In this document: one piece after another, positions 1 to 64,000 of the stretch
Numbering within the stretch: the stretch's first letter is position 1
Layout of the letters: each line of letters starts with the position of its first letter
Assembly (NCBI RefSeq): GCF_014217545.1
Contig: NZ_CP043178.1
Span: forward strand, 1,798,001 to 1,862,000
DNA length: 64,000 bases
Direction of reading: 5' to 3'
Source: Pseudarthrobacter sp. NBSH8
GTDB lineage: Bacteria; Actinomycetota; Actinomycetes; Actinomycetales; Micrococcaceae
Program-made: the position numbers and the translations under genes
The notes under the pieces: model-generated
What the model saw: only the letters and a program-made list of their open reading frames with translations
Databases searched by the model: none
What the model was told of the DNA's origin: nothing

Positions 1-627
1 AAGGGGCTGGCGCGGGTGGTTCACGGCGGCGTCAGCGCCGTCAACGCCAGCGGGCAGAACGCGGACTTCGCGGCCCGGGCCCGGGAGGATGCTGACGCCA
101 AGCAGCGGGTGGCCCGGGCCTGCGTGTCCATGATCGGCGAGCGGGACGCCATCATCTTGGACGCCGGGACCACCACGTACCAGATTGCTCTGGAGCTGCC
201 GCCGACGTTCGCGGGCACCATCATCACCCACTCCGCGCCCGCCATCCAGCGCTGCCTGCAACTGTCGGCGGCGCGGACCATCTGCCTCGGCGGTGAGCTG
301 CTCCTGGACAGCCAGGCGTTCAATGGCCCCATGACGGTGAGTGCCGCCGCCGGCCTCCGGGCCAAAACGGCGTTTATAGGGGTCAGCGGGCTCCACGACG
401 AGGCGTTCTACATTGAGCGGGACGTGGAGCGCGCCACCAAGAACGCCCTTATGGACGCAGCCGAACAGGTGGTGGTGGTGGCAACGCACCAGAAAATGCT
501 GCGGTACGCGCTGGCGCGGCTCGCCGCATTCGACGCCGTGGACGTGCTGGTGACGGACGCGCCGCCGCCCCGGGAGATCGAGGACGCACTGCGTGCCGCC
601 AACGTCAAGGTCGTGGTGGCCGCGTGA
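1..627 (+). CDS. DeoR-family transcriptional regulator, C-terminal part (5' end outside window)
   Basis: This is the sugar-phosphate sensor domain of a DeoR-type repressor. The frame is open from the first base of the window and reads GLARVVHGGV, which matches the segment joining the N-terminal helix-turn-helix to the DeoRC domain, so the DNA-binding part lies upstream. Seen features are DAGTTTYQIALELP (the phosphate-binding DxGTT loop), ITHSAPAIQRC, CLGGELLLDSQAFNGP and AFIGVSGLHDE, all typical of DeoRC. Its stop overlaps the GTG start of the next gene by 4 bp, so a 2-hydroxyacid dehydrogenase is probably co-transcribed. The inducer cannot be read from the sequence. Confidence 0.88.
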   Translation, partial: KGLARVVHGGVSAVNASGQNADFAARAREDADAKQRVARACVSMIGERDAIILDAGTTTYQIALELPPTFAGTIITHSAPAIQRCLQLSAARTICLGGELLLDSQAFNGPMTVSAAAGLRAKTAFIGVSGLHDEAFYIERDVERATKNALMDAAEQVVVVATHQKMLRYALARLAAFDAVDVLVTDAPPPREIEDALRAANVKVVVAA

Positions 628-1544
628 GCGCGCCGCTCCGGGTGGCCCTACCCGACCGGAAGATGCTGGACGCGCTCGAGCCGATTGCCGGCGTCGAGTT
701 TGTCCTGTGGGACCTCAGCGGCCCGCCGCCGTCGGGCCGTTTCGACCTGCTGGTGCCTCCCTACATGGGCAAGCCTGCGGCGCTGGCCGCGCTGGACTGC
801 GTTGAGGTGGGGCTGGTGCAGAGCCAGTCGATCGGGTACGACGGCGTAGCTGCAGTTCTGCCCGGCGGCTGCCTTTTCGCCAACGCGGCCGGGGTCCATG
901 AGACGTCGACGGCGGAACTCGCGTTGGGCATGATGATCGCCAGCCAGCGCGGGATGCCAGACTTTGCCCGGAACCAGGTGTCCGGGACGTGGGACAACAG
1001 CCATCGGCCCAGCCTCGCGGACCGGCGCGTGCTGCTGGTGGGCTACGGGGGAGTGGGGAAGGCCATCGAGGCCAGGCTCCTGCCGTTCGAAACCCACGTG
1101 ACGCGGATGGCCAGCCGGGAACGCGACGACCAGCGGGGCCGGATCCACGGGATCGACGCACTCTACGAACAGTTGCCGCTGCACGACATCGTGGTGATCA
1201 GCGTCCCCCTGAGTGAGCGCACACACCAGCTGGTGGACCGGAAGTTCCTGGCCGCGATGCCGGACGGAGCGCTGCTGGTGAATGTGGCCCGAGGCCCCGT
1301 GGCGAACACGGATGCCCTGCGGGCCGAGACGTCGTCCGGGCGGCTGCGGGCCGCACTGGACGTCACCGACCCCGAGCCGTTGCCGGCCAGCCACCCGCTG
1401 TGGACTACTCCCGGCGTGCTCATCACCCCGCACGTGGGCGGGGCAAGCTCGGCGATGTTCCCGCGGATGGTCCGGCTGGTCAGGCAGCAGATCTCGCTGC
1501 TGCTGGCGGGCGGGGAACCGGTGAACGTGGTGCTGGGCCGCTAG
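624..1544 (+). CDS. D-isomer-specific 2-hydroxyacid dehydrogenase
   Basis: A 306-aa NAD(P)-dependent oxidoreductase interconverting a 2-hydroxyacid and a 2-oxoacid; the substrate is unassigned. The Rossmann glycine motif GYGGVG lies at about residues 140-145. The catalytic triad is visible as Arg223 (NVARGPV), Glu251 (DPEPLP) and His270 (ITPHVGG). Length and order are normal for the family. The GTG start overlaps the DeoR stop (GTGA), and no other start nearby has a better ribosome site. The stop interlocks with that of the convergent phosphohexomutase (shared CTAG). Glyoxylate/hydroxypyruvate reductase or phosphoglycerate-dehydrogenase-like activity are both possible. Confidence 0.9.
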   Translation: MSAPLRVALPDRKMLDALEPIAGVEFVLWDLSGPPPSGRFDLLVPPYMGKPAALAALDCVEVGLVQSQSIGYDGVAAVLPGGCLFANAAGVHETSTAELALGMMIASQRGMPDFARNQVSGTWDNSHRPSLADRRVLLVGYGGVGKAIEARLLPFETHVTRMASRERDDQRGRIHGIDALYEQLPLHDIVVISVPLSERTHQLVDRKFLAAMPDGALLVNVARGPVANTDALRAETSSGRLRAALDVTDPEPLPASHPLWTTPGVLITPHVGGASSAMFPRMVRLVRQQISLLLAGGEPVNVVLGR

Positions 1545-2929
1545 GCCCGGATCTGCTGCAGGACGGCGTCGCGCACCTGGGCCATGGTGGCGGCGTCGGT
1601 GGCTTCGACGTTAAGCCGCAGCAGTTCCTCCGTGTTGGAGGCCCTCAGGTTGAACCACCAGTCCCCGCCCTTGCTGCTGACGCTGAGCCCGTCGAGTTCG
1701 TCGATCACGGCACCGTTCGCGTAGCTGGCCCGCACGTCCGCCACCTTGCCGTCGACGCCGTCCACGGATGAGTTGATTTCGCCGCTGGCTGCGTACGGGT
1801 CGAACTCGCGAACCAGTTCGGACAGGGGCAGCTCCTGCTCGCCGAGGGCGGCCAGGACGTGCATTGCGGCAAGCATGCCCGTGTCCGCGTTGTAGAAGTC
1901 GCGGAAGTAGTAGTGGGCCGAGTGTTCGCCGCCGAACACGGCGCCCTCCTCGGCCATCCGGGCCTTGATAAAGGAATGCCCCACCCGGGTCCGGACCGGC
2001 CATCCGCCCGCGGCGGCAATAATTTCCGGCACTGCGCGCGACGTGATCAGGTTGTGGATGATCACCGGCTTGGCTTCCCCGGCGGCCTGGGCGCGGCGGA
2101 TCTCCCGGACGGCAATCAATGCCGTAACGGCCGACGGCGTCACTGGCCTTCCGTTCTCGTCGATCACGAAGCAGCGGTCGGCGTCGCCGTCGAAGGCCAG
2201 GCCAATGTCAGCGCCGTGGGCGATGACGGCGGCCTGCAGGTCGCGGAGGTTCTCCGGCTCGAGGGGGTTGGCAGGATGGTTGGGGAACGTCCCGTCGAGC
2301 TCGAAGTACAGCGGCACAACAGTGAGCGGCAACGCTGGGTGGAACTGGTCCCCAAGGACCGCGGGAACGGTCAGGCCCGCCATGCCGTTGCCGGCGTCCA
2401 CAACCACCTTTAGCGGCCGGACGGCATCCAAGGGCACCAGCGAGCGGAGCTTTTCGGCGTAACCGGCGAGCACGTCAAGCGTGGACACGGTGCCCTGGGC
2501 CGCGGCTGCGGGGATCCCGCAGTCGACATACTGCTGGGCCAGGTCCCGTATGGCCGTGAGCCCGGTTTCGGCGGAGACCGGCACGGCGCCGGCCTTGGCC
2601 ATCTTGATCCCGTTGTATTCCGCGGGGTTATGGCTGGCGGTGAAAATGGCTCCGGCCATGTCCAGGGCGCCGCACACGTAGTAAAGCTCATCTGTGGAGA
2701 TAAGGCCCAGGGACTTCACGTCCGCACCGCGCCGGGCAGCGCCCGCCGCAAAGGCGCCGCTGAAGCCGGGTGAAGAGGGCCGCATGTCCCCCCCGCAGGC
2801 GATGGTTTGGCCGGACAGGCCCAGCACGTCCACAAACGCGGCGCCCACGGCTTCGGCGCTTTCCGCGCTGATGGAAACGCCGACGAGGCCCCTCACGTCA
2901 TAGGCCTTGAAGGAGGGTGTCAGGTCCAT
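1541..2929 (-). CDS. phosphomannomutase/phosphoglucomutase
   Basis: A 462-aa cytosolic alpha-D-phosphohexomutase that interconverts hexose 1- and 6-phosphates, feeding GDP-mannose or glycogen metabolism. All four active-site elements are visible: phosphoserine loop TASHNPAEYNG (Ser99), metal loop DGDADR (about 247-252), sugar-binding loop GEHSAHYYF and phosphate-binding RASNTEELLRLNVE near the C-terminus. Length is standard for ManB-type enzymes. It is transcribed alone, convergent with the 2-hydroxyacid dehydrogenase. PMM versus PGM specificity cannot be separated by eye. Confidence 0.93.
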   Translation of the reverse strand: MDLTPSFKAYDVRGLVGVSISAESAEAVGAAFVDVLGLSGQTIACGGDMRPSSPGFSGAFAAGAARRGADVKSLGLISTDELYYVCGALDMAGAIFTASHNPAEYNGIKMAKAGAVPVSAETGLTAIRDLAQQYVDCGIPAAAAQGTVSTLDVLAGYAEKLRSLVPLDAVRPLKVVVDAGNGMAGLTVPAVLGDQFHPALPLTVVPLYFELDGTFPNHPANPLEPENLRDLQAAVIAHGADIGLAFDGDADRCFVIDENGRPVTPSAVTALIAVREIRRAQAAGEAKPVIIHNLITSRAVPEIIAAAGGWPVRTRVGHSFIKARMAEEGAVFGGEHSAHYYFRDFYNADTGMLAAMHVLAALGEQELPLSELVREFDPYAASGEINSSVDGVDGKVADVRASYANGAVIDELDGLSVSSKGGDWWFNLRASNTEELLRLNVEATDAATMAQVRDAVLQQIRA

Positions 2930-3342
2930 GTTGCTCCTGGGAAGTCGTGGCCATGCGCATTAGTAGCTATGCGAACATGGAATGTTGGAATTTCAACACA
3001 ACTCTAGCAGGTGAAGGTGACATTGCACGGAAACGGCTCAGCAACAATTTTCCCGTTTGGCTGGGCTGTCCAGCCGCCGGACTGGCCCGGATCCCGCATG
3101 TTTCCGCACGTGCCCAGTATCCACCGGGGTTGAAATGCAGCCCGAGTCCCACGTCGGGCACGTGTTTTCCCTGCTCAGGGTCCTTTGAACCGCTCACTTG
3201 AGGTCGTAAATTCTGGGTCCCCGGGGCCTAGTCTTGTTGGACGAGGGTTTCCTTATTGTACCGGCCGCTGCCGGTTAGAGGAGACTGAGGCACGCAACTG
3301 AGCCGCCGTGCAAGGTCCGCAAGACAGCAGGGGAGAACCGCC
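2930..3342. other. intergenic region between divergent genes
   Basis: About 410 bp separating the phosphohexomutase start (minus) from the alpha/beta hydrolase start (plus). It must hold both promoters. No coding sequence with recognisable homology, RNA gene or strong hairpin was seen. Confidence 0.5.
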
Positions 3343-4107
3343 ATGATCCAGACCGTCCAGTCCGCTGACGGAACCACCATCGCCTATGAGTTGGCGGGGT
3401 CCGGGCCGGCGCTTATCCTCGTGGGCGGGGCGCTGAACAACCGGCATTCCGCTGCCAGCCTGGTCCCCTTGCTGGCGGACGCGTTCACAGTGGTCAGCTA
3501 CGATCGCCGCGGGCGTGGTGACAGCACGAACACGCCGCCCTATGCCGTCGACCGCGAAGTCGAAGACCTGCAAGCACTCGCGGCCGCAGCGGACGGCCCC
3601 GTGCATCTGTATGGACACTCCTCGGGAGGGATTCTGTCCCTGGAGGCGGCCGCTGTGGGAATCCGGGTCGGGAAGGTCGCCGTCTACGAACCGCCCTACC
3701 TGACCGGCGGCGGCGATGACTGGCAGGCTTTTGTGGACAAAGTACGTTCCCTGGCGGACAGCGGCCGCGGTAGTGAAGCGGTCGAGGCATTTTTCCGGCA
3801 CGCCGGTGCCGGCTTTGACCCCGGAATGACCAGGGCGCCCTGGTGGCCGGCGTTGGTGTCCCTGGCACACACGTTGCCCTACGACCTGACGCTCTCGGCC
3901 GACGGCGGTGTGCCGGCAGACCGGTTTGCGGGCATCGCCGCCCCCGTCCTTGCCCTGCATGGTGGCTCCAGTGATTCCTGGGCAGCGGCAGCGGCCACCG
4001 CAGTGGCCGCTGCCGTGCAGGACGGGCGGAAGAACGTCATCGACGGCCAGGCCCACGCGGTGGCGCCCGACGCCGTCGCTCCCGTCCTGCTGGAATTCTT
4101 CCGCTGA
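3343..4107 (+). CDS. alpha/beta hydrolase
   Basis: A 254-aa single-domain alpha/beta hydrolase. Ser in the elbow GHSSGG, Asp in the region LHGGSSDSW and His in DGQAHAVAP form a plausible catalytic triad, and YDRRGRGDS after the second strand is typical of the fold. There is no signal peptide, so it should be cytosolic. The ATG is preceded by a GGGAGAA ribosome site. It stands alone between divergent and convergent neighbours, so context gives no substrate. Esterase, lactonase or haloperoxidase-like roles are all open. Confidence 0.85.
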   Translation: MIQTVQSADGTTIAYELAGSGPALILVGGALNNRHSAASLVPLLADAFTVVSYDRRGRGDSTNTPPYAVDREVEDLQALAAAADGPVHLYGHSSGGILSLEAAAVGIRVGKVAVYEPPYLTGGGDDWQAFVDKVRSLADSGRGSEAVEAFFRHAGAGFDPGMTRAPWWPALVSLAHTLPYDLTLSADGGVPADRFAGIAAPVLALHGGSSDSWAAAAATAVAAAVQDGRKNVIDGQAHAVAPDAVAPVLLEFFR

Positions 4108-4155
4108 CACTCAATTACGGTCATTGCCCATCGCGGGCGGTGTTTAACCCCTCGG

Positions 4156-5097
4156 TCAGTGACGGAAGTGGATGCTCCACTGTAGCTGCCAGGCCTGGGC
4201 TGGGCCGAGCCAGCGCAGCCCTTCACCGCTGTTGAACGCATCGGGGGGAGCGGTCATCGGTTCCACCGCGACCGCGGTAACCATCCCGTTCTCCGTTGGG
4301 AAGCGCTTAGTGGTGAATGCCTGGACATACCCGAATGAGGCGTCCATGTGCAAACGTACCTGTCGCCCGTCCGGCGCCTCCAAGTAGTGGGCGGAGCCGC
4401 CGGAGCGGTCCCGGCGAACATCTGCCCAGGCATCGTCCAGGTTCACTGTCCCGATGGTCTGTCCGGCCCGTAAATCGTGCCGGGTTCCGGCGACGCTGGT
4501 CGTAGTTCCAGTGGGGTTTTGCCTGTCGTCGACTTCAATGTGGGTTTCGGCATCGATGAACAGTTTCAGTTCATCCGTGGCCACCGTTCCCAAACAGAGG
4601 AATGGGTGGGCGCCCACTGCCACGGGAGCCGGATGGGTACCGCTGTTCTTCAGAAGGTGGGTGACGGTTATGCCGTCCTCTGTCAGCTCGTAATGGACGG
4701 ATGTTTTCAGTTCGAAGGGATAACCGGGCTGTGCTGAGATGTCGGCGGCCAGGGTGATGCTGCTTTGGGTCCTACGCGCGGTGCGATAGGCCGAATGTGA
4801 GAGGAGTCCATGCATGGCGTTGTGGTTCTCCGGCTCCGTTATATCCAGCTGCAGGCTCTCGCCTCCATAGGTCCAGCAGCCGTCGGCCACCCGGTTGGGC
4901 CACGGGACGAGCACCCATCCGGCGCAAAATGGCGGCTCCGCATCGACGGGGTATTCCTGGATCAGGGCGACACCATCCACGGTGAGGCTGCGCAGGCTTG
5001 CGGCGACTTCCGTCACGACGGCGTGCTGGTGGCGGCCGCCGATGGTGGCCGTGAGGTCAAAGAATGCGCCCATGGGCGAGGTGTTCGGGACGGGCAT
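4156..5097 (-). CDS. aldose 1-epimerase (mutarotase, GalM-like)
   Basis: A 313-aa enzyme that equilibrates alpha and beta anomers of free aldoses before phosphorylation or isomerisation. Family marks are the catalytic-His regions NHNAMHGLL and VGAHPFLCLG and the general-base Glu in AVAVEPMTAPPDAF near residue 285. It begins one base after the stop of the ROK regulator (TGACATG), so the two are translationally coupled. In this locus it would act on xylose or a related aldose ahead of xylose isomerase. Confidence 0.9.
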   Translation of the reverse strand: MPVPNTSPMGAFFDLTATIGGRHQHAVVTEVAASLRSLTVDGVALIQEYPVDAEPPFCAGWVLVPWPNRVADGCWTYGGESLQLDITEPENHNAMHGLLSHSAYRTARRTQSSITLAADISAQPGYPFELKTSVHYELTEDGITVTHLLKNSGTHPAPVAVGAHPFLCLGTVATDELKLFIDAETHIEVDDRQNPTGTTTSVAGTRHDLRAGQTIGTVNLDDAWADVRRDRSGGSAHYLEAPDGRQVRLHMDASFGYVQAFTTKRFPTENGMVTAVAVEPMTAPPDAFNSGEGLRWLGPAQAWQLQWSIHFRH

Positions 5098-5098
5098 G

Positions 5099-6322
5099 TC
5101 AGCCTTCCGGGAGGGCGGGCGCGGGCAGGGTGCCCAAGCTTGCGGGATCGGCCAGGAACCGGGTGAAGGCGAGCTCGGCGGCGCCGATCATCATCAGGTC
5201 AGGACCCAGTGCTGAGCGGTGGATTTTGACCTCGTCGGCAGGACCGTCGAGGGCTTGGGATCGGATGAGTCGCTCCAAGGCGCCGGGGGAGAGCCCGTGC
5301 AGGACGCCCAGGAAGCCGTCCAGGACCAGTGCCTCCGGGTTGAACATGTTGACGGTGTTCCGCAGCGCGATGGCCAGGTACTCCAGCTGCCGGTCAACTT
5401 CCTCCGTTACCCCGGTGCCGCCGGTGTTCCGGAGCGCGCGTTCCAGCTCGGTGGCGTCGCCGCCGTCGAGCCCGGCAAGGTCGAAAAGCCGGGACTGGGA
5501 GACCTCCGTCTCCAGGCACCCGGTGGCGCCGCAGTGGCAGGTCGATCCGGACGTCCGGACGAAGGTGTGGCCCAGTTCGCCGGCGTAGCCAGAGGCGCCG
5601 CGTAGCAGCACGCCGTCGCAGATAACTCCGCCGCCGATGCCGGACGCGCCGCCGTTGACGTAGACCAGGTTTTCCCGGCCGGCGCCGGCGCCGAAGATGA
5701 GTTCGGCTTCGGCGGCGAGGGAGGCGTCGTTGGCAGCGCTGCAGTCAAAGCCGGTTGCGTCGCTGAGCATTTGGGCCACGGGTTCGTTGCGCCAGCCCAG
5801 ATGGGGGGCGTGCCGGACGACGCCGTCCGCCCGGTTGACCAGTCCCGGAACGGCAATGCCGATGCCGGTGATCCGGTAGGAGGCCTCGAGCTCGGAGCGC
5901 ATCCCCTCGATGACCGCCGCGGCGCTGTTGACGGCTTCCCGGGCGGTGGGGATCCGCTCCGTAGCGAAACGGATCCTCCGCTGGACTTTCCCGCCGAGGC
6001 TCACCAGCCCGATCGTCACAGCATCGATTTCCGGGTTGACTGCAAGGGCCGCCGTGGACCGGCTCGGGTGCACCTCGGGGCTGGGCCGGCCCACCTGGGC
6101 CTCACCGGTGGGGGCAGTCTCATAAACCAGCCCCCAAGCCACAAGCTGACCGATCAGGGTTCCCACCGTGGACCGGTTCAGCCCGGTCCGCTTGGTCAGC
6201 TGGGCCCGGCTGAGGACGCCGTGGTGGTGGATGAGGGAGGTGAGCAGCGCCAGGTTGTTTCGCCGTGACGGATCCGGCTCGGCGGACGGCGGGGCGGGGC
6301 GCGGGATTGAGGTGGGCATCAT
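5099..6322 (-). CDS. ROK-family transcriptional repressor (XylR-like)
   Basis: A 407-aa repressor/ATPase-fold regulator. A winged helix-turn-helix occupies about residues 25-75 (GVLSRAQLTKRTGLNRSTVGTLIGQL), followed by a ROK domain with the cysteine cluster CHCGATGCLE that normally binds zinc and the ELGHTFV motif before it. It lies between alditol oxidase (10-bp gap) and aldose epimerase, next to divergent xylA-xylB, so it is probably the xylose-responsive repressor of both arms. The operator candidates are the repeats at 7691-7742. Confidence 0.9.
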   Translation of the reverse strand: MMPTSIPRPAPPSAEPDPSRRNNLALLTSLIHHHGVLSRAQLTKRTGLNRSTVGTLIGQLVAWGLVYETAPTGEAQVGRPSPEVHPSRSTAALAVNPEIDAVTIGLVSLGGKVQRRIRFATERIPTAREAVNSAAAVIEGMRSELEASYRITGIGIAVPGLVNRADGVVRHAPHLGWRNEPVAQMLSDATGFDCSAANDASLAAEAELIFGAGAGRENLVYVNGGASGIGGGVICDGVLLRGASGYAGELGHTFVRTSGSTCHCGATGCLETEVSQSRLFDLAGLDGGDATELERALRNTGGTGVTEEVDRQLEYLAIALRNTVNMFNPEALVLDGFLGVLHGLSPGALERLIRSQALDGPADEVKIHRSALGPDLMMIGAAELAFTRFLADPASLGTLPAPALPEG

Positions 6323-6332
6323 CGCGAGATTA

Positions 6333-7610
6333 TCAGCTGCCGAACACAGTGCGGTCCAGGAAGCTGTTCCGGAACTTCCCGGCCGGATCCAGGCGGTCCG
6401 CTAGGGCGGTGAAGTCACCGAAACGCGGGTAGAGCGGCGCGAGGGTGCCGGCGCCGGCGTCGAACAGTTTGCCCCAGTGCGGGCGGGCCCCGAACGGTGC
6501 CAGTTCCGCTTCGATCAGCGGCAGGATGGCCTCAACGGCCGGCTGGTCCGGGCGCCAGGTGAAGTGCAGTGCGATGCCGTCGCGGCCGTAGTTGGGACTC
6601 ATCCACAGCCTGTCCGCGGCGACGGTGCGGATTTCGCCGACCAGCAGCAGCGGGGTGACCACGTCCGAGAGCCGGCGCATGGTGCGGAGCGCGTCAGCGG
6701 CGTGCTCGCGGGGGAGGAGGTATTCGCTCTGCAGCTCATCGCCGTTGCTGGGGGTGAATTCCAACCGGAAATGGGCCAGCCGGTCCGACCACGGGCCCGG
6801 CACGCCGAGCTGTTGGGTGCAGATACTGCCGGAGGCCGCGGGCAGCGGGTGCAGGGCCGCCGTGGCGGGGGTGCCGCCGAAGAACCCTGCTTGGTCCGGG
6901 ACGGGATCGCCGGTGCGGCTTTTGAGCCAGGCCTGCCCGATGGTTGATCCGCTCCAGTCGGTGAAGAGGCTCACGCTGTAGGCGGCGGATGTTACGGCGT
7001 CGAAGTTCGCCAGGACCTGGTCCCAATCGAGATTTTCAAACACCCGCTGGCTGACTTCGAAGCTGGGTTCGATGTCCAGGGTAAGGCGGGTGACGATGCC
7101 GAGGGCTCCGAGTCCCGCCACCATGCCGTCGAAGTAGGCGTCGCCCCGGCGGGCGGAAAGGAGTGTGCCGTCGGCGGTGACCAGTTCCAGTGCCCGGACG
7201 GCGGTGGCGAGGTTGCCGTTGGCATCCCCGGAGCCGTGTGTGGCCGTGGCGACGGCGCCGGCTACGGAAATGTGCGGCAGGGACGCCAGGTTGTGCAGGG
7301 CGAAGCCCTGACGCTGCAGCTCGGCGGCGAGGGTTCCGTAGCGGACGCCCGCGCCGACCGTCACGGACATGCTGACCGGGTCCACGCTGATCCCGGCGTC
7401 CGGCCGGCCCGCATCCAGGCGGTCCAAGACTGCCAGGGTGCCGGAGGTGTCCGCAATGTCATTGAACGAATGCCGGGAGCCCAGCGCCCGCACCCTATCC
7501 GCGCCGGCCACCAGTTCCTGCAGCTCCTCCACGCTGGCCGGGTGGGCGATCCGGGGCGCCCGGTACGTGTGATTCCGGGCCCAGTTGCGTTCGGTCACGA
7601 GCTGCTCCAT
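6333..7610 (-). CDS. FAD-linked alditol (xylitol) oxidase-like protein
   Basis: A 425-aa flavoprotein of the VAO/ALO superfamily. The N-terminal FAD-binding half includes ALGSRHSFNDIADT, where the His matches the residue that carries covalent FAD in alditol oxidases; the C-terminal half ends in the expected ALO-type sequence (LYPRFGDF...LDPAGKFRNSFLDR). Such enzymes oxidise xylitol or sorbitol with O2, giving the aldose and H2O2. Next to xylA, xylB and an aldose epimerase this predicts xylitol-to-xylose conversion feeding the isomerase. D-arabinono- or gulono-lactone oxidase is the alternative name for the same fold. Confidence 0.85.
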   Translation of the reverse strand: MEQLVTERNWARNHTYRAPRIAHPASVEELQELVAGADRVRALGSRHSFNDIADTSGTLAVLDRLDAGRPDAGISVDPVSMSVTVGAGVRYGTLAAELQRQGFALHNLASLPHISVAGAVATATHGSGDANGNLATAVRALELVTADGTLLSARRGDAYFDGMVAGLGALGIVTRLTLDIEPSFEVSQRVFENLDWDQVLANFDAVTSAAYSVSLFTDWSGSTIGQAWLKSRTGDPVPDQAGFFGGTPATAALHPLPAASGSICTQQLGVPGPWSDRLAHFRLEFTPSNGDELQSEYLLPREHAADALRTMRRLSDVVTPLLLVGEIRTVAADRLWMSPNYGRDGIALHFTWRPDQPAVEAILPLIEAELAPFGARPHWGKLFDAGAGTLAPLYPRFGDFTALADRLDPAGKFRNSFLDRTVFGS

Positions 7611-7690
7611 TACAGGCCATCCTTTAATTTTGAGCCTCAGGGGCCCAAATTTGGTGTTTTCTAAAACATAACCCTACCTGTAGGCGGGTT

Positions 7691-7742
7691 CAGCGGAAAG
7701 ACTTTTCTGCGGAGGGTTGGTACAGCAGAAGATTTTTCCGGA
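7691..7742. promoter_or_regulatory. tandem operator-like repeats upstream of xylA
   Basis: Two similar 20-bp blocks, CAGCGGAAAGACTTTTCTGC (7691-7710) and CAGCAGAAGATTTTTCCGGA (7723-7742), are spaced 32 bp start to start, about three helical turns. They lie just upstream of the best xylA promoter. Their place in the divergent xylA/alditol-oxidase spacer makes them candidates for ROK-regulator binding; this is inference. Confidence 0.4.
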
Positions 7743-7747
7743 AGTGG

Positions 7748-7775
7748 TTGACATCACCACGATTTCGAATATGTT
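7748..7775 (+). promoter_or_regulatory. sigma70-type promoter candidate for xylA
   Basis: TTGACA at 7748-7753 and TATGTT at 7770-7775 with a 16-bp spacer, about 80 bp before the xylA start. The -35 is perfect and the -10 fair. Confidence 0.5.
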
Positions 7776-7856
7776 TGATTGCAGAACAATTTGCGCGGGT
7801 CGCTACCAAACGGCCCGAACCGGCACCATCCACCACAACACTCTTTGGAGCTTTCA

Positions 7857-9047
7857 ATGGCGATTCAGCCCACCCGTGAAGACAAGTTCTCGTTCGGCCT
7901 CTGGACCGTGGGCTGGCAGGCCCAGGACCAGTTCGGGTCCGCCACCCGCCCGCCGCTGGACACCGTTGAGGCCGTCAACCGGCTCAGCGACCTCGGCGCC
8001 TATGGCATCACCTTCCACGACGATGACCTCTTCCCCTTCGGCTGCTCCGCGGCTGACCGCCAGCGGGAAATCGACCGCCTCACCGGTGCGCTGAAATCCA
8101 CCGGCATGGTGGTCCCCATGGTCACCACCAACCTGTTCAGCCACCCCGTGTTCAAAGACGGCGGCTTCACCAGCAACGACCGCGGCGTGCGCCGCTTCGC
8201 CCTGCGCAAGGTGCTGGACAACATCGACCTCGCCGCTGAACTGGGCGCCGAGACGTTCGTGATGTGGGGCGGCCGCGAAGGCAGCGAGTACGACGCGGCC
8301 AAGGACATCCGCGGCGCCCTGGAACGCTACCGCGAGGCTGTGAACCTGCTGGGCGACTACGTCACGGACAAGGGCTACAACATCCGGTTCGCGATTGAGC
8401 CAAAGCCGAACGAACCCCGCGGCGACATCCTCCTCCCCACCCTGGGCCACGCGCTCGCGTTCATCGAGACCCTGGAACGCCCCGAACTGGTAGGCGTCAA
8501 CCCCGAAACCGGGCACGAGCAGATGGCCGGGCTGAACTTCACCCACGGCATCGCCCAGGCTCTGTACCAGGGCAAGCTCTTCCACATCGACCTCAATGGC
8601 CAGCGCAGCATCAAGTTCGACCAGGACCTGGTGTTCGGCCACGGCGACCTGCAGAACGCGTTCTCGCTGGTGGACCTGCTCGAAAACGGCGGGCCCGACG
8701 GTGGCCCCTCCTACACGGGCCCGCGCCACTTCGACTACAAGCCGAGCCGCACCGAGGACATGGACGGCGTCTGGGACTCCGCGGCCGCCAACATTCAGAC
8801 CTACCTGCTGCTCAAGGAACGCGCCAAGGCATTCCGCGCCGACCCCGAGGTCCAGGCAGCCCTGCTGGCCTCCCGGGTGGCCCAGATCAACGAGCCCACG
8901 CTCAACGCTGGCGAAGGCTACGAGCAGCTCCGGGCCGACCGGTCCTCCTATGAGGACTTCGACTCCGGCGCGTACTTCGGCGGCAAGGGCTTCGGCTTCG
9001 TGAAGCTGCAGCAGCTCTTCATCGAGCACCTGCTCGGCGCGCGCTGA
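7857..9047 (+). CDS. xylA: xylose isomerase
   Basis: Converts D-xylose to D-xylulose (and glucose to fructose) in the cytosol. The 396-aa length and motifs match the short actinobacterial class: catalytic His in [10 protein letters not shown] (His54), the metal-binding region [15 protein letters not shown] and [17 protein letters not shown]. The ATG at 7857 with GGAG seven bases upstream is chosen because the protein then begins [19 protein letters not shown] as in the family; the frame is open further upstream without homology. The xylulokinase gene starts 4 bp after its stop. Confidence 0.97.
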
Positions 9048-9051
9048 ACCC

Positions 9052-10566
9052 ATGACACTGGTTGCCGGGGTGGACTCATCCACACAAAGCTGCAAGATTG
9101 TCGTTCTGGATGCCGTGAGCGGCGCCCTGGTCCGCGAGGGCCGCGCCGGGCATCCGGACGGCACGGAGGTCCACCCCGACCACTGGTGGCAGGCCTTGTC
9201 AGAGGCCATCAACGACGCCGGCGGGCTGGGCGGCATCAGTGCCCTCTCTGTCGGCGGGCAGCAGCACGGCATGGTGCTGCTCGACGCCGAGGGCAACGTG
9301 GTGCGGCCGGCACTGCTCTGGAACGACACCCGCTCGGCGCAGTCCGCCGCGGACCTCACCGCCGAAGTCGGCGCCGAGGACTTCTCGCGGCGGACCGGGC
9401 TGGTCCCGGTGGCGTCCTTCACCGTCACGAAGGTCCGGTGGGTACGCGATCACGAACCGGAATCCGTAGCCCGGGTCGCCGCCGTCGCCCTGCCGCACGA
9501 CTGGCTCATGTGGCGCCTGCGCGGCTACGGCCCGGCCGGGTCCAGCCCGCTGGGCCCGGACCTGGAACAGCTGACCACTGACCGTTCCGATGCCAGCGGC
9601 ACCGGCTACTGGAGTCCTTTCTCCGGCAGCTACGACCTGGACCTGTTCAAGCTGGCATTCGGGCGCGACGCCCGGGAAGCCGGGGCAGCAGGGGAGCACG
9701 GCGCGGCGGTGATCCTCCCGCGGGTCCTGGCCCCCGGCGCGTCCGCCGGGCCCGTCCAACCGGAATGCTTCGGCGCCCAGGGCAGCACATTGCCGGGCGG
9801 CGCGGACGGTTCCGGGGACGAGGGCATCATCCTCGGCCCCGGTGCCGGTGACAATGCCGCTGCCGCCCTCGGGCTCGGCGCCGGACCGGGGGACGTGGTG
9901 GTCTCGGTAGGGACCAGCGGCACGGTCTTCGCCGTCGCCGCCGAGCTGCACTCCGACACCACCGGTACCGTGGCGGGATTCGCCGACGCCGGCGGAGCGT
10001 ACCTGCCCATCGCGGTGACCCTGAACGCTGCCCGGGTCCTGAGCTCCATCGCAGGACTGCTGGCCGTGGATTTCGCGGAAATGGCAAAACTCGCGCTGGA
10101 GGCCGAACCCGGCGCCGGCGGCGTCGTCCTGATCCCGTATTTCGAGGGCGAGCGGACCCCCAACCTCCCGCACGCCAAGGCAAGCTTCCACGGGCTGAGC
10201 ATTGAGTCCACCACCCGGCCGAACCTGGCGCGCGCCGCGATCGAAGGCATGCTGTGCGGACTGTCCGGAGGCCTGGACGCGCTGCGGGAGCTCGGCTACC
10301 CGGCCGGGCGGCTGCTGCTGATCGGCGGGGCGGTACAGAACCCTGCCGTGCAGCGGATCGCCGCGCAGGTCTTCGACGTCCCGGTGGTCATCCCCACCCC
10401 CGGCGAGTATGTGGCCCGGGGCGCCGCTGTACAGGCGGCCTGGGCGCTCACCGGCAACCGTCCCGGTTGGGACGTGGCCCTGGACGCGACCCCAGAGCCG
10501 GACTTCCAGGCGCTCATCAGCGCCAACTACAAAAGGGCGGCCACCCACATTGATGCCGGCAACTGA
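9052..10566 (+). CDS. xylB: xylulokinase
   Basis: A 504-aa FGGY-family kinase that phosphorylates D-xylulose with ATP for entry into the pentose phosphate pathway. The N-terminal phosphate loop GVDSSTQSCKIVVLD, the substrate region SVGGQQHGMVLLD, the ATP-domain motif VVSVGTSGTVFA and the C-terminal LLIGGAVQNPAVQRIAA are all present. It is 4 bp downstream of xylA, and its 3' end overlaps the next ORF by 14 bp, so the three genes form one operon. Length is at the upper end of normal. Confidence 0.96.
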   Translation: MTLVAGVDSSTQSCKIVVLDAVSGALVREGRAGHPDGTEVHPDHWWQALSEAINDAGGLGGISALSVGGQQHGMVLLDAEGNVVRPALLWNDTRSAQSAADLTAEVGAEDFSRRTGLVPVASFTVTKVRWVRDHEPESVARVAAVALPHDWLMWRLRGYGPAGSSPLGPDLEQLTTDRSDASGTGYWSPFSGSYDLDLFKLAFGRDAREAGAAGEHGAAVILPRVLAPGASAGPVQPECFGAQGSTLPGGADGSGDEGIILGPGAGDNAAAALGLGAGPGDVVVSVGTSGTVFAVAAELHSDTTGTVAGFADAGGAYLPIAVTLNAARVLSSIAGLLAVDFAEMAKLALEAEPGAGGVVLIPYFEGERTPNLPHAKASFHGLSIESTTRPNLARAAIEGMLCGLSGGLDALRELGYPAGRLLLIGGAVQNPAVQRIAAQVFDVPVVIPTPGEYVARGAAVQAAWALTGNRPGWDVALDATPEPDFQALISANYKRAATHIDAGN

Positions 10567-11650
10567 ACCGCTGCTAGTTCGGACACCGTTGCTGGCAGCA
10601 GGTCTCGACGACCCGCTGCCGGCCTCCGGCCGTCCGCTGCGCTGGGGGGTCATTGCCACCGGACGGATCGCGTCCATTGTGGTCAGTGACCTGGCCCTGC
10701 TGCCGGACGCGGTCCTTCAGGCCGTGAGCTCGCGGACGCAGGCCGGCGCCGAGGCCTTCGCCGCCGAATTCGGCTTCGTGAGCGCTTACGGTGACCGGGC
10801 AGACAGCGGTGAACGGGCCGGCGTCGGGCTGTCCGGCTACCAGCGGCTGCTTCAGGACCCCAACGTGGATGTTGTGTATGTGGCCACGCCGCATGCCAGC
10901 CACTACCCGGTGGCCCTGGAAGCTTTGAACGCCGGCAAACACGTCTTGTGCGAGAAGCCGCTGACCCTGAACGCGGGGCAAGCGGAGCACCTCGCCAGCG
11001 TCGCCCGGGACAAGGGCCTGTTTCTCATGGAAGCCGTCTGGACCCGGTTCCTGCCCAGCGTGCAGCGGGCGGCGGAGATTGTGGCGTCCGGTGAACTGGG
11101 CGAGGTCCGCTGGATCCAGGCCGACCTTGGTTTCCCCGCGCCCTTCGACCCGGAGGCCCGGCTGTGGAAGCGGGAGGAGGGCGGCGGTGCGGTCATGGAC
11201 CTTGGTGTTTACCTGCTGACCTGGGCACTGACGGCCCTGGGCCGGCCCAGGTCGCTGACGGCCACCGCCCACCTGAACAGCGACGGCGTCGACACCACCA
11301 CCGCCATGACGCTGCAATACCCCTCGGGAGCGCAGGCACAGCTGCTCGCATCGTTGACTACGGTCTCCACGCAGGCGGCCACCGTCGCCGGCACCCGGGG
11401 CATGCTGCGCTGCGGCGCGCCGCTGTTTAACCCCCGCCAGCTGACAATCACGCTGGCTTCGGGCGAGCAGCGCGTGGAGGACTTCCCTGCGGCCGGCCAC
11501 GGTTACACGTACCAACTGCGCGAAGTGACCCGGTGCATCCAGCAGGGGCAGAGGGAGAGCCCCACCCTGCCGCTGGCCGACACCCTGGCCACCATGTCCC
11601 TCCTGGACGAGGTGCGGAGCCAAGCCGGAATCCGGTACCCGGGCGATTAG
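10553..11650 (+). CDS. Gfo/Idh/MocA-family oxidoreductase
   Basis: A 365-aa NAD(P)-dependent sugar or inositol dehydrogenase. The Rossmann motif appears as RWGVIATGRIAS, the conserved EKP as [18 protein letters not shown], and the family C-terminal domain follows with a WTRFLPSVQRA segment. The ATG at 10553 overlaps the xylB stop by 14 bp and is preferred to the longer in-frame extension into xylB. It resembles trans-dihydrodiol or D-xylose dehydrogenases of the family. Co-transcription with xylAB suggests pentose oxidation, but the substrate is not proven. Confidence 0.88.
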   Translation: MPATEPLLVRTPLLAAGLDDPLPASGRPLRWGVIATGRIASIVVSDLALLPDAVLQAVSSRTQAGAEAFAAEFGFVSAYGDRADSGERAGVGLSGYQRLLQDPNVDVVYVATPHASHYPVALEALNAGKHVLCEKPLTLNAGQAEHLASVARDKGLFLMEAVWTRFLPSVQRAAEIVASGELGEVRWIQADLGFPAPFDPEARLWKREEGGGAVMDLGVYLLTWALTALGRPRSLTATAHLNSDGVDTTTAMTLQYPSGAQAQLLASLTTVSTQAATVAGTRGMLRCGAPLFNPRQLTITLASGEQRVEDFPAAGHGYTYQLREVTRCIQQGQRESPTLPLADTLATMSLLDEVRSQAGIRYPGD

Positions 11651-11722
11651 CTCCACCCCGTTCCCGGATGCAATGGCAGCTCCAGAGGCTCAGTGGTCGA
11701 CAGACCCTCATGGAAGGATCGT

Positions 11723-13213
11723 CTAGCGGTCGTGATGGGAAGTCTGGACGACAAACTTCCTCATCGCCACCCAGTGGAAGAGTCCGCCCAAGGCGGCACC
11801 GAAGAGCCATGCGAATCCGCTGAGCTGTGCAAGCTGGGGCAACCACACGGCCAAGATCGAGAACACTGCAGCCACGCCGAAGACCACGAGTGCCCTGCGG
11901 TTCCATCCACCGGTGAAGTGGTAGGCGCCTTTGGGGTCGGTTGAGTACAGGTCGTGAAGGTTGAGGCGTTGTTTCCGCACGAAATAGTAGTCGGCGATGA
12001 TGATGCCGTAGAGCGGCGCGAGCACAGCACCGAGCGTGTCCACGAACTTGGGAAGGCCGATGCTTGAAATGACAGCGACCCACAGTGCACCGATGATGAA
12101 CCCGGCGACGGCTGTGATCATGCCCGCCTTGCGGAAGGAGATCCTGGCGGGGTTGATGTTCGACAACGAGTAGGACGGGGGAATGAAGTTGGCCACCACG
12201 TTGATGCCGAGGGTCGCGACCAGGAATGTCGCTGCAGCCAGGACGGTCAGGGGAACGTTGTCCACGAGGCCGACGATGTCGGCGGGATTGGTCAGTGGTT
12301 CCCCCTGCCCGCCCTGGTACAGGAGGTAGGCGCCCGCCGTGATAAACACGGAAAGAAAGGTGAACAGGGCCAGGCTGATCGGCAGGCCCGTCAGGTTGCC
12401 GAAGCGCATGGCCTTCTCCGTGCGGACGTTGCGGGCAAAGTCACCAAAGTTGATAACGACGGCGGCGAAGTAGGCCACCATGGTGCCCGTGACCCCCGCA
12501 AAAGCGGAGAAGGCGGCCCACCCTGTGACGTCGGCGCGGGAGAAAATGGTGCCGACCGCCTGAGGCAGTTCAGCACCCACCTGCACCCAGATAGCCACGA
12601 GAAGTGCGATCATCACCAGGTAAACGGCTGGGCCTGCGATGTTGAGGAAGCCTGCAATGCGTTCGATGCCGCCAAGGAAGAGCGCCACCTGCAGGGCAGA
12701 TGCGATCACGTAGGAAGCCCAGGACACCCAGTCCATCCCGAGGAACTCGGCGCCTCCCGGCCTCCCCAGCAGAGCGTTTATCGCCAGTGAAATCGCCGTC
12801 GAAGCGAAATATGTCTGGGCGCCGTACCAGAAAATGGCGACCACGGCACGGATAATGGCCGGGAACTGGGCCCCCCGCACGCCCATCGACGCCCGGGCAA
12901 GCACCGGGAACGGAAAGCCGTACTTGACGCTTGGCCGGCCGCTCAGGTCCACGAGGACCTTGATGATGAAGCCGGAGAGCAGGATGGCGGCAAAAACGAA
13001 CCAGCCATTGATGCCGGCGGTAATGAACAGGCTGGCGGCCAGCGTGTAGCCCGCCAGGCTCTGGATGTCGTTTGACCAGACGTTGAAAATGGCAAACCAT
13101 CCCCAGGTTCGTCTGGACGCCGGCAGCGGGGCGAGGTCCTCGTTGTACAACGAAGGATCGGCGTCAGAGACCGCCAGATCGGCATCCGTCAGGTCGTTGT
13201 TGCGAATGGTCAC
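11723..13213 (-). CDS. NCS1-family nucleobase/hydantoin:cation symporter
   Basis: A 496-aa integral membrane transporter with about twelve hydrophobic segments. The N-terminal region NVWSNDIQSLAGYTLA and the internal GAQTYFASTAISLAINA match NCS1 permeases for cytosine, uracil, allantoin or hydantoin. A GTG start at 13213 with AGAGG six bases upstream is used. It stands alone between the xyl operon and the terminator of the ThuA operon. No purine or pyrimidine enzyme is adjacent, so the ligand is unknown. Confidence 0.88.
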   Translation of the reverse strand: MTIRNNDLTDADLAVSDADPSLYNEDLAPLPASRRTWGWFAIFNVWSNDIQSLAGYTLAASLFITAGINGWFVFAAILLSGFIIKVLVDLSGRPSVKYGFPFPVLARASMGVRGAQFPAIIRAVVAIFWYGAQTYFASTAISLAINALLGRPGGAEFLGMDWVSWASYVIASALQVALFLGGIERIAGFLNIAGPAVYLVMIALLVAIWVQVGAELPQAVGTIFSRADVTGWAAFSAFAGVTGTMVAYFAAVVINFGDFARNVRTEKAMRFGNLTGLPISLALFTFLSVFITAGAYLLYQGGQGEPLTNPADIVGLVDNVPLTVLAAATFLVATLGINVVANFIPPSYSLSNINPARISFRKAGMITAVAGFIIGALWVAVISSIGLPKFVDTLGAVLAPLYGIIIADYYFVRKQRLNLHDLYSTDPKGAYHFTGGWNRRALVVFGVAAVFSILAVWLPQLAQLSGFAWLFGAALGGLFHWVAMRKFVVQTSHHDR

Positions 13214-13336
13214 GACAGCCTCTATTCATGGTCGCCGGTGCGCAGTTTACGCATCGTGGAAGTATTCTTCCAAAAACAGAGTATGACGCAGATCACTTGA
13301 GGTCAATGGGTAATTAACGCCCGGCACCTTAACGAA

Positions 13337-13375
13337 CGGCGGCCGGTTACGGAAGTTATCCGTGACCGGCCGCCG
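13337..13375 (-). terminator. hairpin terminator of the ThuA/ABC operon
   Basis: A 16-bp stem (13337-13352 with 13360-13375) containing one G-T wobble, with a 7-base AAGTTAT loop, lies 13 bp past the last gene of the minus-strand operon. There is no long U tract, as is common in high-GC actinobacteria. Confidence 0.65.
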
Positions 13376-13387
13376 ATTCAGGTCCTG

Positions 13388-14515
13388 CTAGGCAGTGACT
13401 TCCTGCACCTGTTCTTCCGTCCTGGCGTCTGCCAGGACGGTCAGTTCCACCAGGGCCGGCCGGGCTGCGGTGCTACGGATCTGAACAGCCGCTCCGCTGC
13501 GGGCTGACTCCAGCACGGATTCCATGACCTCGAGCGCATGGTAGGCCAGCTGCCCGCCGGCCCGCGGTTCTGATCCGGCCGGGGTGGCGGCCAGGTCCGC
13601 GATGCCGAAGCCGCGGCCGGACTCAACATAGCCGGCGGAGACCGGGAGGGTCTCCCACGCGTCGGCGCCCAGGGTGAAGAGTTCCACGGCGCCTTCGAAG
13701 TAGTTGGGGTCCGGAACCACCAGGGAGCCGAGCTCGCCGTGGATCTCGATGTTCGAGGATTTGGTGTTCACTGCGTCGAAGCTCATCACCAGGGTGGAGA
13801 GAGCCCCCGAGGCGTGGACCAGGATCCCGGTCACGTGCGAGTCTGTGGCGACCGGAATCACCTCGCCTTCGCGCGGGCCCGAGCCGATGGTGCGCTCGGT
13901 CCGGGTGTGGCTGGCGGCGCCGATGACCGAGACCACCGGACCCAGCATGTTGACCAGGGCGCTGACGTAGTAGGGGCCCATATCCAGCAGCGGGCCGCCG
14001 CCGGGCTGGTAGTAGAAGTCCGGGTGGGGGTGCCAGCGTTCGTGGCCGGGGGTGACCATGGTGGCCGTCGCCGAGATCGGGGCCCCGATCAGGCCATCGT
14101 CAATGGCCTTGCGGGCCGTCTGCACCCCGGTCCCCAGGACGGTGTCCGGCGCGCAGCCGACGGCGACCCCGGCCTCGCGTGCCGCGTCCAGGACCTGGCG
14201 TGCTTCGGCCGTCGTGGCCGCCAGCGGCTTCTCGCCGTACACGCTCTTGCCGGCGGCAATCGCCTTGAGGGCGACGTCGGCGTGCGCGGCCGGGATGGTC
14301 AGGTTCAGGACCAGGTCCACGTCCTCGGCGGCCAGCAGGTCCTCAACCGAGACGGCACGGACGCCGTCGTAGCCGTCGGCCACGGCCTGGGCGCGGGCCG
14401 GATCAAGGTCCGCGACGGCCACCAGTTTGAGGGTTTCGAGGCGGGGGATATTGGCCAGGTACTGGGCGATGATTGCGCCGCAGCCGATGATTCCTACATT
14501 TAACGGCTTGCCCAC
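13388..14515 (-). CDS. Gfo/Idh/MocA-family oxidoreductase (last gene of ThuA operon)
   Basis: A 375-aa NAD(P)-dependent sugar dehydrogenase. NVGIIGCGAIIAQYL is the Rossmann motif, GEKPLAATTAEARQVL the EKP motif, and GGGPLLDMGPYYVSAL a typical substrate-domain segment. The GTG at 14515 is preferred because the family pattern begins KPLNVGIIGCG; the 32 codons upstream lack homology. Its 5' end overlaps the ThuA gene by 16 bp. It probably oxidises or reduces a keto-sugar made or consumed by the ThuA protein and the epimerase upstream. Confidence 0.9.
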   Translation of the reverse strand: MGKPLNVGIIGCGAIIAQYLANIPRLETLKLVAVADLDPARAQAVADGYDGVRAVSVEDLLAAEDVDLVLNLTIPAAHADVALKAIAAGKSVYGEKPLAATTAEARQVLDAAREAGVAVGCAPDTVLGTGVQTARKAIDDGLIGAPISATATMVTPGHERWHPHPDFYYQPGGGPLLDMGPYYVSALVNMLGPVVSVIGAASHTRTERTIGSGPREGEVIPVATDSHVTGILVHASGALSTLVMSFDAVNTKSSNIEIHGELGSLVVPDPNYFEGAVELFTLGADAWETLPVSAGYVESGRGFGIADLAATPAGSEPRAGGQLAYHALEVMESVLESARSGAAVQIRSTAARPALVELTVLADARTEEQVQEVTA

Positions 14516-15198
14516 AGCAGGCCCCTTTCGATGATGGTGCGGACGTTGCTGTCCTGGAGGATTTCGATGTTGTGGCCGGGAGTGGCGACAAAAATGCGGC
14601 CCTTGCCCCACTGCCGGGTCCAGATGGCGGGCGAGGTCACTTCACGGTTCCAGGGGTCCCATTCGCGGACCTTCTGCGTGGTGGTGGCCAGGACGTTGAT
14701 GTAGTCGTCGGTGAGGACCCAGTACTGTTCGGTGACGAGGTCGAAGTCGCCGATGCCCTGGGTGATCGGGTGGTCTGCGGCGGCCGGGAGCATGTTGACC
14801 GTGTAGGGAACGTAATTGTCCGGCTGCTCGCCCGTGAGCTCGTCGGGGTGCTTGCCGGGGTGGCAGGCGAACTGGCCGCCGATCAGGTGGAGGTAGTCCG
14901 AGGTGTTCCGGTAGGAATCGGCGATCCCGCCGTGCCAGCCGGCCATGCCGGTGCCGTTCTCAACGGCCGTGCGCAGGCCTTCGAATTCGTCTTTTTCGAT
15001 GGTGGTCATGGTCATGCACTGCATGATGAGGTCCACGCCGGCCATGTACTCGGCGTCGGCATAGATTTTGGTGGATTCCTCGACCCGGACGTCGTAGCCG
15101 TTGTCCTTGAGGAACGGGATGAACAGTTCCGTGGCCTCCAGGGGCTGGTGGCCGTCCCACCCGCCCCGGACCACGAGTGCGGTCTTGTTCTCTGTCAT
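14500..15198 (-). CDS. ThuA domain-containing protein
   Basis: A 232-aa protein of the ThuA-like glutamine-amidotransferase fold. ALVVRGGWDGHQPLEATELF at the N-terminus and GMAGWHGGIADSYRN in the middle are hallmarks; the HPDELTG and WVLTDDYINVLA segments complete the pattern. The start at 15198 follows an AAAGGAAA ribosome site; a longer in-frame start lacks homology. ThuA proteins act with Gfo/Idh dehydrogenases in trehalose and other disaccharide degradation through 3-keto intermediates, which fits its position between such genes and a sugar ABC transporter. Confidence 0.9.
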   Translation of the reverse strand: MTENKTALVVRGGWDGHQPLEATELFIPFLKDNGYDVRVEESTKIYADAEYMAGVDLIMQCMTMTTIEKDEFEGLRTAVENGTGMAGWHGGIADSYRNTSDYLHLIGGQFACHPGKHPDELTGEQPDNYVPYTVNMLPAAADHPITQGIGDFDLVTEQYWVLTDDYINVLATTTQKVREWDPWNREVTSPAIWTRQWGKGRIFVATPGHNIEILQDSNVRTIIERGLLWASR

Positions 15199-15244
15199 GG
15201 CATTTCCTTTGTTTGGATTGCGGTCCGGAGACCGGAAGTGGTGG

Positions 15245-16249
15245 TCAGCGGCTCGCGAAGGCGGAGTCGAAGGCGGCAACGGGAGGGGCGATGCGGGCGA
15301 GTTCCTGGACCATGGCCAGGGCCTGGGGCGCTCCGATCATCCGGTCCATGCCCGCGTCTTCCCATTCGATGCTGGTGGGTCCGCTGTAGCCGATCGCGTT
15401 GAGGGTGCGGAAGATGGGTTCCCACTTCACGTCACCGTGACCGGCCGTGACGAAGTCCCAGCCCCGGCGCGGATCCGCCCAGGGCAGATGCGATCCCAGC
15501 CGGCCGTTGCGGCCATCGAGCTGCCGGATGGATTCCTTGACATGTACGTGGAAGATCTTCTCGGCGAAGTCCTGCAGGAACATGACCGGGTCCAGGTCCT
15601 GCCAGATGAAGTGGGAGGGATCGAAGTTCAGGCCGAAGTTTTCCCGGTGGCCGATTGCCTCCAGGGTGCGCTTGGCGGTCCAGTAGTCGTAGGCGATTTC
15701 GGAGGGGTGGACCTCCAGGGCGAAGCGGACTCCGGCGTCGTCGAAGACGTCCATGATGGGGTTCCAGCGGTCCGCGAAATCCTGGTAGCCGCGGTCGATC
15801 ATGGCTGCGGAGGCCGGCGGGAACATGGCCACGGCCTTCCAAATGGAGGACCCGGTGAATCCGGTGACGGTGGTGGCGCCCAGGCGGGCCGCGGCCCGGG
15901 CCGTGTCCTTCATGGCCTCGGCGGCCCGGGTGCGGACGCCCTCCGGGTCGCCGTCGCCCCACACGCCGTCCGGGAGGATGTCCCGGTGTCGCTCGTCGAT
16001 GGGGTCGTCGCAGACAGCCTGGCCGGTGAGGTGATTGGCGATGGCAAAGACCTTGAGGTTGTTCTTTTCCAGGATGTCCAGCCGGCCCTGGAGGTAGAGA
16101 TCGTCTTCGACGACGCGCCGGGGGTCAAGGTGGTCGCCCCAGCAGGCGATTTCCAGGCCTTCGAAGCCCCACTCGCCGGCGAGGCGGGCCACCTCCTCGA
16201 AGGGCAGGTCAGCCCATTGGCCGGTGAAGAGGGTGATAGGTCGTGTCAT
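15245..16249 (-). CDS. sugar phosphate isomerase/epimerase (xylose-isomerase-like TIM barrel)
   Basis: A 334-aa AP_endonuc_2-type TIM barrel. The start [20 protein letters not shown] and the metal-ligand regions [29 protein letters not shown] and VHVKES are clear. The ATG at 16249 is chosen because the upstream open frame (to 17173) is antisense to the neighbouring dehydrogenase reading and lacks homology. Family members isomerise or eliminate keto-sugars. It sits in the operon between a Gfo/Idh dehydrogenase and ThuA, supporting a keto-glycoside route. Confidence 0.9.
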
Positions 16250-16302
16250 GGAGCGTGCCTCGTTTTCGCGTACAGGTCTGGTTTTGGGTTCCGGCATTTG
16301 TC

Positions 16303-17481
16303 TCAGGCGTTTTGCCATTGGCTGGAGTTCGCGGCGCTGGTTTCCACGGCGGCCAGCACGCGCTGAACCTGCAGGGCATCGGCAAACGACGGTTCCGGCT
16401 GGCGCTGTTCCGCGACGGCGTTCACCAGGTCGACAACCTGGTGGGTGAAGCCGTGCTCGTAACCGAGGCCGTGGCCGGTGGGCCACCAGTTGGCTGCGTA
16501 GGGGTGTTCGGGTTCGGTGACGAAGATCCGGCGGAAGCCGGCATCGGGGGATTCGGCGGCGTCGTAAAAGGACAGGACGTTCATCTCTTCGAAGTCGAAG
16601 GCCAGGGATCCCTTGGTGCCGTTGATCTCGATCCGCATGGCGTTCTTGCGGCCCAGCGCGTAGCGCGTGGCCTCGAACACGCCGATCGGGCCGCCGTCGA
16701 AGCGTGCGGTGAAGATTGCTGCGTCGTCCACGGTGACACTTCCGCGCGGCGCGTCTGCTCCGACGTCGCCGTGGCCGCCCAGGCCTACCATGTCTCCGGC
16801 AAGCGGGCGTTGCTGCACGAAGGTTTCGAGGAGGGCTGAAACACCGGTGATGTTCTGGCCGGTGATCCACTGGGCGGCATCGATGATGTGCGCTCCGATG
16901 TCCCCCAGGGATCCGGACCCGGACTTGGACCTGTCCAGCCGCCAGGTCATCGGGGCATTTTCGTCGCTCAGCCAGTCCTGCAGGTACTGGGCCCTTACGT
17001 GGCGCACAGTCCCCAGCCGGCCCTGCTGGACAAAGCGCCGGGCCAGCGCGAGTGCCGGAGTCCGGCGGTAGCTGAATCCGCACATCGAGAACACCCCGCG
17101 CTTGGCAGCAGCGTCTGCGACCGCTGTCATGCGCTCGGCCTCGGCGACCGAGTTGGCCAGCGGCTTTTCGCACAGCACGTGCTTGCCGGCCTCGAGGGCT
17201 GCAATTGCGATCTCCGCGTGGGTGTTACCCGGGGTGCAGATGTCGATCAGGTCGATGTCGTCGCGTTCGATCAGGCGCCGCCAGTCCGTCTCGGTGGAGG
17301 CCCAGCCAAGCTTGGCCGCCGCCGCCCGGACGCCGTTGTGATTGCGGCCGGCGACGGCGGTGAGGTGCGGTTCCAGCGGCAGGTCAAAGAACCGGGGGGC
17401 GGTCCGCCAGGCGTGGGAGTGGGCGGCGCCCATGAAGGCGTAGCCGACCATCCCGACCCGGAGGGGCTGGGCGGTTGTCAT
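16303..17481 (-). CDS. Gfo/Idh/MocA-family oxidoreductase
   Basis: A 392-aa NAD(P)-dependent sugar dehydrogenase. [18 protein letters not shown] is the Rossmann region, [17 protein letters not shown] the EKP motif, and [20 protein letters not shown] the substrate-domain segment. It lies 27 bp after the second permease gene and 53 bp before the epimerase. It is a distinct paralogue of the last gene of the operon, so two oxidation or reduction steps are likely in the pathway. Confidence 0.91.
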
Positions 17482-17508
17482 AATGATTCCTTTCGGGGCG
17501 TGGGCCGG

Positions 17509-18411
17509 TTACTTGCTGAACCCGGCGGTGAGTCCGCTGATCAGTTGGCGGCGGGCCACCACATAGAGGACCAGCAGCGGCAGGGTGGCGAGCACCACGG
17601 AGGCCAGGACGGCGGGGATGTTGACGCTGAATTCGCCTTGGAAGGTCCACAGGGACAACGGAAGCACCCGGGTGGAAGGGCTCTGGGTCAGGATGAGCGG
17701 GAACAGGAAGCCGTTCCAGACGCCCAGTGCGTTGTAGATACCGACGGTCACCACGGCCGGGCGGGTCATCGGCAGCGCCAGGCGCCACATCATGGCCCAG
17801 TCCGAGCACCCGTCGAGGCGCATGGATTCGAACAGCTCATTGGGCACGTCACGCATGAAGTTGGAGAGGATAAGGACGGAGATCGGGATGGCAAAGGCGA
17901 TCGAGGGCAGGATGAGCGCCAGCAGCGTGTCATACAGGTGTGCCTTGGTGATCATCCAGTAGATCGGGATGATCGTGGCGTGCAGCGGAACGGCCAGGCC
18001 AAGGAGGAAGAGGTTGTTGGTCCAGCTCAGGAACCGGGACTTGCCCCGCACGATGGCGTAGGCGGCCATGAACGAGACCAGGAGGGCCGGGATAACGCTG
18101 CCGATCGTGACGATCAGGGAGTTCGTGAAGTATTTAACGAAGTCGTTTTCCAGAACCAGCTTGTAGTTGTCCAGGGTCGGCTCGGTGGGCGGCAGCATCG
18201 GATTCGAGGTGAAAAAGCCCGCCTGGTTCTTCAGGCTCGTCACCACGACGTAGTAGATAGGCACGATGATGACCGCGAGCCAGATCCACCCGGCCGCTCC
18301 GCCGATGAGGTTAGGCCGGCTGCGTCCCGGGCCCTTCGCGCGCCGGCGGGGCGTTCCGCCGTCGTCCGTGGGTGCTGCGGGCCGGGCGGGAAGCTGGGTT
18401 GTGGAAGCCAT
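17509..18411 (-). CDS. carbohydrate ABC transporter permease (MalG type)
   Basis: A 300-aa membrane protein with six predicted spans after a basic, proline-rich cytoplasmic N-terminus of about 45 residues. The EAA loop is visible as ESMRLDGCSDWAMMWRLALP. It pairs with the permease encoded immediately upstream, sharing one base (TGATG). Together with the lipoprotein they form a CUT1-type importer; no ATPase gene lies in the operon, so a shared MsiK-like ATPase elsewhere is inferred. Confidence 0.94.
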   Translation of the reverse strand: MASTTQLPARPAAPTDDGGTPRRRAKGPGRSRPNLIGGAAGWIWLAVIIVPIYYVVVTSLKNQAGFFTSNPMLPPTEPTLDNYKLVLENDFVKYFTNSLIVTIGSVIPALLVSFMAAYAIVRGKSRFLSWTNNLFLLGLAVPLHATIIPIYWMITKAHLYDTLLALILPSIAFAIPISVLILSNFMRDVPNELFESMRLDGCSDWAMMWRLALPMTRPAVVTVGIYNALGVWNGFLFPLILTQSPSTRVLPLSLWTFQGEFSVNIPAVLASVVLATLPLLVLYVVARRQLISGLTAGFSK

Positions 18412-19313
18412 CAGGCACCTTCCATTTGGCTGTCGTTGCGGTTCTTGCCGCCGAGGCGCTGCAGTATCAGGGCCAGCGCAAGGCCGATCACCACGAGGAT
18501 GACGCCAAGGGCGCTGGCAGCGCCCATGTCATTGGCCTTGAAGCCGGTCAGGTACATATGAAGGGGCAGCAGGCGCGTGGCGTACCCCGGCCCCCCGCCG
18601 GTCAGGACAAAAATGAGGTCGAAGTAGGCGAGCGAGCCGACCACCATGAGGGTGGAGGAAGTTATGATCGTGTACTTCAGCTGCGGCAGCGTGATGCTGA
18701 AGAACTGCTGCATGCGTCCTGCACCGTCGATCTGTGCCGCCTCATACAGCGACGTGGGAATCTGGCGGACACCGCCCTGGTAAATGAGGGTGTGGAACGG
18801 AACGAACTGCCACGCAATCACGAACACCACCACGAAGAGCACGAGGTCGGAATTGCCGAGCCAGTCCTGGGTGAGGATGGGCAGGCCCAGCCCCGCGCCC
18901 AGGCCGAAGTTCGGGTCCAGCAGGGCCTTGAAGGCGATCGCGACTGCTGCGGAGGACAGCAGCAGCGGCACGAAGTACAGGACAGCCAGGGCCGCCCGGT
19001 ATTTGTGGCCGGCGGAGGTGAATACGCCCAGCAACAGGCTGATCGGCGCCTGGACGATGAAGGAGAAGAACATGATCTTCGCCGTCACCACGAGGGCGTT
19101 GGCGGTGATCGGGTCCGTCAGCGCCGTGATCCAGCTGGAGAACCCTTCAAGCTGGATCTCGCCGAGCCCGTTCCATTTCGTGAAGCTGAGGAAGAGGACG
19201 CCGAACAAGGGAATGATCGCGAAGGCGAGGAAGAAGACGAGGGCTGGGACGGCCAGCCACCCCGACGGGCCCGTTTCAAGGGCCCGTCGGGAGGTTCCGG
19301 TTGAGGCAGACAC
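18411..19313 (-). CDS. carbohydrate ABC transporter permease (MalF type)
   Basis: A 300-aa inner-membrane permease with about six spans and the EAA loop EAAQIDGAGRMQQFFSITLP. It starts 3 bp after the binding-protein stop and overlaps the second permease by one base, so translation is coupled. Imports the substrate delivered by the lipoprotein. Confidence 0.94.
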   Translation of the reverse strand: MSASTGTSRRALETGPSGWLAVPALVFFLAFAIIPLFGVLFLSFTKWNGLGEIQLEGFSSWITALTDPITANALVVTAKIMFFSFIVQAPISLLLGVFTSAGHKYRAALAVLYFVPLLLSSAAVAIAFKALLDPNFGLGAGLGLPILTQDWLGNSDLVLFVVVFVIAWQFVPFHTLIYQGGVRQIPTSLYEAAQIDGAGRMQQFFSITLPQLKYTIITSSTLMVVGSLAYFDLIFVLTGGGPGYATRLLPLHMYLTGFKANDMGAASALGVILVVIGLALALILQRLGGKNRNDSQMEGA

Positions 19314-19316
19314 TGG

Positions 19317-20642
19317 CTATTTTCCGATCGTGGCGTTCATGGTGTCGATGAACTGCTCGGGGCTGATCTTCTTCAGAAAGATCTGGTCCAGGTTGGAGAG
19401 CATTGCGTCGCCCTGGGCGGGGCTCAGCGCCTGGTCCCAGGACATCGTGAAGTCCGGAGCGTCCTTGGCCATGCTGTAGACGAAGGTCAGGAAGTCCTTG
19501 TCCGGGGAGGCAGCCAGTTTGCTTTCGATGCCGGTGGTCACGGGGACGGCTCCGGAGTCGATCAGGGCCTGGGTGTCGGCCCCGGTGAACATCCCGCTCT
19601 TGACGTAGTCGAGGGCGGCTTTCTTCTGGCTGTCGGTGGCCTTGGAAGAGATGGACCAGAAGTTGGAGGGGTTGCCCACCACGTTCGCGGGGTCGCCCTT
19701 ACCGCCGGCAACGGTCGGGAACGTGGTGAAGCCGAGCTTGCCGCTGGAGACGAAGTCCGCAGCGTCCTTCTTCATGCCCTGGTAGATCCAGCCGCCCTGC
19801 AGGACCATGGCGGCCTTCCCGGTGTACAGCAGGGCCTGGTCGGCGTTGCTGTCGGCGGCGATGGAGGAGAATCCGTTGATGAATCCGCCCGCGTCCACGA
19901 GTTCCTGGATTTTGGTGAGAGCCTCCTTCACGGCGGGGTCCGACCATGCGCCGGGCTTGTCCGCGGCGATGTTCGCGAAGACCTCCGGGCCGCCGATCCG
20001 GTCAACGAGGTACTCGAGCCACATCAGGTCCGGCCATTTGGACTGACCGCCCAGGGAGAACGGTGCCACGCCGGCTTCTTTGAACTTGGGCACCAGCGCC
20101 ATGAGTTCATCCCACGTCTTGGGCGGCTGAGCGCCGACCTTTTCGAAGACTTCCTTGTTGAAGTACAGGACGACGGGCTGGACGTTGTTGTTGGGCACCG
20201 CGTACATCTTGCCGTCGATCTTGCCGTTTTCCAGGATGGACGGCAGGTAACGGTCCGCGACGTCGGGGTTTTCCTTGAGGAAGTCCGTCAGGTCGGTCAC
20301 CTGGCCAGCGTCCACGTAGGACTTCAGGACCCCGCCGCCCCACCCGTAGATGAACGTGGGGCCCTGGCCGGCGCCGACGGCGGTGCGGACCTTGGTCTTG
20401 TAGGCATCGTTCGCGAAGAAGTCGAGTTTTATTGTCTGGTCGGAGTGCGCTGTGTTCCAGGCATCCACCGACTGCTGCAGGACGGGCTGGTTGCCGCCGG
20501 TGAGGCCCCACATGGTGGCCGAGTCCGCGCTGGCGGTCGTTCCGGCGGGGCCGCTGGAGCCGCAGGCGGCGAGGGAGAGCGAGAGCGCCGCGGCGGAGAG
20601 AGCCATCGCGGCTGAGCGCAGTTTACGATTAGTCATTTGCAT
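19317..20642 (-). CDS. sugar ABC transporter substrate-binding lipoprotein
   Basis: A 441-aa extracellular solute-binding protein, family 1. The leader has a basic start and hydrophobic core ending in the lipobox LAAC (Cys27), so it is membrane-anchored. The body shows ATMWGLTGGNQPVLQQSVDAWN and LYTGKAAMVLQGGWIYQG, typical of CUT1 binding proteins. Of three close in-frame ATGs (20651, 20642, 20636) the one at 20642 has AAGGA at the best spacing (8 bp). It is the first gene of the operon and follows the LacI-type operator. Confidence 0.93.
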   Translation of the reverse strand: MQMTNRKLRSAAMALSAAALSLSLAACGSSGPAGTTASADSATMWGLTGGNQPVLQQSVDAWNTAHSDQTIKLDFFANDAYKTKVRTAVGAGQGPTFIYGWGGGVLKSYVDAGQVTDLTDFLKENPDVADRYLPSILENGKIDGKMYAVPNNNVQPVVLYFNKEVFEKVGAQPPKTWDELMALVPKFKEAGVAPFSLGGQSKWPDLMWLEYLVDRIGGPEVFANIAADKPGAWSDPAVKEALTKIQELVDAGGFINGFSSIAADSNADQALLYTGKAAMVLQGGWIYQGMKKDAADFVSSGKLGFTTFPTVAGGKGDPANVVGNPSNFWSISSKATDSQKKAALDYVKSGMFTGADTQALIDSGAVPVTTGIESKLAASPDKDFLTFVYSMAKDAPDFTMSWDQALSPAQGDAMLSNLDQIFLKKISPEQFIDTMNATIGK

Positions 20643-20758
20643 TCCATTCATCCTTCGGGCTCGACGCTGGTGGCCCGTTGTGTGTTCGGAAGTCCGGCCT
20701 TTGGATCAGGCAGCACTGCCGGGGTAGTGGTCGGTCAAACTATTCAAACCAAAGTTTT

Positions 20759-20770
20759 CGAAATATTTCG
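20759..20770. promoter_or_regulatory. LacI-type operator O1
   Basis: Perfect 12-bp palindrome CGAAATATTTCG, downstream of the predicted start point of the ABC operon, where a repressor would block transcription. The extended 19-bp sequence AGCGAAATATTTCGAAAAC occurs here in inverted orientation relative to the second copy at 20903. Confidence 0.8.
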
Positions 20771-20795
20771 CTAAAACTTGCGATCTGTTTAGATA

Positions 20796-20824
20796 AAGCT
20801 AGCGGCGCGGGGAACGGCCGTCAA
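20796..20824 (-). promoter_or_regulatory. promoter of the ABC/ThuA operon
   Basis: On the minus strand TTGACG (20824-20819) and TAGCTT (20801-20796) are separated by 17 bp. The start point would fall near 20789, placing operator O1 about 20-30 bp downstream. Confidence 0.6.
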
Positions 20825-20902
20825 GCTTTTTTAGTGAGAGTCATCACATATTTCTCGGTCGCAGGTTGACTTAGCAAGTAAATGCACCGAAGCTGATGGC
20901 AG

Positions 20903-20914
20903 CGAAATATTTCG
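20903..20914. promoter_or_regulatory. LacI-type operator O2
   Basis: Second perfect CGAAATATTTCG palindrome, 144 bp from the first, ending 18 bp before the lacI-family start codon. TTGACT at 20866 is a plausible -35 for the regulator gene, with a weak -10, so O2 would overlap the start point and give autoregulation. Confidence 0.8.
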
Positions 20915-20932
20915 AAAACATAAGGGAGCCAA

Positions 20933-21982
20933 ATGTCCGCCGCTGAACACCAGGAAAAGTTGACGCTGGCTGCTGTTGCCCGTGAGGCCGGCGTTTCAGC
21001 GCCGACAGTCTCGAAGGTCATCAACGGGAGGGACGACGTTTCCGCTGACACCCGGGCCAAAGTCATGACCGTGCTCGCCCGGACCGGGTACAAATCGCCG
21101 CTGCAGCAACGCAAGAATCTCTCCGGCCGGCAGGCCGTGGAAATCGTCTTCGACTCGCTCAACTCGGCCTACGCCGTTGAGGTGCTCAACGGCGTCCTGG
21201 AGTATGCGGCTGAATCCGACATTGAGGTGCTACTCAACGTCACGGGCAAGCAGGGCGCCTCGACCCTGACGGCGGAGCAGCGGGCACAGCGCATTATCGA
21301 CGAAGGACGCTGCGGGATGATCGTGGTGACCTCGGCGTTCGGTGCGGCCCAGCTGGATGCCTTCCACCGCCGGGGGATTCCCGTGGTGGTCATCGACCCG
21401 CTCAATCCGCCGCCGGGGGATGTGGTCAGCGTCGGAACTACCAACTGGGCCGGCGGCAAAGACGCCACCTCACACCTGCTGGGACTGGGCCACCGTCGGA
21501 TTGCCTATATCGGCGGGCCTGATGCGGCCGAATGCAATCAGGCACGGCTGCATGGATACCTGGCTGCCCTGAGGGCGGAGGGAGTACCGGTCCAAGACCA
21601 ATACATCATCTCCGGTCACTTCCGGTCCGAGCACGGCGCCAACGGCATGAAGGCCCTGCTCCAGCTCGAGCAGCGGCCGACGGCCATCTTTGCGGCAAGC
21701 GACAGCATCGCCCTGGGCGTCCTTGCCGAGGCGCGCCGGCAGAAAATCCGGGTTCCCGAGGACATGAGCCTGGTGGGATTCGACGGCACCTACCAGGCCG
21801 AGGAATCCGTGCCTGCCCTCACCTCCGTGACCCAGCCGCTGCAGGAGATGGGCCGGGCCGCGCTACGGTTTATCCTCCGACAGATGCGTGGGGAAGTGCT
21901 GGATTCCCGCAGGGTGGAACTCGTCACGCGGCTGGTCGTCCGGGAATCCACCGCCCCGCCCCGGGACTACCAGCGCGAGTGA
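20933..21982 (+). CDS. LacI-family transcriptional regulator
   Basis: A 349-aa repressor. The N-terminal helix-turn-helix and hinge (TLAAVAREAGVSAPTVSKVI, residues 11-30) are followed by a periplasmic-binding-like sensor with ATSHLLGLGHRRIAYIGGP and PTAIFAASDSIALGVL. The ATG is preceded by AAGGGAG. It is divergent from the ABC/ThuA operon and the two palindromes between them are its probable operators. The ligand is likely the imported sugar or a keto-derivative. Its last 16 bp overlap the convergent aldo/keto reductase. Confidence 0.93.
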   Translation: MSAAEHQEKLTLAAVAREAGVSAPTVSKVINGRDDVSADTRAKVMTVLARTGYKSPLQQRKNLSGRQAVEIVFDSLNSAYAVEVLNGVLEYAAESDIEVLLNVTGKQGASTLTAEQRAQRIIDEGRCGMIVVTSAFGAAQLDAFHRRGIPVVVIDPLNPPPGDVVSVGTTNWAGGKDATSHLLGLGHRRIAYIGGPDAAECNQARLHGYLAALRAEGVPVQDQYIISGHFRSEHGANGMKALLQLEQRPTAIFAASDSIALGVLAEARRQKIRVPEDMSLVGFDGTYQAEESVPALTSVTQPLQEMGRAALRFILRQMRGEVLDSRRVELVTRLVVRESTAPPRDYQRE

Positions 21983-22953
21983 AGGGCCCCGCGGAAGTTT
22001 CTGTCGTAAATCTCCTGCACACCGTCGCTGAAGTCCCGGCCAATGGACTCCATCACCGCTGCCGCGGCGGCGTTGGAGCGGGCCTGTTCCGGGCTCCTGG
22101 CCCCGGGGATGACAGTGCTGACGCCGTCCTGTGCTGCGATCCAGGCAATGGCGGCCTGGGCCGTTGTTGCCCCGGCAGGAACGAGTTTCCCGAAGTCCGC
22201 CACAGCCTCCAGCCCCTGCTCGAAGTCGACGCCGGAGAACGTCTCGCCCACGTCGAAGGCCGCACCGCTGCGGTTGTAATTGCGGTGGTCGTCCGCGGCG
22301 AAAGAGGTGTCACGGGAGTACTTTCCGGACAGCAGTCCGGAGGCCAGCGGGACCCTGGCGATGATCCCAACACCAGCGGCCTGCGCCGCCGGGAGGACCT
22401 CCTCCAGCGGTTTGAGCCGGAAGGCGTTCAGGATGATCTGCACGGTCGCTGTACCGTCATGGCTGATGGCTTCCAACGCTTCGTCTGTACGTTCGACGCT
22501 GACGCCGTAGTTCCTGATGACGCCTTCGCTGACCAGAGTGTCCAACGCCTCGTAGACTTCCGGGCGGCTGTAGACCGAGGTCGGGGGACAGTGCAGCTGC
22601 ACCAGGTCCAGACAGTCGGTCTGCAGGTTCCGCCGCGAACGGTCCACCCACTGCCGGAAATTGGCCAGCGTGTAGTTCTCAGGCTGCTGTTCCATGCGCC
22701 GGCCCATCTTTGTGGCCACCGTGATGTCCAGGCCGGGGTTCGCGGCGAGGTAGGCCCCGATGGTCTGCTCGCTCCGCCCGTCGCCGTAGACGTCTGCGGT
22801 ATCAAAAAACGACACTCCGGCGTCCGCCGCGGCTGCCAGGATCCGGCCGGCCTCGGCTTGGTCCACGCTGCCCCAGTCGGCTCCCAGCTGCCACGTACCC
22901 AGACCCACCACAGAGACCGTACGCCCTGTCTTGCCTAATATTCGTTGCTCCAT
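21967..22953 (-). CDS. aldo/keto reductase
   Basis: A 328-aa NADPH-dependent TIM-barrel reductase. The catalytic tetrad is visible: Asp51 and Tyr56 in FFDTADVYGDGRSE, Lys81 in ATKMGRR and His120 in LDLVQLHCPP. The ATG at 22953 gives the family start MEQRILGKTGRTVSVVGLGTW; the 27 codons upstream lack homology. It overlaps the convergent lacI 3' end by 16 bp. YajO-like or L-glyceraldehyde 3-phosphate reductase activity is possible. Confidence 0.92.
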   Translation of the reverse strand: MEQRILGKTGRTVSVVGLGTWQLGADWGSVDQAEAGRILAAAADAGVSFFDTADVYGDGRSEQTIGAYLAANPGLDITVATKMGRRMEQQPENYTLANFRQWVDRSRRNLQTDCLDLVQLHCPPTSVYSRPEVYEALDTLVSEGVIRNYGVSVERTDEALEAISHDGTATVQIILNAFRLKPLEEVLPAAQAAGVGIIARVPLASGLLSGKYSRDTSFAADDHRNYNRSGAAFDVGETFSGVDFEQGLEAVADFGKLVPAGATTAQAAIAWIAAQDGVSTVIPGARSPEQARSNAAAAAVMESIGRDFSDGVQEIYDRNFRGALHSRW

Positions 22954-23176
22954 TCTTCGACTATAGGTGTAGCTCGGAGAGGTCCGCCGACGGGAAGGGG
23001 GTTCTGTGAGTCCTAGGAACGCCGGCCGCGGCATGAACCGGCGGCCTGCACTGGGGGAGCAGTCCTATAGGAGCTGAACCAAGCAACCAGCCTCCCGGGG
23101 CGGCCGCCCGGCAGCGTGTAGCGTCAGCCGCCAGGTCCTCGCAGACCACGTCTATGAATAACTTCTGGCATCGCTG

Positions 23177-23365
23177 ATGGACGGCCGGATGGAGCCCGGC
23201 ACCGTGGTGAGCATCGACGGAACGGCGTGGGAACTCGACGGAGACGACACCATGATTGCCCGCAAGGTCCGGTTCGCCCCTATTGCCGGGCTCACACCGA
23301 TGCTCTGCGTTGGGGAGCCCGACGGCGGCACGACAGCAGATGCCGCGGACTTTGTATTTCGTGTC
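23177..23365 (+). pseudogene. triosephosphate isomerase-like remnant
   Basis: One plus-strand stretch reads DDTMIARKVRFAPIAGL then TPMLCVGEP, closely resembling the GLTP-(I/M)-(L/V)-CVGE signature of triosephosphate isomerases, then TADAADFVF as in the following helix. Neither the catalytic Glu region downstream nor the GHSERR loop upstream is recognisable, and the open frame runs on antisense to the SnoaL-like gene. I read it as a decayed fragment of an EryH/TpiA-type gene. The rest of 22954-23476 shows nothing else. Confidence 0.4.
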
Positions 23366-23476
23366 TCCGGATCTTTTCTGGGCTGCTTTGCGCACGATCC
23401 AACGAATTTCGGCAGGGTCCTGGACGAGGCACTCGCCCTGGGGGCAGCTGGTTGCCCGGCGTCGATGCCCGGCAGG

Positions 23477-23905
23477 TCAGCCGGATTGGAGTTCAAGGCG
23501 GGCGCCTATCATAATGAGCGCACCATAGAGATCAGGGACACCCCACCATTCGACGGCGAGGCCGTCCTCAAAGCGGAGGATGTGAATGGAGACCACCGTC
23601 ACCGGTTTGCCGGTAGCTGCCAGACCAAGGAAAGGCCCGGTGTGCGTCCCACGCCACGTCACGCGACCGGCAACTTTGTCCCCCTCTACTACTGTGTCCT
23701 CGACGCTTCCCGTGAAGTCGGACAGGCTGGCATGGAATCCCCGCATCCAGAAGACAATTCCGGCCAGACCTGGAGGCTGGCCTGGACCGGCACTGTGGTC
23801 CACGATGCCCGCGCTGACGATTCCGGCCAGCGCATCCTCGTCGTTGGCTGCGACGGCCCCTATTAGCTGGCGGTACGCTCGCCGCAGCTCATCACTGTTG
23901 CCCAT
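23477..23905 (-). CDS. SnoaL-like / ester cyclase family protein
   Basis: A 142-aa NTF2-fold protein. Residues such as FHASLSDFTGSVEDTVVEGDKVAGRVTWRGTHTG and the C-terminal HILRFEDGLAVEWWGVPD match the SnoaL-like polyketide cyclase family, most members of which have unknown substrates. The ATG at 23905 is preceded by a strong AGGAGGA ribosome site; a 26-codon upstream extension has no support. It is flanked by debris (a TIM remnant and a disrupted LysR gene), so context says little. Confidence 0.8.
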   Translation of the reverse strand: MGNSDELRRAYRQLIGAVAANDEDALAGIVSAGIVDHSAGPGQPPGLAGIVFWMRGFHASLSDFTGSVEDTVVEGDKVAGRVTWRGTHTGPFLGLAATGKPVTVVSIHILRFEDGLAVEWWGVPDLYGALIMIGARLELQSG

Positions 23906-24060
23906 TGTTCCTCCTTGAACGGAGCCCTCGCAGCCAGAACGGCTGCTACGAACTAGTTTGGACGCCGCCTGGGACGCAGACAAGGGAGCCTGTTGCGGCC
24001 CGGAGGGGACAGCTCATTCCTCATGCGGCCTAGGTAGCCGACTGATGGTGCGGCCGGGGC

Positions 24061-24658
24061 TTAGGACGGGAGCGAACGCTGGACGTCCTGCTCCGGCGTT
24101 ACCCTCGCCAGCAGGGTCCGGGCGGCCGTCTGGGCCATCTTGCGGGTCGCGGGGGAGAGATACGCACCCTCCCGCTGAATCAAGGCGATCGTGTCATACA
24201 ACGGCTCGGCAAAAGGAACTGCACGAAGGTTCTTCGGAAAACCCGGCGCCTTGGTGGTTGCTTGGGGGACAAAGGTGTCGACCGCTCCGGTTGCCGCAAG
24301 TCCTAAGGCGGTATCAACATGTTCGACCTCGATTGCGGGGTCGATTTTAAGTCCCTTGAGTCGGGCTCGCTCCAGGACTTGCCGCCTCGTCGGGTCTTGC
24401 CAGCCGGCGAAGGCGTCGTATAGGACCAGCTTTGATTCCGTCAGTTCCTCAATGGTCACCGGACCACGCGTTGGACTCCGGGTGGCTGATACGTAAAAAA
24501 CTTCGTCACGGAACAGGGGCCGGACCTGAAGGCCAGCTTCTGCCACGGGCAGGACGATCAGCCCCGCTTCAATTTCTCCCGACAGTACTGATTCCGCCAC
24601 GGCCAAGGAATTCAGCCCGACGAGGCGCACCTTTACCTTGGGATACCGCCGGTGGAAG
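24061..24658 (-). pseudogene. LysR-family regulator, 3' (sensor-domain) part split by an IS
   Basis: The reading frame encodes HRRYPKVKVRLVGLNSLAV and then a full LysR substrate-binding domain to the stop at 24061. Its 5' continuation is at 25915, across IS copy 1. Removing the IS and one GAAG duplication restores LVQRF joined in frame to HRRYP, the usual LysR spacing. The domain may still be expressed as a fragment but lacks any DNA-binding part. Confidence 0.85.
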
Positions 24659-24738
24659 TGGTTGGGTCCCCGGAAAGTAGTCCAGTGTTTGTGTGAGTTT
24701 CGTGTCCGAGAATGGACACAGGAGGAAATTCACGAATC

Positions 24739-25017
24739 ATGGCACGCAGACACACCCCCGAGCAGGTCATCGCCAAAGTCCGGCAGGGCCAGAAAATGCT
24801 CAATGACGGGCGCCCGATGGTCGAGGTCATCAAGGAGCTCCAGGTCACCGAGGCGACCTGGTACCGGTGGCTGAACCAGTACGGGTCCGAGAGGAACGCC
24901 GAGGCGTCCAAGCGGACCAGGGAGCTGGAGAAGGAGAACGCCCGACTCAAGCGCCTCCTGGCAGAGAAGGAACTGGCCATCGACATCCTCAATGAGGTGG
25001 CCAAGGGAAAATTCTGA
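24739..25017 (+). CDS. IS3-family transposase OrfA (copy 1)
   Basis: A 92-aa protein: a helix-turn-helix (TPEQVIAKVRQGQK...VTEATWYRWLNQYG) followed by a leucine-zipper-like coiled coil (RELEKENARLKRLLAEKELAIDIL). It binds the IS ends and pairs with OrfB. Near its 3' end AAG-GGA-AAA-TTC-TGA contains the heptamer GGGAAAA, where a -1 ribosomal slip would give the OrfAB transposase. The start at 24739 (MARRHTPEQ) follows AGGAGG. Confidence 0.92.
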   Translation: MARRHTPEQVIAKVRQGQKMLNDGRPMVEVIKELQVTEATWYRWLNQYGSERNAEASKRTRELEKENARLKRLLAEKELAIDILNEVAKGKF

Positions 25018-25040
25018 GCCCCGAACCCCGCCGCCGTGCC

Positions 25041-25885
25041 GTGCGCATGGCGGTGGAGAAGTTCGGGGCATCCGAGCGTTTCGCGTGCGCGCTCCTGGGC
25101 CAGAACCGGTCCGCGTTCCGCAAGAAGAAACCCGACATGGGCTTCGAGGAAGCCCAGCTCCGGGCAGCCCTGCGCGCCGTCGCCGGGAAGCACCCCGCTT
25201 GGGGCTGGCGGAAGGCCCGCTGGCACCTGCTGGCCCAGCCGGACTGGGACGGCGTGGCGCTGAACAGGAAGCGGGTGCGACGGCTCTGGCGCGAGGAAGG
25301 GCTGACCTGTAAACCCAGGGCGCGGAAGAAGCGCCGCACGGGGCCCGGCGCCGGAGAGCAGAAGCGCCTCACAGCGGAGTACCCGATGCATGTGGTCAGC
25401 TTCGACTTCCAGTCCGATGTGACCTCCTGCGGCCGGCACATCCGGTTCTTCAACGTCATCGACGAATACACCCGCACCGCGCTGGCCATCATCCCGCGGC
25501 GGTCATTCAAAGCCACCGACGTCGTCGCGGTACTGGAGAACATCATCGCCGAAACCGGCACCGCGCCGACCTACATCCGGTGTGACAACGGGCCGGAATT
25601 CACCGCGGCCGCACTGGTCGACTGGTGCAACACCGCCGGGGTCGACACCGCATTCATCGACCCGGGATCACCATGGCAGAACGGCTTCATCGAATCCTTC
25701 AACGCCCAATTCAGAAGGAACAACTCGCCGGAGAAATCATGGACACCATGGCCGAAGCGAAGTATTTGGCCGACGAATGGAAAGCTATCTACAATCATGA
25801 ACGGCCCCACGGATCCCTGGACGGCATGACGCCGAAAGACTACTGGGAAAACTGGACGCAAGAAAACCAATTAGCTATCGCATAG
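25041..25885 (+). pseudogene. IS3-family transposase OrfB (copy 1), frameshifted
   Basis: The DDE integrase is intact through its three acidic residues (VSFDFQSD, RCDNGPEF, NGFIESFN) but a G is missing from the run at about 25717-25718 (AGAAGGAACA against AGAAGGGAACA in copy 2). The frame therefore ends at 25829 with an unrelated tail, while the true C-terminus (KEQLAGEIMDTM...) continues in another frame to 25885. This copy is probably inactive alone. Confidence 0.88.
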
Positions 25886-25914
25886 ACGCCGGACTGCTAA
25901 CGGGGGCCCAACCA

Positions 25915-26196
25915 GAAGCGCTGCACCAGGTCGTAGTGGGCGCCGTACCGCAGGACACCGAACGTGCAGACGCCTCCTTCGAGTGATGACATGGATTTCA
26001 GGGCCTCCACGCCGCTGTCGAACGAGGTGACGGACTGCAGCGCATGCACCTGCAGTTCGACGGCGGCCGTGGTGGGTAAAAGACGCCGCCCGCCCCGGGT
26101 AAAGAGCCTGTGTTCAAGCTCGTGCTCCAGCCTGCCGATGAGTTCGGACACGGAGGCTTGACTTGTTTCCAGTTTTTGCGCCGCGGCCGACGTGTC
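25915..26196 (-). pseudogene. LysR-family regulator, 5' fragment fused to recombinase remnant
   Basis: Reads SAAAQKLETSQASVSELIGR then LEHELEHRLFTRGGRRLLPT, the second half of a LysR helix-turn-helix, the linker helix, and the start of the sensor domain up to LVQRF at the IS boundary. The first 20-25 residues expected of a LysR protein are absent; the same open frame continues instead into a serine recombinase. The gene was thus damaged before or independently of the IS insertion. Confidence 0.8.
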
Positions 26197-26491
26197 GCCG
26201 CCGAGGTTTAGAACGCGCAGGCCGGCTCGACTGCGGAGTTCGTCGGCGAAGGCGAGCATGTTCTGTGTGGATCGTCCGAGCCTGTCCAGCGTGGTGATGA
26301 CGAGGGTGTCGCCATCGATCAGCGCGTCGAGTGCCCGATCGAACTGGGGTCGTGAATTTCGCGCCCCGGACACGCCGTGATCGATGTAGAAGTCATCGCG
26401 CCGGACGCCAGCGGCAAGAAGGTCCGCCTTGTTGTCGGTCGGTGGATTGCTGTCGCGTGGAAACGCGTGCATAGCCAATCAGTTTGGCCAT
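26190..26491 (-). pseudogene. serine recombinase (resolvase/invertase) N-terminal remnant, frameshifted
   Basis: The ATG at 26491 starts MAKLIGYARVST, the catalytic-serine region of resolvases, then RQQSTDRQQ. One extra base in the GG at 26427-26428 shifts the frame; the next frame continues ADLLAAGVRRDDFYIDHGVSG and LDALIDGDTLVITTLDRLGRS, classic resolvase motifs. Homology stops at LNLGGD, where the frame runs into LysR sequence. The C-terminal part with the DNA-binding domain is missing. Confidence 0.85.
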
Positions 26492-27017
26492 AGGCTGCTC
26501 CGATGTGCCTCATAACTAATGGTGGATAAAGCGCTTCAACCAAAATGTTTCGAGACATAGTTACGAGAATCGCCTATGGCGAAGTAACTCGGACAATGTC
26601 ATTTTCCGTACTCGTCTGCACAACTCATCCACACCGACGTCGACCCTTGCTGCCGTCGCATTTGGGGAACCCTTTGCGGGCGTTCTGTACGAGACTGCGT
26701 TCTCATGCAGTGGCAACGAGCTCAACTTCGAAGCCTTCGGAGTTCACGAGGTAAGCGGCGTAGTGTTCGGGCCCGCCAGCGTTCGGGTATTGTCTACGAA
26801 CAACGGACGCTGGCCGTGATGTGCATTCTCTCCAGCCACGGCATCTGCACAGTCTCTCCTAATACGGACAGCAGGCCGGTGGTGAGCTTGGAATTGCTCA
26901 CCACCGGACCGTGGGTCCGCGGGCAAGCCTTCGGGGTTCACATTGATGGTCATCGGCCAATGTCGGTGGAGACAGCGTCCTTCCGCAGGGCGCCCTGGAG
27001 GAAGCGGTGTTGGTTTG
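26492..27017. other. gene-poor stretch with decayed sequence
   Basis: About 525 bp between the recombinase remnant and the diguanylate cyclase. Apart from the glyoxalase remnant listed separately it shows no gene with homology; the small open frames here look incidental. The promoter of the diguanylate cyclase must lie in its 3' part. Confidence 0.5.
26703..26800 (-). pseudogene. VOC/glyoxalase-family C-terminal remnant
   Basis: The minus strand reads QYPNAGGPEHYAAYLVNSEG then FEVELVATA and a stop at 26703. This is the C-terminal strand pair of glyoxalase/VOC proteins, where the Glu of FEVEL is a metal ligand. Upstream the frame has no further homology, so only the last 30 or so codons remain. 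Too short for a functional protein. Confidence 0.6.
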
Positions 27018-28169
27018 GTGTTGGATACTGCGACGCTGCGTGTCGCTTTCGCCATTGTGGCTGTAGTACTCGTCGTCCTGTTCCTGGGCGGCTTCCTCCG
27101 GACACGGTCCTCTTACAGCGGCTGGTGGTGCATCGCGTTGATGAACTTCCTCACCGGCTCGCTGCTGTTCCTCCTCAACGGCACGGCTCACCAGCCATGG
27201 GCCAACCCCCTGGGTAACACCCTTCTGGTGCTTGGCTCAGCCAGCGTATGGGCCGGGGCGCGTTCGCTTCTGGGCCGCCGGCTGGGGATCCCGCTGCTTA
27301 TCGTCGCTCCGGCAGTTACAGCCGCAGCTTCCGTCCTGGACCAGCGCCCCGATACATGGTCAGGAGGGCTCGTCTTCCTTGCCATGATGTCCCTCATGAT
27401 CGCCATGGCTTCAAGGGACATGTGGAGGCCAGGACAGGAACCGGTCATCGAACGCAGGACCCTTGCTATCGCGGCAGCCTTGTTCGCGGCCTACTACGCA
27501 GCCCGGTGCCTCGTATTCGCCCTGCAGGGGCCCCACAGCCAACTGTTTGAAACCTACTTCGGCTCCGCGGTCACGACAATCGCCACCCTTGTCCTTATGG
27601 TCATCGTGTCCCACAGCATGACCGCACTGAGCAATGTCCAGCTAATAACAACACTGCACCACCTCGCCTCCAGGGACGCGCTAACCGGCCTGCTCAACAA
27701 AGGCGCCTTTTTGGAGCTCGCCACGACCGAACTTGGCAGACTATCGCAAACCGGATCGCCCGCAGTGCTGATCATGGCCGACCTTGATGACTTCAAAGCC
27801 GTCAATGACAACCACGGGCACTTGGCAGGAGACCAGATTCTGCGTGACTTCGCGGCAGCGTGCTCCAACGCACTCCGAAAAGAGGACCTCATCGGGCGAT
27901 TCGGCGGAGAGGAGTTCATCCTGCTCCTACCCGGCGCGTCCGAAAGCAAAGCACTGGAAGCGATCTCACGAATCAACAACGGCATGCTCCGCTCCCAAAA
28001 AAACACGGCCCCGCAACCCACTGCCAGCTACGGCATCGCCCCAATACCGAACGCGGCCCCGCAGAACCTCAACGAGCTGATCCAAGCAGCCGACGCAGCT
28101 CTGTATGAAGCAAAATTCCGTGGCCGAAACCAAGCCGTAGCAGCATCCACAATCAAACCTCAACAATAG
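27018..28169 (+). CDS. diguanylate cyclase (GGDEF-type) with N-terminal membrane region
   Basis: About 383 aa. Six or more hydrophobic segments fill the first 200 residues, then a GGDEF domain: DALTGLLNKGAF, DLDDFKAVNDNHGHLAGD, the catalytic GGEEF and a C-terminal ADAALYEAKFRGRN. An inhibitory I-site (RKED) precedes GGEEF by five residues, so c-di-GMP product inhibition is expected. GTG 27018 is favoured since the membrane region begins there; in-frame ATGs at 26943 and 26946 are alternatives. It is the only intact non-IS gene between the two IS copies. Confidence 0.88.
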   Translation: MLDTATLRVAFAIVAVVLVVLFLGGFLRTRSSYSGWWCIALMNFLTGSLLFLLNGTAHQPWANPLGNTLLVLGSASVWAGARSLLGRRLGIPLLIVAPAVTAAASVLDQRPDTWSGGLVFLAMMSLMIAMASRDMWRPGQEPVIERRTLAIAAALFAAYYAARCLVFALQGPHSQLFETYFGSAVTTIATLVLMVIVSHSMTALSNVQLITTLHHLASRDALTGLLNKGAFLELATTELGRLSQTGSPAVLIMADLDDFKAVNDNHGHLAGDQILRDFAAACSNALRKEDLIGRFGGEEFILLLPGASESKALEAISRINNGMLRSQKNTAPQPTASYGIAPIPNAAPQNLNELIQAADAALYEAKFRGRNQAVAASTIKPQQ

Positions 28170-28248
28170 ATAACCGCCACCCACACTATGACGCACCACC
28201 AAATCCGGCCGACCCGGAATTTTTCAAGCTGAACGGTACCAGCGGGAG

Positions 28249-28706
28249 TTAGGCGGCTAACTGTTCGGTGATTTCCTTGGGCTGGTTGATCCATGCGGGT
28301 CCTGGGAGCGCGAGGATTTTGGGGTCACTGGTGGTGGTGAAGCGTTCGGGGTATTTCTCGCGGGCTGCAGCGAGGGTTGCCGAGCGTTCTTTGGCCACCG
28401 CCGCGGCATGGCCATAGTGGACGTTCGCGGGCGTGTGGAAGCCAATGCCTGAGTGCTGATGGTAATGGTTGTACCAGTCCACGAAACCGCTGATGAATGC
28501 CCCGGCGTCGTGGACAGATGCGAACCGTTCGGGGAATTCCGGACCGTATTTCAGGGTCTTGAACAGCGCCTCCGAGTAGGGATTGTCATTCGATACCCGG
28601 GGTCTGGAGTGGGATCTGGTGACTTCCAGATCCGAAAGCAGCGCAGCGACGGTTTTGGAGGTCATGGACGTTCCCCGGTCCGCGTGCACGACCTGGGGGA
28701 TGCCGT
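28249..28706 (-). pseudogene. transposase OrfB of the outer IS, 3' part
   Basis: Continues the DDE domain broken at 29964: IPQVVHADRGTSMTSKTV holds the second Asp and NPYSEALFKTLKYGPEFPE the Glu, followed by the usual YNHYHQHSGIGFHTPANVHYG tail. Deleting IS copy 2 and one CCGT restores FGVHG joined in frame to IPQVV. The gene was intact before the insertion. Confidence 0.87.
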
Positions 28707-28786
28707 TGGTTGGGTCCCCAGGTAGAAGTCCAGTGTCTGTGTGAGTTTCGTGTCCGAGAATGGACACAGGAGGAAATTCACGAATC

Positions 28787-29065
28787 ATGGCACGCAGACA
28801 CACCCCCGATCAGGTCATCGCCAAAGTCCGGCAGGGCCAGAAAATGCTCAATGACGGGCGCCCGATGGTCGAAGTCATCAAGGAGCTCCAGGTCACCGAG
28901 GCGACCTGGTACCGCTGGCTGAACCAGTACGGCTCCGAAAAGAACGCCGAGGCGTCCAAACGGACCAAGGAGCTGGAGAAGGAGAACGCCCGACTCAAGC
29001 GCCTCCTGGCAGAGAAGGAACTGGCCATCGACATCCTCAATGAGGTGGCCAAGGGAAAATTCTGA
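28787..29065 (+). CDS. IS3-family transposase OrfA (copy 2)
   Basis: A 92-aa helix-turn-helix plus coiled-coil protein, differing from copy 1 at only a few positions (PDQ for PEQ, SEKN for SERN, TKE for TRE). The same GGGAAAA slip site precedes the stop. It begins MARRHTPDQ after AGGAGG. Confidence 0.93.
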   Translation: MARRHTPDQVIAKVRQGQKMLNDGRPMVEVIKELQVTEATWYRWLNQYGSEKNAEASKRTKELEKENARLKRLLAEKELAIDILNEVAKGKF

Positions 29066-29088
29066 GCCCCGAACCCCGCCGCCGTGCC

Positions 29089-29934
29089 GTGCGCATGGCG
29101 GTGGAGAAGTTCGGGGCATCCGAGCGTTTCGCGTGCGCGCTCCTGGGCCAGAACCGGTCCGCGTTCCGCAAGAAGAAACCCGACATGGGCTTCGAGGAAG
29201 CCCAGCTCCGGGCAGCCCTGCGCGCCGTCGCCGGGAAGCACCCCGCTTGGGGCTGGCGGAAGGCCCGCTGGCACCTGCTGGCCCAGCCCGAGTGGGACGG
29301 CGTGGCGCTGAACAGGAAGCGGGTGCGACGGCTCTGGCGCGACGAAGGGCTGACCTGTAAACCCAGGGCGCGGAAGAAGCGCCGCACCGGGCCCGGCGCC
29401 GGAGAGCAGAAACGGCTCACGGCCGAGTACCCGATGCACGTGGTCAGCTTCGACTTCCAGTCCGATGTGACCTCCTGCGGCCGGCACATCCGGTTCTTCA
29501 ACGTCATCGACGAATACACCCGCACCGCGCTGGCCATCATCCCGCGGCGGTCATTCAAAGCCACCGACGTCGTCGCGGTACTGGAGAACATCATCGCCGA
29601 AACCGGCACCGCGCCGACCTACATCCGGTGCGACAACGGGCCCGAATTCACCGCGGCCGCCCTGATCGACTGGTGCAACACCGCCGGGGTCGACACCGCA
29701 TTCATCGACCCGGGATCACCCTGGCAGAACGGCTTCATCGAATCCTTCAACGCCCAATTCAGAAGGGAACAACTCTCCGGAGAAATCATGGACACCATGG
29801 CCGAAGCGAAGTATTTGGCCGACGAATGGAAAGCTATCTACAATCATGAACGGCCCCACGGATCCCTGAACGGCATGACGCCGAAACGCTACTGGGAAAC
29901 GTGGACCGAAAAAACCACATTAGCTATCGCATAG
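29089..29934 (+). CDS. IS3-family transposase OrfB (copy 2)
   Basis: A 281-aa DDE transposase, full length. Asp in VSFDFQSD, Asp in RCDNGPEFTA and Glu in NGFIESFNAQF form the catalytic triad, and the C-terminus ends KYLADEWKAIYNHERPHGSL then NGMTPKRYW. It lies in the -1 frame relative to OrfA and has no clear ribosome site, so it is expected as an OrfAB fusion through the slip site, which would add the junction residues ILSPEPRRRAV. The GTG shown is only the first possible internal start. Confidence 0.93.
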   Translation: MRMAVEKFGASERFACALLGQNRSAFRKKKPDMGFEEAQLRAALRAVAGKHPAWGWRKARWHLLAQPEWDGVALNRKRVRRLWRDEGLTCKPRARKKRRTGPGAGEQKRLTAEYPMHVVSFDFQSDVTSCGRHIRFFNVIDEYTRTALAIIPRRSFKATDVVAVLENIIAETGTAPTYIRCDNGPEFTAAALIDWCNTAGVDTAFIDPGSPWQNGFIESFNAQFRREQLSGEIMDTMAEAKYLADEWKAIYNHERPHGSLNGMTPKRYWETWTEKTTLAIA

Positions 29935-29963
29935 ACGCTGGACTGCTAACGGGGGCCCAACCA

Positions 29964-30502
29964 CCGTGGACCCCGAAGATTCCCTTCATCATTTCCACCG
30001 CCAGCGCACCGGATTCGGTGGCGTGAACGTGCGCACCGACGATGAACCTGGAATGGATATCGACCATCATGTAGCAGTCGAAATACTTGCCCCTGACCGG
30101 GCCGGCGAGCTTGGTAATATCCCACGTGAACACCTGGCCCGGGGCTGTGGCGACCAGTTCAGGAACCGTCCGGGGCGGGTGTTTGGCCAGCCGGCGGCGT
30201 TCTTTGACCTGATTGTTTTCCTCCAGCACCCGGTAAAAGGTCGACAGGGATCCCAGATAGATTCCCTGGTCCAGCAGCTTCGTGTAGACCTGCATGGGTG
30301 CCAGGTCCACGAACTCCCGTGAGTTCAGCGCCGCCAGGATCTCCGCCCGCTCGGCAGCGCTGAGCTTGTTCTGCGGCACCACCGCCTGCTGGTCCCGCGG
30401 CGGTGCCGGTTTGCGGTTCGCGGTCGTCCGGGACACACCGGTCAATGATGCTGCCTTCCGCGTGGGGATTTTCAGTTCCAGCATCGACCGGTACGTTGCC
30501 AT
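29964..30502 (-). pseudogene. transposase OrfB of the outer IS, 5' part
   Basis: Starts MATYRSMLELKIPTRKAAS (helix-turn-helix), with the N-terminal HTH_21-like region and the first DDE Asp in FTWDITKLAGPVRGKYFDCY. The reading ends at the IS copy 2 junction after FGVHG. Its ATG shares one base with the orfA stop (TGATG). Confidence 0.87.
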
Positions 30503-30960
30503 CAGCGTTTCTTGGACCGGGGCCCGTCCGGCATATCCTCTGAGGCGCTCTCTAAGAACGCCTGTAGTTTTCCCATCAGGTCCAGGGCTGCCTCGGTCTT
30601 CTTCAACCGGCTCTCGCTCACCTCTAACTGGCGGCGCAAACGCGCGTTCTCGGCCTGGTCCGCCGACAGTTTCCCGATCGATTCCCCGGCCTTCTTCCCG
30701 GCCAGGACGCCGGCGTCACGCAGTCGGCGCCACTCGGTCATCTGCGAGGAATACAGCCCCTCACGACGCAGGAACGCGCCGCCCTCACTGTTCTCGCACG
30801 CCCTCTCGTAACCGGCCAAAAACTCAAGCTTCTGCACCGGCGTGAACGACCGACGGGACCGCGGACCACCAGCCCGCGGCCCGGAACCACCACTACTACT
30901 ACTACTACTACTACTCACAGATCTATCTTCGCGTACTGCACTCAAAACTGGACTGGACAT
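30502..30960 (-). CDS. transposase OrfA of the outer IS
   Basis: A 152-aa helix-turn-helix and coiled-coil protein (RSFTPVQKLEFLAGYERA, then SSQMTEWRRLRDAGVL and a KLSADQAENARLRRQLEVSE helix). The N-terminus holds a run of eight serines encoded by a triplet repeat. Intact, but without its OrfB partner it would be inert. Confidence 0.85.
   Translation of the reverse strand: MSSPVLSAVREDRSVSSSSSSSSGGSGPRAGGPRSRRSFTPVQKLEFLAGYERACENSEGGAFLRREGLYSSQMTEWRRLRDAGVLAGKKAGESIGKLSADQAENARLRRQLEVSESRLKKTEAALDLMGKLQAFLESASEDMPDGPRSKKR
30892..30915. repeat. (ACT)8 trinucleotide repeat
   Basis: Eight exact ACT units inside the outer orfA, encoding poly-serine on the minus strand. Unit number could vary by slippage without breaking the frame. 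Confidence 0.9.
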
Positions 30961-31030
30961 GATTACTAGATTCCTGGTTCTCGCCCCACGCGATTAAGCG
31001 GACTTGCTATGAGCCCCTGGTACCGTTCCA

Positions 31031-31749
31031 GCCTGACACGTAGGGGCCGGGTGACAAATAGCGCTGCGAAAACACCGCCATTTAGCGCTGCGAGTCACAC
31101 AGAGTTTGGGGAAGACACCGGCCGAGCGTGTCAGCGTCAAGTGTGTCAGCCTAAAGAAGTGCCGCGCCCGGTAGGTGTGGGGCGCGGCCGGCGGCTGTAA
31201 CTGCTCTGGGGAGAGACAGTGGATCGTCATCCTGGCGAACGCGCCGCCGGCTGTACTCAGGGAAACCGGTGGAAACCCTGGACGACGAACCCTTACGCTT
31301 CAGGGAGTTAGCTCTGCCGCTGATTCGTAGCCAGCATGTTCAAGGCACCCATGCACAGGTTGGAGTGCGCGCCTATGGCCCGGCCGCCCAATGACGATGC
31401 CTCACCGGTATGAACCCGCATCCAGCACCGGATACGAATCGCGGAACGGGGCTGGCCCTGCGGCAAAGTAACACCGCAGGGCAACCCACCTCTCCATAGC
31501 GGGCCTCCCAATAACGCGGCGGTAACGCCGTGGGCGTCTACTGGAAACACTGCATGAGCCCATCCGAGTGAGGCGATATGACCTGCGTGAGCGCTTGGCG
31601 CGTCCCACTTCCTGAACCGGGCGATTCGAACCTCCGGACCGGGCCGGACCCACTTAACCCCCGCTGCTCGAGGCTGCTTACCGCCTCGAAGCCGGCCCCG
31701 AGCGCTGCCGGCGTTGTTGGAAAACCAAGCAAATGAGACAGGAAATCCA
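31031..31749. other. non-coding region at the start of the conflict island
   Basis: About 720 bp without a supported gene. It holds a direct repeat TAGCGCTGCGA (31059-31069 and 31083-31093, 24 bp apart), possibly a worn IS21-type end, and the direct-repeat regulator site at 31512-31528. Short open frames on the minus strand are incidental. Confidence 0.55.
31512..31528 (+). promoter_or_regulatory. SARP-type direct repeat upstream of the protease/STAND operon
   Basis: TAACGC-GGCGG-TAACGC, 11 bp start to start. Eight bases after the second repeat lies TCTACT (31537-31542), a -10-like hexamer. This is the classic spacing for SARP activators, whose gene is at 41736. The transcript would have a leader of about 200 bases. 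Confidence 0.7.
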
Positions 31750-32634
31750 ATGACTGAAACCACGCCTACGCTGAACCTTCTGGATCGACCGGAGATTCCC
31801 GAGGACGTCAAGATGCTGCTCAGGGTGATTCCGGGACAAGAACAGACCGAACAGGGTCCCCCTGAAACGGCGCCTGATGAAGGGCAAACGACGGAGCCGT
31901 ACTGTCCACCGTGGGCTACCGTCACCGACCCGGCTTCTGATGAGTCATTCTCGGTGGAGGGGCAGCGGTTCATCGCGCCTGCGGTGCACGAAGAGCCTAA
32001 TCCCATGCTGTACCCGATGTGCACTGTCGGAATCGTCTATAACAGCAACGGCCGCCGGGGGAGTGGCGTACTCGTGGGACCGAATCTGCTGTTGACGGCC
32101 GGTCACGTTGCGCCGCGGGGAGCCGCCAGTTGGAGCATGGAGTTCGTTCCCGCCTACCGAAACGGCGCCCGGCCCTTCGGCAGCTCATTCGTTCAGACCT
32201 ATCACGGCTATAACACGAACGGAAGCGTCACCGGGTACGACTACATCATCTGCAAGCTGTTCAACCCGCTGGGCAGGGCTTTGGGGTGGATGGGGGCGGC
32301 GTCGTTCGGCAACGAAGACGAGTACTACAATAAGCGGTTCGTCTCTTCCGGTTACCCTGGCACCTACGGTGATAGGCCCGCGGTGGAACTCGACATGGGT
32401 GTTCGCGACATCGACAACGACAGCCCCGGCAAAGAGATTGAATTCGCCCTGCGTGCTGATCTCGGTCCAGGTTGGTCCGGTGGTCCGTTGTGGCACCACA
32501 CCGCTAACCCCTACTGCGTCGGGGTTCTGAGCGGTCAGGAAAAGGACGGCTTGGACCCTACGCGCCTGGTTTACGCGGGCGGTGGAGCGCTCGTGGACCT
32601 GGTCCGACACGGCCAAAGCAACTGGCCCGGGTGA
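31750..32634 (+). CDS. trypsin-like (V8-type) serine protease
   Basis: A 294-aa protease. After about 85 acidic, proline-rich residues comes a chymotrypsin fold with His119 (LLTAGHV), Asp164 (GYDYIICKL) and Ser243 (GWSGGPLW). The compact layout resembles glutamyl endopeptidases. There is no signal peptide or membrane segment, so it should act inside the cell unless exported another way. The ATG at 31750 follows AGGAAA. First gene of a four-gene operon with two more proteases and a STAND-type NTPase; 46 bp separate it from the next gene. Confidence 0.9.
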   Translation: MTETTPTLNLLDRPEIPEDVKMLLRVIPGQEQTEQGPPETAPDEGQTTEPYCPPWATVTDPASDESFSVEGQRFIAPAVHEEPNPMLYPMCTVGIVYNSNGRRGSGVLVGPNLLLTAGHVAPRGAASWSMEFVPAYRNGARPFGSSFVQTYHGYNTNGSVTGYDYIICKLFNPLGRALGWMGAASFGNEDEYYNKRFVSSGYPGTYGDRPAVELDMGVRDIDNDSPGKEIEFALRADLGPGWSGGPLWHHTANPYCVGVLSGQEKDGLDPTRLVYAGGGALVDLVRHGQSNWPG

Positions 32635-32680
32635 CCCATTATTGGAAGGAACGTGTTCGCATATCTGAGGAGTCCCGCAC

Positions 32681-34438
32681 GTGGATGAAGATGCGATCCT
32701 GGACACCATCCGTCATCATGCGGCAGAGGCGGCCGGCGCCCTCCTCGCGGTCCAGTCCGGAGACAGCCCGCTGACTGTCGAGGCGATCAATGTCGTGGCT
32801 GCCCGCGTGAACAAGGATCCAGCCAAGTTCTGGCTGGAACAACTTGAGGCCATGGGACTCGTGGCGTCATTCGTCGGTGCCCTTCGCGCCCGGGGCCTTC
32901 AGCTCGAAGACACCGTCCTGGACGATCCCGTCGGCGTCATACCCACTGAGGAGCTGCGTCGGTTCCTCGCCCAGGCCCAGGCCTTCCGCTGCAGGGTACT
33001 TAAGAATAATCGTGTGGCCGGTAGCGGCGTGCTCGTTGGACCGAGCCTGGTCCTTACGTCCTGGCATGTCATCGCCGTCGCTGGACCGGGGAAACCGCAG
33101 GAGCCCGCACCGAACTTGGAGGTCCTGCTTGCCGACAACATGAAGTTCGCCATTAAGGTCCCCACAATATTTCAGTCAGAATGCGGCGATGCTGAGTATG
33201 AGAGCCGCGCACCCCTCAAGGACTCGGATGTCAATGACCGCTACGATGTAGCCCTGCTGAAGATGGTTCTGCCTGCTGCGACCCACCTCGGGCACGTAAG
33301 ACTCATGTCGCCCCCGCCCCTGCCCAGAAACAGGGGCCGCGTTGTCCTGATCCACTTCCCGGGTGGGACGGACCATGTCATCGACTTCGGCTTCGCGGCC
33401 AAGATCAGTAACGTCACAGCCCGATGGCGTCACAACGTCCCTACGGCAGGTGGCTCGTCGGGCGGAGCGTGCTTTGACAAAGACCTCCAGTTCATTGGGA
33501 TCCATCAAGGTGAGTTCGACGCCAGGGCACGATTTATCCCCGCCGGGAGCTTCATCAATTCGATTGTGGACCACATCCGTAACGATGTAGCACCACCGAC
33601 GCTCTGGTCGCTGGATGGGACGGTCAGCGGACCTCTCGTCATCGGCCGCAACCAGTTCTTCCAAGCCATCGCCGAGGCCGGCCACGCCGCCGGTCGCGTC
33701 CGCGGCGTGCGGATCAAGCGGGCCGTCATCGAATCCACCTCGACGGGTCTCGGATTCAGCCACGACATCCTTCAACAACTCCTCGTCCGCCGAGGCCCCG
33801 AGCATTGCCTGGTCCGCATCATGCAGGATCAGATCGTGGATGACCTGGTGGCCGACATCCGCCGCAGAGTGCGGCTCGGAGGACTGGACCTTCCCGAACC
33901 CCTTCCCGAACAAGCCAGCGCGGCAGCAGGTCAGGCGCCACCGGAAGCGGCTGCCAGGGAACGGGCAGAGAATCTTGCTGCAGCAATAGAAGCGGCAGCG
34001 GCCAAGGCAGGAAGGACAGTGTGGTTATTTATCGACAATCCCACGGTGCCATTGACGGAAGCTGCCCGCGTCACAATCGAAGGCCTCGTCGGCGCATCCC
34101 TCACCAAACCCCGGCTGCGGCTCGTCATCGCAGGACTCGAGACGCTTACCCTTCCAGGTCCCGAATTCGCAGGTTTGCCGGCCACTGAGACCGACCGTTC
34201 GCCCGGCCTCGTCGTCGAGTTCATCGGAGACTTCCGCCGCGCCGACATCCTCGATCTGCTCACCGTCGCATCGATGGATTTGACCGGCGCCGTCGAGGAG
34301 GGCCGGGTCGCGTACGCGACCGATCGTGCATTGTTTGACCTCCCTCACGTCAACGGTCTCTACGCTCAGGAACTGCTCGCTACCGTCAGCGAACGCCTTA
34401 GGGCCGACCTGCGACTCATCGCGGGCGGCGGCGGATGA
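32681..34438 (+). CDS. trypsin-like protease with N-terminal helical domain and degenerate NTPase-like C-terminus
   Basis: 585 aa. Residues 1-75 are helical and resemble effector-associated adaptor domains in position and size. A trypsin fold follows with His129 (TSWHV), Asp189 (RYDVALLK) and Ser260 (GGSSGGACF). Residues 310-585 begin GPLVIGRNQFFQAI, as STAND modules often begin, and later have VWLFIDNPTVPL and LRLVIAGLETL resembling Walker B and the next strand, but no GxxxxGK(S/T) is present; I infer a pseudo-NTPase. GTG start after GAGGAG. It overlaps the STAND gene by 4 bp (ATGA). Confidence 0.82.
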   Translation: MDEDAILDTIRHHAAEAAGALLAVQSGDSPLTVEAINVVAARVNKDPAKFWLEQLEAMGLVASFVGALRARGLQLEDTVLDDPVGVIPTEELRRFLAQAQAFRCRVLKNNRVAGSGVLVGPSLVLTSWHVIAVAGPGKPQEPAPNLEVLLADNMKFAIKVPTIFQSECGDAEYESRAPLKDSDVNDRYDVALLKMVLPAATHLGHVRLMSPPPLPRNRGRVVLIHFPGGTDHVIDFGFAAKISNVTARWRHNVPTAGGSSGGACFDKDLQFIGIHQGEFDARARFIPAGSFINSIVDHIRNDVAPPTLWSLDGTVSGPLVIGRNQFFQAIAEAGHAAGRVRGVRIKRAVIESTSTGLGFSHDILQQLLVRRGPEHCLVRIMQDQIVDDLVADIRRRVRLGGLDLPEPLPEQASAAAGQAPPEAAARERAENLAAAIEAAAAKAGRTVWLFIDNPTVPLTEAARVTIEGLVGASLTKPRLRLVIAGLETLTLPGPEFAGLPATETDRSPGLVVEFIGDFRRADILDLLTVASMDLTGAVEEGRVAYATDRALFDLPHVNGLYAQELLATVSERLRADLRLIAGGGG

Positions 34439-37400
34439 GCATCGAAGAGGGCCGCCCATTCATCGAACGCGCCCGGAGGCTTGCTGCGCTCTCCGGTCCC
34501 TTCGATCCGGGAGCGCTGCTGAACATGCTCGGTGATGTCTCAGCAGACGCCGCCCTGGCTGTCACCGTCAACCTGGCCAACGCGTGTGACACGAGCAAAC
34601 CGAGCGGGTGGTTGATGCGCGGCACCGTGCGCCGTCGCGAACTTGCGGCGTTGGAAGCCGGAGGGACCCTCGACTCGGAGATCCGTTTGCGGCGCCAATA
34701 TCCGCGGGATCCCGCTACCGAGGCACTACTCGACGCCCTCGCGGGAGTCTCCCCCTACACTGGAGCAGGAATCACACACCTGCTGGAGCCACCGCTGGAC
34801 CGTGACTCGCTCGCGCGTGTGGCCACGGCGCTTGATCGCGCTGGCCCGCAGGCGGCCGCCCACCAGGCCCTGGCATCCGTCCGCTCTGCGCTGGGGCGTT
34901 TTGATGCGGACGCCCGTGCGCAGCTGATGCAGGACAGAGGTTTCTACGGCCGGCACGCCGAGATTGCGCAGGCCGAACGCTGGCTCAGCCGACCGTTCAC
35001 AGATGGGCCGGTAGCCGCCCTTTACATCACCGGACTTCCCGGAATCGGGAAATCGACGCTCATCGACGAGACGGCCCGCCGCGCAGGCATCCAGGCCCCG
35101 CCGTGGCTGGTCGTCCGGCTCGACTTCGACCGTGGGGGACTGGACATTCAGGACCAGGTCGGTCTCACTGTAGAGATAAGCCGCCAAGTCGCGCTTGAGT
35201 CGGGTCCGACCACGTCGCCGCTTCGTCAAGCCCGCTTGGCAGCGGCGGGAGCCGGGTCGTCTCCGGACGGAAACATCAAGGGTTCCGGGCGCCAGCACAT
35301 TCCCCAGGAACTGTCGCGGGTGCTCGGCGAGACCGTCCGCGCCGTCGGCCGCCCGGTCCTGCTGATCCTCGACACGGTTGAGGTGCTTGGGGGCCGGGGA
35401 GAGACGCACCCGCTTCGCCTATTCGAGACTATCGACGAATTGTGCAGACAAGGGCTGCGCCCGCTGGCGGTCATCGCGGCCGGCCGGGGGCCAGCACTCG
35501 AGAGTGTGCCGGAACGAGTGGGCGAACGGATCGAGCTGGGCGGACTCGACGACGAGAACGCCGACCGCCTGCTCAGCCGCTACGACGCGGGGTCCGACAT
35601 GTTCCAGCGCATACGTGAAGTATCCGATGGAATCCCGCTCCTGCTCCGGCTGGCTGCCTTGGCTGTCCGCCAGTCCGGACCGATGGCGCTAGAGGGCGTC
35701 TCCGGACAAGGAGACCTCGCGGCCGTCTATCTCTACCGCTTCCTGCTGTCCCGAACCGGTGATGAGAACCTGCGCCTACTCGCGCAGCCCGGCCTCCTGA
35801 TACGCAGGCTCAACCCCGACGTCATCGCCGAGGTGCTGGCGCCGCACGTAGGGCTGGATGACATGCGGGCGCCCGATGCAGTCGCCGCTTTCGAGGCGCT
35901 GGCCACTCAGCACTGGCTGGTTGAGCCTGACGCCGTGCCAGGCTGGGTCCGCCACCGGCCGGACGTGCGGGCCTCCTTGCTCGAACTGCTGTACAACGCC
36001 GGGGAACCTTCCACAACGGCCGGCCTGAACCTGAGGGCCGCGAGATGGTTTGAGCGACGCCCCGAACCGTTCGCGCAGCTCGAGGCCGCCTACCACCGCC
36101 TTCAAGCGATGCGCTCGGGCGGACGGCCTCCTCGTATCGCACCGGAGATTCTTCAACAGCTGGACCGCCAATCCGTCTCGGAACTGCCCGCGGCCGCACA
36201 GGACCTCGTACGGGACTCCATCGGCCTGCGAACGTCGAAGTTCCGGCGCGGCTCGAAATCTGCTCTCTCTGTGGACCACGAGGGTGCCGCCCGCGAACTC
36301 GAAGCGACCCTTGAGCGTGGGGATGTCCGGGAAGCCGCCTATGTTTACGGGAGGTCCTTCGGCCAAAGCCCTGGTGCCCCTCACTCACCGGCCTTAGACG
36401 TGGCCCGCTCCTTCTTGTGGCGCGCGGGCCGCTGGTCAGATGCCCTGCACGGGTTCGATCCGCACCGGTACTTCGATGGCCGCTTTCGCGAGAGGGCGCC
36501 GACAACTACCCTTGCCCACCTCGAGATGTGGGCCGAGTCGGGATTCGCAGCCCTCGAGAGTGCATTCACGGCGGACCCGGGGCTGGCTGAACTCGCCACC
36601 GAGCTGCGTGAACGGGGGTTCAACGGTTCGCTGGCCAACGGAGCCCTCGGGTTCGCACTGGTGCATACCGGCGCACCAGAACTGCGATCTTCATGGGGTG
36701 TGAGCGATCCCGTCGATGCCGCGGCCGTGGTTTGGTCGCCGACGACGACGTGGGTGTCCGGCGTGCAGTCACCGCAAGTGCTCGATTCGCTGGCGGTGCA
36801 GGCCAGCCGGTTCGCGGCGAACGTGTCTTCACCGACCACCACGGTCAGGGAGACGAACTTGCCGGTCCCAAGGGCACCCGACCTTGCCACGCCGGCCGGG
36901 GCAGCACGTGTCCTCGCCAGTGCGACGCCCTACGGTCCGGTCACAGAGACGATGCAGCAGTTGGATCCGGGCGATGCCATGCTCCGTCATCTCGCGCGCA
37001 CGGACTTTGAGCTGGCCGAGGCCGGCGGCCTGCCGCCCAGGGGTGCGGGGGACTGGAGTATCTCTCCTGCGGCTTCCCCGGGCGGGTCAATCCAGAACCT
37101 TGCCGCGCTCGGTCTGCTCGCCGAGTGGCTAGGGGCAGCCGCCGTCGCGCTCCGTCGTCCAGACCTCCGGCTGCTCGCTCGAAGTTCCGAACGATGGCGA
37201 CGCACGTCAGCGGGCCAATGGGCCTATCCATCACGGCTGACCAGCCACCCTCCGTCTTGGACGCGACGCCCGGACGAAACAATGGTGGACCGTATCGCCC
37301 AGCTCGACTCGGAAGAGGCCTGCCTCGAACAAATCCGGATCTGGTCAGGCGCAGTGAACCCTGGGAAAGCCTGGGAAGAGTTCCAACGCCTGCGCCGGCG

Positions 37401-37539
37401 CTACCCGGCCGCCGATCGAGAAGCGCGACGCTCGGCGCCGGACGATGCCGCGGCGGCTCTGCTCGCGCGCCATGTCCCCTCTGCATTCGTGCCACCCATG
37501 GCGGTTCTCTATTCGTTCGAAAGGAAATGGTCACTATGA
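34435..37539 (+). CDS. STAND-type P-loop NTPase
   Basis: A 1034-aa cytosolic signalling NTPase. Residues 1-170 are a helical region; Walker A is GLPGIGKST (200-208) and Walker B VLLILDTVEV (308-317), followed by a winged-helix-like part with GGLDDENADRLLSRY. The C-terminal half is helical, possibly degenerate TPR-like sensor repeats. STAND proteins oligomerise on ligand detection and activate partner effectors, here presumably the proteases and nuclease coupled on both sides (ATGA overlaps). No transmembrane segment is visible. The trigger is unknown. Confidence 0.87.
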   Translation: MSIEEGRPFIERARRLAALSGPFDPGALLNMLGDVSADAALAVTVNLANACDTSKPSGWLMRGTVRRRELAALEAGGTLDSEIRLRRQYPRDPATEALLDALAGVSPYTGAGITHLLEPPLDRDSLARVATALDRAGPQAAAHQALASVRSALGRFDADARAQLMQDRGFYGRHAEIAQAERWLSRPFTDGPVAALYITGLPGIGKSTLIDETARRAGIQAPPWLVVRLDFDRGGLDIQDQVGLTVEISRQVALESGPTTSPLRQARLAAAGAGSSPDGNIKGSGRQHIPQELSRVLGETVRAVGRPVLLILDTVEVLGGRGETHPLRLFETIDELCRQGLRPLAVIAAGRGPALESVPERVGERIELGGLDDENADRLLSRYDAGSDMFQRIREVSDGIPLLLRLAALAVRQSGPMALEGVSGQGDLAAVYLYRFLLSRTGDENLRLLAQPGLLIRRLNPDVIAEVLAPHVGLDDMRAPDAVAAFEALATQHWLVEPDAVPGWVRHRPDVRASLLELLYNAGEPSTTAGLNLRAARWFERRPEPFAQLEAAYHRLQAMRSGGRPPRIAPEILQQLDRQSVSELPAAAQDLVRDSIGLRTSKFRRGSKSALSVDHEGAARELEATLERGDVREAAYVYGRSFGQSPGAPHSPALDVARSFLWRAGRWSDALHGFDPHRYFDGRFRERAPTTTLAHLEMWAESGFAALESAFTADPGLAELATELRERGFNGSLANGALGFALVHTGAPELRSSWGVSDPVDAAAVVWSPTTTWVSGVQSPQVLDSLAVQASRFAANVSSPTTTVRETNLPVPRAPDLATPAGAARVLASATPYGPVTETMQQLDPGDAMLRHLARTDFELAEAGGLPPRGAGDWSISPAASPGGSIQNLAALGLLAEWLGAAAVALRRPDLRLLARSSERWRRTSAGQWAYPSRLTSHPPSWTRRPDETMVDRIAQLDSEEACLEQIRIWSGAVNPGKAWEEFQRLRRRYPAADREARRSAPDDAAAALLARHVPSAFVPPMAVLYSFERKWSL

Positions 37540-39521
37540 CAACGGCGCAACAGCGGCTGCAGGAATCCCCAATGCTGAGGGCCGCCCTCGAAAAACAGGT
37601 CGCCGGCGGCCTCCTCGCACGAATGGGGCTCTCTAGCCTCGCCGTAACCGGCCTTGGCAGCCACCCGGCCAGAAGCACGGCCGACCAACTCGAAAACGTC
37701 AGCTCAATGGACGACCTCGAAGCGATTGTGCAGCGCGTGGGCCGTCCACCCCTGCTGATCAAGAACAACCAAGTGGTCCTCGGCGCGGGGCAGGACGACA
37801 GCCTGGACGATTTCCCGCCCGGAACGGACGCCCGGATCCGCGGCACGGAGAAGACCATCCCATCGGTCGGCCGGGTTGAGTTCGCCAATTTCCGCTTGGC
37901 CTGGGGCGGAACAGGTTGGGTCATTGCGGCGGAAGGCGCCGATCGGATCGTGGTCACCAACCGTCATGTGGCCGCGCTTGTGGCACGTCGCACGGCCGAC
38001 GGGCAGGGGATCTTCATGCGCGACCCATCCCAGATTCGCTATGGAGCGTCGCTCGACTTCAACGAAGAGTTCGGCAGCCTCGCCAGCGAGGCGACGCCCT
38101 TCACTGTTGTCGACGTCCCCTACCTCGCCGACACAACGTCTCCCGATGTGGCGTTCCTGCGGATCACGGGGAAGAACCTGCCATCACCGTTGGCGCTCGC
38201 GGACAGTGATGCCGCCGTCGGCGATCTCGTTGCACTTGTTGGCTACCCTGCGTATGACGACCGCAATGACGCCTCTGACATGGCGAGGTATTTCCGCGAT
38301 CTGTACGACGTTACGCGATATGCACCCGGGAAGATCCTGCAGGCCCTGGCGCCCGGGGTTGCCTTGCGTTACGACTGCACCAGCCTCGGGGGCAACTCAG
38401 GCTCGCCGCTGATCCGTCTGGTGGATGGCAAGGTGGTGGGCCTGCACTACTCCGGAATTTATGGGCGCTTCAACAGCGCGGTGGGGGTTGGGACGCTGCG
38501 GGACCTGCTCGACGGCAGGCGTCCCATTTCGATCACTGCCGCCGACGCGGGGACTGCCGAGGCACGCCGGGACGGAATCCATAACCCAACAGACCTTGCG
38601 GGTCGCGCCGGCTACGATCCCCATTTCCTGGGTACGGGTGACCTCGCGGCTCCGTGGCCGGTCATATCGAGTACCCTCGCCGCCGATCTGGCAACGCCGA
38701 GCGACGAACTCCCGAGCCAGCCGTCCGAGATCCGTTACACACACTTCGGGGTGAAGTTCTCCCGCAGCCGCAGCCAGCCGGCAATGACGGCGGTCAACAT
38801 CGACGGACAGCATCACGTTGCCATCAAGCGCGGGGACGATAGATGGTTCCAGGACGGGCGGATCCCCCTCACCATCCAGCTTCGCAAGGAGGATTACGCC
38901 CACCCGGACATTGACCGCGGTCATCTGGTCCGGCGCGAGGATCCGAACTGGGACGACACACCGCCGGCCGGTGGCCCCGGGGAGGAAGCGAACGGGCTCG
39001 CCCGGAGGGCCAACGACGACACTTTCCACTATACGAACGCCGCCGTCCAGCACGGTGACTTCAATTCCAGTTCCCAGCTTTGGCTCGGACTTGAAAATTA
39101 CATCCTGACGAGCATCAAGACGCACGGCTTCAAGGCGTGCGTCTTCACAGGGCCGGTGATGCGGGAAGACGACCAACAGATCGCACCGGGCGTGATCGCG
39201 CCACGGGAGTTCTGGAAGCTTGTGGTCATGGAGGCCTCCGGGACGCGCGCGCTGCATGCGACGGCCTACGTGATCAGCCAAGGAGAAATGATTCGGGAGT
39301 TGCTCGAACGTCGCGCGCGGACGGAGGCCGTGGAGGGATTCGTCCTTGGCGCGTACCGCACGTTCCAAATCGCGATCGCCGACCTCGCCGAATCGACCGG
39401 ACACGACTTCTCCCGGTATGTGCCGTTTGATCCGTTAGGAGCGGTGGCCGCCCAAGAAGAAGCAGCCCACGTCGAGCCGCGCTACCTCCCGCTCGACGCA
39501 GTCCACCAAATAGTGCTGTGA
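37536..39521 (+). CDS. trypsin-like protease fused to EndoG-like (NUC1) nuclease
   Basis: 661 aa. A 110-residue leader, then a trypsin fold with His144 (TNRHVAAL), Asp204 (SPDVAFLRI) and Ser288 (GGNSGSPLI), then a beta-beta-alpha-metal nuclease (about 400-650) with the DRGH motif (460-463) and the Asn pair in YTNAAVQHGDFN, as in NUC1/EndoG enzymes. That suggests an effector that cleaves protein and DNA or RNA, possibly released by proteolysis. Start 37536 has AAGGAA 9 bp upstream and overlaps the STAND stop (ATGA). No signal peptide. Confidence 0.88.
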   Translation: MTTAQQRLQESPMLRAALEKQVAGGLLARMGLSSLAVTGLGSHPARSTADQLENVSSMDDLEAIVQRVGRPPLLIKNNQVVLGAGQDDSLDDFPPGTDARIRGTEKTIPSVGRVEFANFRLAWGGTGWVIAAEGADRIVVTNRHVAALVARRTADGQGIFMRDPSQIRYGASLDFNEEFGSLASEATPFTVVDVPYLADTTSPDVAFLRITGKNLPSPLALADSDAAVGDLVALVGYPAYDDRNDASDMARYFRDLYDVTRYAPGKILQALAPGVALRYDCTSLGGNSGSPLIRLVDGKVVGLHYSGIYGRFNSAVGVGTLRDLLDGRRPISITAADAGTAEARRDGIHNPTDLAGRAGYDPHFLGTGDLAAPWPVISSTLAADLATPSDELPSQPSEIRYTHFGVKFSRSRSQPAMTAVNIDGQHHVAIKRGDDRWFQDGRIPLTIQLRKEDYAHPDIDRGHLVRREDPNWDDTPPAGGPGEEANGLARRANDDTFHYTNAAVQHGDFNSSSQLWLGLENYILTSIKTHGFKACVFTGPVMREDDQQIAPGVIAPREFWKLVVMEASGTRALHATAYVISQGEMIRELLERRARTEAVEGFVLGAYRTFQIAIADLAESTGHDFSRYVPFDPLGAVAAQEEAAHVEPRYLPLDAVHQIVL

Positions 39522-39527
39522 CCCTGC

Positions 39528-40631
39528 TCAGTCGGCGACTGCCGAGTGGGCTGTAAGGAGTTCTACGAGCCGATCGTTGAACACGGAAGCGGAGTTACGC
39601 TGGCTTTCCGAATTGACGATCTCCAGTCCACGGAGCGACTGCTCAGCCATCTTGGCTACCTCTTCGGCGGCCTCCGGGTAGAGCAAATGAAGCCCTCGTT
39701 TGTCGCCCGCCGACAGATCATTCCCGGGGCCAGCGGGAGCGCACGCGCTGGGACTCGACTTGTAGAAGAACGGAGCGAAGCGATAGAGCATCACCGAAGA
39801 GGAATCGAATTCGCCCATCACCGAATTTGGGTCATTCGTTGTGCGAAGGTTGTGGTCCACCTTGGCCTTCGACCACCTGTTGGGCGGTCCGGCGAGGTAG
39901 GTGTAGATACCTGGCCTTTTGCCTGCAACATCGGGGACGAACACGCCCCTTGGGTCGGTCGTCGGTACGTATCCGGGGTCGTTTTCCCAGCGGAAGTCCG
40001 CCTCGCAGGGGCCGCGGAAGTTCTGGTGTTCGTGCTTGAACGCCAGAGCGTGCATGAACTCGTGCCGGACGGTTCCCTCCCAGCCCTGGGGCTTGGACAC
40101 CTTATAGCCGCCCAGGTTCAGGCTTCGCTGATTCGGCATGCCGCCGATCGGCCCACCGGACGGGTCTATCGTGCTGTCAGTGCTGTCGGTGCCCACCAGC
40201 GACCAGTAGCCGTTCGTGTCGAAGCTCACTCTGATCTCAGCCTTCAGCTGGGTATCGCTCAGCGTCCATCGTCTGTACGTTCCGGCGTCGAACCCGAAAT
40301 CGAGTGTGAGATTCATGGCGGCGGAAAGTTGTTCTGTCGCTGTTGCGACATCGGCGTGGAGTGCGGAGTCTCCGTCGAGGAACGCGACCCGCACCACCGA
40401 TCCCACCGGCCACCTCTGCAGATCTGCAACTATGAACTCAAGAGCTTCGATGTTCTCTGCCAATTCCCGACGCCAGGCATCCCGGACTTCAAGGGCAGCC
40501 ACCACCCCGTCCGGAAGCGCTTCGAGCGTCTCGCCCAGCCTGCGAGTGTCAATGTCGAGGCCCTCGCTGAGGCGGTCTGCTACGCCATCTTTGGCTACCG
40601 CTGTGCGTCCGTCCCGTGGTCCAGCCATCAT
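39528..40631 (-). CDS. astacin-like (M12A-type) zinc metalloprotease
   Basis: A 367-aa zinc protease. HEFMHALAFKHEHQ (His190, Glu191, His194, His200) matches the astacin signature HExxHxxGFxHE with Ala in place of the Gly, and SSVMLYRF is the Met-turn. Astacins usually carry signal and propeptides; this one starts MMAGPRDGRTAV with no export signal and a helical 100-residue N-terminal region. Its stop is 7 bp from the nuclease stop, convergent. A regulator-type direct repeat lies about 85 bp upstream, so it is probably co-regulated with the opposite operon. Confidence 0.87.
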   Translation of the reverse strand: MMAGPRDGRTAVAKDGVADRLSEGLDIDTRRLGETLEALPDGVVAALEVRDAWRRELAENIEALEFIVADLQRWPVGSVVRVAFLDGDSALHADVATATEQLSAAMNLTLDFGFDAGTYRRWTLSDTQLKAEIRVSFDTNGYWSLVGTDSTDSTIDPSGGPIGGMPNQRSLNLGGYKVSKPQGWEGTVRHEFMHALAFKHEHQNFRGPCEADFRWENDPGYVPTTDPRGVFVPDVAGKRPGIYTYLAGPPNRWSKAKVDHNLRTTNDPNSVMGEFDSSSVMLYRFAPFFYKSSPSACAPAGPGNDLSAGDKRGLHLLYPEAAEEVAKMAEQSLRGLEIVNSESQRNSASVFNDRLVELLTAHSAVAD

Positions 40632-40714
40632 GCACCATCCGTTTCCTGGTTGAGTCTTCGCATCATTAAGGGCGATGAATCGTATCCGCCTTCGGCCGCA
40701 GTATGGTCCGGGAG

Positions 40715-40731
40715 GCGTTACGGAGCCGTTA
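40715..40731 (-). promoter_or_regulatory. SARP-type direct repeat upstream of the metalloprotease
   Basis: On the minus strand TAACGG-CTCCG-TAACGC, 11 bp start to start. CATACT (40705-40700) follows after 9 bp. The start point would fall about 60 bp before the metalloprotease ATG. Confidence 0.6.
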
Positions 40732-40921
40732 CTGCGTCGTGGTGCTTCTCAACCATCAGCTCACGCTCGTCCCGCCAACGCGCCGGGCGTAAGGGGTAGT
40801 CGCGGGGGCGGATGACCATCGATGAGGGAGCGTCTTCCTCGTGGCAGTTCAGCCAGATACCGGTGATTTCAGCTGAAGGACCGGTCATGGCTCTCACCGC
40901 CCGGCTGGAGTCATCATCCAC
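40718..40921 (-). CDS. small protein, 67 aa, unknown
   Basis: The GTG at 40921 overlaps the stop of the upstream fragment (GTGGATGA), a translational-coupling arrangement. The product is charged, with MVIRPRDYPLRPARWRDERE and MVEKHHDAVTAP, and contains ITGIWLNCHEED. No family was recognised. Its 3' end contains the metalloprotease promoter site, so it may be partly fortuitous. Confidence 0.4.
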   Translation of the reverse strand: MDDDSSRAVRAMTGPSAEITGIWLNCHEEDAPSSMVIRPRDYPLRPARWRDERELMVEKHHDAVTAP

Positions 40922-41336
40922 CCGTAGTGTTGACGCTGTCACCGTTGAGCGCGGCCCGGATGTCATCCAGCATCAACATCGCGTTGTGTTTGTCTTGGCG
41001 GAGCCGTTCGACCGTGCCGGAGACGGAGCAACTCCCTTTCCCCGTGGGGCTTAGGCGAAGCAGCCGCGGCCCGGCAGCCAGTTCCGGCGTGGAAGGGTGC
41101 GGGGACGGCGTTACTGTGGGGGCCGCCGTGGTTGATGCGGGAGCAGGCCCTGTTCCGGCGCGCGTCAGCGCGAAGGCCGGTGCGGCCAGGAAGGAAGCCC
41201 GGGCACGCTCCATGCATGCGTCCATCCGCCTCGACTGGCCCTTGGTGAACATCAACATGGCAACGTCGTCGGGGTAGTCCATGTAGTTCAAGAACCCAAC
41301 GCATGAAGCATTCGCCGTCGGCTGCTCCGTCCTCAA
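40914..41336 (-). pseudogene. metalloprotease C-terminal fragment (M43-like)
   Basis: The N-terminal part reads NYMDYPDDVAMLMFTKGQ then SRRMDACMERAR, very like the region after the Met-turn of M43 (pappalysin/cytophagalysin) proteases, NYMDYxxDxCMxxFTxGQ. The HExxH helix is missing: a TAA stop lies just upstream in this frame, so it starts at TTG 41336 or ATG 41283. A proline/threonine-rich tail and a helical end (RLRQDKHNAMLMLDDIRAAL) follow. A regulator repeat lies directly upstream, so a truncated protein might still be made. Confidence 0.5.
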
Positions 41337-41735
41337 TCTCGGGCATCGCGCGTTACCCGGGCGTTACTGCTGTCCCGAAGTGGCAGGTAGGCGCCCCGTC
41401 GCAGGGGACTGCTGATCCGCCGTCGGACTTTCAAGAGGGTGCGGTAATAATAGACCGCTAACGCATCGGCCGGCGTTCGCGAACCTATTTGCGTGAGCGG
41501 ATTAGGCGTCGCCTGCATTGGATGTATATATCCAGAACGGATTCCCAGCCGTTAGGCCCCTTGGCGACCGCGGGACATCATCCATTTCCGTTGACTGGCT
41601 TGAAGATGGTTTTTTCGGATAGTCAGCTCTCGACAATAAAAATTGGAAGCCAAGCATATTGACATTATCCAGCGTTTTGGGGATCCTCGTTTTACCTGCT
41701 CTAAACACTTCAGACCGAACCGGAATCAGGCTTCC
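41337..41735. other. non-coding region upstream of the SARP gene
   Basis: About 400 bp between divergent units. It contains the minus-strand direct repeat at 41350 and, toward the SARP gene, a degenerate pair TAATAG-N5-TAACGC at 41448-41464 and an isolated TTGACA at 41659. No coding sequence is supported. Confidence 0.5.
41350..41366 (-). promoter_or_regulatory. SARP-type direct repeat upstream of the M43-like fragment
   Basis: On the minus strand TAACGC-CCGGG-TAACGC, both halves perfect and 11 bp start to start. The hexamer 8 bp downstream (CGAGAT) is a poor -10, so this site may be inactive or need another spacing. Confidence 0.5.
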
Positions 41736-42524
41736 ATGGGCGACGACGGCTATGGAGAATTGAAATTGGATCTACTTGGGTCGTGGCGGCTTCGCCGGGG
41801 CGCGGTGGTCCTCCATGTTGCAACACGTCAGCAACGCCTTATCGCGGCGCTGGCCATCCGGGGTCCGAGCCTCCGCAGTTATCTCGTTGGTCAGTTGTGG
41901 CCGGAGTATCCTGATGCCCGGGCGCTGGAGAGTCTGCGTGTGACTGTTCACCTGATTTCACGGCAGGTGCCCGGTTTGATGGTCAATGCGGGCGCGATGC
42001 TGTCCCTGACCGATCACGTTGAGGTGGACCTGCATCGGATCCGCGCCCGGATCCGTGCCCTGGGCCAGGCCGGGTTTGACGGCGACGTTGCCTCCTCGTT
42101 GCATGAGTTGCGTGATGCGGAGGTGCTTCCGGGCTGGTATGAGGACTGGGTGATTTTTGAACAGAGCAGGCTGCGGCAAGATCGGCTTCGCGCTTTCACG
42201 GCAATTTCGCGTCTGTCACTCGCCCGGGGTAATTCTGAGGTGGCAGGGGCAGCTGCAGAAGCCGCGTTGGAAATTGAGCCGCTATATGAGAAAGCGGTAG
42301 GGCTTCTCATCGCTGCGGAGATGCGGCAGGGCAATCCCGCCGCTGCGCTTAGCGCCTACGAACGGTACCGGGGGAAACTTGAGGAGGACATGGGTCTCCT
42401 GCCTTCCGATTCCGTCAAAAGTCTCATAGCTGGCGCCCTTGACCGCCAAGCCCGGGCAAGGGAGGAGCGCCTACCGGCCAGCGTTTCCTGGCTGACCGGC
42501 GAGCCAGCCTTGCACCACTCGTAG
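41736..42524 (+). CDS. SARP-like transcriptional activator (winged helix + BTAD)
   Basis: A 262-aa regulator. Residues 10-95 are an OmpR-type winged helix (LKLDLLGSWRLRRGAVVLHV, then PSLRSYLVGQLWPEYPDARA); residues 96-245 are a bacterial transcriptional activation domain (VEVDLHRIRARIRAL, LPGWYEDWVIFEQSRLRQDR, AALSAYERYRGKLEEDMGLL). SARPs bind heptamer direct repeats with 11-bp period near the -35, exactly the sites found upstream of the neighbouring genes. The start at 41736 is chosen by homology. Its 3' end overlaps the convergent 145-aa gene by 54 bp. Confidence 0.9.
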   Translation: MGDDGYGELKLDLLGSWRLRRGAVVLHVATRQQRLIAALAIRGPSLRSYLVGQLWPEYPDARALESLRVTVHLISRQVPGLMVNAGAMLSLTDHVEVDLHRIRARIRALGQAGFDGDVASSLHELRDAEVLPGWYEDWVIFEQSRLRQDRLRAFTAISRLSLARGNSEVAGAAAEAALEIEPLYEKAVGLLIAAEMRQGNPAAALSAYERYRGKLEEDMGLLPSDSVKSLIAGALDRQARAREERLPASVSWLTGEPALHHS

Positions 42525-42908
42525 GACCTCGTCGGGGTCAGCGGTGGACACCGCGCTTTGGGCAATACCCGGAGTTTCTCTGTAAGTTATTCTCGCCCGG
42601 AAACTCTTAGTGTGACCGGACTCAAGCCATTTGCTGATGATCATCGTTTGTACTTCCGGCATATCGGGGTAGGGGTCACCAGCTTCATCAGCGGAGCCTG
42701 ACCATCGGTCGTCTTTGATCATGATAGCCATCCACTCCCCGTCTTTACCCTCATCCATTTGGAGCGTCCGGACTTTCAGGCACCCAAACCAATCCCTACC
42801 AGCCTGCGAGATGCCTGACCGGTTCAAAGTAGTGCACTTCTTCTGGTTGTTACGATCCTGCTGCAGAAGTATCAGGAGTTGGCCCACCTTTACGAAATAA
42901 TGGCTCAA
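42471..42908 (-). CDS. hypothetical protein, 145 aa
   Basis: No family was recognised. The protein is soluble and mixed alpha/beta, with WFGCLKVRTLQMDEGKDGEW, DDRWSGSADEAGDPYPDMPE and a C-terminal helix DPDEVLRVVQGWLAGQPG. Support for a real gene comes from the promoter site 28-45 bp upstream of its start (direct repeat plus TGTACT) and composition like its neighbours. It is convergent with the SARP gene. Confidence 0.6.
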   Translation of the reverse strand: MSHYFVKVGQLLILLQQDRNNQKKCTTLNRSGISQAGRDWFGCLKVRTLQMDEGKDGEWMAIMIKDDRWSGSADEAGDPYPDMPEVQTMIISKWLESGHTKSFRARITYRETPGIAQSAVSTADPDEVLRVVQGWLAGQPGNAGR

Positions 42909-42949
42909 GATTCAGCTGAGCTCACCCTTGAACCCAGTACAGCGTGACC

Positions 42950-42966
42950 TCGTTATTGCTGCGTTA
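42950..42966 (-). promoter_or_regulatory. SARP-type direct repeat upstream of the 145-aa gene
   Basis: On the minus strand TAACGC-AGCAA-TAACGA, 11 bp start to start, then exactly 8 bp to TGTACT (42941-42936), which matches the -10 consensus at four of six bases. Confidence 0.7.
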
Positions 42967-43037
42967 CGACCCTGAGCTGGAGACACGTCTTGTGGCAGGG
43001 TTCACGGTTCATTAACGCTGCCCCCAAGGTCTGCCGG

Positions 43038-43054
43038 TAACGCCGCCGTAACGC
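43038..43054 (+). promoter_or_regulatory. SARP-type direct repeat upstream of the lipase-like gene
   Basis: TAACGC-CGCCG-TAACGC, 11 bp start to start, 8 bp before TCGACT (43063-43068). The lipase ATG is at 43135. Confidence 0.7.
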
Positions 43055-43134
43055 CTCCATGATCGACTCACCACATAAGCGTGCACCTCAGTGCTTCCTG
43101 GCAGGTGCATCCGTTTTTGGATAAGGAATACAAG

Positions 43135-44724
43135 ATGGGCTACCCGGGCGACGACGGCAGGCTCCCAGTGATTTATGTCCGGGGCTTCGCAGGCAGCGGA
43201 TCGGCTATAAACAGCGCCGTGGACGATCCCTTTTATGGCTTCAGCCAGGGATCGGTACACGTCCGTGCTGACAGCAACGGAAGGGCGAAATTCCACCAGT
43301 TTGAATCCCCGATGCTGCGGCTGGTAACGGACCACAAATATGAGGTACCCGTTCACGGGGATCAGTGGGCTTTCCTGAACAGCGTGGAAGCCGGCACTGT
43401 GAATTCGGCGTCCGTGTGGATCCATCGTTTTTATGATGGATCCGCCGATTCGTTTTCTGAAGAGCCGGAGAGTTTTTCATTCGAGAACGCCGCCCGCAGC
43501 CTGTTCAACCTGATCAAACTCGTGTTGGAGAAGACGGGTGCGCCAAAGGTCTTTCTTGTTGCGCACTCCATGGGTGGGCTGATCTGCCGCTCACTCCTGC
43601 AGCGGGTCATCCCAGAAGCCCTCGTAGACGTAGGCGGGGAGATCGACCCCGCCGCAGGGAACAGGTATGTGGCAAGGGTGTTCACGTACGCCACGCCGCA
43701 TGGGGGAATCCGCTTCGCAATAGGTTTCGGGATTTTTGAGCGCATCCGCGACGCCACAGGAATCCAGGGGACAGACGTCTTCGGCCCCGACCGGATGTAT
43801 GACTACCTCACACCGGCAGCATTGAGACTGGCGCGGACGCGCGACGACTTCAAACCGACTGAGCTCCCAGATGACGGGTTTCCGGTGGACGAACTGTTCT
43901 GTCTGGTCGGTTCGAATCCAGAGGACTATGACGTGGCGTTCGGTCTGTCCTCTAAGGCGGTAGGAGCCCGCAGCGACGGCCTCGTCCAGATCGACAACGC
44001 CGCCGTTCGCGGGGCACCGCTGGCCGTGGTGCATCGCAGCCACAGCGGACGCTACGGCATCGTTAACTCAGAGGAGGGCTACCAGAACCTTCAGCGGTTC
44101 CTCTTCGGGGACCTCAAAATCCAGGTGGAGCTCGTGGGCTTTACTGTCGGCAGGGCCGCCCCACCCGAGGTCGAGTTCCAGCTCGACGTCGGACTGGCCA
44201 TAAGGGGTCTACCCGTCCTGGTCCATGAGCAAAGCGCCGCCCACTTCTGTCCCGTCCAGATCGAGCACTGGAAAGAAGGGGACCCCATAGACTCACCCGT
44301 GCCGCTGCTGACGACCTTCCTTTCGTCGAAAGCACCCCGTCCGCGCGTGGGAGGCAAGGAAGTGCCCCGGTTGCGTCATGCGCTCAAACTCCGGCTGATG
44401 TCCATCACCGAAAAGGAAGGACGCTTCTTCTTTGACGACCATATGGAACAGACCGAGGACTGGCAGGACACCCTGCTAGTTGACATCGAAGCGCCCTCGG
44501 CAGGCCGGCCGCTGCCCAAAGCATGGGCCGCGTGGAACAGTACCATTCCTACCGCTCTCCGTGACTGGGACCCCGGCCACGATGATCAGCTGAAGGACAC
44601 CGACAGCACACCCGAACGCTGGCAAGGACGCATCGACGTCCCGGAATTCGCTAAAGCCCTGCTTGGAGTCCACGCAGGCATCCGCCTCACCGTTACCCCA
44701 CGGAAGCTCATCCTCTCAAAGTAG
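43135..44724 (+). CDS. lipase-like alpha/beta hydrolase (PGAP1/esterase type)
   Basis: A 529-aa protein. The hydrolase core has VIYVRGFAGSG (oxyanion region) and the nucleophile elbow VAHSMGG (Ser145), with VVHRSHSGRYGI as the likely catalytic His near residue 302. The C-terminal 220 residues are beta-rich (IQVELVGFTVGRAAPPEVEF, FFFDDHMEQTEDWQDT) and may bind substrate or partner. The ATG at 43135 has AAGGAA upstream. No signal peptide, so an intracellular lipid-attacking effector is possible, comparable to lipase effectors in other prokaryotic conflict systems (inference). Confidence 0.8.
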   Translation: MGYPGDDGRLPVIYVRGFAGSGSAINSAVDDPFYGFSQGSVHVRADSNGRAKFHQFESPMLRLVTDHKYEVPVHGDQWAFLNSVEAGTVNSASVWIHRFYDGSADSFSEEPESFSFENAARSLFNLIKLVLEKTGAPKVFLVAHSMGGLICRSLLQRVIPEALVDVGGEIDPAAGNRYVARVFTYATPHGGIRFAIGFGIFERIRDATGIQGTDVFGPDRMYDYLTPAALRLARTRDDFKPTELPDDGFPVDELFCLVGSNPEDYDVAFGLSSKAVGARSDGLVQIDNAAVRGAPLAVVHRSHSGRYGIVNSEEGYQNLQRFLFGDLKIQVELVGFTVGRAAPPEVEFQLDVGLAIRGLPVLVHEQSAAHFCPVQIEHWKEGDPIDSPVPLLTTFLSSKAPRPRVGGKEVPRLRHALKLRLMSITEKEGRFFFDDHMEQTEDWQDTLLVDIEAPSAGRPLPKAWAAWNSTIPTALRDWDPGHDDQLKDTDSTPERWQGRIDVPEFAKALLGVHAGIRLTVTPRKLILSK

Positions 44725-44769
44725 CTGGCGAGTTTGAGTGGGTGGCGGGTTCAAAACCCCGGGGGTTGG

Positions 44770-46410
44770 TCAGCGGCTAAAAGCCGATGCCTGCCTAATG
44801 TCGCGGAGTTCCGTTTGCATGGCGTCGATCGCCGCGCCCGCCGCTTTGCGCCAATCTTCGATTTGTTGGGATGTTGTCCCCTGGGGTGGACTATCGGAGC
44901 TGCCGGATGGGGCAAGAATGTTCATCAGTTCATACAACCTGTCCAGAGGCCGGCTGCGGCGGTCCGGCGTCATTGTCGATGTGTAGCTCGACAGCCGCCC
45001 AAGAGTGTCCTTCACCTGCACAGCGGTATCGCGGGCGCTTGCAGAGCCGAATATCAGGCCAGAGTCGAGGTCTCTGACATGCGCTCTTAGTAATCCGACG
45101 TCGCGCATTGCATCAGTAATCCACGGCGCAGTACTCCTGGTTGTTTCCATCAACGACAGGTAGCGTCCTAAATCGGGTGTATCCGACAGAGTCTGCGCCT
45201 CGCCGGACCGAAGGAAACTAGAGAATTCATGGGGTAATACTCCGACGTCGGGCCAGATGTCTTCGAAAGCGGTATCCTCACCTGATCGGAACCTCTTCAG
45301 CGTGTCGACAAATACATCTGGTTCAGCCAGTACCACCTCTTCATAGATCTGCTCCCAGTCGCCGCGGAAGTCAATTGTCTGAAGTGCGAGCATCGTGTCG
45401 GGCTCCAGATCCGGGCGGACCATTCGGTTGAGCGTGTAGGCATTGATGTAGCGCTTGACTTCTCGGGGATTGATTCGACCTTCTGTGGCTACATACCTCA
45501 GATATTTGCGTACCCGTACGTTGAGGTCGATCTGTTGCTCAGGAGCCAGCTTGCCGTGAACGATGAGCCACTGCAGAAGGTCGTCCAGCTGGCCAGCCAT
45601 CAAAGGGGGAAGTGTGTATGGGACTTGGAACATTTTCTTCAGGTAGTCCCGCTCCAGCTGTCGATCAATGTTCAGTCCTCCAGGTTGCCCTGCGAACTTT
45701 GTCCTGACCGCCGATTCGACCACGCGTTCATCAAGCCCAACGACAAAGATGAAGCCTGGCATGTCGAAGAATAGCTTCATCGACTCCAAGACAGTTAGTG
45801 ATTGCTGCGGGAGGCAGCGGTCGAGGTCATCGACAAACACGACAATCCGCGACAGCCCAGCTTCCCGCACTTCAGAAAAAGCCGACGTCAGCTGTTGAAA
45901 GGCTCCAAAGTAGAGGGACTGTGCGGTGGCGCCAATATCGTCAGGATGAGTCACGAACTCGTCTAGGGCTTTTCCCGGATCAAGGGAGAACGTGGGTCCA
46001 CTGGGAACGCCAATTTCAATTCTTGTTGAGCGAACGAGGGCCCTCACAACCTGCCCGATCTGCCGCGTAATTTCCCTCATTTTGGTTTGCTGCGCTGCGT
46101 GCTCCACCTGGGTTGCCCATTCAGCGAGAGATGACCTTATCGTGTCGAGGAGCGGAACGATGAGATGCGATTCGCGTTCATATCGCCAGGCGTTGAATCG
46201 GACGATGATCGCAGTCTCATCTTGCGCAATGAGCTGTTCGATCTCATCCATAAGCGTGCTCTTACCAGAACCCCAGCCGCCGAAGATGCCAACGGCGAAA
46301 CGAGGCTCACTGGTTTGAACGATCTGGGAAAGTGCCTGCGCAATCTGAGTGAATCCGAGGGATGGATTCTTCGCGGGCACATCGAGGAGGATGTGGCCGA
46401 CGTATGTCAT
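44770..46410 (-). CDS. KAP-family P-loop NTPase
   Basis: A 546-aa NTPase. Walker A is GGWGSGKST (44-52), VRFNAWRYERESHLIVPLL follows as in KAP proteins, and Walker B is RIVVFVDDLDRCLPQQ (188-203) with the extra Asp typical of the family. Many KAP NTPases carry transmembrane segments inserted after Walker A; none is visible here. The ATG at 46410 with GGAG five bases upstream is preferred over 46428. Its composition is visibly more AT-rich than the flanks. Convergent with the lipase gene, 45 bp apart. KAP proteins are often found in phage-defence islands. Confidence 0.88.
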   Translation of the reverse strand: MTYVGHILLDVPAKNPSLGFTQIAQALSQIVQTSEPRFAVGIFGGWGSGKSTLMDEIEQLIAQDETAIIVRFNAWRYERESHLIVPLLDTIRSSLAEWATQVEHAAQQTKMREITRQIGQVVRALVRSTRIEIGVPSGPTFSLDPGKALDEFVTHPDDIGATAQSLYFGAFQQLTSAFSEVREAGLSRIVVFVDDLDRCLPQQSLTVLESMKLFFDMPGFIFVVGLDERVVESAVRTKFAGQPGGLNIDRQLERDYLKKMFQVPYTLPPLMAGQLDDLLQWLIVHGKLAPEQQIDLNVRVRKYLRYVATEGRINPREVKRYINAYTLNRMVRPDLEPDTMLALQTIDFRGDWEQIYEEVVLAEPDVFVDTLKRFRSGEDTAFEDIWPDVGVLPHEFSSFLRSGEAQTLSDTPDLGRYLSLMETTRSTAPWITDAMRDVGLLRAHVRDLDSGLIFGSASARDTAVQVKDTLGRLSSYTSTMTPDRRSRPLDRLYELMNILAPSGSSDSPPQGTTSQQIEDWRKAAGAAIDAMQTELRDIRQASAFSR

Positions 46411-46939
46411 CGCGACTCCATTGGTCAAGTGGAAGCGGAAATCGTCGGGGCCACGAAATTCAGCAGCGATTCTGAAATCGCAGCGACCCCAGCACTATCC
46501 CGATCACTCCATCTTTGGGATAGGGGTCCTGCCACGTTGGCCGTCCAGCCTCCGTTGTCGATAGCCCCAGGGCCAGAAGCGAGAGCGACGTCCCGCCTGA
46601 AGCGACGGAGCCGCGCGGTGGACCGGACGGCCCAGACGCGCCTGTTGTCCTGAGCATGACGACCGCGGTTCTCATACTGACGAAGGCTCCTGAGCTTACT
46701 TTCTACAGTGTTTGCTGACTCGATTCTGCTACCGCAGCGTTATCAGCGCGTTACAGGGCCACGAGGCTGGCTGGACTGGCGATGTGACCAATACCTCCCG
46801 ATCGCGGTGACAACACCGAACTGATCTTCGTCCGGCATGCCTGGACGCCGGTGGCCGTCCCACTGGCGGCCACCGGTCGATCACGCCGGAGGGTCGTGGA
46901 GGTCGTTGGCTGCAAAGGAAACCGTTCCGGAATGATGAG
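46411..46939. other. upstream region of the KAP gene and island edge
   Basis: About 530 bp. It contains the direct-repeat site at 46737. A 71-codon minus-strand open frame (46460-46675) follows that promoter but shows no homology and its ribosome site is poorly placed. Nothing else was recognised. Confidence 0.45.
46737..46753 (-). promoter_or_regulatory. SARP-type direct repeat upstream of the KAP gene
   Basis: On the minus strand TAACGC-GCTGA-TAACGC, 11 bp start to start, with CAGAAT (46728-46723) exactly 8 bp downstream. The leader to the KAP start would be about 300 bases. Confidence 0.65.
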
Positions 46940-47317
46940 TTACATAGCTGCTGCTACGGCATCCATTTCAATGCGCTTTTCCCCACGGAACCGCGAAACC
47001 TCCACGGTGGTGCGTGGCGGGAGCGTGCAATCGCCGAAACGTTCCAGATAGGCCGCGTTGTATTCATCAAATTCGTCCAAATCCGCAAGGAAGACTGTGA
47101 TCTTCAGGATGCTGGACAGATTGGCCCCGGCATCGGCGAGGACCCTTTCCAAGTTGTCGAACACTACGTTCACTTGGTCACGCAGGGACTCGGGAGTAGA
47201 TCCGTCGGCCTTGGTGGGGACCTGTCCGCAGGCCCAGACGATTCCTCCGTAGGTTGCGGTTGCCGTGTAGGGGCGTGGTTTTCCGTCTTCGTGCCAACGA
47301 CGCTGTATCCCGCTCAT
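46940..47317 (-). CDS. RidA/YjgF-family protein
   Basis: A 125-aa Rid protein. The catalytic Arg in PPRTTVEVSRF and GGIVWACGQVPTKADG, KITVFLADLDEFDEYNAAY are family marks. RidA proteins deaminate reactive enamine/imine intermediates from PLP or amino-acid-oxidising enzymes. Its ATG overlaps the stop of the upstream gene by 4 bp, so it is the last gene of the five-gene operon and probably detoxifies an imine made by that pathway. Confidence 0.93.
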   Translation of the reverse strand: MSGIQRRWHEDGKPRPYTATATYGGIVWACGQVPTKADGSTPESLRDQVNVVFDNLERVLADAGANLSSILKITVFLADLDEFDEYNAAYLERFGDCTLPPRTTVEVSRFRGEKRIEMDAVAAAM

Positions 47318-48054
47318 GCGTCGGCCACCAGGTAGGCTGCCGCCACGGTGCGGACTTCTGCCCAGGTTTTGGCGTTTACGTGTATCCCGTCCCGGGCCGT
47401 TTCGGTCCTCTTCAGGGTCCGTTCGGATGCTGTCGACACGATAAATACGCCCTCGGGCGCGTTATTGGCCGTGTAGAAGCGCGAACCATACCCGGTCGCC
47501 GGTGCTGTGTGGGGCGCGGATTGGCCGGGCGTGCTGAATCCGATGCCCAGGTCTCCTGCGGGCGTGGCAAACGTGGTCTGGTTCCGGTCCCCAGCGGTAC
47601 GGTGCACCACGGTGAGGCCGGAGCCCAGGGCGGCGTTGAGCAGGGCCTCGTCAAGCAGGTGGGATTCGTTTTCCACGGCGTTGCACAACACTTCGCTGCC
47701 GGCTCCGGTGCTGGCGACGTCGACCAGCAGGACCCCGTGTACCAGAGCATTGCAGGGTGCACCGGGGCCTACCAGATAGCTCAGCCCGGCCGGAGTGGTG
47801 GACTTGGTGTAGTCGAGGGGTTTCGGCGCCCAGGACTTGTCACGCAGCCACGAGGACAGGGCTTGCAGCCCGGTGCCATGGTGCATCTCGGCGAAAAGCA
47901 CCTGCCTGGCGGCGGCTTGGGCCTCGGAATTACTTGCTCCGCGGGCCATCAGTGCGCGGTATGCGGCCTCACGCACTTCCCGCATAGCCAGACGCACCAC
48001 GGGCGTCGAACCCCTGCTTTCCATGTTTGCTACTTTCTCGGTGATAACGGTCAT
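47314..48054 (-). CDS. unknown protein, 246 aa (possibly DUF3726-like)
   Basis: Not firmly recognised. The N-terminus LAMREVREAAYRALMARGAS and NSEAQAAARQVLFAEMH resembles the first helices of DUF3726 and Ldh2-type proteins, and GLSYLVGPGAPCNALVHGVL suggests an alpha/beta core. Start 48054 shares one base with the upstream stop (TGATG) and is preferred to a much longer frame without homology. Coupling to the dipeptidase and RidA genes implies the same catabolic pathway. Confidence 0.65.
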   Translation of the reverse strand: MTVITEKVANMESRGSTPVVRLAMREVREAAYRALMARGASNSEAQAAARQVLFAEMHHGTGLQALSSWLRDKSWAPKPLDYTKSTTPAGLSYLVGPGAPCNALVHGVLLVDVASTGAGSEVLCNAVENESHLLDEALLNAALGSGLTVVHRTAGDRNQTTFATPAGDLGIGFSTPGQSAPHTAPATGYGSRFYTANNAPEGVFIVSTASERTLKRTETARDGIHVNAKTWAEVRTVAAAYLVADA

Positions 48055-49130
48055 CAGATTTTCCTTCCGGGGAATACATCGTCGAAGAGGCTCAGCCAGT
48101 TCTCGCCGAGCACACCGCGGATGGTTTTTTCGTCGAGTCCTACCTTGACCAGGCCATCGGTCAAGCGGGGGAAGTCCTCGGGTCCCACAAACCACTCGGG
48201 CCACTCGGGCCAAGCGGCCTTGTGCTCCCCCGGTGGTTGCCAGCGGCCGTTGCGTAACCAGCCAACATACTCGTTGTCCCAGTTGCGCGTGCAGTCACTG
48301 CCCAAACCAACCCGCCCGGGTCCGAGGTCATCAACCAGGCGCGCGATCATCTGGCAGAACTGTTCCAGGGTCGTCTTCTTCCCGCCGATGACCAGCGGGT
48401 AAAGGCAGCAGCCCAGCATCCCGCCCTTGTCGGTAACCGCACGGATAACCTCGTCGGGCTTGTTGCGCGGATTCTCCACAAACCAGGTGGGGTTCGAGTG
48501 GGTGATTGCCACTGGGGCAATCGAAGCCTCGACCGCGTCCAGGGAGGTCCGGTTACCCACGTGTGAGAGGTCGATGAGCATGCCCACACGGTTCATTTCG
48601 GACACGATGGTTCGACCGAACCGAGTCAGCCCGGAATCCTCGGGTTCATAGCAGGCTCCACCGACCAGGTTCTGGATGTTGTAGGTCAGTTGGGCAACCT
48701 TCACTCCCAGCTTGTGGAAGACCTCCACCAGGCGGAAGTCGTCCCCGAAGGAGCTCGTGTTCTGGAATCCCAGCAGCACCGCGACACGCTGGTCCAGTTT
48801 CGCCTGGCGGATATCCTGGCTGTTCTGCGCCAGCACCATCAGGTCGGGATTCTGTACGGCAAGCTGATACCAGTCCCCGATGGCCTTCAGGGTATCGGCC
48901 GGCCCTTCCCAGACCGCGCAGGTGGCGTTGACGCCGCTGATCCCGCCAGCGCGCAATTCCTCCAGGACGCCTCGGTCCCAATTGTTAATCTGTAGGCCGT
49001 CGACGATGGTGGCCGCGGCATGGAGTTCAGCAACGTTCTGCCCGCTCCCCGGGTTCAACGCCGAAGAGCTCTGAACCGTTTCGATTTGTGGCCCGTCAAC
49101 GACAGTGGCCGGACCTTGGAAGCTAGACAT
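48054..49130 (-). CDS. M19 (renal) dipeptidase-family protein
   Basis: A 358-aa amidohydrolase-fold protein. Present are MLIDLSHVGNRTSLDAVEAS, VAITHSNPTWFV and VGLGSDCTRNWD, which carry the later metal ligands. The usual first metal motif (DGHND-like) reads DGLQINNW instead, so His and Asp ligands of the HxD pair are missing. From memory, related proteins without this motif occur in dimethylglycine/betaine catabolic clusters of other bacteria. Start 49130 overlaps the upstream gene by 8 bp. Confidence 0.85.
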   Translation of the reverse strand: MSSFQGPATVVDGPQIETVQSSSALNPGSGQNVAELHAAATIVDGLQINNWDRGVLEELRAGGISGVNATCAVWEGPADTLKAIGDWYQLAVQNPDLMVLAQNSQDIRQAKLDQRVAVLLGFQNTSSFGDDFRLVEVFHKLGVKVAQLTYNIQNLVGGACYEPEDSGLTRFGRTIVSEMNRVGMLIDLSHVGNRTSLDAVEASIAPVAITHSNPTWFVENPRNKPDEVIRAVTDKGGMLGCCLYPLVIGGKKTTLEQFCQMIARLVDDLGPGRVGLGSDCTRNWDNEYVGWLRNGRWQPPGEHKAAWPEWPEWFVGPEDFPRLTDGLVKVGLDEKTIRGVLGENWLSLFDDVFPGRKI

Positions 49131-50865
49131 GATCTGCCGCCCCCCGAGGACGACGGGTGAACATCCACGAATCATCGGCAGTCCCGGAAGCCAGGTCTGC
49201 GATGCGCGGAGCCCCGGCCATCAATGTCACGCGCAGCCAGTCGGTGGACTGGGGGGTGTAATTCTCCATGCCGTAGACCGCCAGCTGGAATCGCTGGAGA
49301 TTCAGCGGCAGGAATTCGGCGGCCAACAGGTTGTCCCGCACCTCACCATAGGTCAGCTTGCCGACCTTCTGCACGCGAGCCACGGTGGCACGATGCCAAG
49401 GATGGGACAGCAGGAACTCGCCCACGCTGATGGTTCCATCGGCACCGGCCAAATCCGCGCGCAGTTTGGCGACGGCCCGGGCAATATCCACGGGGTGTTG
49501 GACGTTTTCTCCCGGGGCCGCTCCCAGCCGTGCGCGCCGGGGCTCCTCGTTGTCCGCTGAGGAGAACCAGAAGTGCTGCTGCGCCGAAGGGTCTGAGAAG
49601 TCGAACGAACCGGTCCAGGAGTATTCGTCCTCCATCCTCTCGATCAGGCGGGCGCAGGTGTCACCCGCGGCGATGCAGCGGGACTCATCGCAGCGCAGCA
49701 GCGCTTCTACTGTTTCATCCAGGTCCTCGCTGAGTTCGGTAAGCACGGAGGCCACCATGCCGCGGCACCCCGGTCCACGCAGGGCCGCCGCATCATGCAG
49801 ATCTCTCCAAATGTGGCTGGTTTTGTTCCCCGCGAAGCGCCCTGTCAGGGCCCATGAGCGCAGCTCAACCAGCAGTTCCTCAAGCTGTACGGCCAACTCG
49901 GGGCCGGCCGCGAAGGGCGCGCTCTGAATGTCTGCCTGCTCGGCCAGATAGTCGATTGACTCGCGCAGTAGGTCCACGACGCGCTGTACCGCCGCCTCGG
50001 CGGGTGCCACGGTCCGGGAGATGACCGAAGCCAACGGGAGCTCCCGCAGCAGCGCCCAGGAGTTGATGACCTCGGGGTGATTGATGGCGTAGGGCACCAT
50101 GCCCAGTCCGGTGGCATTGCCCATGCCCAGGTAGCGGCGCCAGGGTCCGCTGAGCCTTGCCGCCTTCGGGTTGCGGGCCGCGGCGCAGGCCTCCACCAAG
50201 TCATAGCTGAATTCGCGCATCAGCCAGGCCGTGAGCATGTGTGCCCGGTAGGGAACCGCCAGCGGGTGGCCGTCCGCAAAACCTTCGTAGTCGGCCAGTC
50301 CGCATTTACCGTTGCTGTAGAACGCCGTGCTGCGAATGATGTAAGGCGATCCGCCGAACTTTTCGCTCTCGGGTTGCTCTCCCCGGGCCAAGCGGTCCGT
50401 GACGTATTCAAAGAAACGTTCGCTCCGGTTGGCGCGCGTCCAGATCAGGGATCCCTGCTCGGCGCGGCCGGCTTCCTGCAGCGGCACCTGGGTCCGCATC
50501 CGGGCCAGACGATCCGCATCCACGCTGCCTTCGACCAGTGCAGCGGTGATGTCCCAGGCCTTCGCGATCACCCGGTCGGTGCGCTCTGCCTCGCTCAGAC
50601 GCTGCGAGAATGCCACAAAGCTCCACAGGTGGGTTTCTGCACGGACCTCATAGATTGCCTCGCCGCGGCCTTGGACGTCGACATCAAAGTAGGTGCGCTC
50701 GATCTGCCAGCCGGCACGCACCGCACGGCGGATCATCGAACGGATGAAGCTGTGCCGGGTTGCCCGGGCACCGCCCATGTCCGCCGGATCCATCACGGTG
50801 TTTGGCGGGCGCAACATCGATTGCGTGGTCATCTCAATGCCTTTGGTCATTGCAGGTGCGCTCAC
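49123..50865 (-). CDS. unknown conserved-looking protein, 580 aa
   Basis: No family was recognised. It is soluble, largely helical, with SFIRSMIRRAVRAGWQIERT near the N-terminus, GNATGLGMVPYAINHPEVIN in the middle and NLQRFQLAVYGMENYTPQST then DWLRVTLMAG near the end. The GTG start overlaps the aldehyde dehydrogenase stop (GTGA) and its stop overlaps the dipeptidase start, so it must belong to the same pathway. An enzyme role is likely but unproven. Confidence 0.75.
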   Translation of the reverse strand: MSAPAMTKGIEMTTQSMLRPPNTVMDPADMGGARATRHSFIRSMIRRAVRAGWQIERTYFDVDVQGRGEAIYEVRAETHLWSFVAFSQRLSEAERTDRVIAKAWDITAALVEGSVDADRLARMRTQVPLQEAGRAEQGSLIWTRANRSERFFEYVTDRLARGEQPESEKFGGSPYIIRSTAFYSNGKCGLADYEGFADGHPLAVPYRAHMLTAWLMREFSYDLVEACAAARNPKAARLSGPWRRYLGMGNATGLGMVPYAINHPEVINSWALLRELPLASVISRTVAPAEAAVQRVVDLLRESIDYLAEQADIQSAPFAAGPELAVQLEELLVELRSWALTGRFAGNKTSHIWRDLHDAAALRGPGCRGMVASVLTELSEDLDETVEALLRCDESRCIAAGDTCARLIERMEDEYSWTGSFDFSDPSAQQHFWFSSADNEEPRRARLGAAPGENVQHPVDIARAVAKLRADLAGADGTISVGEFLLSHPWHRATVARVQKVGKLTYGEVRDNLLAAEFLPLNLQRFQLAVYGMENYTPQSTDWLRVTLMAGAPRIADLASGTADDSWMFTRRPRGAADHV

Positions 50866-52337
50866 GAGACACGCCCCTGCGGTGCGACGCGTACGTAGGC
50901 GGTCTTGGTCTCGGTAAAGAAGTCCGCGACAACATCGCTGTTTTGTTCGCGCGGGGCCGGGAAGGAGGAATCGCGAAGTCCGCCAAACGGCGCATGGACC
51001 TCTGAACCGGTGGAAGGTGCGTTGACCTTGATCAATCCGGCGACCACTTCGTTGAGGCAGCGGCGGATGGCGTGCTCGTCGCGGGTGAAGACCGATGCGG
51101 TCAGGCCGAAGTCGGTGGCATTGGCCAAAGTGATGGCCTCATCGAGGTCCGCGACGCGCATCAGCGTCACGATCGGACCGAACACTTCTTCGTGGGTGAT
51201 GGTCAAGGCATCGGTTCCGGCGAGCAGCGTGGGCAGGACGTAGTGCCCCGGAGCGTCCGACTTTGATCCTTGCGCCAAAACCGTTGCACCCTCGGCTTGG
51301 GCCTGGGACAGTGCGGCTTCGATGTCGCTTCGGGCGCGGTCTGAGACAACCGGGCCCATGTCCGATGTTGCTTCGGTTCCCGGGCCGGCGACCAGGGCGT
51401 TGACCAGCGGCACCAGGGCTTCGACCAGACGGTCGTGGACGTCCCCGACGGCGATGATGCGGCGGGTGGCAGTGCATTTCTGGCCGGTGCTGCTCATGGC
51501 GGCCGCCACAATGGCGGCCGCGGCACTGGCGACGTCCGCATCCGGCATGACGATGGCGGCATTGTGCCCGCCCAGTTCCATCTGCAGCTTCGCGCCACGA
51601 AGCACCACTCGTTCGCGGATCTGGTGGCCCACCGGAACGGAGCCCGTAAAGGTCACTGCGGCGATTCCCTCGTGTTCGACCAGACTCGATCCCAAGGAGC
51701 CCGGGCCCAGGACCAGGTTCAGGACACCGGCGGGAACGCCGGCTTCAACAAGGATCTCGGCGAAGGCCAGGGCGACGGCGGGGGTATCGCTGGCCGGCTT
51801 CCACACGACTGTGTTGCCCCAGAGCAGCGCCGGTGCGATTTTCCAGGCCGGAATCTGCAGCGGGAAGTTCCAGGGGGTGATGACCCCGACCACGCCTACC
51901 GGGCGGCGGATGGTACGGACGAGTTCATCGGCATTGCCCGACGGGTAGGTGACGCCGTCGGCGCGGCGGGCCGAGCCGGCCTGGTAGTACAGGGTCTCCA
52001 CGGTGGCACCGACTTCGCCTCGGGAGTCGGCCAGGGTCTTGCCCTGTTCGCGGGTCATCAGCACAGCAATGTCTTCGCCGCGCTCCTCCAGGAGCTGTGC
52101 AGCACGCCGCAGCACGCGTCCGCGGCCCAGGATTCCCACCCGGTCCCAGCCGGCCAGCGCGGCACGGCCGGCGGCGATGGCTGCTTCCAGCGTTTGAGTG
52201 GTGGCTGTGGCGTAGCGGGCAACCACTTCGCCGGGGTCGGCCGGGTTGAAACTTTGGGCTTCGGCTCCGGTTGCGCTGTCCCACTGGCCGTTGATGAGCT
52301 GTTTGAGTTCCAGGGTTTGGGTGGTTGTGGTGTTCAC
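50862..52337 (-). CDS. aldehyde dehydrogenase (semialdehyde type)
   Basis: A 491-aa NAD(P)-dependent aldehyde dehydrogenase. Cofactor and catalytic motifs are clear: VTFTGSVPVGHQI, catalytic Glu in MELGGHNAAIV and catalytic Cys in STGQKCTATRRI. It resembles 2-oxoglutarate-semialdehyde and succinate-semialdehyde dehydrogenases. GTG 52337 with AGGA upstream is preferred since the family N-terminus (LKQLINGQWDSATG) follows at once. First gene of the operon, divergent from the LysR regulator with about 120 bp between. Confidence 0.92.
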   Translation of the reverse strand: MNTTTTQTLELKQLINGQWDSATGAEAQSFNPADPGEVVARYATATTQTLEAAIAAGRAALAGWDRVGILGRGRVLRRAAQLLEERGEDIAVLMTREQGKTLADSRGEVGATVETLYYQAGSARRADGVTYPSGNADELVRTIRRPVGVVGVITPWNFPLQIPAWKIAPALLWGNTVVWKPASDTPAVALAFAEILVEAGVPAGVLNLVLGPGSLGSSLVEHEGIAAVTFTGSVPVGHQIRERVVLRGAKLQMELGGHNAAIVMPDADVASAAAAIVAAAMSSTGQKCTATRRIIAVGDVHDRLVEALVPLVNALVAGPGTEATSDMGPVVSDRARSDIEAALSQAQAEGATVLAQGSKSDAPGHYVLPTLLAGTDALTITHEEVFGPIVTLMRVADLDEAITLANATDFGLTASVFTRDEHAIRRCLNEVVAGLIKVNAPSTGSEVHAPFGGLRDSSFPAPREQNSDVVADFFTETKTAYVRVAPQGRVS

Positions 52338-52456
52338 GGTGTGGTTCCTGCTTTCTAGCTGCGGTGTATCGAATCTGTGATCCACGATACGGGGGTCGCT
52401 TATCATAGAGAAGTATTTATTGCCTATTGATTCATAAGCAGAGACACTTAGTATTT

Positions 52457-53332
52457 ATGGAACTGAGACAGCTTCGCTACTTCATCGCGGTCGCCGAGGA
52501 AATGCATTTCAACCGGGCCGCTGCGCGCCTGCACATCGCCCAACCGGCGCTGAGCCAGCAGATCCAGCGCCTGGAAAGAAACCTGAAAACCCAGCTCTTC
52601 GTCCGCACCACCCGATCGGTGGAGATCACGGACACAGGCCGCGTGCTCCTCGAGGCAGCCCGTCGGGTCATCTCCGAAGCGGAGCGCGCAGAAAGCCAAG
52701 TGGAACTGGCCACCCGTGGCAGCACGGGGCTTCTCAGGGTTGGATTTGTCAGCTCCGCTGCCCTGTTCTTGTTGCCGGGCATGGTCAACAGCATGCATGA
52801 GCAGTGGCCGCAGGTGCAGTTCCAGCTCCAGGAAAACACCACCGAACGGCAAATCCAGGGGGTACTCGAGGGCCAGCTGGATGTCGGCATCGTTCGGGAA
52901 ATCGAGCCCATCGAAGGAATTCATGTCACCGCGCTGAGGCGTGAACCGCTGATCGTTGCGGTGCCGCATTCCCATCCTCTGGCCCAGCGGGCAAGCGTCC
53001 CGTTGAAGGAACTCGCGGGGCAGGATTTCGTGGTTTTCCCGCGCCATCAGGTCTCGCGGCTTTACGACCTGATTTCCGCCCTGTGCATCCAGGCGGGGTT
53101 TCATATCAGGGTCGCCCAGGAAGCCATTCAGTTCCCCACCATCCTGGGGCTCGTGGCGGCCCGCACAGGGATCGCTATCGTCCCGGAGTCGCTGCGCGCG
53201 CTGCAGATCCCCGGCGTGGCCTATCTCGACCTAACCGACGCCGCTGCCTATTCACGGGTATCGCTGATTTGTGCCGAGGGCCGGCAGGATTCGGCGCTCG
53301 TGGAACGATTCATGGAAGCCGGCGGCGTGTGA
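52457..53332 (+). CDS. LysR-family transcriptional regulator
   Basis: A 291-aa LysR activator. The winged helix-turn-helix MELRQLRYFIAVAEEMHFNR then AAARLHIAQPALSQQIQRLE is complete, followed by the linker helix and a periplasmic-like sensor with STGLLRVGFVSSAALFLLPG. It is divergent from the aldehyde dehydrogenase operon and most likely controls it. Upstream ATG-like starts lack homology. It ends before a strong terminator shared with the BCCT gene. Confidence 0.93.
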   Translation: MELRQLRYFIAVAEEMHFNRAAARLHIAQPALSQQIQRLERNLKTQLFVRTTRSVEITDTGRVLLEAARRVISEAERAESQVELATRGSTGLLRVGFVSSAALFLLPGMVNSMHEQWPQVQFQLQENTTERQIQGVLEGQLDVGIVREIEPIEGIHVTALRREPLIVAVPHSHPLAQRASVPLKELAGQDFVVFPRHQVSRLYDLISALCIQAGFHIRVAQEAIQFPTILGLVAARTGIAIVPESLRALQIPGVAYLDLTDAAAYSRVSLICAEGRQDSALVERFMEAGGV

Positions 53333-53351
53333 GACTGCCACGCGCCGAGAC

Positions 53352-53393
53352 AGGCGATGGGGCCCCGGCACCGATGCCGGGGCCCCATCGCCT
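53352..53393. terminator. bidirectional terminator hairpin
   Basis: A perfect 19-bp inverted repeat (53352-53370 with 53375-53393) and a CCGA loop lies between the convergent LysR and BCCT genes, 19 bp past the LysR stop. Without a U tract but exceptionally stable. Confidence 0.85.
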
Positions 53394-53425
53394 GCTCACA
53401 GGAAAGGGCGTGTCGGGTACCGCCT

Positions 53426-55045
53426 TTAGGGCCTCACTCCACGGGGCTTCCGGTCGAGGACTCCCTGCTCCAGCGCCATGCGCCGGACGAACACCGGGGC
53501 CGCGAACAAGGACGGCAGGATGATGAAGCCCACGGGAACCGCAGTGATGACAATGAATGATTGCAGCGCGCTGATTCCACCGTCGCCAATGGAGATCAGC
53601 ACCGCGGCTGCCACGCCCATGGTCACAGCCCAGGCGGCACGCAGCTTCGTCGAAGGCTCGCCCTCAATGGTGCACGATTGGGCAATGCTGAAGGACATCG
53701 AGTCCGCCGTGGTCGCCACAAACATGATGGTCAGGACCAGGAACGCTGTGGCAATGATTCCGGAGAAGGGCAACTGCTCGGCGATGGTCATCACCACGGC
53801 CGGCAGGCCGTCACTGGCCAGAGGCCCGGAAATGGAGCCAGGATTCTGCTGCTCGAACATAATGCCGGTGCCACCGAGCACGGTAAACCAGAAGCAAGTG
53901 ACGATCGGCGGCAGGACCGCCGTAAACAGGATGAGTTCACGAACTGTGCGGCCGCGGGAAATGGTGGCCACGAAGATGGCCATCAACGGCGCGTAGCCCA
54001 GGAACCAGGCGAAGAAGAAGACCGTCCAGCCTGAGACCCACCCCTGGTCCCCCTGGTAGAGCGAGGTGCCCACAAAGTTCTGAAGGTACACGCCGAAACC
54101 GCCGACGAAGGACTTGAATATGTAGGCGGCCGAGCCCAATACCAACACGGCGGCCATGAGACCCAGGGCCAGCCAGACATTGAGCCGGCTCATCAGCTGG
54201 ATGCCCTTGCTCAAGCCGGAGGAGACCGAAAGGGCGGCAAGTCCGGTGAGCACCGCGATGATGATCAGCTGCGTGCCGTAGTTGTTGGGAACCCCGAAGA
54301 GCCTGGAAAGTCCGTAGGAGACCTGGAGCCCCAGGAAGCCGATCGGACCAACCGTCCCGGCCACCACGGCGATGATGCAGACCACGTCGGCCACGGTGCC
54401 GATCCAGCTTTTGAGTACCCTGCGCCCCATGACGGGGTAGAGCAGCGTTCGCGGCCGCAGCGGCATGCCTTTGGATACGGCATGGGTCATAACAATGGCC
54501 CCAAGCGAACCCAAAATGGCCCAGGCCAGGAAGCCCCAGTGCACAAAAGTCTGTCCCAGCGCGATGTGTGCCGCTTCGGTCGGATCTCCACTGGGCTCAC
54601 CGTAATACGGTGGACTGGCGATGTAGTGGGAGATCGGCTCCGCAGCGGCCCAGAAGACGCCGCCGCCGGCCAGGAGGGTGCACATGATCATCGCAACCCA
54701 CTTGAAGCGACCGTAGTCCGGAGAAACGTGTCCTCCAAGCCTGGCCTTTGCATAAGGCGTCAACGCCAGCGCAATGGAACACACGAAGGTTGCCAGCAAA
54801 AGCGCTTGCCAGTAGAAGCCCACCCATTTCGCGGAGAAGGAAAATCCCTCGCTGATTGCGTCGGATGACTGCTTCGGGAAGATGAGGGTGGCGAGCACGA
54901 AGACGGCCAGTATCCCGAGGCTGGCAATCGTGACCTTTCGATCTGCGACGGGCTTGAATTGTTCGCCGACTGCGCGGCTGGGGGTTTCCTCGGAAGCCAT
55001 GGGGAGGCGTTCTTCCTGCTCCAGAGATTGGATTCGGTTCTTCAT
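53426..55045 (-). CDS. BCCT-family betaine/carnitine/choline transporter
   Basis: A 539-aa transporter with twelve predicted spans. The family signature GWTVFFFAWFLGYAPLMAIF followed by ISRGRTVREL, and GGVFWAAAEPISHYIASPP, identify BCCT. Such proteins import glycine betaine, choline or carnitine with Na+ or H+. The start is uncertain: 55045 and 55000 are the best ATGs. Lying next to the LysR/aldehyde dehydrogenase operon, it probably brings in the substrate of that pathway. Confidence 0.92.
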   Translation of the reverse strand: MKNRIQSLEQEERLPMASEETPSRAVGEQFKPVADRKVTIASLGILAVFVLATLIFPKQSSDAISEGFSFSAKWVGFYWQALLLATFVCSIALALTPYAKARLGGHVSPDYGRFKWVAMIMCTLLAGGGVFWAAAEPISHYIASPPYYGEPSGDPTEAAHIALGQTFVHWGFLAWAILGSLGAIVMTHAVSKGMPLRPRTLLYPVMGRRVLKSWIGTVADVVCIIAVVAGTVGPIGFLGLQVSYGLSRLFGVPNNYGTQLIIIAVLTGLAALSVSSGLSKGIQLMSRLNVWLALGLMAAVLVLGSAAYIFKSFVGGFGVYLQNFVGTSLYQGDQGWVSGWTVFFFAWFLGYAPLMAIFVATISRGRTVRELILFTAVLPPIVTCFWFTVLGGTGIMFEQQNPGSISGPLASDGLPAVVMTIAEQLPFSGIIATAFLVLTIMFVATTADSMSFSIAQSCTIEGEPSTKLRAAWAVTMGVAAAVLISIGDGGISALQSFIVITAVPVGFIILPSLFAAPVFVRRMALEQGVLDRKPRGVRP

Positions 55046-55343
55046 CGTGTGCTCGACAACTTTCCTGTTAGCCGGATCACGCAGACTGCGTAGAAATGAG
55101 ATTAGCCTCACATCATTCACGGGGTCCAAGACTTAGTTGATCATTATTGATAACCTGTTGATATAGATGCTCGCGATGAACTACATACTCTGACCGGCCT
55201 GTCTCGAGCCGCGGCCCACGCGGGGGAGACCGGCACCGGCTAACTCGCGGATCATCTCTTGTGTGTTCCGGATCGCAGAACCCGGACGAGCATCGCACCT
55301 AGAGTCGTGGGGACAACGGTTTCACCACGAAAGGGTCGCCCTC

Positions 55344-55649
55344 ATGAAGGCAGTACTTAACGGCACCGTGCTTGCGGAAGCACCGCGGGACGAGCTGATC
55401 AAGATCGAAGGGAACTGGTACTTCCCGCCCCAGAGCGTCGACTCCGCACTGCTTATTGCCAGTGCAACACCGTATACCTGCGGGTGGAAGGGCCGGTGCC
55501 AGTACTTCAGTGTCAAGGACAGCGGCGGGAACCTGCTGCCGGACCGCGCTTTCAGTTACCCAGACCCGTATCCCACGTCGCTGGAGCGGGTAGGCCGGGA
55601 TTACAGCAACTACGTCGCCTTCTGGAGAGAAATCCACATCACCGAATAG
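55344..55649 (+). CDS. DUF427 domain protein
   Basis: A 101-aa protein spanning one DUF427 domain: MKAVLNGTVLAEAPRDELIK, then NWYFPPQSV and CGWKGRCQYFSV, a small beta-barrel family of unknown function common in actinobacteria. The ATG at 55344 matches the family start. A tandem hairpin follows. A second DUF427 gene begins at the right edge of the window. Confidence 0.88.
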   Translation: MKAVLNGTVLAEAPRDELIKIEGNWYFPPQSVDSALLIASATPYTCGWKGRCQYFSVKDSGGNLLPDRAFSYPDPYPTSLERVGRDYSNYVAFWREIHITE

Positions 55650-55677
55650 CAATGGCCGAGGTCCTCCGCCGGTATGG

Positions 55678-55713
55678 TCCCCTCCTCTGAGGGGATCCCG
55701 GCCAGAGGCCGGG
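55678..55713 (+). terminator. tandem hairpins after the DUF427 gene
   Basis: TCCCCTC/GAGGGGA with a 4-base loop (55678-55695) and CCCGGCC/GGCCGGG with an AGA loop (55697-55713), 29 bp after the DUF427 stop. No U tract; probable weak terminator. Confidence 0.4.
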
Positions 55714-55858
55714 CTGCGCGCCCGCTTGGGAGGTAGCGGTCAGATCTGGCCTACCGGTGAGCGTCCACCCGGCCGGAGGCACAGGGTCCCAGCGCTCCCG
55801 GGCCTGGCAGGGGCCAGACTTTTCAGAAGGATCGGATTGATGATGGTAAGGAGATTTC

Positions 55859-57214
55859 GTGGCTGAAGAAGTTGATGTTGTTGTTATTGGGATGGGTCCG
55901 GGAGGTGAGGCCGCCGCCGGCGAGCTCGCCGAAGGGGGTCTCTCGGTCGTGGGAATCGAAGGGCGCCTGGTCGGTGGGGAGTGTCCCTACTACGGCTGCA
56001 TTCCGAGCAAGATGATGATCCGGGCCGGTAACTCCCTGGCGGAGGGCCGAAGGATCCACGGCCTCGCCGGAGATGCCGATGTCCGCCCGGACTGGGCGCC
56101 GGTGGCGGACCGGATCCGCTCGGAAGCCACCGATGACTGGGACGACACCGTCGCCGTGGACCGTTTCACCGGCAAAGGCGGCCGCTTTGTCCGTGGCCGG
56201 GGCAGAATTACGGGGCCGCGGACGGTCAGCGCCGCCGGCCGGGAGTTCACCGCCCGCCGCGCCATCGTGATCAATACCGGGACGGAACCAATGCTTCCCC
56301 CGATCCCGGGTCTGGCCGACGTGCCGTACTGGACCAACAGGGAGGCCATAGCCGCGACCGAGGTCCCGGAATCCCTGATTATCATCGGGGGAGGTGCGAT
56401 CGGCGCGGAACTGGCGCAGGCCTTCGCGCGCTTCGGCACCCGGGTTACCGTACTGGAAGCGGCGCCGGGCCTGCTGCCTCCGGAAGAGCCGGAGGCCGGC
56501 AGGCTCCTTGAGAGCGTGCTGCGCGGAGAGGGCATTGACGTCCACGCCGGGGCACGAATTGAAAGGATCCAGCACTCCATGGGCACCTTCACGGTAGACC
56601 TCGGCGGTTCAACCCTTCGTGCCGGACGGCTTCTGGTCGCGGCGGGACGAACCACCAACCTCGAGCCTCTCGGCGTTGCCGCCCTGGGCCTGGATCCTGC
56701 CGCCCGCTTCCTGGACCCCGATGGGCACATGCGGATCGCCGACGGCGTCTACGCCGTCGGCGATATCACCGGCAAGGGCGCCTTTACCCACGTGTCCATG
56801 TACCAGGCATCCATCGCCGCCGCGCACATCCTGGGCCAGGACCCGGCCCCGGCCGAATACCATGCGGTTCCGCGGGTGACGTTCACCGACCCCGAGATCG
56901 GTTCCGTCGGCATCACCGAGGCCCAGGCCCGTGGGAAAGGCCTGAACGTGCGTGTCGGTCTCACCGACCTGGCCACGTCCGCCCGCGGCTGGCTCCACAA
57001 GTCCGGCAATCAGGGATTCATCAAACTCGTCGAAGACGCCGATCAAGGGGTGCTGGTCGGTGCGACATCCGCCGGGCCCGCCGGGGGAGAGGTGCTCTCT
57101 GCCCTGGCTCTTGCCGTCCACGCCAGGATTCCGGTCAGCACACTGCGGCGGATGATCTACGCTTATCCGACGTTCCACCGCGCCATTGAAGACGCACTGG
57201 ACCGTCTTGAGTGA
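55859..57214 (+). CDS. FAD/NAD(P)-dependent disulfide oxidoreductase (Lpd/MerA-like)
   Basis: 451 aa. FAD motif VVVIGMGPGGEAAAGELA, redox pair Cys42/Cys47 in GGECPYYGCIPSK, NAD motif IIIGGGAIGAELAQAFA, and the dimerisation domain (PRVTFTDPEIGSVG). The C-terminal motif is YAYPTFHRAIE, with Tyr where lipoamide dehydrogenases have the catalytic His, so the electron acceptor is probably not lipoamide. GTG start after AAGGAG. It overlaps the glucoamylase ORF region by 4 bp if the upstream GTG is used. Confidence 0.88.
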   Translation: MAEEVDVVVIGMGPGGEAAAGELAEGGLSVVGIEGRLVGGECPYYGCIPSKMMIRAGNSLAEGRRIHGLAGDADVRPDWAPVADRIRSEATDDWDDTVAVDRFTGKGGRFVRGRGRITGPRTVSAAGREFTARRAIVINTGTEPMLPPIPGLADVPYWTNREAIAATEVPESLIIIGGGAIGAELAQAFARFGTRVTVLEAAPGLLPPEEPEAGRLLESVLRGEGIDVHAGARIERIQHSMGTFTVDLGGSTLRAGRLLVAAGRTTNLEPLGVAALGLDPAARFLDPDGHMRIADGVYAVGDITGKGAFTHVSMYQASIAAAHILGQDPAPAEYHAVPRVTFTDPEIGSVGITEAQARGKGLNVRVGLTDLATSARGWLHKSGNQGFIKLVEDADQGVLVGATSAGPAGGEVLSALALAVHARIPVSTLRRMIYAYPTFHRAIEDALDRLE

Positions 57215-57231
57215 ATCAGGCAGGTGTCCCG

Positions 57232-59079
57232 ATGACCAGTGAGCCCATCGCCAACTACGCCATGCTCTCCGATTGCCGCTCAGCCGCGCTCGTGAGCGCC
57301 GCAGGTTCCGTGGACTGGCTGTGTTTCCCCCGTTTTGATAGCCCCTCGGTGTTCGGACGGATCCTGGGCGAGGACGCGGGTTATTGGTCGATCCGGCCCG
57401 CGGGCCCGCACACTTCGAAGCGGAGGTACCTCGGGCCGACGATGGTGTTGGAAACACTCCACACCACAGCCGGCGGGACCGTGAAAGTCACCGACGCCCT
57501 GGTGTTGGGAGACGGGAACCGGGGCCACGAACTCGGCGCCGGGGCTCCAGGCACGCTGCTGCGGCAGGTGGACTGTGTCGACGGCGAAGTCGAGATGGAG
57601 GTGGTCTTCGCGCCGCGGCCGGACTACGGCCTCGTCCTGCCGCTCCTTGAGGACACCGCCGGCGGAGTCCTCGTCCACGGCGGGGCCGACATGCTGGCCT
57701 TCTCCACCCCGGTCCCCTTCGAATTCGAGGATGGCGAAGCGCGTGCGAAGCCGGTTCTCCAGGCCGGAGACGTTCTGGGATTCGCGCTTCACCACCGCAA
57801 CGCCGGGCCGGTACCGCCAGCGTTCTGGAGCCAGGCGGACATCGCGCGCCGGCTTGAGGACACGCTGGAGGGCTGGGGCAGCTGGTCCCGGATGCATCAA
57901 AGCTACGACGGACCCTGGCAGGAGCTGGTCGCTTCCAGCGGCAGGATCCTGCAGGCGTTGACTTTCTATCCGACCGGCGCGATCGTCGCCGCCCCGACGA
58001 CCTCCCTGCCCGAGGTCGCCGGCGGCACCCGGAACTGGGACTACCGGTACACCTGGATCCGGGACGCCAGCATGACCCTACAGGCCCTGTGGGTGGCCGC
58101 CTGCCCGGATGAGGCCGGAAAGTTTTTCCAGTTCCTCGCCTCGGCAGCCGCTGGCCGGCTGAGCAGCGGCGACGAACTGCAGATCATGTACGGCGTCGGC
58201 GGGGAACGCGACCTGTCCGAACGCGAACTGGCCCACCTTCCGGGCTGGCGCGACAGCGCCCCGGTCCGGGTGGGCAACGGCGCTTGGGACCAGCGCCAGC
58301 TCGATGTCTACGGCGAACTCCTCGACGCCGCCGCCACCCTCCCGGAGTATCTGAACGATCTGGAGCCCGGGACGCGGCAGTTCCTTGCCGACGCGGCCGA
58401 CGCGGCAGCATCACGCTGGCAGTCCACGGACCAGGGCATCTGGGAGGTCCGCGGTGCTCCCCGGCACTACCTTCACTCAAAGCTGATGTGCTGGGTGGCC
58501 GTGGATCGGGCCATCGGCCTCGCCGGGGTCCTGAACGCCGAAGACCGGGTTCCCCGCTGGGAACAGACCCGGGCACAGCTCGCCAACTCGATCCGGATGA
58601 ACGGTTGGAACGAAACAGTCAACGCCTACACCCAGGCCTACGGCTCCGAAGACCTCGACGCGTCGGTCCTGGTGCTTTCCATCGTGGGGTTCGTGCCCGC
58701 CGATGATCCCCGGATGCTCGCGACGATCGATGCCATCGAAGAAAGGCTCACCGACAGCCGGGGCCTGGTGTACCGGTACCTGGCCGACGACGGGCTCTCG
58801 GGTGAGGAAGGGACCTTCCTGCTGTGCACGTTCTGGCTGGCCCACGCCCTGGCCCTGGCCGGGCGGACTGAGCGCGCCCGCGCTGTCTTCGAGCATGCCG
58901 CAGGCTACGCCACGGACCTGGGACTGCTGGCCGAAGAGGTTGCCCCGGACAGCAACGAGCTGCTCGGCAACTTTCCGCAGGCCTTCAGCCACATCGGCCT
59001 CGTCAATGCCGCCTGGGCCATCCGCACCGCCGAGGACAAAACCCGGGCCACTGCCGCCGTCGGGGGTAACGCCCCGTGA
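57232..59079 (+). CDS. glycoside hydrolase family 15 (glucoamylase-type) protein
   Basis: A 615-aa cytosolic glycosidase. The N-terminal IANYAMLSDCRSAALVSAAG and SVDWLCFPRFDSPSVFGRIL, the central NWDYRYTWIRDASMTLQAL and the C-terminal EEGTFLLCTFWLAHALALAG are diagnostic for bacterial GH15. Substrates may be maltodextrins, trehalose or related alpha-glucosides. ATG 57232 fits the family; GTG 57211 would overlap the preceding gene. It overlaps the TVP38 gene by 4 bp. Confidence 0.93.
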   Translation: MTSEPIANYAMLSDCRSAALVSAAGSVDWLCFPRFDSPSVFGRILGEDAGYWSIRPAGPHTSKRRYLGPTMVLETLHTTAGGTVKVTDALVLGDGNRGHELGAGAPGTLLRQVDCVDGEVEMEVVFAPRPDYGLVLPLLEDTAGGVLVHGGADMLAFSTPVPFEFEDGEARAKPVLQAGDVLGFALHHRNAGPVPPAFWSQADIARRLEDTLEGWGSWSRMHQSYDGPWQELVASSGRILQALTFYPTGAIVAAPTTSLPEVAGGTRNWDYRYTWIRDASMTLQALWVAACPDEAGKFFQFLASAAAGRLSSGDELQIMYGVGGERDLSERELAHLPGWRDSAPVRVGNGAWDQRQLDVYGELLDAAATLPEYLNDLEPGTRQFLADAADAAASRWQSTDQGIWEVRGAPRHYLHSKLMCWVAVDRAIGLAGVLNAEDRVPRWEQTRAQLANSIRMNGWNETVNAYTQAYGSEDLDASVLVLSIVGFVPADDPRMLATIDAIEERLTDSRGLVYRYLADDGLSGEEGTFLLCTFWLAHALALAGRTERARAVFEHAAGYATDLGLLAEEVAPDSNELLGNFPQAFSHIGLVNAAWAIRTAEDKTRATAAVGGNAP

Positions 59080-59747
59080 CGGGTTCTGTCCCGGGCAGCA
59101 GACGCAGGGCCGTGATTCGGCTCGGAATCCTGCTGGTTCTCGTCGTCGCCGCCGCCGTGGTGGCGCTGGTTTTTCCGCTTCCGCCGGTCGAGGACATCCG
59201 GAGCTATTTCGGAACCGCCGGCGGGTGGGGGCTGGCGGCCTTCATCCTGGGCTACGCCGTGCTGACGCTGGCGCCGGTGCCCAAAAACGTCCTCTCAGTA
59301 GCCGCGGGGCTGGTCTTTGGGTTCGCCGGCGGCATCGCCGTCGTCTTTATCGCCGCGATCCTGGGGTCTGTCGCCGCGTTCTGGCTGGGCCGCTGGCTGG
59401 GCCGGGAGGCGGTGGAGAAATTCACCGGGGCGCGGGTGGAGAAAGTCGATGAGCTGCTGCGGCGCCGCGGCCTGGCGGCCATGATCGGTGTCCGGCTGGT
59501 ACCCGTGCTGCCGTTTACGGCCATCAACTATACCGCCGGGCTGACCTCCATCCGGTGGTGGCCCTACTTCCTCGGGACCGCCATCGGCATCCTTCCGGGA
59601 ACGGTGAGTTTCGTGACCCTGGGTGCGTTCGGCCTGCAGCCGGGATGGCAGCTCAACCTTGCCCTCGTGGCACTCGGCATTCTCACGGTGGCCGGGCTGG
59701 CGGTCGCGGTCCGGCGACGCCGGAAGGGCAGGGCCACCGATGTTTGA
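59076..59747 (+). CDS. TVP38/TMEM64 (DedA-like, VTT) membrane protein
   Basis: A 223-aa polytopic membrane protein. The VTT core is visible: VAAGLVFGFAGGIAVVFIAA, FWLGRWLGREAVEKF, and VRLVPVLPFTAINYTAGLTS. Members of this superfamily are linked to lipid scrambling or transport. The overlap with the next gene (ATGTTTGA) couples it to a CDP-alcohol phosphatidyltransferase, consistent with phospholipid metabolism. Confidence 0.9.
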   Translation: MTGSVPGSRRRAVIRLGILLVLVVAAAVVALVFPLPPVEDIRSYFGTAGGWGLAAFILGYAVLTLAPVPKNVLSVAAGLVFGFAGGIAVVFIAAILGSVAAFWLGRWLGREAVEKFTGARVEKVDELLRRRGLAAMIGVRLVPVLPFTAINYTAGLTSIRWWPYFLGTAIGILPGTVSFVTLGAFGLQPGWQLNLALVALGILTVAGLAVAVRRRRKGRATDV

Positions 59748-60429
59748 TGCCCGGTTGCGGCGGGTCATGGAGCCAGCTCTGGGGCGGACCGCCGGCTGGC
59801 TGGACCGGCCGTGGATCACTCCGGACCGGCTGACGGGCCTGAACCTGGTTCTTGGCCTTGCCAGCGCGGTCCTTGCGGCGGTGCAATGGTGGCTGCCGGC
59901 CCTGGCCGCGTGGCTGCTCTGCCGGGTGGCCGACGGCCTCGACGGCCCCCTGGCCCGGCGCCGGAACGCCCGCGCGGGGACTGAAGACAACGGGCGGGGC
60001 GGATTCTGGGACATCTGCGCCGATTTCATCGTCTACGGCGCCACGGTGGTCGGCGTCGGGATCGGCGCGACCGCGGGCTTCAGTGCCCCGTGGCTGCCGT
60101 TCCTGCTGGTCCTTTTCGCCTACTACATCAACGGTACGGCGTTCCTGGCCTTCTCCTCCATCGCCGAAAAGACCGGCCGCCAGCTCCGGGACGGCCGGTC
60201 CTTGTCGTTCCTGGGCGGCCTGACCGAAGGCGCCGAGACCGTGGCCGTGCACAGCCTCTGGCTGGTCTTGCCGGGTGCCGCCTGGGAAATCGCGGCTGTC
60301 TGGGCGCTTTTCGTGACCGCCAGCGGCGTCCAGCGGATCATCGCCGGCTACCGGTCCCTAGGCGAGGTACGGGCCGGTCCAGCCAGCGGCGCCGGAACCA
60401 GACCAGCCCCGCCATTGCCCCGCGCATGA
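59740..60429 (+). CDS. CDP-alcohol phosphatidyltransferase-family membrane protein
   Basis: A 229-aa protein with about five or six spans. The active-site pattern appears as DGLDGPLARR...GGFWDICAD, i.e. D-x2-DG-x2-AR then G-x3-D-x3-D, with a longer spacing than the usual eight residues between AR and G. It would transfer a phosphatidyl group from CDP-diacylglycerol to an alcohol. The ATG at 59740 is chosen from the 8-bp overlap with TVP38. Its last 92 bp overlap the convergent oxidoreductase gene. Confidence 0.87.
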   Translation: MFDARLRRVMEPALGRTAGWLDRPWITPDRLTGLNLVLGLASAVLAAVQWWLPALAAWLLCRVADGLDGPLARRRNARAGTEDNGRGGFWDICADFIVYGATVVGVGIGATAGFSAPWLPFLLVLFAYYINGTAFLAFSSIAEKTGRQLRDGRSLSFLGGLTEGAETVAVHSLWLVLPGAAWEIAAVWALFVTASGVQRIIAGYRSLGEVRAGPASGAGTRPAPPLPRA

Positions 60430-61777
60430 TTGGCGAGGCCAGACGCTCCCTGACGTCGGCGACGGCGGCATTCCACACCCCGTCCGAAAAGGTCGGATAG
60501 GGGTGGGTCGTTCCGGCAATGTCAGACGTCGTCATCCCCCTTTGGACGGCCAGGGTCAGTTCAGCAAGGGATTCCCCCGCCCGCGGGCCGACGATCGTGC
60601 CGCCCAGGATTTTTCCCCGCCGGTCCACGATCAGCCGGGTGAACCCGCCCGTCGAGTCCTCCGTGACGGCCCGGTCGACATGGGTATGGCGGACAGTCCG
60701 GGCGCGGTGCTGCAGACCGCCGTCGGGGGTGGTGAGCCCGACGGCGGCCACCTCCGGGGAGGTGAACGTCACCCGGGGCACGGTGCTGCTGACCTGGCGT
60801 TTGAGCCCGAGCACCGCGTTCGACGCCGCCACAGACGCGTGGACTCCGGCCAGGTGGGTGAACTGGGGGTTCGCGGTTACATCTCCCGCGGCCCAGATGT
60901 GCGGGTTGGAGGTCATCATCCGGGTGTCCGTGATCACCTGGCCGTCCTTGTCCAGGCCTACCCCGATCCGTTCCAGGCCCAGACCCGCGGTGCGGGGCGC
61001 GCGTCCGGTTGCCAGCAGGACCGTGTCGGTGTCAACGGAAGCGCCGTCCGCCAGCAGGAGCCGGGATCCGCTGTCCGTGGTGACCGCGTTCTCGACGGTG
61101 GCGTTCTCCAGGATGCGGACACCGTCGGATGCCAGGCTCTCCCGGACGAGGTCGGCGGCGTCGGGATCTTCCTTGGAGAGGATCCGGGAGCGGACGATCA
61201 TGGTGACCTCGGATCCGAGGCGGGCAAAGGCTTGTCCGAGTTCGCAGGCGATCGGGCCGCCGCCAACAATCGCCAGCCGCCCCGGAAGAGTGTCGAGTTC
61301 CCAGATCGTGTCCGAGGTCACGGCGGCCCCCGGGTCCAGGCCCGGGATGCCGGTGTTGACCGGGGCCCCGCCGGTGGCGATCAGTGCTTGCCGGAAGCGG
61401 ATCATCCTGCCATCAACCTCGGCCACCCCGGGCGAGCGGAACGTCAGCGCGCCCTTGAGGACTTCAACGCCGGCGGCTTCGAGTGCCTCCGGGGAGTCGA
61501 CAGGTTCGATGGTGTTGATCGCGGCAAAGATGCGCTTGCGCACCGCGGCGAATTCCGGGGGGCGGCCGGTCAGTGCGCGGGCTGTCGTGGCGTGTTCGGC
61601 TGCCGAGAGGAGGGTCTTGGACGGCACACATCCGGTCCACAGGCAGTCACCGCCGGTGCGGGCCTGTTCGACCAGCAGGGTTTGCGCTCCGAACCCGGCC
61701 GCCGTTTTGGCGCCCACGATTCCCGCGGTTCCCCCGCCCACGACCAGGAGGTCAACGATCGTGTTCTCGACTGCCAT
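60338..61777 (-). CDS. FAD/NAD(P)-dependent disulfide oxidoreductase (MerA/Lpd-like)
   Basis: 479 aa. FAD motif LLVVGGGTAGIVGAKTAA, redox pair Cys45/Cys50 in GGDCLWTGCVPSKTL, NAD motif LAIVGGGPIACELGQAFARL, and HPYPTFSDG near the C-terminus, again Tyr-Pro-Thr rather than His-Pro-Thr. Relatives are often encoded beside or fused to TVP38-type proteins, as here. ATG 61777 has GGAG upstream; the much longer frame lacks homology. The C-terminal extension VWFRRRWLDRPVPRLGTG is encoded in the overlap with the CDP-alcohol gene. Confidence 0.9.
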   Translation of the reverse strand: MAVENTIVDLLVVGGGTAGIVGAKTAAGFGAQTLLVEQARTGGDCLWTGCVPSKTLLSAAEHATTARALTGRPPEFAAVRKRIFAAINTIEPVDSPEALEAAGVEVLKGALTFRSPGVAEVDGRMIRFRQALIATGGAPVNTGIPGLDPGAAVTSDTIWELDTLPGRLAIVGGGPIACELGQAFARLGSEVTMIVRSRILSKEDPDAADLVRESLASDGVRILENATVENAVTTDSGSRLLLADGASVDTDTVLLATGRAPRTAGLGLERIGVGLDKDGQVITDTRMMTSNPHIWAAGDVTANPQFTHLAGVHASVAASNAVLGLKRQVSSTVPRVTFTSPEVAAVGLTTPDGGLQHRARTVRHTHVDRAVTEDSTGGFTRLIVDRRGKILGGTIVGPRAGESLAELTLAVQRGMTTSDIAGTTHPYPTFSDGVWNAAVADVRERLASPIMRGAMAGLVWFRRRWLDRPVPRLGTGSRR

Positions 61778-61876
61778 GATGGACTCCTCGTAAGTGATGT
61801 TCAATGCCGAACAAAAGCGCCCGGCGGTGCGGTCTACCGGGACCGTGCCGGCGGATCGAACCAGAAGGAGCCCGCC

Positions 61877-62527
61877 ATCCGCGATAAATACACGCTGTTC
61901 GCCCCGTTTTATGATCTGTTCTCGGGCGAATACCCTGTCTATCATGCCGGACGGGTGCTGGGCATCGACGCCCTGGCCCCCACAACGGGCCAGCAGGTGC
62001 TGGACATCGGCTGCGGAACCGGGTTGAATTTTTCCCTGCTGCAGGAGCGCGTTGGTTCTTCCGGGACCATCGTCGGCATCGACCGCAGCGCCGAAATGCT
62101 CCACCAGGCGCGGCGCCGCGCCCAGGCCCGCGGCTGGGAGAACGTGATCCTGCTCCAGGCCGACATGGTGCTGCTCGATCCCGGGACCATCGCTGCCCGC
62201 ATTGAAGAAGGCGGGGGAGCCGAGGTTTCGGATGCAGCCCTGGCGACCTATTCGTTGTCCCTGATGGGGGACTGGGAGCAGGCGTGGACGAACATGACAA
62301 GGCTGCTGGCCACACACGCGCGCGTCGGTGTTGTGGACCTGCAGGAACCGGAGGGATGGGCGCGGTGGTTGACTCCGCTGGCGCGGCTGGCGTGCGCGGT
62401 CGGCGGATCCGACATCACCGCCGCCCCCTGGCAGGCCGTGGAGGAACGGTGCGTCGACGTCGTGCGCGCCTCCGCCCGGGGCGGACACCTCCAGATCCGG
62501 GCAGGGAAGACGACACGCGACAAATAA
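61877..62527 (+). CDS. class I SAM-dependent methyltransferase (apparent ATC start)
   Basis: About 216 aa. RDKYTLFAPFYDLFSGEYPV then VLDIGCGTGLNFSLL (SAM motif I), IVGIDRSAEMLHQARRRAQ and VILLQADMVLL are typical of UbiE-like methyltransferases. Homology starts at the RDKY segment. No ATG, GTG or TTG occurs in this frame just upstream, but AAGGAG lies six bases before ATC CGC GAT, so initiation at ATC 61877 is inferred. Divergent from the oxidoreductase, 99 bp apart. Confidence 0.82.
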   Translation: MRDKYTLFAPFYDLFSGEYPVYHAGRVLGIDALAPTTGQQVLDIGCGTGLNFSLLQERVGSSGTIVGIDRSAEMLHQARRRAQARGWENVILLQADMVLLDPGTIAARIEEGGGAEVSDAALATYSLSLMGDWEQAWTNMTRLLATHARVGVVDLQEPEGWARWLTPLARLACAVGGSDITAAPWQAVEERCVDVVRASARGGHLQIRAGKTTRDK

Positions 62528-62606
62528 GGGCAGCTGCCGCCCACGATCCCATCCCGGCTTTGCAGGGCGCAATGCACCGCTGCCGCCATTAGTTTCTGCT
62601 GTGTAG

Positions 62607-62620
62607 TTCAGATTACTGAA
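62607..62620. promoter_or_regulatory. Crp/Fnr-type box candidate
   Basis: TTCAG-ATTA-CTGAA is a perfect 5-4-5 palindrome, the same architecture as the Fnr box TTGAT-N4-ATCAA. It lies 66 bp before the first gene of the operon that encodes the Crp/Fnr regulator, so autoregulation is plausible. Confidence 0.5.
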
Positions 62621-62685
62621 CGGTGTCCCGGCCCGGGCCTACCTTGAAGACGTCAGCAAAACCTCTTCCATGGAAGGTCGCCGTC

Positions 62686-63138
62686 ATGGCTTCTGCATCA
62701 GCTATTTCCCGTCCCACCTCAGCTACCGGCATTGGACGGCGCGTCCTCGCCGGGGTCGCCGGAGGCATCGCCGGCGGTATCGTCTTCGGCATGCTCATGG
62801 CCGTGATGGGCATGCTGCCCGTCATCGCGTCCATGGTCGGCTCCACCTCCGCGGTGATCGGGTTCGGCGTCCATCTGATGATTTCGGTGATGATCGGCCT
62901 CGGCCTGACGGTGCTCTTCGGCAACCGGTTTCTCACCGGGTACGGCCGCGGCGCCCTCGTCGGACTCGGCTACGGGGCCATCTGGTGGGTCCTGGGCCCG
63001 CTGATGATCATGCCGGCCATGATGGGCATGCCCCTTTTTGCTATTGATCTCACCGCCCTGATGAGTCTCATGGGCCACATGATTTATGGCGTTATTCTGG
63101 GAGTGGTGGCGGTCCGCGTCCTCAAGAGCCGGGCATGA
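62686..63138 (+). CDS. small membrane protein, 150 aa, unknown
   Basis: Four hydrophobic helices rich in Gly and Met (GIGRRVLAGVAGGIAGGIVF, MISVMIGLGLTVLFG, ALVGLGYGAIWWVLGPLMIM). No family with known function was recognised. The ATG at 62686 follows GGAAGG. Its stop overlaps the Crp/Fnr ATG by 4 bp, so the two are coupled and the protein may act in the same stress or redox response. Confidence 0.8.
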   Translation: MASASAISRPTSATGIGRRVLAGVAGGIAGGIVFGMLMAVMGMLPVIASMVGSTSAVIGFGVHLMISVMIGLGLTVLFGNRFLTGYGRGALVGLGYGAIWWVLGPLMIMPAMMGMPLFAIDLTALMSLMGHMIYGVILGVVAVRVLKSRA

Positions 63139-63923
63139 CCGATTCCTGCCGGGTCGATGTGGGGGCCACCGTCTCCGGAGACCTGCGACCGTGGGCCCCG
63201 CGGCAACGAGAGGCCGACCCCCTCATGGCAGGACCCACTGACCCGTTCAGTTGTTTGAATGAAGTTGATCTGTTCGCTGACCTCAGTGCACAGGAGATCG
63301 AGGCCATGGACCTTATGGCCCCGGCCCGGCTGTTCCGCCGCGGCGAGTTGTTGTTCAGCCAAAGTCAGCCCGTCACGGCCCTGTTCATCCTCAAGTCCGG
63401 CCGGGTGCGTGTTTTCCGGGTGGCCGAGGATGGCAAGGCCCTGACCATGGCCATCCTGGAGCCGGGCGCGGTGTTCGGGGAAATGATGCTCGTGGGCCAG
63501 CGGATGTATGACAACTACGCCGAGGCCATCGAAGACGCAGCGATCTGCCAGCTCAGCGTGGACGAGGTGGAACGGTTCCTGCTCTCGGATCCGCGCATCG
63601 CTATCCGGATCTCGCGGCTCCTGGGCGAACAGGTCGCCCGCCTTGAAGAACGCCTCACCGACCTGGCATTGCGGCCGCTCTCGGCCCAAGTGGCGTCCAC
63701 CCTGCTCAAACTCGGTGACGCCGCGGGGCCGCCGCGCTTCGGGCAGGCCCGGACCATCCACCTGACCCACGAACAGCTCGCCGGCCTCCTCGGCGCCTCA
63801 CGGGAGGCCACCAGCAAGATCATGGGTGACCTCACAGCTAAAAAAGCCATCCGCCAGGGCCGCGGACGCATCGTCATCCAGGACCGCGACGTCCTGCGCA
63901 CACTGGCCCGGAGCTCCTCATGA
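63135..63923 (+). CDS. Crp/Fnr-family transcriptional regulator
   Basis: 262 aa. A cyclic-nucleotide-binding fold occupies residues 40-160 (ARLFRRGELLFSQSQPVTAL, LEPGAVFGEMMLVGQ), the dimer helix is SRLLGEQVARLEERL and the helix-turn-helix is LTHEQLAGLLGASREATSKI. No Fe-S cysteine cluster is seen at the N-terminus, so it is not a canonical Fnr. ATG 63135 overlaps the upstream gene; ATG 63225 (MAGPTDPF) is an alternative. It overlaps the next gene by 4 bp. Confidence 0.9.
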   Translation: MTDSCRVDVGATVSGDLRPWAPRQREADPLMAGPTDPFSCLNEVDLFADLSAQEIEAMDLMAPARLFRRGELLFSQSQPVTALFILKSGRVRVFRVAEDGKALTMAILEPGAVFGEMMLVGQRMYDNYAEAIEDAAICQLSVDEVERFLLSDPRIAIRISRLLGEQVARLEERLTDLALRPLSAQVASTLLKLGDAAGPPRFGQARTIHLTHEQLAGLLGASREATSKIMGDLTAKKAIRQGRGRIVIQDRDVLRTLARSSS

Positions 63924-64000
63924 TCACCGCCACGTTTTACGGCCAGGTGATCGCCCGCTCCGGCCAGACGGTGTATCTGGAGGGCAACCATTACTTCCCC
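63920..64000 (+). CDS. DUF427 domain protein, 5' part (runs off the window)
   Basis: Starts at the ATG overlapping the Crp/Fnr stop (ATGA) and reads MITATFYGQVIARSGQTVYL then EGNHYFP before the window ends. This aligns with the start of the DUF427 protein at 55344 (NGTVLAEAPRDELIKIEGNW, then YFP). The rest lies outside the window. Confidence 0.75.
   Translation, partial: MITATFYGQVIARSGQTVYLEGNHYFP

Follow-up and report, generated by a model that had tools for sequence, protein, structure and literature searches.

The present analysis points to a small SARP that activates an exchangeable, conflict-type arsenal, here through five promoters, rather than antibiotic genes; judged from the sequence, we give this reading a probability of about 0.83. 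The promoters lie in a 15-kb island of the window (the whole 64-kb stretch of the NBSH8 genome that was analysed). The original prediction, that a SARP regulon joins otherwise unrelated effectors, was supported on several grounds: the paired repeat occurs only in the island, its number in related genomes follows the SARP orthologue, the 11-bp spacing is exclusive and combined with a fixed distance to a -10-like hexamer, and the promoter of an alpha/beta-hydrolase is kept in 14/14 orthologues. SARPs are activators of antibiotic clusters, and location in such a cluster is typical of them and not a defining feature. No biosynthetic Pfam family matched among the ten island proteins, and by Pfam the island is not an antibiotic gene cluster.

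Paired repeats and -10-like hexamers

The pattern TAACG-N6-TAACG was found six times in the window, compared with 0.01 expected matches, and the largest count in shuffled sequences was one, with none reaching six. All six repeat sites of the original prediction are present. Those on the plus strand start at 31512 and 43038 as proposed; the four on the minus strand exist, but had been placed one base too low and start at 40716, 41351, 42951 and 46738. Throughout the genome (4,060,736 bp), the exact pattern occurs six times, and all occurrences are the island sites, a result that goes against an equal frequency of the motif across the genome; the reversed-pattern control gave 2 + 6 matches genome-wide. 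When up to two mismatches to GTAACGCNGCNGTAACG were allowed, 17 genome matches were obtained, with all three of those with at most one mismatch and two of the 14 with two mismatches located in the island. Weaker sites elsewhere in the genome were rejected, since the 12 near-matches outside the island are about at the control level of 10 and none carries a hexamer of the form T..A.T or TA...T at a distance of 8 or 9 bp. With a matrix derived from 125 sites of other genomes, exactly the six sites in the window are recovered.

The plus-strand site at 31512..31542 (TAACGCGGCGGTAACGC; matrix score 35.6 bits) faces an operon of trypsin, STAND and NucA genes and carries the -10-like hexamer TCTACT (31537-31542) 8 bp after the repeat. 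On the minus strand, 40700..40731 (TAACGGCTCCGTAACGC; 30.2 bits) faces a metzincin gene, with CATACT (40700-40705) at 9 bp, and 42936..42966 (TAACGCAGCAATAACGA; 26.9 bits) faces the gene of a small SARP partner, with TGTACT (42936-42941) at 8 bp. The plus-strand site at 43038..43068 (TAACGCCGCCGTAACGC; 33.7 bits) faces the hydrolase and has TCGACT (43063-43068), preceded by TGA, at 8 bp, while the minus-strand site at 46723..46753 (TAACGCGCTGATAACGC; 24.9 bits) faces a KAP gene, with CAGAAT (46723-46728) at 8 bp. Thus, the proposed hexamer lies 8 bp after TAACGN at four sites and 9 bp after it at one, and is absent from the remaining direct repeat, TAACGCCCGGGTAACG (41351..41366, minus strand), which faces a gene remnant, scores 24.3 bits with a negative hexamer part and is perhaps a dead promoter.

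This layout agrees with the published rule for SARP promoters, in which direct repeats of 11 bp (or 22 bp) precede the -10 element at a distance of about 8 bp from the 3' repeat (PMC10936776), compared with 8 or 9 bp here. The same spacing was observed in related genomes. Over 864 kb, 41 TAACG pairs had a spacing of 11 bp, and no other spacing between 5 and 40 bp was shared by more than two. Among 200 sites in 26 genomes, 119 show a -10-like hexamer at an offset of 8 or 9, compared with 2.6 sites on average at each of the other offsets, for a hexamer pattern that was picked after the first 41 sites had been seen; the other 81 sites lack the hexamer.

It is hardly credible that the sites arose as copies of a mobile or repeated element, or as chance matches, instead of being operators: the whole set is confined to a single island close to a transposase remnant, but their central six bases and flanks vary from site to site, the distance to the -10-like hexamer is fixed, and the chance expectation is 0.01 sites.

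Comparison across the genus

The number of sites follows the presence of the SARP. Of 121 genomes of the same genus, 39 carry a close SARP orthologue and contain an average of 6.8 sites, compared with approximately 0.9 in the other 82, although the p-values for such comparisons are too small because members of a single genus do not represent independent samples. No difference between the two groups was obtained with the reversed control pattern. At least three sites were present in 33 of the 39 close-SARP genomes, compared with 4 of the 82 others, each with three, and the remaining six close-SARP genomes have only one or two. Among 20 SARP regions, each 40 kb long, four (G074, G116, G058 and G088) contain no exact site; the totals of these genomes range from 3 to 14 sites.

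The best-conserved target is the alpha/beta-hydrolase (lipase-like; 43135..44724, plus strand), which matches PF00561 with 25.8 bits, at the cut-off of that family. Orthologues with 80-85% identity were found in 13 other genomes, all 13 of which carry the close SARP, and the site is kept before the gene in every one of the 14 orthologues, while identity upstream of the site is 29% and the flanks have diverged. Distant homologues of the hydrolase in G032 and G056 have no site.

The SARP and its partner

The SARP gene (41736..42524, plus strand) encodes approximately 262 aa, comprising a predicted DNA-binding half and a BTAD domain (PF03704, 58.2 bits, cut-off 22.1); its homologues have 263 aa with the same start residue. 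The Pfam scan found nothing beyond the BTAD domain, indicating a small SARP with no further domain. Similar to AfsR and the small SARPs of Streptomyces, the protein has a BTAD domain and matches over the whole SARP domain: the AfsR structure 8hvr aligned over residues 5-229 (E 2.6e-8), and EmbR (2fez) was also matched. For the N-terminal half, a putative winged-helix (OmpR-type) DNA-binding domain in which the AfsR alignment starts at residue 5, no match to Pfam Trans_reg_C was found, the predicted order is strand-strand-strand-strand-helix-helix-strand-strand, and the structural model is of poor quality and low confidence. The half-site here is TAACGC, and the targets are proteases, nucleases and NTPases, in contrast to the antibiotic genes controlled by AfsR and the small SARPs. 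Antibiotic SARPs prefer TCGAG-like half-sites.

As had been predicted, this SARP is the only one in the window: two BTAD matches were obtained genome-wide, and the second, in a 1049-aa frame at 1,072,850, lies outside. It is nevertheless conceivable that the repeats are bound by another protein, such as this large BTAD protein or a different SARP group. The presence of the second BTAD protein, of a site before a different SARP (approximately 32-34% identity) in G015, G058 and G114, and of one site upstream of the distant SARP in G051 and G065, among the places listed, is consistent with this idea. However, the number of sites tracks the close SARP orthologue, genomes with only a distant SARP average 1.64 sites, and the sites surround the island SARP, so that we regard another binding protein as improbable. 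Autoregulation was rejected for the SARP of the window, as the matrix finds no site before its gene.

Tail-to-tail with the SARP gene and overlapping it is the gene of a small partner protein (42474..42758, minus strand). This gene had been described as encoding 145 aa; more probably it starts at ATG 42758 and encodes 95 aa, the length of the database copy. The partner represents an undescribed small protein family sitting beside the SARP; 50 of 54 matches were within 1 kb of a SARP, with distances taken over 72 SARP places, for the most part the strongest matches. In a structure search, the best PDB match of the partner was not significant (E 0.6). The partner probably modulates the SARP, and its family offers a concrete candidate for what feeds into a small SARP.

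Genes of the island and proposed mechanism

Four genes on the plus strand form the operon downstream of the first site. First, a trypsin-like peptidase (31714..32634; a 306-aa frame for which a start at ATG 31750 is likelier) matches PF13365 (33.2 bits) and PF00089 (25.4 bits), with TAGH and GWSGGP motifs recognized by eye. Second, a 585-aa protein (32681..34438) has a trypsin-like domain (PF13365, 46.4 bits) between uncharacterised N- and C-terminal parts. Third, a STAND-type NTPase of 1034 aa (34435..37539; PF13191, 48.3 bits) has homologues in only two others of 199 genomes, each of which carries a close SARP. Fourth, a trypsin is fused to a NucA-type (Endonuclease_NS) nuclease (37125..39521; PF01223, 139.8 bits; PF13365, 58.5 bits; DRGH by eye), with a 798-aa frame that probably opens too early, the true start being close to where the STAND gene ends.

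Three further genes lie on the minus strand. The metzincin (39528..40631), with an astacin-like HEFMHALAFKHEH motif seen by eye, matches PF01400 with 18.4 bits, under the cut-off of 22.5. The 140-aa frame at 40914..41336, previously labelled an M43-like fragment, had no match in the Pfam search that could confirm the label; it is probably what remains of a longer gene, and related stretches lie beside the SARP in G050, G083, G025 and G061. The KAP-family P-loop NTPase (44770..46428; PF07693, 143.6 bits) shares its KAP P-loop domain with the QatA, PifA and PDC-S20 ATPases of defence systems and was hit by all three PADLOC models, but its QatA score is 148.3 bits against an equivalog cut-off of 600. 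No Qat model matched the other nine island proteins scanned with PADLOC.

The operon is similar to the 'System 3' trypsin and NucA conflict systems of Kaur et al. 2020, which are placed mostly in alphaproteobacteria and include a subset containing a STAND NTPase with an N-terminal Death-like domain and a trypsin (PMC7159879). The trypsin-NucA fusion and further trypsins with a STAND NTPase in one operon are common to both, and the System 3 core, trypsin and NucA fused or in one operon, was recovered here by Pfam; however, in the System 3 described there the trypsin is fused to the STAND protein, whereas STAND and trypsin genes are separate in the island (PMC7159879). In addition, the island adds a SARP and shared operators to the System 3-like genes, and the terms SARP, BTAD and AfsR do not occur in the main text of PMC7159879.

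From these features we infer SARP binding, promoter activation, the trigger, the effector targets and the role of the partner. Two molecules of the 262-aa SARP would sit side by side on a pair of TAACGC half-sites separated by one turn of the helix, immediately ahead of weak -10 elements, and RNA polymerase might be brought in as shown for AfsR. Five promoters in the 15-kb island would thereby be switched on, serving the trypsin/STAND/trypsin-NucA operon, the metzincin, the partner, the hydrolase and the KAP NTPase. The arsenal most likely serves conflict, either as a protease cascade that frees a nuclease upon infection or in an attack on rivals. Among the relatives, this SARP group appears to serve different sets of a similar kind, which are often larger, and therefore gain of this one promoter seems to be how new effector modules are wired in.

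Putative targets in related genomes

The target census covered 17 genomes selected for high site counts, with sites in identical context counted once and triple repeats represented by the downstream pair only. Downstream genes were assigned using an open-frame and GC3 rule rather than a gene caller, and some frames are wrong. The 111 listed cluster representatives of at least 120 aa included five window genes, which the Pfam scan of the island had covered, and 78 from relatives were scanned with Pfam (9 + 10 + 59), the 59 as family tallies for the first 25 of 72 families, with eight of the 59 scanned again singly. The targets found include caspase, CHAT, M4, M6, M10, M14, S8, NucA, KAP, sheath and eCIS core families, and some downstream genes are ordinary-looking, e.g. 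GH16 and a LacI-like frame recognized by eye.

The regulon might be correct and its task not conflict, with the targets representing scavenging or developmental hydrolases. The M4, M10, S8 and GH16 hydrolases could indeed be digestive. However, caspase, CHAT, eCIS core and sheath proteins among the targets of relatives argue against scavenging, and the targets in the window, which show no obvious signal peptide when the translations are read by eye without a program, include STAND and KAP NTPases and the trypsin-NucA fusion. A non-conflict role therefore seems unlikely, though not far-fetched.

Beyond the island, we tentatively propose, at somewhat less than even odds, that a SARP lineage of Arthrobacter-type soil bacteria acts as the master switch for an exchangeable arsenal used in conflict, in which newly acquired modules gain the TAACGC-pair promoter and the dedicated tail-to-tail partner senses for, or restrains, the SARP. 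The modules considered are caspase and CHAT proteins, operons of the trypsin/STAND/NucA type, subtilases and KAP ATPases, with contractile-injection and Tc-like genes in some genomes. If so, the effectors of cell death and defence would be brought into action together, as a regulon, and not system by system. STAND, caspase, trypsin-nuclease, KAP and contractile-injection genes share this promoter grammar across the genus; thus, one activator may govern systems that have been studied singly. The promoter grammar known from SARPs thus appears here before changing protease, nuclease and weapon-like sets; a search of the open-access literature, a scope that leaves aside most subscription papers and all preprints, returned no paper on such a SARP regulon. 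In SARP-carrying genomes, the short exact motif could also be used to predict effectors by reading the genes after the TAACGC pair.

Contractile injection as the general purpose was rejected for the NBSH8 genome, in which eCIS_core had no match. In a scan of 120 genomes, strong same-genus matches to eCIS_core were obtained in G015, G019, G029, G032 and G036, all carriers of the close SARP, and weak matches (E about 2e-4 to 6e-4) in seven more, of which only G050 and G061 have the close SARP. Among the sites listed, none lies near the eCIS_core gene in G019 and G029. In G085, which is absent from the hits of the 120-genome scan, sites flank a sheath gene and an eCIS_core protein.

Results

A SARP regulon had been predicted from six TAACG-N6-TAACG direct repeats, and this reading is supported outside the window too, through the co-occurrence of motif and SARP, the promoter layout and a footprint in front of the hydrolase gene of relatives. 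First, six sites were counted in the 64-kb window compared with 0.01 in shuffles, and the motif was not evenly frequent across the genome, as all six exact matches in 4,060,736 bp fell within the 15.2-kb island; the reversed control pattern had eight matches in the whole genome. The plus-strand positions of the original prediction (31512 and 43038) were correct, and its minus-strand positions were one base too low (now 40716, 41351, 42951 and 46738). The -10-like hexamers TCTACT, TGTACT, TCGACT and CAGAAT were indeed located 8 bp past TAACGN, and CATACT 9 bp past it, with none behind site 41351. When two mismatches or fewer were allowed, GTAACGCNGCNGTAACG matched the genome 17 times, five of these being island sites, and a fitting hexamer was absent from all 12 others. 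A matrix trained on 125 sites, all from other genomes, recovered exactly the six sites (24.3-35.6 bits), with no other window position above 6 and 13.5 at most in five shuffled windows.

Second, the layout of the site is conserved. In the window and 20 SARP regions (864 kb), 41 TAACG pairs were spaced at 11 bp, with two or fewer at any of the remaining spacings between 5 and 40 bp. Among 200 distinct sites from 26 genomes, 119 showed a -10-like hexamer (T..[AC][ACT]T or TA...T, defined after inspection of the first 41 sites); it stood at offset 8 in 48 cases and at offset 9 in 72, compared with an average of 2.55 per offset over 20 others, and TG stood one base ahead of it in 27 cases. Antibiotic SARPs typically prefer TCGAG-like half-sites, unlike the half-site of the window. 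PMC10936776 gives a SARP promoter rule of repeats spaced 11 or 22 bp and a -10 element at 8 bp. The SARP gene (ATG at 41736, +) encodes about 262 aa with a PF03704 match (58.2 bits) and no further domain; the AfsR SARP domain (8hvr) aligns to residues 5-229 (E 2.6e-8) and EmbR (2fez) aligns at E 3e-4. The AlphaFold model is confident in the C-terminal part and poor in the DNA-binding half (mean pLDDT 61). BTAD has one other match in the genome, in a 1049-aa frame, and the named relatives are mostly from Arthrobacter and Pseudarthrobacter, which makes it probable that the window belongs there too.

Third, motif number follows the SARP. The motif was counted in all 199 genomes, 80 of which (own genome counted) carry a SARP homologue at E <= 1e-8, and 121 same-genus genomes were compared. 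The mean was 6.79 sites in the 39 genomes, own genome among them, whose orthologue is close (at least 50% identity), 1.64 in 11 with a distant one alone (38-43%) and 0.83 in 71 with neither. At least three sites were present in 33/39 close-SARP genomes compared with 4/82 others (Fisher 3e-19, Mann-Whitney 5e-17, values that are too small because related genomes are not independent), and the reversed pattern showed no such contrast (2.82 vs 3.29, p 0.29). The size of the effect is large despite this kinship. Six close-SARP genomes had just one or two sites. Among 79 named loci, which overlap in part with strains of the genome set, 90 sites lay in 1.05 Mb around close SARPs (n=53) and 9 in 0.50 Mb around distant ones (n=26). 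The exact site was missing from four of 20 40-kb SARP regions (G074, G116, G058 and G088) though present in those genomes, and therefore the regulon is not always located around the SARP. Two loci with a distant SARP of about 38% identity (L193 from G051, L194 from G065) share one conserved upstream-region site, TAACGGTGCTGTAACG, pointing away; by eye, the next genes in L193 resemble glycosyltransferase genes, and this branch may therefore have another role. For SARPs of a third type (L097, L163, L171; about 32-34% identity), a TAACG-pair site stands immediately upstream, pointing to possible cascades or autoregulation among SARPs.

The alpha/beta-hydrolase promoter carries a footprint in relatives. 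Orthologues with 80-85% identity were found in 13 other genomes, every one with a close SARP, and the site was kept in 14/14 promoters, 38-102 bp upstream of the start codon (11 exact, three with TAACA as first half). T..A.T followed at 8 or 9 bp in 13/14, the exception being TCAGCT in G025. Distant homologues in G032 (close SARP) and G056 (no SARP) had no site. Pairwise identity was 85% within the site, partly by construction since the site anchored the alignment, 57% in the -10 stretch, which played no part in anchoring, 29% upstream and 36% downstream.

A putative partner, probably of 95 aa, is encoded after the SARP gene (42474-42758, -, from 42758). Its family, with a core like TLVIRTWxEP..GFRARxTY..TADPxEVLxVVRxWL, has 54 matches across 40/199 genomes and was found at 37/44 close SARP loci. 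Of the 54, 50 are no further than 1 kb from a SARP: 34 follow the SARP on the opposite strand, 14 precede it on the same strand and two precede it on the opposite strand. Pfam and NCBIfam up to E 1 gave weak matches naming no common family, the best being one antitoxin model for 3/36 members (E 0.025). The beta-beta-beta-alpha model (pLDDT mostly about 90, N-terminus disordered) matched nothing significantly in the PDB (best E 0.6). Exact SARP-type sites ahead of the partner gene were limited to G040, G069 and the window. The family is previously undescribed; as a guess, its members might be anti-activators or sensing co-factors.

Discussion

The comparisons of sequence support the view that a SARP promoter grammar serves an exchangeable group of conflict-type effectors, together with this small partner; no description of such a regulon was found in the open-access literature searched. 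As in the AfsR complex, a SARP pair would occupy the two half-sites and recruit RNA polymerase to weak promoters. Of ten island proteins scanned against Pfam, three have trypsin-like domains, and one of these three also contains a NucA-type endonuclease (PF01223, 139.8 bits) as a fusion. The scan further identified one STAND-type NTPase (PF13191, 48.3 bits), one KAP NTPase (PF07693, 143.6 bits) and the hydrolase, and gave no match for the probable remnant or the partner; the metzincin scored under the PF01400 cut-off, its HEFMHALAFKHEH motif being read by eye. In PADLOC, the KAP protein matched the QatA, PDC-S20 and PifA models, the trypsin-NucA protein matched more weakly (nacht 31.9 bits, RT-Protease_XI 16.6 bits), and the remaining eight matched no model. 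The operon at 31.7-39.5 kb, with trypsin, NucA and STAND NTPase, is similar to the 'System 3' that Kaur et al. (PMC7159879) described as trypsin and NucA, sometimes with a STAND NTPase, for which a proteolytic cascade was proposed; the words SARP, BTAD and AfsR are absent from its main text. Homologues of the STAND protein occur in two other genomes among 199, both with a close SARP. Digestive or developmental roles of the targets are possible, and a conflict role is preferred because of their families and because the window targets have no obvious signal peptides by eye.

Genes behind sites in 17 site-rich genomes, called by a simple rule and clustered, extend this conflict-type set. The first genes included peptidases (M10, M4, M6, M14 + S8, S8, trypsin, M28, M66), NucA, caspase, CHAT + caspase, KAP, GDSL lipase, FHA, TcdB/SpvB and Shedu, tail sheath and eCIS core, as well as histidine kinase and BTAD regulators. 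Ordinary genes (GH16, a LacI-like frame by eye) also occurred, and therefore either some sites arise by chance or the regulon extends further. The first genes of G015 (L160:569-3625 and L158:7173-9008) include an AAA-BTAD regulator of 1019 aa as well as a histidine kinase, and regulators may thus be targets. The one paper in the searched literature that names SARP, Streptomyces and contractile injection systems (PMC13170358) mentions them separately, with no link in the passages concerned. Strong eCIS_core matches were observed in five genomes of the genus, all with a close SARP, and weak ones in seven, most without; the window's own genome had no eCIS_core match. In G085 (L167:1573-7295), two divergent SARP-type sites lie between a gene for a tail sheath and one for an eCIS_core protein. 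Transposase integrase-core (rve) fragments lie directly left of the island at 28249-30960 (-), and a GGDEF diguanylate cyclase (PF00990, 135.7 bits) is encoded to its left at 26943-28169 (+).
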